This document shows, in pieces, positions 1 through 39,958 of a stretch of 39,958 nucleotides of DNA. Origin of the DNA: Flavobacteriales bacterium (lineage in GTDB: Bacteria; Bacteroidota; Bacteroidia; Flavobacteriales_D; Sanyastnellaceae); contig JALQTD010000003.1 of assembly GCA_023264155.1 (NCBI GenBank), positions 1 to 39,958 on the forward strand. Reading direction: 5' to 3'. The stretch's first letter is position 1. Every line of letters begins with the position of its first letter. The position numbers and the translations under genes are program-made. Below the pieces are notes generated by a model, which worked only from the letters and a program-made list of their open reading frames with translations, was not told the origin of the DNA and searched no databases.

Positions 1-2
1 GG

Positions 3-884
3 ACCTACAACGAATTCCACTACCGCATTCACCGCCGCGCCCGTGCCAACGGGGTGCTGGTCGGCGGGGACCTCGGCCAGCCCGTCCTCTTCGAAGCCGA
101 CTACATCCGCTCCTTCCGAGGACAGGACGGGGTGCGGCCCACCGAAATCGATTCCGCCGCCGACCGCCTGCTCGCCGTGGCCGAGGCGTTCGCCGCCCGC
201 GGCATCCCCCTGCTCACCGTCCTCGCCCCCAACAAAGCGCGGTTCTGGCCCGAGGCCCTCCCCGCCGGGCCGCCACCGGCCCGTGAAGGGACTTACGAGC
301 GCTGGCGTTCGGCGCTTGCGGCTCGGGATTTGGCCTACTTCGACGCGGATTCCCTCCTGCGCAGCTGGCGCGACACCACCCCGCATCCCCTCTTCAGCCC
401 GACGGGCGTCCACTGGACCCGCTACGCCGCGATGCGCATCATCCCGCCCCTGCTCGACCGGTACGCGGCCCTTGCCCGCCGCCCCATGCCGCGCTTCGAA
501 ATCACGGCCCTCCGCACCCCCGGCGAGGCCCGGTGGAACGACGACGACATCGAACAGGGCATGAACATCTGGACCGACCTGCCCGACGGCGCCCTGACCT
601 ACGGCGACTACGCTTGGCACAACACGGCCGGAGCGCCCCGCGTGCTGGTCTCAGGCGACAGTTTCTATTGGGGACTGTTCAATTTGGGCTGCTCCAAGGA
701 AGGCTTTGGTGGCGGCTCCTTCGCCTTTTACCACCGGGCACTCTATCCTGAAAGCTATGATGCGCCCACCAGCGATGTCAACTTGACAGATGTGGAGGGC
801 ATCGTTTTGGTGTTTACAGATGCCACCTTCCGCAAGTCGCTGTATCCCTTCCTCGACGACGCGGAGACGCAGCTCAATCGGTGA
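3..884 (+). CDS. AlgX/AlgJ-like SGNH-hydrolase-type protein (C-terminal part; 5' end truncated by window)
   Basis: Open frame continues to the left edge (TYNEFHYRIHRRARANGVLVGGDLGQPVLFE...); motifs GVHWTRYAAMRI and VLVSGDSFYWG resemble alginate O-acetyltransferase-like SGNH domains. Confidence 0.6.
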   Translation, partial: TYNEFHYRIHRRARANGVLVGGDLGQPVLFEADYIRSFRGQDGVRPTEIDSAADRLLAVAEAFAARGIPLLTVLAPNKARFWPEALPAGPPPAREGTYERWRSALAARDLAYFDADSLLRSWRDTTPHPLFSPTGVHWTRYAAMRIIPPLLDRYAALARRPMPRFEITALRTPGEARWNDDDIEQGMNIWTDLPDGALTYGDYAWHNTAGAPRVLVSGDSFYWGLFNLGCSKEGFGGGSFAFYHRALYPESYDAPTSDVNLTDVEGIVLVFTDATFRKSLYPFLDDAETQLNR

Positions 885-1443
885 GTTCCATCCCCCACGA
901 CGCTACAAGCCCCGGCAGCGCAGCGCGATCCACCCGCATACCGCGCACATCGTTCTCCCGCAAATCCATTGCCCATCCGCGCATATCGGCAAAGCTCGCT
1001 CCCCGCAGCATGCACCGCTCCCAGCGCGCACCGGTGACATCCACCTGGGACATCACCAATCCGTCCGCATGCACTTCCGTAAAATCCGCCTCGCGCATGC
1101 TACCGCCTTGAAACTGTGAACGGCTCAAATCCACGCCGACCCAGCAACCGTAGTCCAGCTGCGATTCCGTCCCATGAACACTAAACAGGAATGCGTTGCA
1201 CGTGTCCCACCGCAGCCCGAGCGCTTTGCAGCGGTGCAATTCCACCTCCTGGAAGCCGGCGTCGACCACTCCACAATTCGATAAATCGCAGCCGATGAAC
1301 CGACAAGCAACAAAGCGCACCCCGCGCAAGTCCACTCCCGTGAAGTCGCAATCCTCAAAGGTGCATCCCTCGTTGCGGCGTGGCACGGGGTTGGCCGCAT
1401 CGAAGCGGACGCCTTGAAAATGTTCGTCGTCTGCGTAGGTCAT
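874..1443 (-). CDS. pentapeptide-repeat protein
   Basis: 189 aa with pentapeptide-like repeats (CTFEDCDFTGVDLRGVRFVACRFIGCDLSNC...); TACCTTTG box 4 nt upstream of ATG. Confidence 0.8.
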   Translation of the reverse strand: MTYADDEHFQGVRFDAANPVPRRNEGCTFEDCDFTGVDLRGVRFVACRFIGCDLSNCGVVDAGFQEVELHRCKALGLRWDTCNAFLFSVHGTESQLDYGCWVGVDLSRSQFQGGSMREADFTEVHADGLVMSQVDVTGARWERCMLRGASFADMRGWAMDLRENDVRGMRVDRAALPGLVASWGMELTD

Positions 1444-1447
1444 GAGC

Positions 1448-1455
1448 CAAAGGTA
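1448..1455 (-). promoter_or_regulatory. -7 box (TACCTTTG) for pentapeptide-repeat gene
   Basis: Exact TAnnTTTG, 4 nt before ATG at 1443. Confidence 0.65.
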
Positions 1456-1463
1456 CGGGGCGC

Positions 1464-1471
1464 TACTTTTG
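1464..1471 (+). promoter_or_regulatory. -7 box (TACTTTTG) for GNAT/FemAB-like gene
   Basis: Exact TAnnTTTG, 7 nt before ATG at 1479. Confidence 0.6.
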
Positions 1472-1478
1472 TGACGCG

Positions 1479-2312
1479 ATGGACTTGATCAATGTGCGCT
1501 CCTCAGCTTGGCTTGAAGGCATGGCCGCTCCTGCGGTCGATGGCCCGTTCGGGCGGCTGCAACGGGCGAGGATACAGGGAGTTTCCGCATTGGTCACCCC
1601 GTCCTGGGCGCTCGACTGTGGGGTGGAGACGACGGCTTGGACGGCGGAACTGGAAGCGGCTGTCCTCGCAGCGATGCGCGACCACCGCTCGCGGGTTGCC
1701 GTGTATGATTTGCCGGCGGGGATGCCCTTGGCAGCGGAACCGTTCAAAGGCTGGTTTGTGGAGCGCCACACCCGGATTGCGGATTTGGCAAGCTCCCTGC
1801 CCAAACACCGGTTGAAGCAAGCCCGCAAAGCGCAGCGCCTCGGCATGCGCGTCGACTTCGGCCGCAACGACGTCCCCCAAATGGTCAAATTGCACCAACT
1901 CGCTCGTGACCGAAAGTCCATTCCATCCGATGCTGCGGCCTTGACCAAGCTCTTGATGCGGCTGGCTGAAGCGCCCGGCACCCAGCAAGTTTTTGTGGTG
2001 GACGGCGCGGACCGGACTGTCGCGGGAGGCTTGTTCCTCTCCACCCGGCCGGGACAAGTCCTGTACGCCTTCGGCGGGGCGGAGCGAACTGCACATTCAG
2101 GCTTGGCCACGGTGTTGTTGCTTGTCGAGGCCATGCAGCGCGCCGCCGAAGCAGGCAAGCACCAGTTCGACTTCGGCGGATCGCAAGACCCCGGGGTCGA
2201 TCAGTTCTACCGTGAGTTCGGCGGGGAGAAGGTTTTGAAATACCGGGGCATCCTCTGTCCACCCATCCTCCGGCCTTGGCTGCGGATGCGTCGGCCCGAT
2301 TTGTTCCCATAA
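1479..2312 (+). CDS. GNAT/FemAB-like acyltransferase
   Basis: 277 aa; C-terminal GNAT-like pattern (VFVVDGADRTVAGGLFLS...LYAFGGAERTAHSGLATVLLLVEAMQRAAEAGKHQFDFGGSQDPGVDQFYREFGG). Confidence 0.65.
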   Translation: MDLINVRSSAWLEGMAAPAVDGPFGRLQRARIQGVSALVTPSWALDCGVETTAWTAELEAAVLAAMRDHRSRVAVYDLPAGMPLAAEPFKGWFVERHTRIADLASSLPKHRLKQARKAQRLGMRVDFGRNDVPQMVKLHQLARDRKSIPSDAAALTKLLMRLAEAPGTQQVFVVDGADRTVAGGLFLSTRPGQVLYAFGGAERTAHSGLATVLLLVEAMQRAAEAGKHQFDFGGSQDPGVDQFYREFGGEKVLKYRGILCPPILRPWLRMRRPDLFP

Positions 2313-2319
2313 GTCAGTT

Positions 2320-4512
2320 TCAGCGCACCAACGTCACTTCCCCGTGGTACCCAAACGGTGCGGTGGCACAGGCATGTTGTGATTCCAACACCACGTAATA
2401 CGTCCCCTCGGAAGCGCCGTCCCCTCGCCATCCGTCCAAAGCAGCATCTGTCTTCCACATGAGGTTGCCCCACCGGTTGTAAACGGAAAGGTGGTGGAAC
2501 AAAAAACTGCTGTTCGTCAATCCCAAAACCTCGTCCCCTTGCGGAGAACGGTACACGATGGCAAACCGCTCATTGCGGCCGTCGTTGTTCGGAGAAAACA
2601 CATTGGGCACCTCGTACACCACCTCGTTCAATGGCTCCGGCGCTTCGACTTCCAACGGCACTTCAAAGGTTAAATCACAACCCGCGTGGTAAAGTGAAAC
2701 TGTGCCCGTTTGTATCCCAGGCTCGTCAAACGCCAACACCACCACCTGCCCGGAATCCAACCCAACGCCCGGAAAGTCCCACCCCAATCCGTCGGAAGGG
2801 AGTCCAAGGTAGGTCACCTGTACCCGACTCAGCGAATCGCAAGACGTGATGGGCCGCACATCAAATGCCGGCTCAAACGGGTCCAACGGATACACGCTGA
2901 AGGACTGCCAGGCCGTGTCCGCGCAGGCCGTCCCTCCCGCGGCCACCACCGAAATGGTGTAGGGACCGTAATCAGCATACGTGTGCACGGGACTTGTGGC
3001 CGTCGCCGAAGTGCCATCCCCGAACCACCACTCGAACGGCCCCGACTCCGGCTCGAGGTTCACGAATTCAACCGACAGGCCTCGACAAGGTGGCGTAATC
3101 ACTTCAAAATCGGCCACGGGCAAGGGATCCAAATCCAACGAAACCGCATCCGACTCCACGCACCCGAACGACGTCGAAACCAAATTCAAGGTGCTCATTC
3201 CGCCTGGCGGCAGCCACACGCCCTCCGGGGTTTGATCCACAGCACCGCTCGGAACCGCATCCGACCCAAACTGCCACGTGTACGAACTCGTCTCCGGCAG
3301 GTTCGCGGGTGCGGATAGCGGCACCCACCAACCACCGTCCATGCAAATCGCCTCCCCCGCCTCCACTTCGACCGACCAAGGTTCTACGGCCTGCACTTCG
3401 AAGGAAGTTTCCCCAGAGCAGTCCCCGTTCGTGTAGGCGAGATTCACTTCGTAGATGCCCGGTTCCGGGAATGTCACGACAGGTTCAGCTTCTGCACTGG
3501 TGTTCCCGGGGCCGTCAAAGCCGAAGTCCCACGCGTAGGTTGCGGCTGGGTTGCTGGTTTGGTCGAACGCAACTTCCAACCCATTGCACGGAGTGAGTTC
3601 TGCAAAGAAGGGCGCCGACAAAGCGCAATTGACCACGTCGAGCGTGAAATCGCGGAGGATGCTGTTGATCAGGATGCCATCCCGCCATTCCTCCACGCAC
3701 ACCCCCATGGCATATTTGCCCAGCCCCAAGGGCGTACCGGTCAAGAGCCCCGTTTGCTCATCGATGGCAATGCCGCTCGCACTGGCCACTGGAGCACCCG
3801 CGTTGTAACCCGCCTCCCAGGTCACCTCGGTGAAGGGCGGACCGAGCGGTGGAACGGGAATGGGGGCCAACGGCATGCCGCCAAGGTAGATGGTGCACAC
3901 GTGGTAGGCGAGCGAATCGCCGTCCGGATCCGTGGCTGCGTTGTTCAACTCGAAGGGCAGGTTGTTGCAAACAAAGGCTTGCGGCAACTCCTCGAACACG
4001 GGGCTGGAATTGGGCGAATTGATCAGCGCTGTGCCCGGGATTTCCGTGCGGAGGGTGAACCCTTGATCTTCTGGAATCACCAAATTGACCAAGGCCGGAG
4101 AGCGGCAGCAACGTTGGTAGGTCACGGTGTACGAACCCGCAACCGGTTCCAAGGCGACATTGAACACGTATTCGCCGCGTTCGATGCACAGGTCATCGGG
4201 CAGCTCTGCGCAGGCATTGGGGTCTTCGGGAACGATGTTTTGGATCAAACTCGGGTCCAACGGACTCGACAACGTAGCCACCCAATCCCCATCGAGGTAG
4301 ACCCCCAGCGACGCCGACAAGTCGAAATCCGTGCCGTTCACATTGGCCGAGGAGCAATCGCGGTAAATGGCTAGGCGCACTTCGTATTCGGCGAGGCCAG
4401 CGGCGTTCATGCCGACGAACGTGTACGTCATTTCTCCTCCCATCAAGTGGGTGGCGCGCGCAGCAAAAGTCACCGCAACGGCAACGCAAAACAGAGCGAT
4501 TTGGCGCAACAT
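2320..4512 (-). CDS. secreted PKD-domain protein with gliding-motility-associated (T9SS type B) C-terminal domain
   Basis: Signal peptide MLRQIALFCVAVAVTFAARA from ATG at 4512; PKD-like WWFGDGTSATATSPVHTYADYGPYTISV; C-terminus NVFSPNNDGRNERF...SVYNRWGNLMWKT...DGWRGDG...GTYYVVL. Confidence 0.9.
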   Translation of the reverse strand: MLRQIALFCVAVAVTFAARATHLMGGEMTYTFVGMNAAGLAEYEVRLAIYRDCSSANVNGTDFDLSASLGVYLDGDWVATLSSPLDPSLIQNIVPEDPNACAELPDDLCIERGEYVFNVALEPVAGSYTVTYQRCCRSPALVNLVIPEDQGFTLRTEIPGTALINSPNSSPVFEELPQAFVCNNLPFELNNAATDPDGDSLAYHVCTIYLGGMPLAPIPVPPLGPPFTEVTWEAGYNAGAPVASASGIAIDEQTGLLTGTPLGLGKYAMGVCVEEWRDGILINSILRDFTLDVVNCALSAPFFAELTPCNGLEVAFDQTSNPAATYAWDFGFDGPGNTSAEAEPVVTFPEPGIYEVNLAYTNGDCSGETSFEVQAVEPWSVEVEAGEAICMDGGWWVPLSAPANLPETSSYTWQFGSDAVPSGAVDQTPEGVWLPPGGMSTLNLVSTSFGCVESDAVSLDLDPLPVADFEVITPPCRGLSVEFVNLEPESGPFEWWFGDGTSATATSPVHTYADYGPYTISVVAAGGTACADTAWQSFSVYPLDPFEPAFDVRPITSCDSLSRVQVTYLGLPSDGLGWDFPGVGLDSGQVVVLAFDEPGIQTGTVSLYHAGCDLTFEVPLEVEAPEPLNEVVYEVPNVFSPNNDGRNERFAIVYRSPQGDEVLGLTNSSFLFHHLSVYNRWGNLMWKTDAALDGWRGDGASEGTYYVVLESQHACATAPFGYHGEVTLVR

Positions 4513-4537
4513 TGTGAGCAATTTAGGGTGCAACCGG

Positions 4538-4545
4538 TACTTTTG
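4538..4545 (+). promoter_or_regulatory. -7 box (TACTTTTG) for GWxTD gene
   Basis: Exact TAnnTTTG, 4 nt (TGAC) before ATG at 4550. Confidence 0.65.
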
Positions 4546-4549
4546 TGAC

Positions 4550-5995
4550 ATGCTTGGAAAGAAATTCACCAGCGCGGTGCTTGGCTTTGTGGCCGGAGCG
4601 ATTTGGGGCCTCGCCCAAGCCCAGCACATCCAACTCGATGTCCTGACCTTCCAAACCCCTTCCGAACCGTACGTTGAAGTGCAACTTGAGCTGCCGGCGG
4701 CCTTGCTCGGTTTGGAACAGGTGGAAGGCGGCTTGCGCATTGCGGGGGAGGTCACCTGCATCCTGGAGCAAGCCGGGGAAGTCGTGTCGTTCAGCAAGCG
4801 GAACCTCGCTGGCCCGACCATGCCCGACAGCGCAGCGGCGCGCGCGGGCAGCCATTACCACGTCGACCGGCTGGTGGCCCGTCCCGGCGTCGGCCGCGTA
4901 ACCGTTGAGATCCGCGCGGAATCGGGGGGCGCAGCGGCCACGGCCGAGGTGGACGTCCGGTTGCTGGACTTGGATGTGCCGCATTTTTCATCGCCCATGC
5001 TCGTGGAAGCGTACGCGCCGGCGGCGGAGGATTCGCCGTACGCCCATTCCGGCGTGGACTTGTTGCCCGTGGTGGGCGCGCGCGTGGGGTTCGAGGCCGC
5101 TGAGATGCGTTATTACATGGAGCTTTATGGCGTTGATCACGTGCCCGACAGCTTGATCTACATCGCGAATTGGCTCGAGGATGCGGAGGGCGTCGAGTTG
5201 GCGGGCAGCCGGGTGTATCAGCGCGTGGTGAAAGGCCAAATCCTGCCCGTCTTCGCCACGCGCCCCTGGGGGCCCGACGCCAGTCCGGCCCGGGCCATCG
5301 TGTGGGAAGCCGTGTCGAAGACCGGCGGCGTCCTGTGCCGGGAAGCCCTCCCGATCGCCGTCGAATCGGCGGGCGGGGGGGGCGATGAACTGCTGGCGTT
5401 TGCGGCGGCTTGGACGGACCGCGAGGCGTTGCTGCGCCACTTGCAGGACCACCATCCGCGGGGCAATCCGAGCCAGCAGCGGTTGATTCGGGATGTGTTG
5501 CCGGAGGCGGATTTGGCCCAAATGCAAAGCTTCCTCGACCGCTTCTGGCGCCTCCAAAGCCCCCACGACCCCGCCGGCGCCTACGCCCAATACGTCCAGG
5601 ACATCGCCTACGTCGATGAACGGTGGGGCGCATGCTACAAGGGCCACGGGGCGGACAGCGACATGGGGTACGTCTACCTGCGTTATGGTGCGCCCAACAC
5701 GGTGGTGCAACGGCACAACGAGACTGAGTACTACCCGTACGAGATTTGGCATTACCTCCGCGCGGGCAATTTCAGCGACAAACGGTTCCTCTTCTTCAGC
5801 CCCCACATGGTCGCCGAATGCTTCACCCTGCTGCACAGCGACATGCTCGGCGAAGTGTCCAACCAAGACTGGCTCACGATTTTACGTAACCGAGAGAACA
5901 CGTTGCGCGTAACGGAATCACAACAAAACCGGTCCAACCCGCGCGACAACTACACGCGGGAAGAGCCGGAAGACCTGTTTTTCAACCCGCGCTGA
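4550..5995 (+). CDS. GWxTD domain-containing protein
   Basis: Signal peptide from MLGKKFTSAVLGFVAGAIWGLAQAQ; C-terminal DERWGACYKGHGADSDMGYVYLRYGAPNTV...YPYEIWHY typical of Bacteroidota GWxTD proteins. TACTTTTG box 4 nt before the ATG favours this start over the longer ORF. Confidence 0.8.
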   Translation: MLGKKFTSAVLGFVAGAIWGLAQAQHIQLDVLTFQTPSEPYVEVQLELPAALLGLEQVEGGLRIAGEVTCILEQAGEVVSFSKRNLAGPTMPDSAAARAGSHYHVDRLVARPGVGRVTVEIRAESGGAAATAEVDVRLLDLDVPHFSSPMLVEAYAPAAEDSPYAHSGVDLLPVVGARVGFEAAEMRYYMELYGVDHVPDSLIYIANWLEDAEGVELAGSRVYQRVVKGQILPVFATRPWGPDASPARAIVWEAVSKTGGVLCREALPIAVESAGGGGDELLAFAAAWTDREALLRHLQDHHPRGNPSQQRLIRDVLPEADLAQMQSFLDRFWRLQSPHDPAGAYAQYVQDIAYVDERWGACYKGHGADSDMGYVYLRYGAPNTVVQRHNETEYYPYEIWHYLRAGNFSDKRFLFFSPHMVAECFTLLHSDMLGEVSNQDWLTILRNRENTLRVTESQQNRSNPRDNYTREEPEDLFFNPR

Positions 5996-7084
5996 GTGAC
6001 GAATTTGCCCCCCACCCCGACCGTAGCAGTCGCCATCCTCAACTGGAATGGCGTCCACCACTTGGAAACCTACCTGCCGTCGGTGGTGGCCCACAGCCCG
6101 GAGGCGGAGGTGGTGGTGATCGATAACGGGAGCACCGACCAATCGGTGGCCTGGCTCGAGGCGAATTACCCGACGGTGCGCGTGGTGCAGCTGGAGGAAA
6201 ACCTCGGGTTTGCGGGGGGCTACAACGCTGGGCTGGCCCAAATCGAAGCCGACATTTACGTGCTCCTCAATTCCGATGTGCGGGTGACGCCCGGCTGGAT
6301 TCCGCCGGTTTTGAGCATGATGGCTTCCGGCTACGCCGCTTGTGCGCCGAAGCTCCGCAACGATTCTGACCCGGACTTGCTCGAATACGCGGGCGCTGCG
6401 GGCGGGTACATGGACCGCGACGGGTTCATGTTCTGTGCGGGCCGGATTTTCGAGGTCTTCGAGACCGATGCCGGGCAATACGATACGGACCGGGAGGTGT
6501 TCTGGGCGTCTGGCGCCGCCTTGTTTGTGCGCGCGGACGCGTGGCACGCCGTGGGCGGTTTGGACGTCGACTTCTTCGCCCACATGGAGGAAATCGATTT
6601 GTGCTGGCGGCTGAAAAACCGCGGCCACCGAGTGGGCGCCTGCGGCCACAGCACGGTCTTCCACCTTGGCGGAGGCACGCTGCAAAAGCTGAACCCCTTC
6701 AAGACCTACCTCAATTTCCGGAACAACCTGTTCCTCCTTTTCAAGAACCACCACCGGGCATGGTGGCCGGGCTTGCTGTTGCGGCGCATGCTCCTCGATG
6801 GCATCGCCGCTTTGAAGTTCCTCACCGAGGGCAATGCGGACCTCTTTCGCGCCGTTTTCCGGGCGCACATGGCGTTTTACCGGGCCTTTTTCCCCACTTG
6901 GGCCAAACGGCGATCCGAACAACGCGCCATTTCTGCAGGCCTCCACGCCGGCCCCCTCCAGCCCCACAATTACGCCGGTTGGTACCGCCGCAGCATCCTG
7001 TGGGACTACTTCGCCAAGCGGCGCGTCACGTTCGACGAATTGCGCCAAGGGGCCATGCAGCCCCCCACTGCGCCGCGCTCATAA
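5996..7084 (+). CDS. glycosyltransferase family 2 (rhamnosyltransferase-like)
   Basis: VAILNWNGVHHLETYLPSVV...VVVIDNGSTDQSVAWLE...LGFAGGYNAGL...VLLNSDVRVTPGW; GTG start abuts the upstream TGA. Confidence 0.9.
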   Translation: MTNLPPTPTVAVAILNWNGVHHLETYLPSVVAHSPEAEVVVIDNGSTDQSVAWLEANYPTVRVVQLEENLGFAGGYNAGLAQIEADIYVLLNSDVRVTPGWIPPVLSMMASGYAACAPKLRNDSDPDLLEYAGAAGGYMDRDGFMFCAGRIFEVFETDAGQYDTDREVFWASGAALFVRADAWHAVGGLDVDFFAHMEEIDLCWRLKNRGHRVGACGHSTVFHLGGGTLQKLNPFKTYLNFRNNLFLLFKNHHRAWWPGLLLRRMLLDGIAALKFLTEGNADLFRAVFRAHMAFYRAFFPTWAKRRSEQRAISAGLHAGPLQPHNYAGWYRRSILWDYFAKRRVTFDELRQGAMQPPTAPRS

Positions 7085-7147
7085 ACCTGAGCCCTCCGGC
7101 CACAAAGTTCGTGCTTGCCGGAGGGCGCGCCGCCCCACCTTCGCGCC

Positions 7148-8935
7148 ATGGCAGCTCCCCCATGGCCCCGCTCCCTTCGCAGTCCGCTTTGGATTCCGTT
7201 ATCGGCCTTGCTCACCGGCATGGCCATCGGATGGCACTGCCCCGCCTTTTGGTCGGTCGGGGCGGCGCTGGTCGGGGCGGTGGTGTGGCGGTGGCTGCCA
7301 TTAGGGGCCATTTGGTTCGGGACCTTGGCAGGTGGAGCCGCCTTGATGCAATCAGCAGCGGCCCTTGGACGCGACCCCGGCTGGGCCGGTACCGGTTGGT
7401 TTACCTGCGCATGGAACGAGCGGCCTGTGGTCGGACGCTTCGGATGGCACGTTGAGGCCGTTTGCAGCGGGAACGGGCGGCTCCGGCGGGTGCGCATGGA
7501 GGGGCGAGGCCATCCGCCTGCATGCGTGGGCACAGCTGTCGTCTGGGGACGCTGGCGGCCTTGGCAGCGCAGTGCGGACTTCGACGAAGTGGCGATTTAC
7601 GGGAGGAAGGGGCTCGCTGGGCGGTTGGAAACGGAGGGGACCTTCACTTGGTTGGACGCCCACGAACCAACCACCCGCCCGTTGGATGCCCATTTGCAGG
7701 CTTTGCGCGAGCAACTGAGCAACCGGTTGAATGCGCACTTGAGCCCACGCGCGCGGGCATTCTTGTGGGGCATCTCCACCGGCGACAAGTCCAAACTAGC
7801 CCCTCAACAACGGAACGCTTTTTCCCAAGTTGGCCTCGCCCATGTGCTCGCGGTCAGCGGCTATCACGTCGGACTCATCGGCTTCCTGCCGCTCTTGCTG
7901 GCCCGTTCGAAGCGGCAATGGCTCCGTTGGTTGGCCCTGCTCGGAATTCCGATACTCGGAGGTTACGTTCATTTTTGCGGGGACTCTGATAGTGCGTTGC
8001 GCGCGTGGGGCATGGCCAGTTTGATCTTGCTTGGAGCGGCTGTTCGCCGACCTGTTCCCCTGGCCCATTCGTGGTGCATGATGGGCTGGGTGCTTGCCGT
8101 CTTCAATCCGCTGGCGGTGGTGCAACTCGGGACGCAGTTGAGCTTCCTCGCCGTTTTGGGCATTGCGCTGGGGTTAGCAGCATTGGGCCAAATTTCATCC
8201 TCCCGTTGGGGGCCCGCCCTCACCGTGCCGCTGGCGGCCCAATCGGCTACGGCCCCGATTGCGGTGCCGACCTTCGGCCAATTCCCCACCGCCTTCCTGC
8301 CGGTCAACCTAGTGGCCGGCCCGTGGGTGACCACCATCGGTTTCAGCGTGCTCGCTTGGCTCTTGTGGCCGGCGTCTTGGCCCGGGTTCAGCGGCCTCAC
8401 GTGGTGGCTCGACACCGTGACGAGCGGCTTCATGCAATCCGTGGAAACCGTGGCCGAATGGGATGGGATGTCCCTGCCCGTGCCCAAGTCGGACGGCTTG
8501 CGCTGGTGGGCGGTCGGAGGCGGGGTCATGGCGTTGGCCTTGTCCATCATCCGACCACATCAACCGGCCTACCGATGGGGAGCGGTGCTCCTGATGATGA
8601 GTTGGCCGTGGTGGCCTTTGCCCTCACCTCCCTCCCGGGACTGGGAACTGCCGCGGGGGCGATACGCACAGCTCGTGTTCGGCGAGCAGGTGGTGCACAC
8701 GGATTCCCTTTCCCGTGGCCCCCATCGCAGGCCGTTCCTCTGCCGCGGGGATTCGGCGGGCTTGGTGGCGCAGCAGCATGCCGGCGACTCCTTGCTTCTT
8801 TGGGGCGTGAACCGCCAGGGGAATTGGTGCTTCCGCGTCCACGAGCGCAAGGGAATGGGCCGCCTTGAAATCAACGGGCATTCCTGGGTTTGGGAACGGT
8901 GGCATGCGGGGGAGCGTGGCCGCTGGCCGCCATAA
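7148..8935 (+). CDS. comEC: ComEC/Rec2-family competence protein
   Basis: Hydrophobic protein with HVLAVSGYHVGLIGFLPLLL and GTQLSFLAVLGI motifs; ATG at 7148 chosen over the TTG at 7115. Confidence 0.9.
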   Translation: MAAPPWPRSLRSPLWIPLSALLTGMAIGWHCPAFWSVGAALVGAVVWRWLPLGAIWFGTLAGGAALMQSAAALGRDPGWAGTGWFTCAWNERPVVGRFGWHVEAVCSGNGRLRRVRMEGRGHPPACVGTAVVWGRWRPWQRSADFDEVAIYGRKGLAGRLETEGTFTWLDAHEPTTRPLDAHLQALREQLSNRLNAHLSPRARAFLWGISTGDKSKLAPQQRNAFSQVGLAHVLAVSGYHVGLIGFLPLLLARSKRQWLRWLALLGIPILGGYVHFCGDSDSALRAWGMASLILLGAAVRRPVPLAHSWCMMGWVLAVFNPLAVVQLGTQLSFLAVLGIALGLAALGQISSSRWGPALTVPLAAQSATAPIAVPTFGQFPTAFLPVNLVAGPWVTTIGFSVLAWLLWPASWPGFSGLTWWLDTVTSGFMQSVETVAEWDGMSLPVPKSDGLRWWAVGGGVMALALSIIRPHQPAYRWGAVLLMMSWPWWPLPSPPSRDWELPRGRYAQLVFGEQVVHTDSLSRGPHRRPFLCRGDSAGLVAQQHAGDSLLLWGVNRQGNWCFRVHERKGMGRLEINGHSWVWERWHAGERGRWPP

Positions 8936-8937
8936 AA

Positions 8938-8962
8938 AAAGGGGGACGCGAAGTCCCCCTTT
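8938..8962. terminator. bidirectional intrinsic terminator between convergent genes
   Basis: AAAGGGGGAC-GCGAA-GTCCCCCTTT perfect 10-bp stem with A-tract/T-tract flanks. Confidence 0.9.
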
Positions 8963-8980
8963 CCAATGCGTTAAAGCGCC

Positions 8981-9235
8981 TCAATTCAAATGAAGCAGCT
9001 GTTTCATGACCTGGTCAACGTATCCTTCCCATTCGGGAACATCCGCGATGGGCAGAATGGCGTTAACCCGGTTGTTTCTGCGGGAGTAGATGGCCTCGAC
9101 GTAGAAGCCTTCGAGTTCGAATATGCACAGGATGTATCGGTTCTCAACAATGCGTTGAGCGAGACAAATCCCGTGATCCCACATGTAGTTCGTTTTTTCG
9201 TCGAGTGGAAGGCGGTTGAACGATTGCAAATCCAT
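8981..9235 (-). CDS. small conserved-looking hypothetical protein (84 aa)
   Basis: MDLQSFNRLPLDEKTNYMWDHGICLAQRIVENRYILCIFELEGFYVEAIYSRRNNRVNAIL...; placed between terminator and HMG-CoA lyase. Confidence 0.7.
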   Translation of the reverse strand: MDLQSFNRLPLDEKTNYMWDHGICLAQRIVENRYILCIFELEGFYVEAIYSRRNNRVNAILPIADVPEWEGYVDQVMKQLLHLN

Positions 9236-9318
9236 GGGGTGAGGAGTTCGTAGTGAGTTGTGGTGTGGCTTACGCAAAGCCGGCCTGTCAGGTTGCGTTC
9301 CGCTGCACTTTCCTCCCC

Positions 9319-9326
9319 TACCTTTA
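9319..9326 (+). promoter_or_regulatory. -7 box (TACCTTTA) for HMG-CoA lyase
   Basis: TAnnTTTG with one mismatch, 4 nt before ATG at 9331. Confidence 0.5.
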
Positions 9327-9330
9327 TTCC

Positions 9331-10197
9331 ATGGATCGGATACATTTGGTCGAATGCCCCCGGGATGCCATTCAGGGCTGGCCCACTGCCATTTCCACGG
9401 CGGAAAAAGTGGCGTATTACCGCAGCTTGCTCGATGTCGGTTTCGACACCTTGGACATGGGAAGTTTTGTCTCCCCGCGTGCCATTCCCCAAATGGCGGA
9501 CACGCGTGAAGTCCTGGATGCCTTGGTCGAAGAAGGATTCAAATCCCGTCCCACGCGCTGGCTGGTCATTGTGGCCAATGCCCGGGGTGCCCGCGATGCG
9601 GCCGAAGTAGCGGCCGTGGACGACGTGGGGTTCCCTTTGAGTTTGAGCGAGACCTTCCAACAGCGCAATACGGGATCCGGATTGAAGGAAGCATGGGAAC
9701 GGCTCGCAGCCATTCGCGACATCACTGGTGCGGCGGGCAAGCGTTTAGTGGTGTACACGAGCATGGGGTTTGGCAACCCGTATGGCGATCCCTATTCACC
9801 GAATTTATTGGTGGAGACGGCGCAGCGGCTCGTGGAAGAATTGGGGGTGGAAGTCGTTTCCCTGAGCGATACGGTCGGCACGGCATCGCCCGCAGAAATC
9901 GGTGCGGCTTTTGAAGCGTTGGTCCCGGCGTCTCCGCTTACCAACTTCGGCGCACACCTGCATGCCAGCCCATTCGAATGGGCAGAAAAAGCGGCGGCAG
10001 CCCATGCTGCGGGCTGCCGTCGATTCGATGGAGCCCTTCGGGGAGTTGGCGGGTGTCCGATGGCCAAAGATGACCTGGTGGGGAACCTGCCTACCGAAGG
10101 ACTGGTAGAACATTTTGTGGCTTTGGGGGCGTGGTCGGTGAAAGACAATCGTGCTTGGGCCCAAGCCCAAAGCATCGCCGCGGATCTGTTTGCTTGA
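9331..10197 (+). CDS. hydroxymethylglutaryl-CoA lyase
   Basis: VECPRDAIQGWPTAISTAEKVAYYRSLLDVGFDTLDMGSFVSPRAIPQMADT...SLSDTVGTASPAEIG...FDGALRGVGGCPMAKDDLVGN. Confidence 0.9.
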   Translation: MDRIHLVECPRDAIQGWPTAISTAEKVAYYRSLLDVGFDTLDMGSFVSPRAIPQMADTREVLDALVEEGFKSRPTRWLVIVANARGARDAAEVAAVDDVGFPLSLSETFQQRNTGSGLKEAWERLAAIRDITGAAGKRLVVYTSMGFGNPYGDPYSPNLLVETAQRLVEELGVEVVSLSDTVGTASPAEIGAAFEALVPASPLTNFGAHLHASPFEWAEKAAAAHAAGCRRFDGALRGVGGCPMAKDDLVGNLPTEGLVEHFVALGAWSVKDNRAWAQAQSIAADLFA

Positions 10198-10203
10198 CGG
10201 GAA

Positions 10204-10326
10204 TCAGTTCAAACAGTACTCAAATGAATTGAGCTTGAAGCGGTGCCGGTGCATGTAAATCTGCTCAAATTTGAGGGTGTCGATGTAGATGCGATAATGC
10301 TTCATAAGGATGTTTTTCATCCGCAT
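10204..10326 (-). CDS. possible small protein (40 aa), not in supplied ORF track
   Basis: ATG..TGA frame: MRMKNILMKHYRIYIDTLKFEQIYMHRHRFKLNSFEYCLN; fills an otherwise empty 177-bp gap between HMG-CoA lyase and ZIP transporter. Confidence 0.45.
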   Translation of the reverse strand: MRMKNILMKHYRIYIDTLKFEQIYMHRHRFKLNSFEYCLN

Positions 10327-10374
10327 ATACGCGCCTCAATCGATTAAGTTTCTAGATTCGTCGAAATAATTTGA

Positions 10375-11142
10375 CTACCCAAGTGACAAAGCAGCGAGTC
10401 CCAACCCGAGGACCACGGCAGCCATTTTGGCCTGGTTAAAGCGGTGACCATCACCGGTTTCAAACAAGATGGTCGTGGCGATGTGGATGAGGATTCCGAT
10501 GAGCAAACCCGACGCGACCACCGGCACGTGTTCGGACCAAGCAGTCCCTGAGTGCACCAAAGCCTCGTAAACGCCCATGCCGAAGAGCGGCATCAGCCCG
10601 AAGCCCACCAACAACCCCCAGCGGCGCCAACGGGGCAAGTTCAACGCCGCGAGCATGCCCATCAGGACCAAGGCGACTGGGAATTTATGCAGTCCCAACC
10701 CCATGAGCAACTGGGTGTTCATTTCTCCCGCCCACAGGTCGGTGGCGTGGACGTGGTGGTGTTGGTGCCCTGCGTGATCATGGCCGTGGGATTCCGTCAA
10801 GGGCATCGACTCGATGAGGGCGTGGAGGCACAAGCTGAAGTAGATGCCCCATGGCATGGTGGCGTTTTTGGATTTGGGCAAATGCACGTGCCCGTGCTCA
10901 ATGCCTTTCGACATCCACTCAAGCACCACCTGGATGATGAAGCCGAGGAGCACGTACCAACCGACTTGCGGGCTGTGGTCGTACGCTTCCGGGACCAAGT
11001 GCAGGAAGATGAGGCCGATGAGATAGGCCCCGCCGAAAGCGAGCACCAAAGGGAGGCGGCCATTGAGCTGGCGTCCGAACAGTTCATAGGCCAAACCGCC
11101 CGACAGGGCGACACCGAGCAAAATCAGGGATGCTGAAATCAT
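10375..11142 (-). CDS. ZIP-family metal transporter
   Basis: His-rich loop ESHGHDHAGHQHHHVH; HALIESMPL, GLGLHKFPVALVLM motifs; multiple TM helices. Confidence 0.85.
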   Translation of the reverse strand: MISASLILLGVALSGGLAYELFGRQLNGRLPLVLAFGGAYLIGLIFLHLVPEAYDHSPQVGWYVLLGFIIQVVLEWMSKGIEHGHVHLPKSKNATMPWGIYFSLCLHALIESMPLTESHGHDHAGHQHHHVHATDLWAGEMNTQLLMGLGLHKFPVALVLMGMLAALNLPRWRRWGLLVGFGLMPLFGMGVYEALVHSGTAWSEHVPVVASGLLIGILIHIATTILFETGDGHRFNQAKMAAVVLGLGLAALSLG

Positions 11143-11912
11143 GAGGCGACAAGTATACAGCGGTTCGACGTCTCTGAATGTGCTTCAAGTTCGTAATTGC
11201 CAAACAAGGTGCGCACTTCGAACCCCGCCTCATGGAGCAAGGCCGTCAACGCCCCCTTATCCAGTGCGCGTACCCGCTCAACCACATGACGGGGGCGGCC
11301 GTATAAATCCGTGAACTGTATGCTCTTCTCGATCCAACCGGCGGCTATTCTGCGGTGGATCTCGAATACCAGGCGCGTGCCATCTGGCCGTTTGCGGACG
11401 GCTTGTTCATGGGGGATTAAGCCGGCACGCACGCGGGGGACGTTGAGGAAATCGAGTACGAAGATGCCGCCTGGCTGGAGGGATTTGCGGACTTGGTTGA
11501 GGGTTTGGATTTGGTCTGCTTCATGCTCGAAATAGCCGAAGCTCGTGAACAGGCTCGTGACCACATCGAAGCCGCGCAGCTCCGGCAAATCATCGGCAAA
11601 GTGCCGCATGTCCGCCACCGCAAACCGATCCGGAGTGGCGGAGCGTGACTTCGCCACGGCGATGCTCTCCGGACTTAAGTCCACGCCGAATGCCTCGTAT
11701 CCAAGCGCTTCAAAGCTGCGCACGTGGCGGCCGGAACCGCAAGCGAGATCCAGGATGCGAGCTGGTGGCAGAGGAGCGACGGCTCGGGCGAGGCGCGTCA
11801 CAAACTGCTCCGCCTCGTAATCATCACGCGCCCCATAGAGGATGTGGTATTCCGGGCAGTTAAACCAATCCGCGAACCAATCCGCCTTGCTTTTCCACAA
11901 TTCACTTTGCAT
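11139..11912 (-). CDS. class I SAM-dependent methyltransferase
   Basis: ARILDLACGSGRHVRSFEALGYEAFGVDLSPESIAVAK; stop overlaps ZIP start (ATGA). Confidence 0.85.
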   Translation of the reverse strand: MQSELWKSKADWFADWFNCPEYHILYGARDDYEAEQFVTRLARAVAPLPPARILDLACGSGRHVRSFEALGYEAFGVDLSPESIAVAKSRSATPDRFAVADMRHFADDLPELRGFDVVTSLFTSFGYFEHEADQIQTLNQVRKSLQPGGIFVLDFLNVPRVRAGLIPHEQAVRKRPDGTRLVFEIHRRIAAGWIEKSIQFTDLYGRPRHVVERVRALDKGALTALLHEAGFEVRTLFGNYELEAHSETSNRCILVAS

Positions 11913-11953
11913 TTCTCAAATCATTCCCGGACGAAGTTCCGACATTTCTCGTG

Positions 11954-11961
11954 TAGATTCG
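11954..11961 (+). promoter_or_regulatory. -7-like box (TAGATTCG) for siaB-like gene
   Basis: TAnnTTTG with one mismatch, 5 nt before ATG at 11967. Confidence 0.4.
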
Positions 11962-11966
11962 GCAAC

Positions 11967-12518
11967 ATGTACGGGACATCTCCTGCATCCCTCGAAATCA
12001 CTGCTTGGCCATTGGACCCTATCCCTGCGAACGGAACATTGGAATGTCAATTCGCTGGCCGGGTCAGCGAGGCGGTCTCGGATGTGCTGGTCCGCAACTT
12101 GGAAGATCGGGTGGTGGCGGCACGCTTGGATAGCCTGACGGCCAAGCGGGTTGTTCGGATTGCCATTGAGATGCTCCAAAACCTGCACCACCACGCCCCT
12201 GGACAAGGCATCTGCGGATTCCGGGTGGTATCGACTGCAACGGGTTGGTGGTTGGCGTCGAGGAATGAGGTGGAAGAACCGGTGAAAACGGAACTGGTCC
12301 AGCGGTTTGCTGAACTGAAGGGCATGGATTTAGAGGAATTGCGCAGCCACCAACGCGAAGTCCTGAATGCTCCGGAGCGCAGTGCGCACGGGGGCGGTGG
12401 CGTCGGTCTCATCGAAATCATGCGGCGGACCGAACGGAATTTGGCCTTGAGCACTGTTCCCTCTGGGGACAACCATTGGATAGTAGAACTGACTGCACAC
12501 ATAGCTGTTTCATCATGA
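11967..12518 (+). CDS. siaB: SiaB-family protein kinase-like (DUF6272)
   Basis: MLQNLHHHAPG...W.LASRNEV...HGGGGVGLIEIMRRTE pattern; ATGA overlap with a SiaC-like gene. Confidence 0.75.
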   Translation: MYGTSPASLEITAWPLDPIPANGTLECQFAGRVSEAVSDVLVRNLEDRVVAARLDSLTAKRVVRIAIEMLQNLHHHAPGQGICGFRVVSTATGWWLASRNEVEEPVKTELVQRFAELKGMDLEELRSHQREVLNAPERSAHGGGGVGLIEIMRRTERNLALSTVPSGDNHWIVELTAHIAVSS

Positions 12519-12889
12519 ACGACATTCGCACCGAGGGCACTTCAAAGACCCCCACCGTTACCGCGACGCGCGAGCCTTTTTGCCTTGAACTGAGCGGACG
12601 TTCCATCCCCGAGAATTCCATTGCGTTTTACCAGCCGGTGATGGATTGGGTGGAATTCCAGTGCGACGGCGCCTCTGAGATGTTGGAAATCAACATCCGA
12701 TTGGAGTACTTCAACACCAGCAGCAGCAAGTGCCTGATGGACTTATTGAAGCGCGTGGAGGCGAGCAGTTGCCCGGCGCGCGTGAACTGGTATTACGAAG
12801 ACGATGATGAAGACATGCTCGAAGCCGGTGAAGATTACGACGCCATCATCGACCTTCCCTTCCGGCTCATCGCGTCTGCTGCGAGCTGA
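12515..12889 (+). CDS. siaC: SiaC-family regulatory phosphoprotein (DUF1987)
   Basis: RSIPENSIAFYQPVMDWV...INIRLEYFNTSSSKCLMDLLKRVE...VNWYYEDDDEDMLEAGEDY, characteristic of SiaC/DUF1987. Confidence 0.85.
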   Translation: MNDIRTEGTSKTPTVTATREPFCLELSGRSIPENSIAFYQPVMDWVEFQCDGASEMLEINIRLEYFNTSSSKCLMDLLKRVEASSCPARVNWYYEDDDEDMLEAGEDYDAIIDLPFRLIASAAS

Positions 12890-15888
12890 GGCGGGTGTTG
12901 GACCGGGCGAGCAGCCACTTCCATAACTTCTTCCGGGATGCGCGGTCGAGCCTTTCCAAGACGCGGCTCCACAGCAGCAGCCCCCAAACCACTGCCATCG
13001 CCCACAATACGAGGAGGTTGTAAACGGGGGTAGCTACCGTTGTGCCAAAAAGGGATTTCACCGGGGAATAATAAGGTGCCACCCATCCGGATCGTCCATC
13101 GCTGGGTTGGCGTTGGAAGTGTCCAAGCTGAGAAAGCCCTTCGTCGGTTGCAACCAAGCGGACGGAGCGGTCCGTTTGTTCCAACCAATCCACGAGGGCG
13201 TCGTTGTGATGCGACTGTTGCAACGCGGAGAAGGTGCCTGCTTCTTGCAGCTCACGGCGCCGGTAGTCCCGGGCTCGGAAAGCGGACTTGAAGGCTTCGG
13301 CATACACGGTTTTGAATGCAGCGGGATCGTCTCCGGGGGGCGCTTGAAGTTGCCAGGCGAGGAGCTCGGCCCGGGCCCGCTCGAATTCCCGGGTTTTGTA
13401 AGGCCCATCGGGCAGGTCGGAGACCGCGGGCACCCAGAAGTCGCGGCGCCACGCTGCGCGAGCGATTTGGTCTTCCCAATCGTTGAACATGGCGTCAAAC
13501 GCATTGTTGCGCGACAATTCCACCGCCAGCGCCTCGAAGCCCCAACGCGAAGCCATCGCATTGCCGATCCACGGCACCCGATGCGCCGAAGTCAGCACCG
13601 GATTGAAGCGATCAAACCGGATGATGACGCCACCGAAAATGATTTGCGGAATGATCAGCAACGGGATGAGGATGTAGATGACTTTCGCGCTGTTGAAGAT
13701 CGCTGAAATGGTCAGTCCTAGAAGGTTCGCGTAGGCGCTGACGCTGAACAAAACGGCGAAGTACATCAGCAAAGGTGGCCCCGTAGGCATTTCCAACACC
13801 CATGCCGAAACAGCGACGTAGGCCACACTCTGCACCGCCGAGAACAAGAACATCACCGCCACCTTGGCAGCGAGGTAAGCGCCCCAGCTCAAACTCAGGA
13901 ACCGCTCTCGCCGCAGCATCGGGCGGTCGCGGATGATTTCCTCTGCACTGACGCTCAAGCCCATGAACAGCGAAACGATGACGCTGATGAACAAGAACGG
14001 CGGCAGGTTTTCGCTGGCCTGAAACGTGTAGGCCGCGTCCAACTCGTAAAAACGCGCAAAGCCCGCCAGCAACAAGGCCAGGACGGGGGCCTCCAGTAGG
14101 TTGATGGCCAAGTACTGCTTGTTCATGCGTTTGGCGTGGGCATCCCTTCGGAGGTAGGTCCGCCATTGCCCCCATTTCGACGGGGCCTTCCGCGGTTCCG
14201 GACGGGGAGCGGCCACGGTTTGGTGCACCTGATGCTCCGGGGCGATGCGTTCGTGGTAGTGCACATTCCAGTCCTCGGGGGGCGACCCTCCGCTCGGGGA
14301 TTTGGTGACCAAATTCATCGACCATCCGCGACTCAATGATGCTGAACAATTGCTCGGGATTCACGTTCCCGCAGGAATCGCACATCATGTCCTGGGCGTT
14401 CACCTGGTGGGAAAGCCCTTTGAAATAGGTCAAACTCTCGAGCGGGTTGCCAATGAATATCGGGTACCCTCCGGTGTCGAGCAGCAGCAGCCGGTCGAAC
14501 AGCTTGAAGATGTCCGAACTCGGTTGGTGAATGACGACAAAGATCAACTTCCCGCGCAAGGTCAGCTCCTTCAGCAGGTCCATGATGTGCTCGCTGTCCC
14601 GGCTGGAAAGTCCACTCGTCGGCTCATCCACAAACAGCACAAGTGGTTCACGGACGAGTTCGAGGGCGATGTTCAGGCGCTTCCGCTGGCCTCCGCTGAT
14701 GGTTTTGTCCAAAACCGACCCCACGCGCAAATCCCGGATGCTCCAAAGCCCGAGCCGCTTCAGCGTCGCATCCACCTTCTCCCCCAGTGCGTCTTCGTCC
14801 AAATCCCGAAAGCTCAACCGCGCGCTGTACATCAAGTTGTCCCGAACAGAGAGCTCGCTGATCAAGACGTCCTCCTGCGCAATGTGCCCGATGAGCCCAT
14901 CGAGTTCCGAGCGGGAATCGTGCACATCTTGCCCGTTCAGCAACACCTGCCCGAGGGTCGGGCGGATCGTACCGTTGAGGATGTTCAAAAGCGTCGACTT
15001 CCCGCTGCCACTGGCTCCCATGATGCCCACGAGCCGCCCTTCCCGTTCCTCCAAGCTCACGAGCCGCAGGGCCGCAGCATCCGGAAATGCGAAGAAGTGA
15101 GCAACGTCTTGCACCTGAAATTGCACCGCGACTTGCTCCTCGGGCGGCAGACATGAACGAATGAGATCACTGTAAAACAGCGCGTGGCCGTGGCCATCTT
15201 TCAAAACGCTGCCCTGTCCCATGGGCGCTGCCACCCCTTCGGGCAAGGGCTGCCCATTCAGCCGCATGTCAGCACGGCCGAAGGTGCGCACGAAAAACAA
15301 GTCCTCTTGTTCGAGGTGAACCCCGGCCAGCAAGTTGTCCGGCTGGTGCCCGATGGGCATGAGGAAGGACCGCTCACCGTCGAGGAGCGATTCCGGGCCG
15401 GATGCTCCGACCAAGCCGCGAATGGCGCGTTCATCCGCCGCACTCAGGTGCAGGGCTTGGGCCACGTTGGTTAAAAAGCTGTCTGCCCCTTCTCCGGTGG
15501 AGGTATCCCGGCCAAACTCAGCCAACCGGACAAACAACACGAGCCGTTCACGGATTTCGAGTTCCTTGTTGATGTGACTGCATGCCCGCATCAACTTGGC
15601 GGCCAGACGTGCCAGGCGCTTGATTTGGGCTGCATCTGCTTCCTCCTCAGGCATCAATCCCGCCGAGGCGGGGACGGCAGTGGGCAGCCGCTTGGCGGAG
15701 CGCACTTCCAATCGCGCCAACTCTTCATCATACAAGCGCAGGTAGTGTTCACTCAAGGCAGCGGACAACCGACCCTTCAAGTAGCGGCTGGCTGCCTGAC
15801 GACCAAACATGGCATGACGCGCCGATCCGCCAGCAGCGAAAAGCGCGAACAAGCGCATCAGCGCCTCGATCATGCCCGTGGTCATCAT
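12867..15888 (-). CDS. ABC transporter (TerB-like/FHA-like N-terminus, ATPase, ABC-2 type permease); reading frame interrupted at 14277-14282
   Basis: ATPase frame: GIMGASGSGKSTLLNILNG...ISGGQRKRLNIALELVREPLVLFVDEPTSGLSSRDS; permease frame: ERFLSLSWGAYLAAKVAVMF...LGLTISAIFNSAKVIYILIPLLIIPQIIFGG. The two frames join at a C6 run on the coding strand. Confidence 0.85.
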
Positions 15889-15947
15889 GCACTTCCTTAC
15901 GGAAATGCGTTGCAAGAGGTTTCAGATGGCGAGAACGTAGGCGGTCC

Positions 15948-17435
15948 TCACTGCCGCTCAAAACACCCCTTGTCCGCAATGCCCACATTTCGGGGAAGGC
16001 CATCGAGGTCCACCGTGATGAAGAATTGGCTTGCGCCCCCCTCCCACAAAGAGCTGTTCGAATTCAGGTGAAAGTCGCGGTCCATCGTCGAAACAAACGG
16101 CGGCGCCTCATCCGTGGTGCAGGATCCCAACAACTCCAAAGGAAAATCGTCCGATTGCACGTCCACCGCACTGTTCCAAATAAGGGGGGCATCCAACGGA
16201 TTGATGACATCCGCCACCAACTCATCAAAATCCGTGAGCCCCGCATTGTTTCCCCACATGATGCAATTCCGGAACGAGCTTCCTTCTAAACTCCTCACCA
16301 CCAATTCGCCATCGCTCGACTCATACCAATCGTTGAAAAACACCGCCGGGGCCTGTCGCACCCCTTCCGCCCAGTAATTCGCGAAGGTGCAGTGGTCCAT
16401 GTTGTAAATGCCTCCGAGCGTAAAGGCCGCACACACTTGTCCGCAATCCGTGATGAGGTTGTTCCACCCCTCGATGACGCCGCCCTGGGCAAACAGCCCC
16501 GTAGCCGACATGTTGCGGATGCGGGTGTTGGACAACGTCAACGCCGGCGCAGTGGCGGTTCCCACCGTGTCCACTTGGATGCCGATGGTGCCGCCTTCGA
16601 GGATGGCGTGGTCAATTACAGAGCCTTTGCTTCCGAAAAACCAAAGCCCGCCACGTGCCACCGTGAACGTCTCCACCCCGAAATCCGTTTCGTACTCAAA
16701 GTCCACTTGGATGCCCCATTGGCCGGGCAAGTCGGCGTAATCGGACTCGAGCCGATCGCCTCGGAACGTGATGGGAGCCGCAAGGGCCCCGTCCGCGATG
16801 AGGGTGCCTTGGTTGATCCAAATGCCGCTCTTCGCATGGAAATACACTTCTGTGCCGGGCAGGATTTGCAGGGTACAATCCTCGTCCACCACCGGCACGC
16901 CATACACCACATGCGGACGATCAGCGGCCCACGTTTCATCGCAGGGCAAGGCAAAAACGCGATCCAGGCCGCCGTGGAAGTGGGCGTTGCGTCCCCACGC
17001 TGCGAGGGTGACGGTTTGGCTCCCCCCATTCAGCTCAAACAGCAGTTCGTCTTCCACGATGAACGGCGTCGTCGCCGCATTCGGGTCCACCGTCACCTCG
17101 ATGAACACCCAAACGCTATCTCCTGACAGCACCGGAATGTCCACCACCTCCGGCCCGGGATAACCGTCCACGTTGATGCGGAAGGGACTTGAAGCATCGG
17201 CCAAACTGATGCGGTCGATGGACACGGCTGCATCATTTGGATTGTAGACCTTCAGCGGCAAGGTCACGGACCCCACGGTGGTGAAGGACGTGTCGAACAG
17301 AATCGTGTCCGCCGAAAAGGCCAATTCCAGCCCCGGCTCATCGGAAAACACCACCTCGCGGCACCCCCCAGCCGACCAAAGGGCCAACACCCCGAGCACC
17401 GCCCCCAAACTCCCTTGCCAAAACCACCTATTCAT
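15948..17435 (-). CDS. lipoprotein with right-handed parallel beta-helix-like region
   Basis: MNRWFWQGSLGAVLGVLALWSAGGC lipobox; IWINQGTLIADGALAAPITFRGDR...GSVIDHAILEGGTIGIQVD...NTRIRNMSATGLFAQGG. Confidence 0.75.
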   Translation of the reverse strand: MNRWFWQGSLGAVLGVLALWSAGGCREVVFSDEPGLELAFSADTILFDTSFTTVGSVTLPLKVYNPNDAAVSIDRISLADASSPFRINVDGYPGPEVVDIPVLSGDSVWVFIEVTVDPNAATTPFIVEDELLFELNGGSQTVTLAAWGRNAHFHGGLDRVFALPCDETWAADRPHVVYGVPVVDEDCTLQILPGTEVYFHAKSGIWINQGTLIADGALAAPITFRGDRLESDYADLPGQWGIQVDFEYETDFGVETFTVARGGLWFFGSKGSVIDHAILEGGTIGIQVDTVGTATAPALTLSNTRIRNMSATGLFAQGGVIEGWNNLITDCGQVCAAFTLGGIYNMDHCTFANYWAEGVRQAPAVFFNDWYESSDGELVVRSLEGSSFRNCIMWGNNAGLTDFDELVADVINPLDAPLIWNSAVDVQSDDFPLELLGSCTTDEAPPFVSTMDRDFHLNSNSSLWEGGASQFFITVDLDGLPRNVGIADKGCFERQ

Positions 17436-17461
17436 ACCACAAAGATGACCAAATTCGCACC

Positions 17462-18070
17462 ATGAACGTGGACCACCCTGCATTTCTTGTGCACCTCGCG
17501 CAAGCCGATCCCATTTTGCACAACCTCGTGCAAGCCCAAGGCGAGCTGGCTTGGCCGGCACAGCGTCCCCACCATGAGGCCTTGGTGCGCGCCATCGTCG
17601 GACAGCAAGTCAGCACGCGGGCTGCAGCAACGATTTTTGATCGGGTACAAGCCCTTTATCCAACGGGGCACATCACCCCCTGTGGGACCCTCGACTTGTC
17701 AGTGGAAACCCTGCGCAGCGCCGGCCTCAGCCAGCAAAAGGTGCGGTATGTCCACGCGGTTGCCCAAGCCTGGTCCGACGAACCCCACCGCTACGAACAC
17801 CTCGCCGAGCTTTCAGATGAGGACGTGCTGGAGGCCCTGACGCGCATCACTGGCGTCGGCGTGTGGACGGCTCAGATGTTTTTGATGTTCACCTTGCGCA
17901 GGCCGGACGTGTTTGCCCCGAATGACTTGGGGCTGAAAAAAGCCATGGCCAACCTCTACGGGTTGGCCATGGCAGATTCCAATCGGAAATTCGATGCGTT
18001 TGCTGAGCGGTGGTCTCCCTACCGGAGTTGGGCCTCCCTGCACCTGTGGGAGAGCCTCAAACCGCGCTGA
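17462..18070 (+). CDS. DNA-3-methyladenine glycosylase II (AlkA-like HhH-GPD)
   Basis: ALVRAIVGQQVSTRAAATIFDRV...LSDEDVLEALTRITGVGVWTAQMFLMFTLRRPDVFAPNDLGL. Confidence 0.9.
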   Translation: MNVDHPAFLVHLAQADPILHNLVQAQGELAWPAQRPHHEALVRAIVGQQVSTRAAATIFDRVQALYPTGHITPCGTLDLSVETLRSAGLSQQKVRYVHAVAQAWSDEPHRYEHLAELSDEDVLEALTRITGVGVWTAQMFLMFTLRRPDVFAPNDLGLKKAMANLYGLAMADSNRKFDAFAERWSPYRSWASLHLWESLKPR

Positions 18071-18071
18071 A

Positions 18072-18941
18072 TCAGCCCAAATAGCTTTTCAGGATGCGGC
18101 TGCGGCTGGTGTGCTTGAGCCGGCGGATGGCCTTCTCCTTGATTTGGCGCACGCGCTCGCGGGTCAAATCAAAGCGCTCCCCGATTTCCTCCAAGGTCAT
18201 CGGATGCTCGCCATTCAGCCCGAAATACAAGCGGATGACGTCGCCCTCACGCGGGGTCAAGGTGCGCAACGAACGCTCAATCTCCTTCCGCAGCGATTCG
18301 TTCATCAAGTCCGTATCCGGAGAAGGCGTGTCTCCGAGGCGCAGCACATCCATCATGGTGCTCGAACTTTCGTCGCCTTCCTTCAACGGCGCGTCCAAGG
18401 ACGTGTGACGGCTGGAGTTCTTCATGCTCTGCTTCACCTCGTCGAGCGTCATGTCCAACGTTTCGGCAAGTTCTGCTGCCGTCGGCGGGCGTTCAAACTC
18501 CTGCTCCAAGCGAGCGAAAGCCTTGTTGATTTTGTTGATGCTGCCGATTTTGTTCAAGGGCAAGCGCACAATCCGGCTCTGTTCGGCAAGGGCTTGGAGG
18601 ATGCTTTGGCGGATCCACCAAACGGCGTAAGAGATGAACTTAAAACCGCGGGTTTCGTCGAAACGCTGTGCGGCTTTGATCAGGCCGAGGTTGCCTTCAT
18701 TGATCAAGTCGGGCAATGAAAGGCCTTGGTTTTGGTACTGCTTCGACACCGATACTACGAAACGGAGGTTTGCTTTTGTCAGCTTCTCGAGTGCCACTTG
18801 GTCGCCTTGCTTGATGCGACGGGCCAACTCGACTTCTTCCTCCGCAGTGATCAGGTCGACGCGACCGATTTCCTGAAGGTACTTGTCAAGAGATGCAGTT
18901 TCCCGGTTGGTCACCTGCTTGGTAATCTTGAGCTGCCTCAT
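18072..18941 (-). CDS. rpoD: primary RNA polymerase sigma factor (RpoD/SigA, short form)
   Basis: [25 protein letters not shown]...[42 protein letters not shown]...[27 protein letters not shown]. Confidence 0.97.
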
Positions 18942-19088
18942 ATAATGGGATTTGGTGGGTTACTGTTGGATGTTTGAGGGACGGAAGCCCCGCTGCTGGT
19001 GTGCAACGGGGCGTTCGCCTACTCATGGGGATGCTTCAGATAACGAAACGGGCCCCGTATGGGTTGCCTGCGGACAGGCCAAAATTCA

Positions 19089-21320
19089 TCAATCGCGTGG
19101 ACGTCGGTCGCCCCGGTCGCGTCCACGACCCCCGCGATCTCCGCGATCTCCGCGTGGACGGTCGCCCCGTTCAGGACGTTCGACGTATCCTTCAGGCTTC
19201 GGCATCAGCACCTTGCGGCTCAGCTTGATTTTGCCCGTCTTCGGGTCACGTCCGACGACCTTGAACTTGACGACTTCACCTTCAGAAATGACATCCTCAA
19301 CGCGGTCAACGCGTTCCCAAGCCAGCTCCGAGACGTGCAACAACCCATCCTGTCCCGGGATGACTTCAACGAAGGCGCCGTATGGCATGATGCTCTTCAC
19401 CTTGCCTTCGTATTCTTCGCCGATTTCAACCGTTGGAGGGAAGGCAATGGCTTTGATGCGCTTGACGGCATCATCGATGGCCGTTTTGTTCGATGCGGCG
19501 ACTTGGACCATGCCCTTGCCGTCCACGTCATCAATGGAAACCGTCGCTCCCGTGACCGCTTGGATCTCTTGGATGATTTTTCCGCCTGGGCCGATGATCG
19601 GACCGATCGATTCGCCCGGGACTTCGAATTGGACGATGCGCGGAGCATGTTCCTTGTAATCCGCACGGGGCTCCGAAATCGATCCGAGCATCTCGCGCCG
19701 GATGTGGTGGCGGCCTTCACGTGCCTGGGCCAATGCCTCACGGAGTTGGGTGAAGCTCAAGCCCTTGATTTTGATGTCCATTTGGCAAGCGGTGATGCCC
19801 GCCTCCGTGCCGGTCACTTTGAAATCCATGTCACCGAGGTGATCTTCGTCTCCCAAGATGTCCGAAAGCACCACGTATTTGCCGGTCTCGGCATCCGTGA
19901 TCAGGCCCATCGCAATGCCCGATACGGGCGCTTTGATTTGAACGCCACCGTCCATCAAGGCCAACGTACCCGCACAAACGGTCGCCATGGAGGAAGAACC
20001 GTTGGATTCCAGGATCTCCGACACCAAACGGATGGTGTACGGGCAATCCTCGGCCGCAGGCAACACGCCCTTCAGCGCGCGCCATGCCAGGTTTCCGTGT
20101 CCGATTTCGCGGCGGCTCGTGCCCCGCAGGGGACGCTCCTCACCGGTTGAGAACGGGGGGAAGTTGTAGTGCAACAAGAACCGCTCGTTGCGGCGAACCA
20201 GCGCCCCATCGATCAATTGCTCATCGAGCTTCGTGCCCAACGTCAAAGTCGTCAGCGACTGCGTCTCACCGCGCGTAAAGATGGAACTGCCATGGCAACC
20301 CGGCAGGTAGTCCACTTCCGTCCAAATCGGGCGGATTTCCGTGGGCTTCCGGCCGTCGAGGCGGGTCTGCTCATTGAGCAACAAATCGCGGACAGCCTTC
20401 TTCTGAGCAGACTTGATGTATTGGGCCAACATGAAGCCCTTCTCCGCGCGCTCTTCGTCGCTCAGCGTGGCCACGAACTCCTCCTTGATGCGACCAAACG
20501 CCTCTTTGCGCTCCTCCTTCGAGCTGCCGTTTTTCGCCGCTTCGTAGAAGGGAGCGTAGAGCGCCTCGTTCACGCGAGCGCGCAACTCCTCGTCGTGGTT
20601 CTCGTGGTTGTATTCACGGGTCACGCCGTAGTGACCGGTCGACTTGGCGAGGGCGATTTGCGCCTCACACTGGGCCTTGATGGCGGCGTGCGCGACCTCG
20701 ATGGCGTCCACCATCTCGTCTTCGCTCGCTTCGTTCATTTCACCTTCCACCATGACGATGGAATCGAGCGAACCTGCGACCATGATGTCCATGTCCGCGG
20801 CTTCCAGCTCTGAACGCAAGGGGTTAACGATGAATTCACCGTTCACACGTGCCACGCGCACTTCTGAGATGGGACCGTCAAACGGCACGTCGCTCACAGC
20901 GATGCATGCCGATGCGGCGAGGCCTGCCAAGCTATCTGGCAGCACTTCTTCGTCCGCAGACATCAGCTGGATCATCACCTGGGTTCCCGCGTGATAATCC
21001 TCCGGGAAGGTGGGGCGCAATGCCCGGTCCACCAAGCGCATGACCAACACCTCCGAATCCGAAGGACGCGCCTCGCGCTTGAAGAATCCACCTGGGAAAC
21101 GGCCCGCGGCCGCATATTTCTCGCGGTAATCGACCGTGAGGGGAAGGAAGTCCACTTCGTCTCGGACTTCGTGAGAAGAAACGACCGTGGCGAGGAGCAT
21201 CGTGTCTCCTGAGCGCACTACGACTGAGCCGTGTGCTTGCTTCGCCAGTTTACCTGTTTCGAGGGTGATCTCGCGCCCATTGCCGAGATCGATGGTTTGG
21301 TTGTGTACCGTATAATTCAT
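19089..21320 (-). CDS. pnp: polyribonucleotide nucleotidyltransferase
   Basis: 743 aa; [33 protein letters not shown] ([19 protein letters not shown]) and S1 domains. Confidence 0.97.
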
Positions 21321-21369
21321 CTATTCCTAAAAATCATCCTGTGAGCCGCCCTTCCGTTGAAGTCCAGCA

Positions 21370-21388
21370 GCGCCCCGCGCAAGGGCGC
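21370..21388 (-). other. hairpin in pnp 5' leader
   Basis: GCGCCC-TTGCGCG-GGGCGC on the minus strand, directly downstream of the rpsO terminator. Confidence 0.5.
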
Positions 21389-21429
21389 AAAAAGAAGAAG
21401 AAGGCAATGGAATTCCACTGCCTTCTTCT
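21389..21429 (-). terminator. intrinsic terminator downstream of rpsO, upstream of pnp
   Basis: Minus strand AGAAGAAGGCAGTGG-AATT-CCATTGCCTTCTTCT-TCTTTTT; 14 pairs plus one mismatch. Confidence 0.9.
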
Positions 21430-21441
21430 GCGCAAGTTCAA

Positions 21442-21711
21442 TTAGCGACGCAATCCCAACTCTGCAATGATGCTCCGGTAGCGGGTGATGTCTTTCGCCT
21501 TCAAGTAATCGAGCAACTTCCGACGCTTACCGACCAACTTGATCAAGGCGCGTTGGGTGTGGAAATCCTTCCGGTTCTTCTTCAGGTGCTCGGTCAAGTG
21601 AGCAATCCGGAATGAGAACATGGCGATTTGCGCCTCTGGGCTTCCCGTGTCTTGTTCTCCTTTGCCGTGCTTGGCAAAGAATTCTTTCTTCTTCTCTGAT
21701 GTCAAATACAT
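21442..21711 (-). CDS. rpsO: 30S ribosomal protein S15
   Basis: MYLTSEKKKEFFAKHGKGEQDTGSPEAQIAMFSFRIAHLTEHLKKNRKDFHTQRALIKLVGKRRKLLDYL. Confidence 0.97.
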   Translation of the reverse strand: MYLTSEKKKEFFAKHGKGEQDTGSPEAQIAMFSFRIAHLTEHLKKNRKDFHTQRALIKLVGKRRKLLDYLKAKDITRYRSIIAELGLRR

Positions 21712-21777
21712 GTCGAAATCAAATTGATGTTCGTGATGCTGCAAAATTGCGGGTGCAAATGTACACCAAATCCCGTG

Positions 21778-22650
21778 TTATCCAACTTTCTCTTCCCCAA
21801 CCGGTGCATCCACCATCGCCCGCAAGTAAAAGGACAGCTTTTCCTTGAGGTCTTTGCGTTCCACGATGGCATCGAGGAAGCCGTGTTCTAACAGGAATTC
21901 AGAACGTTGGAACCCTTCGGGCAGGTCCTTGCCGATGGTCTCCTTCACCACCCGCGGACCGGCAAAGCCGATGAGGGCATTCGGTTCGGCGATGTTGAGA
22001 TCCCCGAGCATGGCGAACGACGCGGTCACGCCGCCCGTGGTCGGGTCGGTCAGGACCGAAATGTAGGGCAGCTTCGCTTGGGCGAGCAGGGAAAGGCGGG
22101 CGCTGGTTTTGGCCATTTGCATGAGGCTCAACCCCGCCTCCATCATCCGCGCGCCACCTGATTTGCTGATGCAGATGTACGGGCAGTTTTTTTTCAAGGC
22201 CAAATCGATGCCGCGCGCAATTTTCTCGCCCACCACCGAACCCATCGACCCCCCGATGAAGGAGAAGTCCATGGCGCTCACCACCACGGGCATGCCGTCG
22301 AGTTCACCACTGGCAGTGCGGATGGCATCCTCCAGCTCCGTCTTTTCCTTCGCCTTTTCCAGACGGCTTTTGTAATCGGTGGTGTCTTTGAACTCGAGCG
22401 GATCTGCGGACACCATTTTAGCTGCGACTTCGCGGAACTTGCCGCCATCGAACAGGATGTCAAAATAGGCTTGGCTGCCAATGCGCTCGTGGTGACCGCA
22501 TGTGGCACAGACGTGCAACGTGCCCGCAAACTCCTGGGACGTGACCACGTTTTTACAACCTGGACACTTGTACCATGCGCCTTCGGGAATTTCCTTCTTC
22601 TCAGTGCTCTTCGTGGTAATGCCGTCTTGACTGCGTTTAAACCATCCCAT
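21778..22650 (-). CDS. accD: acetyl-CoA carboxylase carboxyltransferase subunit beta
   Basis: Zn-finger [55 protein letters not shown]...[34 protein letters not shown]. Confidence 0.97.
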
Positions 22651-22696
22651 GTTGAAGTGAATTTGAGCAGGTAAAGGTACTGAAAGGAGCGGGGAA

Positions 22697-24940
22697 TCAG
22701 AACGGGTGACCGATTCCGATGTGAAATGCGCCGCGGGCCTTGGTTTGGCCCAACCATCGGGCACCCAACGGCTGCGTAGGATCGTGCAAGCGCAAGCCGC
22801 CATCGAGGCGCAGGAGGAAGAAGCCAAAATCCCAGCGCGCACCGAGGCCACCATTCCATGCCACGCTCTGCCACCGCCCGCCGGCCCACGTCGCCGAGGC
22901 CGCTACCCCCTCCGCAGCGCGCATCCACACGTTGCCCGCGTCGGCGAAAATGGCCAGGGTAAAGGACTCGGTCAGCGGCTCGCGGTACTCGATGTTCAGC
23001 TCGGCGCGCCAATCGCCCACGCCGCGGATGGCTCCTTCGGCCTCGGCGTCCACCACGCCCCCGGGCCCCACATCCCGGGTCGCCCAGCCGCGCAATCCGT
23101 TCACGCCGCCGCCGAAAAAACTGCGGTCGTAGGGCAGGCTGTTCAAGTTGGGTCCGACCCAGGCCACCCCGAGGTAGGCGCGGGCGGCGATTTGGCCTGG
23201 AGCTTCCGGATCTTCCCGGGTACCGAAACGCACATCTTGCTCCACCCGCACAAATTGCGCCACCGGGACCCCGGCCATGACGAATGCTCCTTCTTCGTTC
23301 TGAGGCAGTTGGAGCGCATCCCCCAAGTGCCGCCACAGCTGGCCGCTCCACTCCACGGAAGAGCGCACACCGCCAAGCCACGTCGCCTGCTCCCTCCACC
23401 CGGATCGCCACGCGAGGCGCGTCAAGGTCGAGGCGTAGTCCTGAAAACGGGATTTCAAAAACGGATTGCCCTGTGCGTCCAACCATTCCACAAACGCATC
23501 TTCAGCCTCCAAGTCCGTGTAGTTGAACTCAAATAAATCAATATTAACCAAGCTATTACGCGACTCGTTCTCGACAAACTCAAACCCATACCGCATGGCA
23601 AAGGCCTTCCGCAAATAATCCGGACGAGCCTCCCGGCGGAAGGCCAGCCCAAGCTCCGAACGGGCCGCATTCGATGGCCGCAACCGGTGCAATCCGAGCG
23701 GGGGAATGCCCAAAATCGAATAGTTCGCCTCGAGCGACCACTCCCCGCTGTTGGGCACCAGGGCCGCTTCGTTGTAACTGAAGGGCTGGGTGGAACTGAT
23801 ACCCGCTGTTGCCGTCCACTCCAATTGGTCTCCACGCCCCGAAACATTGCGGTCCGTCCAGCTCACGCGCAATAGCGGACCGTAACGCACATCGGTACGC
23901 GTGAAATCCACCTCCGTTTGCAACCCAAACCGTTTGCGCTGCCACAGCCGAACATCCACGTCCACCCACCGCTGTCCCGCATCGTCTAACCGGGTTGTCG
24001 TCGGCATTTCGACCCGACTCACGGCCGGCAGGCGCATGAGCCGCCGATACGTGGTCTCGAGCGCTTCCCGGTCATACAAGGCGCCGATTTCCGCGGCTAT
24101 CAGGTGATCCAGGACCGCTTCCCGCAGTGGATGCACCAGCCCGCTGTCCTGCTCCTGCACCGCAATGCTCCCAAGCCGCAGGCGTTCATGTGGGCGGGCC
24201 AAATCCGATTGCACCACCGGCCGAATCACCACCTTCACCCCGATCCGGTGCTCCCCTGCCCCGCGGCTCCCGATCGAGTCGGCCTCGTACGCGATGTACG
24301 CCTCGTCGAACTCTGCATACCCTTTGGACTGCAGCACCCGCGCAATGCGCCCACGCTCGGCGTCCAACACATCCGCATCAAAGGCCCTCCCCGGTTGCAC
24401 CAGCGACTGCGGCATGACATCCCGCGGGTTAATGCCCGTCCCTTCCATGCTCCACTCCACTCGCCCCACCTTCCACAATGCGCCCAAATCCATGACGTAC
24501 CGCACCGCCAGCCGCCGATTCCGCAACGTATCCAACTCCACTGCTCCCTGAGCGTCCAAATACCCCGCCCTCCGTGCGAGCGCCTCCAAATTGCGCACGG
24601 TCCGATCCCCCATTGCGGCATCCCAAGTCACAGGCGCCTCGCCGAACGTTTCCACCATCCAATAGCGCAGGCCTTTGTCCGGCGATTTCCCCCGCGCAGC
24701 CCGCGCCTCCCGCCGCCGTGACAACACTTCAGGCCGAACGAGCTCATGCGCCCGCAACCGCAAGCGGACCCCGAGCGTCCGTTGGTTCTCCACCAAGCGC
24801 AGCACGGACTCCCCGTCCAAATCCACTTCCTGCCCCCATGCAATGCCTTGCTCCTCCACCAACCACTCCCCCGCCGGCAAATTCCGCGTCAATTGGCAGC
24901 CCGTCAGCAGAAAAACCATGGCGTACATTTGTGCCCGCAT
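22697..24940 (-). CDS. BamA/TamA-family outer membrane protein (lipoprotein signal)
   Basis: Short signal with lipobox [20 protein letters not shown]-like N-terminus; C-terminal [21 protein letters not shown]...[24 protein letters not shown]...[15 protein letters not shown]. Confidence 0.85.
24924..24931 (+). promoter_or_regulatory. -7 box (TACATTTG) for TrmH/SpoU gene, inside opposite-strand CDS
   Basis: Exact TAnnTTTG, 7 nt before ATG at 24939. Confidence 0.6.
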
Positions 24941-25700
24941 GATTACGAAAGCTGAACTCCATTCCGTCCGGGCCTTGCGCCACCGCGCGACCCGCGAAAC
25001 GGAAGGGCTCTTCGTAGTGGAGGGTTGGAAAGGCATCATGGAGTTGCTCGCGAGCACGGTGGATGTGGTGCGAATTTACGCGCGGAGCGAAGTTCAACCA
25101 CCATCCGGACATTTCCTTCCAGATGCCGCCGTTCCGGTCACCGCTAAGGAGATGGAAAGGATGTCGCAGATGAAAACACCGCCGGGCATTTTGGCCACTG
25201 CGCGCATCCCCGACCCCGGCCCCGCTCCACGCGACTTCGAACACCTCGCCACCTCCCGCATCCCCTTGTTGCTCTACTGCGACGGCATTGCGGATCCGGG
25301 CAACTTGGGCACCCTCATCCGCACGGCGGATTGGTTCGGATTTGCAGGTGTGGTGTGCGACCGCACGGGCGTGGATCCGTGGAACGCGAAGTGCCTGCAG
25401 GCCTCCATGGGGTCAGCGATGCGGATGCGGATTTGGACCGTGGATGGAGCCGATTGGTTGCGGCAGTGGAAATCGCCTGTTTGGGCGCTCGACGCGCACG
25501 GGTCCGACCTGTGCCAAACCACGTGGCAACCCGGCGCACTGGTCATCGGCTCCGAATCCCACGGCTTATCCGCCGAAGCGCGTGAACGTGCCACGGAGAC
25601 CCTCGCCATTCCGGGTGCCGGTCAAACTGAGTCCTTGAATGCCGCCATCGCCGGCAGCATCGCCATGTTCGAAATCGCGCGTTCCGTTCAGGCGTTCTGA
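24939..25700 (+). CDS. TrmH/SpoU-family RNA 2'-O-methyltransferase
   Basis: CDGIADPGNLGTLIRTADWFGFAGVV...ALVIGSESHGLSAEARE...IPGAGQTESLNAAIAGSIAMFEI. Confidence 0.95.
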   Translation: MITKAELHSVRALRHRATRETEGLFVVEGWKGIMELLASTVDVVRIYARSEVQPPSGHFLPDAAVPVTAKEMERMSQMKTPPGILATARIPDPGPAPRDFEHLATSRIPLLLYCDGIADPGNLGTLIRTADWFGFAGVVCDRTGVDPWNAKCLQASMGSAMRMRIWTVDGADWLRQWKSPVWALDAHGSDLCQTTWQPGALVIGSESHGLSAEARERATETLAIPGAGQTESLNAAIAGSIAMFEIARSVQAF

Positions 25701-26833
25701 GTGCGCGCCGGCGCGTTGACGCCCAACCAATTGAACACGGGCTGCGCGGTGATTTCGCACCACTTGCGCCGAATGGCCGCTTCCGTGAAAGGCTGGTCCC
25801 GTTGCACGAATTCCACCACCTCTTCCAGCCGCGCTTCACACGTCTCTGCCGCCGATTCCTCTGCAAGCGTCAACCCGGAAGTGGATCCTTCAGCAATTTG
25901 TTCTGCGGCCCACAATTGATTGGGCCAAAGCTTCATGTTCGAAAAAATGATGCGGTCCGTAGCCTCCGCAAGGAGTTGATGCGGGCGGCCCTCTCCTTCC
26001 TCCCAGGGCTCGGGTTGGCCAACGCCCACGTGCACCCGCCCTTTCCAGCCAAACAGCCCCATTTTCATGCTCCGCTCATCTTCGCCGGGCGACTTTTCAT
26101 ACTGACCGTCGTTGGCTTCGCGCATGAGCAATTCACGCACCTTCATGCCGTCGCAAGGATCCCATTCATAACTGAGCGCCACCGGGTGCACCCGCAGGCC
26201 TTCCCAATGCTCCGCCCCGCCCCCGTCGAGCAGCATGCGGATCAAAGCCGGCGAGGTCCGATCGTCGCCATCTTTCGCCCTTCCCTCTCGTTGGGCCAGC
26301 CAAACACTTCGGCAGTCCCCTATGACCACATCCCGCACATAAGCCGCCACCTCAGCTGAGTTCGCCAGCTGTTCACGGGGCGTTCCGCCACGGGTGACAA
26401 TGAAGGAGCGGTTCAAGCGGACGAGCGCCTCCACCCAGGGCAATCCGAGCAAGTTGCTGCCGATGCCAATCTCAGTGGTCGCCGCGCCCAATTCCACCAG
26501 GATCAAGTTGATCAGTGACGGGTCGAGGACGATGTCGCGGTGGTTCGAAATGAAGAGCGCGCCTTCGGGATTGAAATCATCAGGCAGCGAATACGTGACC
26601 ACATCGGTGGAAGAAGTGAGCAACGCCTCAATCACCGGCTTGGAGATTTGTTCCTGGAATGCGGCCACCGTTTCGATGGCCGCCATCCGCTCCAACAAGG
26701 CTGCTGCCTCTTGCGATCCCATGAACGGCTCCAGCACCTGCTGCCAATCCACTGCCTGCTTCAACAAGCCGATGGCTGATGGGACTTCGTGGTCCCGATA
26801 GGGGCGCATGTGCGCAAAAGCGTCTCCTTCCAT
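25688..26833 (-). CDS. PlsC-like acyltransferase (1-acyl-sn-glycerol-3-phosphate acyltransferase family)
   Basis: GALFISNHRDIVLDPSLIN (NHxxxxD-like) ...CRSVWLAQREGRAKDGDDRTSPAL. Confidence 0.75.
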   Translation of the reverse strand: MEGDAFAHMRPYRDHEVPSAIGLLKQAVDWQQVLEPFMGSQEAAALLERMAAIETVAAFQEQISKPVIEALLTSSTDVVTYSLPDDFNPEGALFISNHRDIVLDPSLINLILVELGAATTEIGIGSNLLGLPWVEALVRLNRSFIVTRGGTPREQLANSAEVAAYVRDVVIGDCRSVWLAQREGRAKDGDDRTSPALIRMLLDGGGAEHWEGLRVHPVALSYEWDPCDGMKVRELLMREANDGQYEKSPGEDERSMKMGLFGWKGRVHVGVGQPEPWEEGEGRPHQLLAEATDRIIFSNMKLWPNQLWAAEQIAEGSTSGLTLAEESAAETCEARLEEVVEFVQRDQPFTEAAIRRKWCEITAQPVFNWLGVNAPARTQNA

Positions 26834-26854
26834 GGGGGTGCAAGATAACCCACC

Positions 26855-26862
26855 TACTTTTG
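26855..26862 (+). promoter_or_regulatory. -7 box (TACTTTTG) for DEAD-box helicase
   Basis: Exact TAnnTTTG, 4 nt before ATG at 26867. Confidence 0.65.
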
Positions 26863-26866
26863 TCTC

Positions 26867-28162
26867 ATGACCTTCGAGGAACTCAAACTCACCCGCCAGT
26901 TCATTCGGGCTGTCGAACAGGCGGGCTACAACGCACCGACCCCCATCCAAGAGAAGGCCATTCCCCCCATTCGCTCCGGGCAGGATGTCATCGGCATCGC
27001 CCAAACGGGCACGGGAAAAACCGCGGCATTCCTGCTTCCGACGTTGCAAAAACTGAAGTACCCACAAGGCATGGAACCCCGGGCGGTGGTGTTGGCCCCG
27101 ACCAAGGAACTCGTGCTGCAAATCCATGAACAGGCCGAACGCTTCGCCCAGTTCACCGAATTGCGGTGCTTGGCGTTGTACGGTGGAATCGGGTACAAGA
27201 AGCAGCTCGAGGCAGTGCAGGCCGGGCAGGATTTGCTGATTGCCACCCCCGGTCGGTTTTTGGAAATCTACCAGCGCGGAGGGTTCAACCCGAAAAAAAT
27301 CACCACGGTGGTCCTCGATGAAGCGGACCGCATGATGGACATGGGGTTCATGCCCCAGTTGCGGCTTGTTCAGGAATTGGTGCCGAGCAAGCGACAGAAC
27401 CTCCTCTTTTCCGCTACGTTTCCGGAACGGGTGCAACGGCTGGCGGATGAGTTTCTGCTTTGGCCTACGCGGGTGGAAGCCACCCCCCAATCCACTCCGG
27501 TAGCTACCGTTCAACAATTCAGCGCAGCGCTCCCGAATGTCGCCACCAAGTTGCACTTCGTGAAATACCTGCTGACCGAGCGGTACCCCGAAGCGCGCGC
27601 CATGGTCTTCGTTCGCGAAAAGGACCAAGCCGAGCTCATCAGCCGCGGACTGGCCGATGCTTTGAAAGGGCAAGTGCGTTCCATTCACAGCAACAAAGGA
27701 CAAAACAGCCGCATCCACGCCATGGACCTGTTCCGGGAAGGAGCCATCCGATGCCTCGTCAGCACCGACGTGGCTAGCCGCGGCATCGATGTACCCGAAA
27801 CGTCGCTCGTCATCAACTTCAGCGTGCCGCGGGATCCCCACGACTACGTGCACCGCATCGGCCGGACCGGTCGGGCCTTCCGCGACGGGGAAGCCTTCAC
27901 GCTCGTGGACCCGTCCGAAGGGTATGCACTCGAACGCATCGTTGAATTGACCCAAACCCCCATCGCCCCATTCGACGTCCCTGCGGAATTGCCCGTAGAG
28001 GAAACGCCCCGGTGGGAAAAACAAGCCCAAGCGCGCACCATCGACGGGGAGATGCGGAAACGCGACCCCAACTACAAAGGCGCCTTCCACGAGAAGAAGA
28101 AAAAAACAGCGAAACGGCCGGTCAAGAAGGGCAACCGCCCCCCCAAGGCCAAACGGGGCTAA
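26867..28162 (+). CDS. DEAD-box RNA helicase
   Basis: Q-motif, IAQTGTGKTAAFLLP, VLDEADRMMDMGF, SATFP, VSTDVASRGIDVP, HRIGRTGRAFRDG; basic C-terminal tail. Confidence 0.97.
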   Translation: MTFEELKLTRQFIRAVEQAGYNAPTPIQEKAIPPIRSGQDVIGIAQTGTGKTAAFLLPTLQKLKYPQGMEPRAVVLAPTKELVLQIHEQAERFAQFTELRCLALYGGIGYKKQLEAVQAGQDLLIATPGRFLEIYQRGGFNPKKITTVVLDEADRMMDMGFMPQLRLVQELVPSKRQNLLFSATFPERVQRLADEFLLWPTRVEATPQSTPVATVQQFSAALPNVATKLHFVKYLLTERYPEARAMVFVREKDQAELISRGLADALKGQVRSIHSNKGQNSRIHAMDLFREGAIRCLVSTDVASRGIDVPETSLVINFSVPRDPHDYVHRIGRTGRAFRDGEAFTLVDPSEGYALERIVELTQTPIAPFDVPAELPVEETPRWEKQAQARTIDGEMRKRDPNYKGAFHEKKKKTAKRPVKKGNRPPKAKRG

Positions 28163-28626
28163 CCTTCCCCCGGCATCAACCGTTTCTTCACCCGAGAAAG
28201 GTCGCTCCAAGCCGTGCCCGGTTCCGCCACACTGTGGTGCACGGCAGCAGTTCCACTGCGCGCGCCACTTACCACCCGCACCCCATCCCCTTCCACCACA
28301 AACCCCTCTTCGTAGCACATGACGGCGAGGCTGCCATCGGCTTGGCCTGCCACGTGGGTATGGAAATTGAAGTCGTACCCCGCCCGCCGCAACCAAACGA
28401 AGCACGCCACGGGATCAGCCGCCAATTGCGCGTGGTATCTCCGAAACCGCTTGATGAGGGTTCGGTTGTTGTGCAGGATTTGGTCGATCTGGCTCAGCAC
28501 CCCGGCTTTGTTCCGGTGGTGCTTGACGCGGCATGCATCGTCGCAGAAACGCTTGTCACGGCGGCCCTGAAGGGGAGCTTGGCAGCTGGCGCAAGTCTCC
28601 CGGAAATTCATCATGTGCTCATTCAT
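28159..28626 (-). CDS. hypothetical protein with N-terminal zinc-ribbon (DUF2116-like)
   Basis: CASCQAPLQGRRDKRFCDDACRVKHHRNK. Confidence 0.7.
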   Translation of the reverse strand: MNEHMMNFRETCASCQAPLQGRRDKRFCDDACRVKHHRNKAGVLSQIDQILHNNRTLIKRFRRYHAQLAADPVACFVWLRRAGYDFNFHTHVAGQADGSLAVMCYEEGFVVEGDGVRVVSGARSGTAAVHHSVAEPGTAWSDLSRVKKRLMPGEG

Positions 28627-28685
28627 GCCGGAAAAAAACAGCCCGCAGCCGCCCTTCCCCGAAAAAAGTTCACCGCCGATGCCCG

Positions 28686-29525
28686 TTAATTCACGAGCGC
28701 TTCGTCCAGCCGCTCTACGAGGGCGGTGAACAGCTGTGAAAGCTGGCCTTCAGCGCCCTTCGCGGTGGCGAGGATTTCCGCAATGTCCACGGGCGCAAGG
28801 CGTTCCGGATCGCACGCGTCCGTGAGCACGCTCACGGCCACGCACGGCATGCCCATGTGGGCACAAGCGATGACTTCCGGGGCGGTACTCATGCCCACGG
28901 CGTCCGCACCGATGGTCCGCAAGTAGCGGTACTCCGCGGGGGTCTCGAGGTGAGGTCCGGCCACGCTGGCGTACACGCCATTGCGCAGCGTGATGCCGAG
29001 GTCGGCTGCCGCAGCCCCGAGCACCTTCCGCAATCCCATGTGGTACGCGGCATACATATCTGGAAAGCGGTTGCCAAGCTGATCGATGTTGGGCCCGCGC
29101 AACGGGTTCTCAGGTTGCAAGTTGATGTGGTCGTCGATGCACATCAACTCGCCGGTGTTGTGGCCGGGGTTGAGCGCGCCAGCTGCATTGGAAATGAGCA
29201 TCGCCCGGCCGCCGAGCAGCCGCGTGATCCGCACCGGCATGACCACTTGTTCCATGGTATAGCCTTCGTAATAGTGGAAGCGACCTTGCCAAGCGAGGAC
29301 CTTCCGCCCGCCGAGGGTGCCATAGAGCAGTTTCCCGAAGTGGAATTCCACGGTGGCCACGGGCAGGTTCGGGATTTGGTTGTAACTCCACTGCTTTTCC
29401 ACCTCAATCTTTGAGGCCAAATCCCCCAACCCCGTTCCCAGGATGATGCCGCAATCCACTTCATTCACCCCCTTTTCTTGCAGGTATTCAACGACCTCCT
29501 GCAGGGTCTCCATCACGTCTTTCAT
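28686..29525 (-). CDS. purine nucleoside phosphorylase (PNP, PunA type)
   Basis: GIILGTGLGDLASKI...WQGRFHYYEGYTMEQVVMPVR...ISNAAGALNPGHNTGELMCIDDHINL...GPHLETPAEYRYLRTIGADAVGMSTAPEVI. Confidence 0.95.
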   Translation of the reverse strand: MKDVMETLQEVVEYLQEKGVNEVDCGIILGTGLGDLASKIEVEKQWSYNQIPNLPVATVEFHFGKLLYGTLGGRKVLAWQGRFHYYEGYTMEQVVMPVRITRLLGGRAMLISNAAGALNPGHNTGELMCIDDHINLQPENPLRGPNIDQLGNRFPDMYAAYHMGLRKVLGAAAADLGITLRNGVYASVAGPHLETPAEYRYLRTIGADAVGMSTAPEVIACAHMGMPCVAVSVLTDACDPERLAPVDIAEILATAKGAEGQLSQLFTALVERLDEALVN

Positions 29526-29533
29526 GTTCGCTC

Positions 29534-30130
29534 TCAAATTCTATTTCCGCCGCGTGACTGCCAGCGCTTCCAATCCGCTTCCACATCCACGTCGGCCAAG
29601 CAAGGTAGTGCAAGAATCCGCATCCCACGGCTTACGGCGCGCACGATCTCTTCGGCGTGCACCCGGTTGTGGCTCCAGGTGCGGCCGATGAACTGCTCGC
29701 CGCTTTCCGCGCGCATGCCCACCGCGCAGTAACCGCCGTCGTCCGCGGGCACGGTCACCCATGACGCGTCGGCTTTCAGCGCTTCGAACATGCGGTGGAT
29801 GCGGGGGGCATCGAGGTCGGGGACGTCCGTGCCGGCGACCACCACGCGCTCGGCTCCGGCCGCGATGGCTTGGTCGGTGGCTGCCTTCATCCGCTCGCCC
29901 AAGTCCCCGGCCGTTTGTTCCCAAACGGTGCCCGCGTGTTCCCAAGTGCCCGTGCCGGTGAGGACCCAAATCGCCTCCCACCGGTCGTCCGCTGCAAGCC
30001 GGCTCGCCCGTTCGAGCAGGTGCCGGTAAGCCGCTAGGGCGGCGGCCTCCCCTAGGGTCGCAGCGAGCCGCGATTTCACCTGGCCCAGCGCCGGACGGCG
30101 GGCGAACAAAAGCAGGACGTTGCCGCTCAT
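29534..30130 (-). CDS. DUF2064 glycosyltransferase-like, rSAM/selenodomain-associated transferase 1 family (TIGR04282-like)
   Basis: LLLFARRPALGQVKSRLAATLGEAAALAAYRHLLE...GAERVVVAGTDVPDLDAPRI...DDGGYCAVGM; ATGA overlap with arsS. Confidence 0.85.
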   Translation of the reverse strand: MSGNVLLLFARRPALGQVKSRLAATLGEAAALAAYRHLLERASRLAADDRWEAIWVLTGTGTWEHAGTVWEQTAGDLGERMKAATDQAIAAGAERVVVAGTDVPDLDAPRIHRMFEALKADASWVTVPADDGGYCAVGMRAESGEQFIGRTWSHNRVHAEEIVRAVSRGMRILALPCLADVDVEADWKRWQSRGGNRI

Positions 30131-31191
30131 GCAGTCGCGCCTTGGCAACTCGATCCCGCACCGGCCGTGCACCCGTAACAGTGGTTCGCCACCGCCACGT
30201 AGCGGTCATTGAAAGCGGACCAATCGGTGATGTCGGCCAGGTTTTGGGCCGATGCAGCCACCGGCAGGTTCAACATCTGGTTGAAATCGCAATCAAACAA
30301 TTGCCCGTCCCACCCCACGCTCAACGTGTTCGTGCACATGACGCCCGCGACAGCCGCCGGATTGAAGCCCTCCACCAGGGTGTCCAGGTAATCCTCCAAG
30401 TTGCCACTCGCCTCGAGGTATTCGAGGTACCGCGCAATCGGCATGTTCGTGATGGCAAGCAGCTGATTGAATGCAATCCCTTCGTTATCAAGCGTCTCGC
30501 GGTATTGCTGTTCCATCGCATCCATGTGCATCGGCAAGAAGGCCCCCGCGGGATTGTGGACCAAATCCAGCACCAGCCCTTCCCCACGCCCATACCCCAC
30601 CGCCGTCAGCCGCCGCAGCGCCTCCAAGCTCTTCTCGAACACCCCCTCCCCCCGTTGCCGGTCCGTCCGGTCGGCCCGAAAAAACGGCAAGCTGCTCACC
30701 ACCCGAACCCGTTGCTCCGCAAAAAACTCCGGCAAGTCCGCATACTTGGCGTGTGCCAACAGGATGGTCAAGTTTGAACGCACAATGATTTCCAAATCCG
30801 GGTAGCGCGCACGCACGCGCCCCACAAAGCCCCGGAAATCCGGGTGCATCTCCGGCGCCCCGCCCGTGATGTCCAAGGTCGATGCGCCGCTCGGACCGAT
30901 GGCCTCCACCACGCGGTCCATCATCTCGGCAGACATCTGCTCCCGCCGATCCGGCCCTGCATCCACATGGCAATGGGCGCACACCTGGTTGCAGACGTAC
31001 CCGACATTGACTTGAAAGATCTCCACGCCGCGCGGCCGCAAGGGGGGCAGGCCGTGGGCCGCGAGCTTTTGCTGAAAATGCGGCCACGTTCCATCATCGA
31101 ATCCCGCCCGACCAAGCGCTGCGAACTGCTCCTTCGGTTCCACCAGCTTGCCCCCTCTCGCCCGCAGGGATTTGTGTGCCAATGCGGCCAT
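30127..31191 (-). CDS. arsS: arsenosugar biosynthesis radical SAM protein ArsS (TIGR04167-like), cysteine form
   Basis: CNQVCAHCHVDAGPDRREQM (CX3CX2C), DITGGAPEMHPDFR, SLPFFRADRTDRQRG, CTNTLSVGWDGQLFDCDFNQML, HCYGCTAGAGSSCQG; TGC at the variable Cys/Sec position. ATG at 31191. Confidence 0.93.
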   Translation of the reverse strand: MAALAHKSLRARGGKLVEPKEQFAALGRAGFDDGTWPHFQQKLAAHGLPPLRPRGVEIFQVNVGYVCNQVCAHCHVDAGPDRREQMSAEMMDRVVEAIGPSGASTLDITGGAPEMHPDFRGFVGRVRARYPDLEIIVRSNLTILLAHAKYADLPEFFAEQRVRVVSSLPFFRADRTDRQRGEGVFEKSLEALRRLTAVGYGRGEGLVLDLVHNPAGAFLPMHMDAMEQQYRETLDNEGIAFNQLLAITNMPIARYLEYLEASGNLEDYLDTLVEGFNPAAVAGVMCTNTLSVGWDGQLFDCDFNQMLNLPVAASAQNLADITDWSAFNDRYVAVANHCYGCTAGAGSSCQGATA

Positions 31192-31523
31192 CACATGGAC
31201 ATTTGGTCGGCCTTGCCCATCATTTGGACCCCGTGCACCAACGAGGCTCCTCCGCGGATGGCTCCGGCCACGTGCACGGCCTCCATCATGGCCTCCTTGG
31301 ATTCACCGCGACCGACCAAGTCCTGGGTGTACGCATCGATGCAATACGGGCACTGAATGGCGTGGGCCACTCCCAGCGCAATCAGGGCTTTCTCCCTGGC
31401 CGTCAGCGCCCCCTCCTCAAACACATCGCCGTACCAAGCGAAAAACTTCTCCGCCAGCGGGCCGTCCCAGTCTGCGATTTTTCCAAACCGCTTCAGGTCT
31501 TTCGGGTCATAATACGTTTTCAT
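31191..31523 (-). CDS. arsenosugar biosynthesis-associated peroxidase-like protein (CMD/AhpD-like)
   Basis: LIALGVAHAIQCPYCIDAYTQDLVGRGESKEAMMEAVHVAGAIRGGASLVHG; CPYC active-site-like motif; stop overlaps arsS start (TGATG). Confidence 0.88.
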   Translation of the reverse strand: MKTYYDPKDLKRFGKIADWDGPLAEKFFAWYGDVFEEGALTAREKALIALGVAHAIQCPYCIDAYTQDLVGRGESKEAMMEAVHVAGAIRGGASLVHGVQMMGKADQMSM

Positions 31524-31550
31524 GCGCCGAATATCGCAACTTTGCGGGCA

Positions 31551-32738
31551 ATGAACGCATTTGTTGACACCCTTCAGGGACTCCGCTCACATCCGGGCAA
31601 GATTGGCATCATCGGCGCGGGCGCCATGGGATCGGGCATCGCCCAAGTGGCCGCAGCGGCGGGAAATCAGGTGGTCCTCGTCGACGCCCAGCCCGAGGCC
31701 TTGGAACGCAGCGAACACGCCCTCGCCAAGGTCATGGCCCGTCAAGTGGAGAAAGGGCGCATGACCGCCGATGAAAGCGCCGCCTTGCAAGGCCGCATCC
31801 ACCGAACCACCGAAATGGCGGATTGTGCCCCCTGTGCGCTGGTGATTGAAGCCATCGTCGAACGGCTCGAGGTGAAGCAGCAGGTGTTTGCGGAAGTGGA
31901 AAAAGCGGTAGGCGATTCGGCCGCACTGGCCACGAACACGTCTTCGTTGGCGGTAACTGCCATTGCCAGCGCATTGCAGCGTCCCGAGCGGCTGATCGGC
32001 TTGCATTTCTTTAATCCAGCGCCGTTGATGCCGCTGGTCGAGGTGATCCCGGCGCTGCAGACCGCCCCGGGGTTGGCCGATGCGGGCGTGGCGCTGATGG
32101 CAGCGTGGGGCAAGTCCCCTGCCCTGGCAAAGGACACGCCGGGGTTCATCGTGAACCGCGTGGCGCGGCCCTTCTACGGAGAGGCCTTGCGCATGTTCGA
32201 GGAGGGCATTGCTGACATGGCGACCATCGACGAGGCCATGCGCCGGGTCGGGTTCCGCATGGGGCCATTCGAGCTGATGGATTTCATCGGAAACGACGTG
32301 AACTACGCCGTCACCGCCTCGGTCTTCGAAGCGATGTACTTTGATCCGCGTTACCGGCCTTCTCTGGTCCAAAAACGCCACGCAGAAGCCGGTTGGCTCG
32401 GCCGCAAAGCCGGTCGGGGCTACTACGATTACGCGGAGGGCGCCTCGCGGCCTGCCCCAACCGAGGACGGAGCGCTGCTCGGGCGCATTGCGGACCGGAT
32501 TTTGGCCATGCTCATCAACGAGGCGTACGACGCGGTGTTCATGCACATTTGCTCCGAGGCAGATGTGGAAACCGCGATGACGCGTGGTGTCAATTATCCG
32601 AAGGGGCTCATCGCTTGGTCGCGTGAGCGCGGGCTGAGCAAGGTCGTTGCGGACCTCGATGCGCTCGCCGCACGCTATGGCGAGGACCGTTACCGCTGCT
32701 CGCCGTTGCTGCGGTCGGCCGCCAACGACCAAGCATGA
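31551..32738 (+). CDS. 3-hydroxyacyl-CoA dehydrogenase (PaaH/Hbd-like)
   Basis: KIGIIGAGAMGSGIAQVAAAAGNQVVLVDAQPEALER...ATNTSSLAVTAIASALQRPERLIGLHFFNPAPLMPLVEVI...NRVARPFYGEALRM. Confidence 0.95.
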   Translation: MNAFVDTLQGLRSHPGKIGIIGAGAMGSGIAQVAAAAGNQVVLVDAQPEALERSEHALAKVMARQVEKGRMTADESAALQGRIHRTTEMADCAPCALVIEAIVERLEVKQQVFAEVEKAVGDSAALATNTSSLAVTAIASALQRPERLIGLHFFNPAPLMPLVEVIPALQTAPGLADAGVALMAAWGKSPALAKDTPGFIVNRVARPFYGEALRMFEEGIADMATIDEAMRRVGFRMGPFELMDFIGNDVNYAVTASVFEAMYFDPRYRPSLVQKRHAEAGWLGRKAGRGYYDYAEGASRPAPTEDGALLGRIADRILAMLINEAYDAVFMHICSEADVETAMTRGVNYPKGLIAWSRERGLSKVVADLDALAARYGEDRYRCSPLLRSAANDQA

Positions 32739-33493
32739 CGTCGGATGCCCGTCAAGGCATGGGTGCGCAGGGTTGAGCCGTCGGGCAAGGTGCGCACGAT
32801 GCCTTCAGCGGTGAGCTGATCGAGGCGCACTTCGCCGGCGGCGTGCAAAATGCTTCCCTGCGCCACGAGGAGTCCTACGTGGACCACGCGGCCGGATGGG
32901 TTGTGGAAGAACGCCCAGTCGCCGGTGGTGTGGTCGGGGAAGGCGATGGGAATGCCCAATTGGATTTGGTCTGCTGCATCGCGGTCCACGAAGGCATCCG
33001 GCTGGGTCACCCGCGCCAACACCTGCATCAACCCCGAACAATCCACCCCCAGCGCGGTCCGTCCGCCCCACTGGTAAGGCGCTCCAAGCCACGCCCGCCA
33101 CCCCGTGTCCAAAATCGGTTGCTCGATGCGCACGGGCGTGCCACACGGCGCGAACAGCTGTCCCTCCCGGGAGTGCAACCACCCGCCCGCCGGTAGCCAG
33201 CGCGATCCGCTGTCGCCCCACACCACTTGGGTGCACGCCGACCGCAGCAAATAATTCGGCTCAAAACCGGCCGCCACTTGCAACATCTTGCCGTCGCACC
33301 ACCCTTCATAGCCGTCGTGGCCGCAGCGCACCTGCACCCAATCGCGGGCGCCGTGGGCGAGCACTTCCGCCGATTCACCGATTAGCAATTGCGTGACCTG
33401 CTCGGCAGCATCCGAGGCTTCCATCCGCAACGGCACAACGGACGCCGACGCAAAAGCGACGCGGCCGATTTCCGGTTGAAACGGGCTGGCCAA
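32690..33493 (-). CDS. NlpC/P60-family (C40) peptidase with SH3-like N-terminus; probable non-ATG (TTG) start
   Basis: APYQWGGRTALGVDCSGLMQVLARVT...DWAFFHNPSGRVVHVGLLVAQGSILHAAGEVRLD. EIGRVAFASASVVPLR, expected at the N-terminus, lies upstream of the first ATG (33424). Confidence 0.8.
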   Translation of the reverse strand: MASPFQPEIGRVAFASASVVPLRMEASDAAEQVTQLLIGESAEVLAHGARDWVQVRCGHDGYEGWCDGKMLQVAAGFEPNYLLRSACTQVVWGDSGSRWLPAGGWLHSREGQLFAPCGTPVRIEQPILDTGWRAWLGAPYQWGGRTALGVDCSGLMQVLARVTQPDAFVDRDAADQIQLGIPIAFPDHTTGDWAFFHNPSGRVVHVGLLVAQGSILHAAGEVRLDQLTAEGIVRTLPDGSTLRTHALTGIRRHAWSLAADRSNGEQR

Positions 33494-33501
33494 GGAACGA
33501 T

Positions 33502-34680
33502 TTAGATGAGTTCGATGCAGATGGCCGAAGCGCCACCGCCTCCGTTGCAAATGCCGGCCGCTCCGCGCTTCAATCCCCGCTGCTTCAACGCATTGACCAA
33601 CGTCACCACGATGCGCGACCCGCTCGACCCCAAGGGATGGCCCAGCGAGACCGCGCCACCGTTGACGTTCACTTTCTCCGCGTCCAAGCCGAGCAACTTG
33701 TTGTTCGCCAAGCCCACCACAGAAAATGCTTCGTTCAGTTCCCACAAGTCCACGTCGTCGTTCGTCCAACCTGCCTTAGCGAGGGCTTTGGGGAGCGCTT
33801 TAGCGGGTGCCGTAGTGAACCACTCGGGCGCCTGTGCTGCATCGGCTGAGGCCACTACTTTGGCGATGGGGGTGAGACCGTATTGTTTGACGGCTTCCTC
33901 GGAGGCCAACACCACCGCGCTTGCACCGTCGTTCAACGTGGAGGCATTCGCGGCCGTGACCGTTCCTTCCTTGTCGAAAGCTGGGCGCAACGTGGGGATC
34001 TTTTCCATCTTCACGTTCGTGAATTCCTCGTCGCGGGAGACCACCACAGGCTCGCCACGGCGCTGCGGGACCTCAACCGGGACCACCTCGTCGTCAAAAC
34101 GACCGGCATTCCAAGCCGCCGTTGACCGCTCGTAACTGGTGACCGCGAACGCGTCTTGCTCCTCGCGCGAGAACGCCATGTCCTTGGCGCACAGTTCGGC
34201 GCAGTTGCCCATGTGCGTTGCGTTGTAGACATCGGTCAATCCGTCGAGCAGCATGCCGTCCTTTGCTTGGACGTGTCCCAATTTCACCGCGCTGCGGGAC
34301 TGCAGGTAGTGCGGGACTTGGCTCATGTTTTCCATGCCACCGGCCACCACGACATGGGCATCGCCGTTGCCGATGGCTGCTGCGCCGAGGGAGATGGCCT
34401 TCATTCCGCTCGCACAGACCTTGTTCACGGTCGTGCAGGGCACTTCGTGGGTCAGGCCAGCGCCGATGGCGGCTTGCCGGGCGGGCGCCTGGCCCAATCC
34501 GGCTTGGAGGACATTGCCCATGAACACTTCGTCGACCGCTTCAGCGGGCAATCCGGACCGGTCGAGGGCTCCGCGGATGGCCACTGCGCCGAGTTGAGGG
34601 GCGGGGACGCTGGAAAGGGCTCCGAGGAAGCTGCCCATCGGGGTGCGGGCGGCGGATACGAGGTAGACGGTCTTCGACAT
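33502..34680 (-). CDS. acetyl-CoA C-acetyltransferase (thiolase)
   Basis: TTVNKVCASGMKAISLGAAAIGNGDAHVVVAGGMENMSQVP...NVNGGAVSLGHPLGSSGSRIVVTL...AAGICNGGGGASAICIE. Confidence 0.97.
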   Translation of the reverse strand: MSKTVYLVSAARTPMGSFLGALSSVPAPQLGAVAIRGALDRSGLPAEAVDEVFMGNVLQAGLGQAPARQAAIGAGLTHEVPCTTVNKVCASGMKAISLGAAAIGNGDAHVVVAGGMENMSQVPHYLQSRSAVKLGHVQAKDGMLLDGLTDVYNATHMGNCAELCAKDMAFSREEQDAFAVTSYERSTAAWNAGRFDDEVVPVEVPQRRGEPVVVSRDEEFTNVKMEKIPTLRPAFDKEGTVTAANASTLNDGASAVVLASEEAVKQYGLTPIAKVVASADAAQAPEWFTTAPAKALPKALAKAGWTNDDVDLWELNEAFSVVGLANNKLLGLDAEKVNVNGGAVSLGHPLGSSGSRIVVTLVNALKQRGLKRGAAGICNGGGGASAICIELI

Positions 34681-34864
34681 GGGAGTTGGTTTTCGATTTG
34701 CAGGCCAAATTTAACGCCAACAGCCCCCTCGGCCACCTGATTTGGCCCATCAAACCGCCTTCCCGCGCGGGCCGCAGCATGCAAGGCGAAACGCACGCCG
34801 CATTGAAACCTTCCCCGGCCATCCTCCGTAAGCCCACCCGGTAATCATTTCAGCCCCCTGCAAC

Positions 34865-35050
34865 ATGAATCACAACGGCGTTCCGCTCGACCACGTACCC
34901 TCGGCCTTGGAGCAATACAAGTCGCTCATTCGGCACGTGCATGCGGAACCGGTCATGATGCGGCGCGCGATGCGCCTGGCCTTCAGGTCCTTGCCGCAGC
35001 AGGAGACTGTGGCTCTTCGGGACTGGATCCAGACCCACTACACGTTGTGA
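34865..35050 (+). CDS. small hypothetical protein (61 aa)
   Basis: MNHNGVPLDHVPSALEQYKSLIRHVHAEPVMMRRAMRLAFRSLPQQETVALRDWIQTHYTL; stop abuts the convergent rluA-like gene; no competing ORF. Confidence 0.5.
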   Translation: MNHNGVPLDHVPSALEQYKSLIRHVHAEPVMMRRAMRLAFRSLPQQETVALRDWIQTHYTL

Positions 35051-36103
35051 TTACGGCTTGTCGCTGAAGCGGCGCGGGGCTTGATCGGTCGGGCGATTCC
35101 GCTTCGAAGCGCTTGGGCGGTTGCGTTGTTCACCGCGTTCGGGCCGCCGCTCGCGGGTGGCGGGCTGGGCTGATTTACGCTGATCGGCTGCGAGCTCCGC
35201 TTTTGAGCGGGCGCGAGGCCCTTTTCCCCCCTTCATCAGGTTTAGGAATTCGCGGGGAACGCGGGTTTTGGCCTCCACTTGCTCGCCGTTTGGCCCCTCT
35301 ACCACTGCGCGGTACAAATGTAGACCACTGCGATCCAACGGATTCGGAGCCGACTCGCCCTTACCGATGATCATGCACTGGGCGCGGCGCAATCCGCTCA
35401 TCAGCGCGGGAATGTCCTCGAATCCTACCTCGAACTTGAGCATCGTGTGCGTTGTCGTAGCCCGCATGGTGCGATAAGGGTACGCCACACGTTCCCGCTT
35501 TTTACTGCCCTCCACATCGCGAAAGGCGAACACCTCGTCGTCGGCCGGCAAATGGCCTTCCACCACCACATAGAGTCCCTGCTCGAAGCGTTTCCAATGG
35601 GTTTGCAAGTGAACGCGCCATTGCAAATCCTTGGCAATAAAGCAGATACCAGATGATTCCTTTTCGATGCGGTTGACGAAATGCACGTCGGTGCATTCAG
35701 GGCGCGCTTGGGCCATCCAATCCTTCATCCGCGTGTAGGACGTCTTCACCTTTGGATTGGGCGAAGCGAAGACCCAGCCTGCAGGTTTGATGTAGGCCAA
35801 AAGAAAATCGTCTTCGTAAACCACCTCAAACGGGGCAGGTGCGTTGAGCGGCGACTTCGAAGCTCCGCCCAATTGAAAGTCCTTCACGGCTGGTTTCAGA
35901 GGGGACTCCTTCTCCTTGCCGGCGTCGTATACAACGGCATCACCGGCCTTCAATTCGGATGACGGGATGCGAATCACCTCTCCGTTTACGGTTACGAACC
36001 CGCCTTTGATGGCCTTCCGCGCGCGGGTGTTCGTGGGCAATCCGCCTTGCCCTACCAACGCTTCGAGCAGCGTAGTGGGCGCGGACACTTTCATATTGAT
36101 CAT
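35051..36103 (-). CDS. RluA-family pseudouridine synthase with S4 domain
   Basis: S4-like RKAIKGGFVTVNGEVIRIPSSELKAGD; HFVNRIEKESSGICFIAKDLQWRVHLQTHWK. Confidence 0.88.
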   Translation of the reverse strand: MINMKVSAPTTLLEALVGQGGLPTNTRARKAIKGGFVTVNGEVIRIPSSELKAGDAVVYDAGKEKESPLKPAVKDFQLGGASKSPLNAPAPFEVVYEDDFLLAYIKPAGWVFASPNPKVKTSYTRMKDWMAQARPECTDVHFVNRIEKESSGICFIAKDLQWRVHLQTHWKRFEQGLYVVVEGHLPADDEVFAFRDVEGSKKRERVAYPYRTMRATTTHTMLKFEVGFEDIPALMSGLRRAQCMIIGKGESAPNPLDRSGLHLYRAVVEGPNGEQVEAKTRVPREFLNLMKGGKGPRARSKAELAADQRKSAQPATRERRPERGEQRNRPSASKRNRPTDQAPRRFSDKP

Positions 36104-36107
36104 GGCG

Positions 36108-36115
36108 CAAAGGTA
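36108..36115 (-). promoter_or_regulatory. -7 box (TACCTTTG) for rluA-like gene
   Basis: Exact TAnnTTTG on the minus strand, 4 nt before ATG at 36103. Confidence 0.65.
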
Positions 36116-36139
36116 CGGGGAACGTGTATTGAACCGGAA

Positions 36140-36180
36140 GTCGAAAGAAAACGCCCCTTGGGGGTGCGTTTTCCTTCGAC
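36140..36180. other. long terminator-like hairpin in a divergent intergenic region
   Basis: GTCGAAAGAAAACGCCCCTTGGGGGTGCGTTTTCCTTCGAC; about 17 pairs with 2 mismatches, flanked by AACCGG (36132-36137) / CCGGTT (36187-36192). Confidence 0.75.
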
Positions 36181-36198
36181 TCTAAACCGGTTAAATAT

Positions 36199-36212
36199 CC
36201 CGCCGAAGCGGG
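36199..36212 (-). other. UUCG-tetraloop hairpin on minus strand
   Basis: Minus strand CCCGC-TTCG-GCGGG followed by ATATTTAA. Confidence 0.65.
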
Positions 36213-36338
36213 AAGCAAGCGTTGCGTATACGCTCAATTCTCCCATGAACGAAGTTGCTGCAAAACCCCGGACGTTTTCAACAGGAAACGAACACGTTTT
36301 TAACGCGTTTTGAACAACTGCCCTTGCCCCAAAGGCAA

Positions 36339-36346
36339 TACCTTCG
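36339..36346 (+). promoter_or_regulatory. -7-like box (TACCTTCG) for mscS-like gene
   Basis: TAnnTTTG with one mismatch, 4 nt (TGAC) before ATG at 36351; same TGAC spacer as at 4546-4549. Confidence 0.5.
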
Positions 36347-36350
36347 TGAC

Positions 36351-37604
36351 ATGACGGAAGAACTCGCACCTTGGATTTTGCGTTTGCTGCAGGAATTCAA
36401 TTTGTTAAGACCCGAGACCAACCACGGATTGGGCCTGTTTTTGCTGGGGATGGGATTTATTGTCGTGGCCTTGATCATGTGGCGCGTTTCGAGGTGGATT
36501 TTGGATAAGGTCTTGCACGGATTGGCGCGCCGCACCAAGGCCACCTGGGACGATCAGTTGCTGAACCGCCCCCTCCTTTCCCGGCTTTCCTTCTTCATCC
36601 CGCTCGCCATCTTGAATGTCGCTCAGGAGCTGTTGCTCCCGTTGCACCCGGGGACCCAAGAATTCATAGGAAGGGGATTGGATTTGGCCGTGATTGTGAA
36701 CATGCTGCTCGTGGGATTTGCATTGGCCAACGGCATCGAGGACCTGTTGAGCGGGATCCGCCAGTTGCGTGACAAGCCCATTTCGAGCTACATCCAATTG
36801 AGCAAAATTGCCGCCTCGGTCCTTGCGGGCATTGCCATCATCGCCTTGCTCATCGGCCAGGACATCGGCGTGGTCATCGGTGGACTTGGCGCAGCGACGG
36901 CAATCATCTTGTTGGTTTTCCGGGATGCATTGCTCGGCTTGACGGCGAGCGTGCAGCTCAGCTCTGGAGATTTGGTCCGCATCGGTGACTGGGTGCAAAT
37001 CGACAAATACGGCGCGGACGGGGACGTGGTCGAAATCAACCTCACCACCGTCAAAGTGCGCAACTGGGACATGACATTCACGGTCGTGCCGACCTACGCC
37101 CTCATTTCGGAGAGCTTCAAGAACTGGCGGGGCATGAGCGAGTCTGGGGGACGCCGCATCAAGCGCTCGATCACCTTGCGCGCCTCGAGTGTTCGGTTCG
37201 CAGACAGCGCTTTGCTCGAGCGAATGGAAGGCATCCAAGTCCTCGCCCCGTGGTTGCGCGAGCGGACCAAAGAAATCGCTGACGCCAATGCTGCCAACCA
37301 AGCTCGCACCGACGTGGAAGTGAATGGGAGGCGGCTGACCAACATCGGTTTGTTCCGCAACTACACCGAACGCTACCTCCGCAACCACCCGGGCATCAAC
37401 CAAGAAATGACCTTGCTGGTGCGCCACTTGCAGCCCACAGGCGAAGGCGTACCGGTTGAATTTTATTGCTTCTCCAAGGACAAGGCGTGGGATGCGTACG
37501 AATCGTTGATGGCCGACATCCTCGACCACTTGCTCGCCGCCGCCCCTTACTTCGGACTGGAAGTGTTCGAATGGCGCATGGCCACTCCCACCCCTGCAAG
37601 GTGA
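36351..37604 (+). CDS. mechanosensitive ion channel (MscS family)
   Basis: VLAGIAIIALLIGQDIGVVIGGLGAATAIILLVFRDALLGLTASVQLSSGDLVRIGDWVQIDKYGADGDVVEINLTTVKVRNWDMTFTVVPTYALIS. Start MTEELAPWIL preferred to the longer ORF at 36255. Confidence 0.93.
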   Translation: MTEELAPWILRLLQEFNLLRPETNHGLGLFLLGMGFIVVALIMWRVSRWILDKVLHGLARRTKATWDDQLLNRPLLSRLSFFIPLAILNVAQELLLPLHPGTQEFIGRGLDLAVIVNMLLVGFALANGIEDLLSGIRQLRDKPISSYIQLSKIAASVLAGIAIIALLIGQDIGVVIGGLGAATAIILLVFRDALLGLTASVQLSSGDLVRIGDWVQIDKYGADGDVVEINLTTVKVRNWDMTFTVVPTYALISESFKNWRGMSESGGRRIKRSITLRASSVRFADSALLERMEGIQVLAPWLRERTKEIADANAANQARTDVEVNGRRLTNIGLFRNYTERYLRNHPGINQEMTLLVRHLQPTGEGVPVEFYCFSKDKAWDAYESLMADILDHLLAAAPYFGLEVFEWRMATPTPAR

Positions 37605-37605
37605 C

Positions 37606-38340
37606 TCAGTCCTCGGCCTCCGGGGTGGACGAACTCATCGTGTGAAAGACGTTCTGCACGTCGTCATCCCCTTCGAGGCGCTCGAGCAACTTTTCCACTT
37701 CTGCTGTGGCCTCCGGATCGAGTTCCTTCGTCGTCGTGGGAATGCGGTCGAGGCCGGATTCGATGATTTCGCGGCCGTCCTCTTCGAGTTTCTTTTGCAG
37801 GGAACCAAACGATTCGAACGGCCCGTAAATCATGATGGTCTCGCCATCTTGTCCAACATCCTCCGCCCCGTAATCAATTAATTCCAGCTCCAATTCTTCG
37901 ACATCGAGCCCTGCTCCGTTGATTTTGAAGAAGCAAACGTGGTCGAACATGAACTCGACGCTGCCCGTCGTGCCGAGGCTCCCATTGTACTTGTTGAAGT
38001 AGCTGCGGACGTTGGCCACCGTCCGGTTGTTGTTGTCCGTAGCGGTTTCTACGAAAACGGCAATGCCGTGTGGACCGTAGCCCTCAAACGTGACCTGCTT
38101 GTAGTCGGAAGTGTCCTTGTCCGTGGCCTTTTTGATGGCCCGTTCGACGTTGTCCTTCGGCATGTTGGCCGCGCGGCAGTTTTGCAAAACGGCCCGCAGC
38201 CGGGGGTTCATTTCAGGATCCGCGCTGTTGCCTTCGCGGATGGCGATGATGATGTCCTTGTTCAACCGAGCGAAGGTCTTGGCCATGGCCGCCCACCGCT
38301 TGAACTTGCGTTCTTTCCTGAATTCAAATGCTCTTCCCAT
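37606..38340 (-). CDS. YebC/PmpR-family regulatory protein
   Basis: MGRAFEFRKERKFKRWAAMAKTFARLNKDIIIAIREG...NCRAANMPKDNVERAIKKA...YEGYGPHGIAV-like FEGYGPHGIAVFVETATDNNNRTVANVR. Confidence 0.95.
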   Translation of the reverse strand: MGRAFEFRKERKFKRWAAMAKTFARLNKDIIIAIREGNSADPEMNPRLRAVLQNCRAANMPKDNVERAIKKATDKDTSDYKQVTFEGYGPHGIAVFVETATDNNNRTVANVRSYFNKYNGSLGTTGSVEFMFDHVCFFKINGAGLDVEELELELIDYGAEDVGQDGETIMIYGPFESFGSLQKKLEEDGREIIESGLDRIPTTTKELDPEATAEVEKLLERLEGDDDVQNVFHTMSSSTPEAED

Positions 38341-38480
38341 AACTTCTTCGTTGGCGCGAATATCGTCCCTTTTCTTCGCTCATCCCAAAACCCGGCAGTC
38401 GATTGTTCATGTCAGCTTTCTTGGAAGAGAAAATGCGTTAATTTGCCAAGGTCAATCCGTTCAGGGACGTAAACAAATTC

Positions 38481-39203
38481 ATGAAGCACGCACCTCGCAC
38501 ACCTCAACCTCGCGTTCGGCCACACCTTGTTCCATTTGCCGCTCTCGCGCTATTCGCCTTCGGCTGCCACCACACCGTGACGCCCCCGGAAACGGGACCT
38601 GACCCGGTGGTTTACGAGTCCCCTTGTGACCCCGACGTGGTGTATTTCGTGCAAGACGTCTTGCCGCTTTTGGTCTCCTCTTGCGCCCAAACAGGTTGCC
38701 ACAACACGGCCTCTCATGAAGACGGCATCATCCTCGAATCCTACGAAGTGATTTTGGCCCATCAAGACTTGATTGTTCCGGGTGACCCGGGAGAAAGCGA
38801 ATTGATCGAGGTCCTCTACGAGACCGGCGATGACCTGATGCCTCCTGCCCCCAACGCCCCCTTGACGACCGAACAAATCAACACCTTGTCCCTGTGGATT
38901 GAACAAGGAGCGTTGAACTTGAGTTGCAGTGAGTGCGATACCACCTCGGTGACGTTCAGCGGATCCATTTTGCCGCTGCTCAATTCCACCTGCGCAGGTT
39001 GCCACAGCGGAAGCTCCCCAAGTGGTGGAGTGAGTTTGACCAACCACGCAGAAGTTGTCGCGGCAATCGGAAGCAACAACCTCATGCCCAGCATTCGTCA
39101 AGAAGCGGGAGCTTCGGTCATGCCGCCTGCAGGGAACCCCTTGAACGAATGCCAGGTGCAATTGTTTGAAATTTGGATTGCAGAAGGAATGCCCAACAAC
39201 TGA
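38481..39203 (+). CDS. di-heme c-type cytochrome-like lipoprotein
   Basis: Lipobox LFAFGC; tandem repeats with SSCAQTGCH (CX4CH) and STCAGCH (CXXCH), each followed by an MPP motif. Confidence 0.8.
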   Translation: MKHAPRTPQPRVRPHLVPFAALALFAFGCHHTVTPPETGPDPVVYESPCDPDVVYFVQDVLPLLVSSCAQTGCHNTASHEDGIILESYEVILAHQDLIVPGDPGESELIEVLYETGDDLMPPAPNAPLTTEQINTLSLWIEQGALNLSCSECDTTSVTFSGSILPLLNSTCAGCHSGSSPSGGVSLTNHAEVVAAIGSNNLMPSIRQEAGASVMPPAGNPLNECQVQLFEIWIAEGMPNN

Positions 39204-39574
39204 TGAAAACCTCCCCTCGTTTGACGACCTTGGCCGTTCTTGCATTCGGTGCACTGACCGGTTGCTACTACGATGTGGAAACGGAGTTGTATCCCGGTGG
39301 GGATTGCAGTGCCATCACGCCCGGATACACGTCCCACGTGGAGGCCCTGATCGCTGAGCAATGCGCCGGTTGCCATGCGGGGTCGGCTCCAAGCGGTGGG
39401 TTGTCCTTGGAGTACTATGGGCAAATCCGAGATGCTGCGCTTTCAGGTGCCATCGAGGACCGCATTTCGCGCAGTGCAGGAGATCCGTTGTTGATGCCAC
39501 CGAATGGCCCCCTCAACGCCTGTGACATCGAAGCTTTTGTAACCTGGGTAGCGGACGGCGCCCCTGAAAATTGA
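39203..39574 (+). CDS. mono-heme c-type cytochrome-like lipoprotein
   Basis: MKTSPRLTTLAVLAFGALTGC lipobox; EQCAGCHAGSAPSGGLSLEYY...LLMPPNGPLNACDIEAFVTWVADGAPEN; TGATG overlap with previous gene. Confidence 0.8.
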   Translation: MKTSPRLTTLAVLAFGALTGCYYDVETELYPGGDCSAITPGYTSHVEALIAEQCAGCHAGSAPSGGLSLEYYGQIRDAALSGAIEDRISRSAGDPLLMPPNGPLNACDIEAFVTWVADGAPEN

Positions 39575-39958
39575 TGATGATGAATACTTTTCGAAACCTG
39601 ATCGCTGTGGCGATCTTCTTGGGAGCAATGCATACCTCCGCGAGTGCTCAGCAGTTCATGAGCCGCAACGCGGCCATTTCGTTTTTCTCCTCCACTCCAG
39701 TAGAGGACATTTCCGCAGAATCCGATCAATGCAGTGCCGTCTTGGATGTGGCGGATTCACGTTTGGCCTTCCAAGTGCCCATCCTCTCTTTCCATTTTGA
39801 AAAGGCCCTGATGGAGGAACACTTCAACGAGAATTACATGGAATCCGAGCAATATCCCGCTGCTACATTCCAAGGCACAATCGAAGGGTTGAATCCCGAT
39901 GGCGCAGAAGGGCAGGTGCAGCAAGTTGTTGCCGACGGCCAGCTGACCATTCATGGAG
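39574..39958 (+). CDS. YceI-family protein (3' truncated by window)
   Basis: Open frame to right edge: MMMNTFRNLIAVAIFLGAMHTSASAQQFMSRNAAISFFSSTPVEDISAESDQCSAVLDVADSRLAFQVPILSFHFEKALMEEHFNENYMESEQYPAATFQGTIEGL...; ATGA overlap. Not in the ORF track because it lacks a stop. Confidence 0.85.
   Translation, partial: MMMNTFRNLIAVAIFLGAMHTSASAQQFMSRNAAISFFSSTPVEDISAESDQCSAVLDVADSRLAFQVPILSFHFEKALMEEHFNENYMESEQYPAATFQGTIEGLNPDGAEGQVQQVVADGQLTIHG

Follow-up and report, generated by a model that had tools for sequence, protein, structure and literature searches.

Promoter boxes close to start codons point to leaderless mRNAs beside a leadered class in a family of Bacteroidota

Bacteroidota ribosomes do not use Shine-Dalgarno (SD) sequences, and a contig from an uncultivated member of the phylum raises the question of where transcription and translation begin in genes that have the box TAnnTTTG four nucleotides before their ATG. 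The window, by which we mean the whole stretch of 39,958 nucleotides that was analysed, is a contig of a 2.55-Mb assembly (424 contigs, 88% complete). A preliminary description had listed four such sites and proposed that the resulting mRNAs have essentially no 5' untranslated region. All four sites are real and have the 4-nt spacing: TACCTTTG at 1448-1455 on the minus strand, before the ATG at 1443-1441 of a pentapeptide-repeat gene (874-1443; 11.8 bits); TACTTTTG at 4538-4545 on the plus strand, before ATG 4550 of the gene 4550-5995 that had been labelled 'GWxTD'; TACTTTTG at 26855-26862 (plus strand), before ATG 26867 of a DEAD-box helicase gene (26867-28162); and TACCTTTG at 36108-36115 (minus strand), before ATG 36103 of an S4-domain/RluA-like gene (35051-36103; 11.8 bits). 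The pattern TANNTTTGNNNNATG occurs exactly four times in the window, compared with 0.14 occurrences expected from dinucleotide shuffles, and none of 100 shuffles contained at least four. The answer that we reach, to which we assign a probability of about 0.88, is that TAnnTT(T/C)G is a -7 element and that about half of the recognisable promoters would place the transcription start site (TSS) at or near the ATG, giving leaderless mRNAs.

The distance between box and start codon was examined in 94 contigs of the same genome (1.67 Mb, 61% G+C), in which 1263 genes were called by hexamer coding potential; upstream signals were not used, and start codons were set by a simple caller. Counts of TAnnTTTG at 0 to 8 nt before an in-frame ATG are 1, 0, 0, 1, 49, 15, 12, 10 and 3, followed by a total of 7 at 9-14 nt and of 72 at 15-27 nt. 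A genome-wide histogram of this kind had been suggested as a check of the leaderless proposal, and the peak at 4-7 nt is sharp (49/15/12/10): permuted and reversed control boxes give 0-4 counts at every distance and no peak. The abrupt step from 1 to 49 between 3 and 4 nt, the gap at 9-14 nt and the second rise at 15-27 nt indicate two promoter classes, one leaderless and one leadered. Genome-wide, the pattern TAnnTTTG-N4-ATG is found 75 times and the reversed pattern 10 times. With a weight matrix (score of at least 7), 207 boxes lie at 4-7 nt where 6.1 are expected, and about 239 lie at 8-79 nt after subtraction of the background. Leaderless-type promoters thus make up about 46% of the recognisable promoters within 80 nt, precede about 19% of the genes starting with ATG and stand beside a leadered class, so that the word 'pervasive', which had been used of leaderless mRNAs, has to be qualified.

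The box is broader in this genome than the published consensus. Allowing one mismatch at 4-7 nt brings out the form TAnnTTCG, with 66 cases against 1.4 expected, and TAnnTTCG-N4-ATG occurs 91 times in the assembly (reversed pattern, 18). TAnnTTTG and TAnnTTCG are mixed in the same way in both classes (72 and 66 at 4-7 nt; 65 and 47 at 15-40 nt; p=0.37), whereas a 245-kb sample of Flavobacterium sp. Root186 has 4 TTCG and 23 TTTG boxes in the 4-7 and 15-40 nt bins together. An excess of TAnnTTCG is present in most members of the family and largely absent outside it, one other family (f10) excepted. No TTTG motif at -33 was found in the leaderless or the leadered class. Such an element is an unreliable criterion because it was likewise not identified in the RNA-seq data of F. 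johnsoniae (PMC6847099). As a separate observation, the position 4 nt ahead of the TA is enriched in G genome-wide, with a frequency of 0.57 in leaderless and 0.44 in leadered promoters; this G is possibly an extended -7 contact.

When the window is scored with a matrix trained on the whole genome, 13 of its genes have a box of 6.5 bits or more at a distance of 4-7 nt from the ATG, ten of them at 4 nt, one at 6 nt and two at 7 nt. Besides the four exact sites, the 4-nt boxes are CACCTTCG at 7136-7143 (plus strand, 7.1 bits), before the in-frame ATG 7148 of a competence-family gene, 72 nt upstream of the called start; TACCTTTA at 9319-9326 (plus strand, 8.3 bits), before ATG 9331 of an HMGL-like gene; CATCTTTG at 17440-17447 (minus strand, 8.2 bits), before ATG 17435 of a beta-helix gene (15948-17435); CAAATTCG at 17450-17457 (plus strand, 7.3 bits), before ATG 17462 of an HhH-GPD gene; GATATTCG at 31528-31535 (minus strand, 6.5 bits), before ATG 31523 of a CMD-family gene; and TACCTTCG, a box of the TTCG form, at 36339-36346 (plus strand, 11.1 bits), before ATG 36351 of an MscS-like gene (36351-37604). 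The box CAACTTTG at 31537-31544 (plus strand, 8.9 bits) lies 6 nt before ATG 31551 of a 3-hydroxyacyl-CoA dehydrogenase gene. The two 7-nt spacings are those of TACTTTTG at 1464-1471 (plus strand), before ATG 1479 of a GNAT/FemAB-like gene (1479-2312), and of TACATTTG at 24924-24931 (plus strand, 11.0 bits), before ATG 24939 of a SpoU/TrmH-like methylase gene. Pfam matches support the pentapeptide-repeat, GNAT/FemAB, HMGL-like, DEAD-helicase, 3-hydroxyacyl-CoA dehydrogenase, S4-domain, MscS-like, SpoU methylase, HhH-GPD, CMD and competence assignments. The beta-helix match of the gene 15948-17435 is below the Pfam curated cut-off, and the gene 4550-5995 has no Pfam match at 1e-4; its start at 4550 is also backed by a same-genus orthologue, aligned from residue 4.

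Most of the individual sites named in the preliminary description are confirmed by this scoring. The boxes of the HMGL-like, MscS-like and beta-helix genes, presented there as having one mismatch, are genuine on the genome matrix, and that of the MscS-like gene is in fact a standard box of this genome. The 7-nt spacings at 1479 and 24939 were also given correctly, and the start of the MscS-like gene at 36351, preferred there to 36255 because of its box, is the one picked by the gene caller without knowledge of the box. A 5-nt spacing reported for siaB is not supported: the sole candidate found, TAGCTGTT, is located 5 nt ahead of the SiaC gene (12515), differs from the core at two positions and scores -4.0 bits. 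The presumed reader of the boxes, the primary sigma factor RpoD, is itself encoded in the window (18072-18941, minus strand). It contains a WWIRQ motif and is closest, with 85% identity, to a protein of the MAG 'Flavobacteriales bacterium Ww168' among named records, from which nearer relatives may be absent.

The primary-sigma (sigma-ABfr) promoters mapped in three other Bacteroidota share with those described here the core TAnnTTTG and the lack of a clear -33 motif. The -7 element of F. johnsoniae lies 4-5 nt from the TSS (PMC6847099) and the box of F. psychrophilum is at -12 to -5 (PMC9723704); the 4-nt distance from box to start codon found here is the same as the published distance from box to TSS. 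If the primary sigma factor reads TAnnTT(T/C)G as its -7 element, transcription would begin some 4-5 nt beyond the box: at 4-nt spacing this is the A of the start codon itself, and at 5-7 nt it is a position 1-3 nt ahead of the codon. The 5' end of the mRNA would then be the AUG or lie very close to it, and a 5'-terminal AUG could be recognised directly by the ribosome with the initiator tRNA. At its short end the histogram stops at 4 nt, just where any smaller distance would remove the A of the AUG. This lower edge, which coincides with the box-to-TSS spacing of F. johnsoniae, and the strong peak across the family lend support, at the level of DNA sequence, to the leaderless mRNAs first proposed for the window. 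The other half of the promoters would give leadered mRNAs, in which the leader usually measures about 11-36 nt and has an A-rich stretch at -12/-11; lengths of 4-10 nt would be avoided.

The most serious alternative is that the close boxes are real promoters but that the TSS lies further downstream or is multiple, or that the true start codon comes later, so that these genes would not in fact yield leaderless mRNAs. In its favour, the start codons are computational calls, and the A peak behind leadered boxes is found at 6-7 nt, not at 4 nt; the TSS may therefore shift by a few nucleotides, or this A may be part of the leader signal. With the most frequent spacing, 4 nt, a TSS 6-7 nt past the box would, however, deprive the transcript of its AUG. 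In 72 of 86 cases, moreover, the ATG linked to a box is also the start that the caller had selected on coding potential only, and the starts of the DEAD-helicase orthologues align at residue 1 across the family. We consider this alternative improbable.

Marginally less probable still is that the sequence at -12 to -5 is a non-SD element for translation initiation within a longer mRNA. SD signals are absent in Bacteroidota, and leadered genes have their A-rich stretch at the same distance (-12/-11), so this region does seem to matter for translation. A translation signal would need a further promoter upstream, and genes with a close box rarely have one: among operon-head genes whose upstream spacer measures 90 bp or more, a second, upstream box is present in 9 of 59 close-box genes and in 158 of 331 others (p=1.6e-6; background with the reversed matrix, 5/59 and 47/331). 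Close boxes are found at 28% of divergent starts but at only 10% of tightly spaced same-strand positions. At 15-40 nt upstream the box recurs in the same mix of TTTG and TTCG forms, and it is identical to the published promoter consensus. Given the exclusivity with upstream boxes and the shared mix, we reject a translation element; TAnnTTTG and TAnnTTCG appear to behave as promoters. The last alternative, a T-rich motif that falls near ATGs by chance and without functional link, gains a little from the small number of exact sites in one window and is refuted by the window shuffles, the reversed-pattern counts, the flat controls and the 207 matrix boxes against 6.1 expected, in a genome of 61% G+C.

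In the 1.67-Mb sample there are 22 divergent gene pairs with spacers of 20-45 bp; in ten of them both genes have a close box, and in eight one of the two does. Three of the ten two-sided pairs are in the window, with 26-35 bp between the ATGs, and their spacers consist mostly of two opposing -7 boxes. In the spacer 1444-1478 the boxes at 1448-1455 (minus strand) and 1464-1471 (plus strand) are 8 bp apart, in 17436-17461 those at 17440-17447 (minus) and 17450-17457 (plus) are 2 bp apart, and in 31524-31550 those at 31528-31535 (minus) and 31537-31544 (plus) are separated by 1 bp. Such spacers are so short that the upstream part of each promoter must sit within the opposite gene, and the two promoters of a pair can hardly be occupied simultaneously.

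Conservation of the spacing was read in detail for one gene, the DEAD helicase. Of 23 family members, whose orthologues have 52-87% protein identity, 16, among them this genome, have retained the box at a spacing of exactly 4 nt; the start codon is ATG in ten of these and GTG in six, and in one GTG case the box reads TAnnTTAG. Within this genome TAnnTTTG-N4-GTG shows no excess (8, control 10), and GTG accounts for only about 5% of called starts. Summed over 37 genomes of the family, TAnnTTTG is found 3080, 869 and 1673 times at 4, 10 and 18 nt before ATG, and each of the 37 has more boxes at 4 nt than at 10 nt. The excess at 4 nt is weaker elsewhere in the order (1871, 997 and 2049 in 23 genomes of other families), and in the wider phylum it is variable and absent in many groups. 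In the sample of Flavobacterium sp. Root186, 2 boxes fall at 4-7 nt and 21 at 15-40 nt, compared with 72 and 65 in the genome of the window (p=6e-5), and this near-absence of close boxes agrees with the published transcript maps of Bacteroidota. The DNA thus establishes the box, its spacing, the two classes, their occurrence throughout the family and the exclusivity with upstream boxes. With less certainty, we think it probable that this is a family of Bacteroidota with dual initiation: roughly half of its promoters leaderless, with a box broadened to TAnnTTYG in this genome, and half with a leader that carries an A-rich non-SD signal. In this reading leaders of 4-10 nt are excluded, and some divergent genes share spacers of about 26-45 bp made up mostly of back-to-back -7 boxes.

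Such a lineage would be unusual, as the Bacteroidota with mapped transcripts are mostly leadered. In F. johnsoniae 87% of leaders are longer than 10 nt (PMC6847099), in B. thetaiotaomicron 3.7% are shorter than 10 nt (PMC7366714) and in F. psychrophilum 5.5% of mRNAs are leaderless (PMC9723704), so that mRNAs with short or no leaders make up about 4-13% in the three species. The lineage studied here differs in its share of about 46% leaderless-type promoters, a figure taken from the DNA pattern, and in having TAnnTTCG nearly as often as TAnnTTTG. In the case of F. johnsoniae, an explanation by leaderless mRNA was weighed and dismissed, since most transcripts are leadered; our lineage seems to provide a counter-example from within the phylum. 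In Actinobacteria, Deinococcus-Thermus and archaea (PMC3160421; a mycobacterial case is cited in PMC6847099) a large share of the genes likewise has a promoter element at a fixed short distance from the ATG, beside a leadered class, but the box and the sigma factor are different. A survey of leaderless genes found them in 1 of 37 Bacteroidetes/Chlorobi genomes (2.4%) and by its own statement detects only Pribnow-like promoters (PMC3160421). Looking for such boxes, it would have missed this lineage. In the open literature we found transcript maps, surveys and theoretical work, but no description of a lineage of Bacteroidota rich in leaderless genes. If our reading is correct, leaderless initiation would be a main answer of this family to the problem of starting translation without SD pairing. 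Besides a clear genomic signature and an explicit list of genes and relatives, the lineage supplies an improved rule for choosing start codons when such genomes are annotated, and it widens the -7 consensus.

Genes of the leadered class resemble what has been described for the phylum. A is enriched at -12/-11 (0.58-0.59), and SD cores are depleted before starts, at 5.0% in the interval -18 to -4 compared with 8.9% at -33 to -19. Together with the CCUCC anti-SD core of the 16S rRNA, these features are shared with non-SD initiation of the A-rich or Kozak-like type, in which the anti-SD is occluded (PMC6847099, PMC9976891). That mechanism covers the leadered half of the promoters only and not the leaderless class. 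No 16S match was obtained in the window's genome or in its genus neighbour G001. The CCUCC core is intact in five of the six family members that were read, and loss of the anti-SD is thereby rejected as a common cause; the exception is G024, which has UCUCC. The corresponding 3' end, ATCTCC instead of ACCTCC, was seen in L257 of G024 and also in L256 of G052, which belongs to another family. Finally, C is strongly preferred genome-wide at position -1 of the ATG, with a frequency of 0.56 in operon heads and 0.51 in tightly spaced same-strand genes. Its presence in the latter indicates that this preference does not come from the promoter alone.
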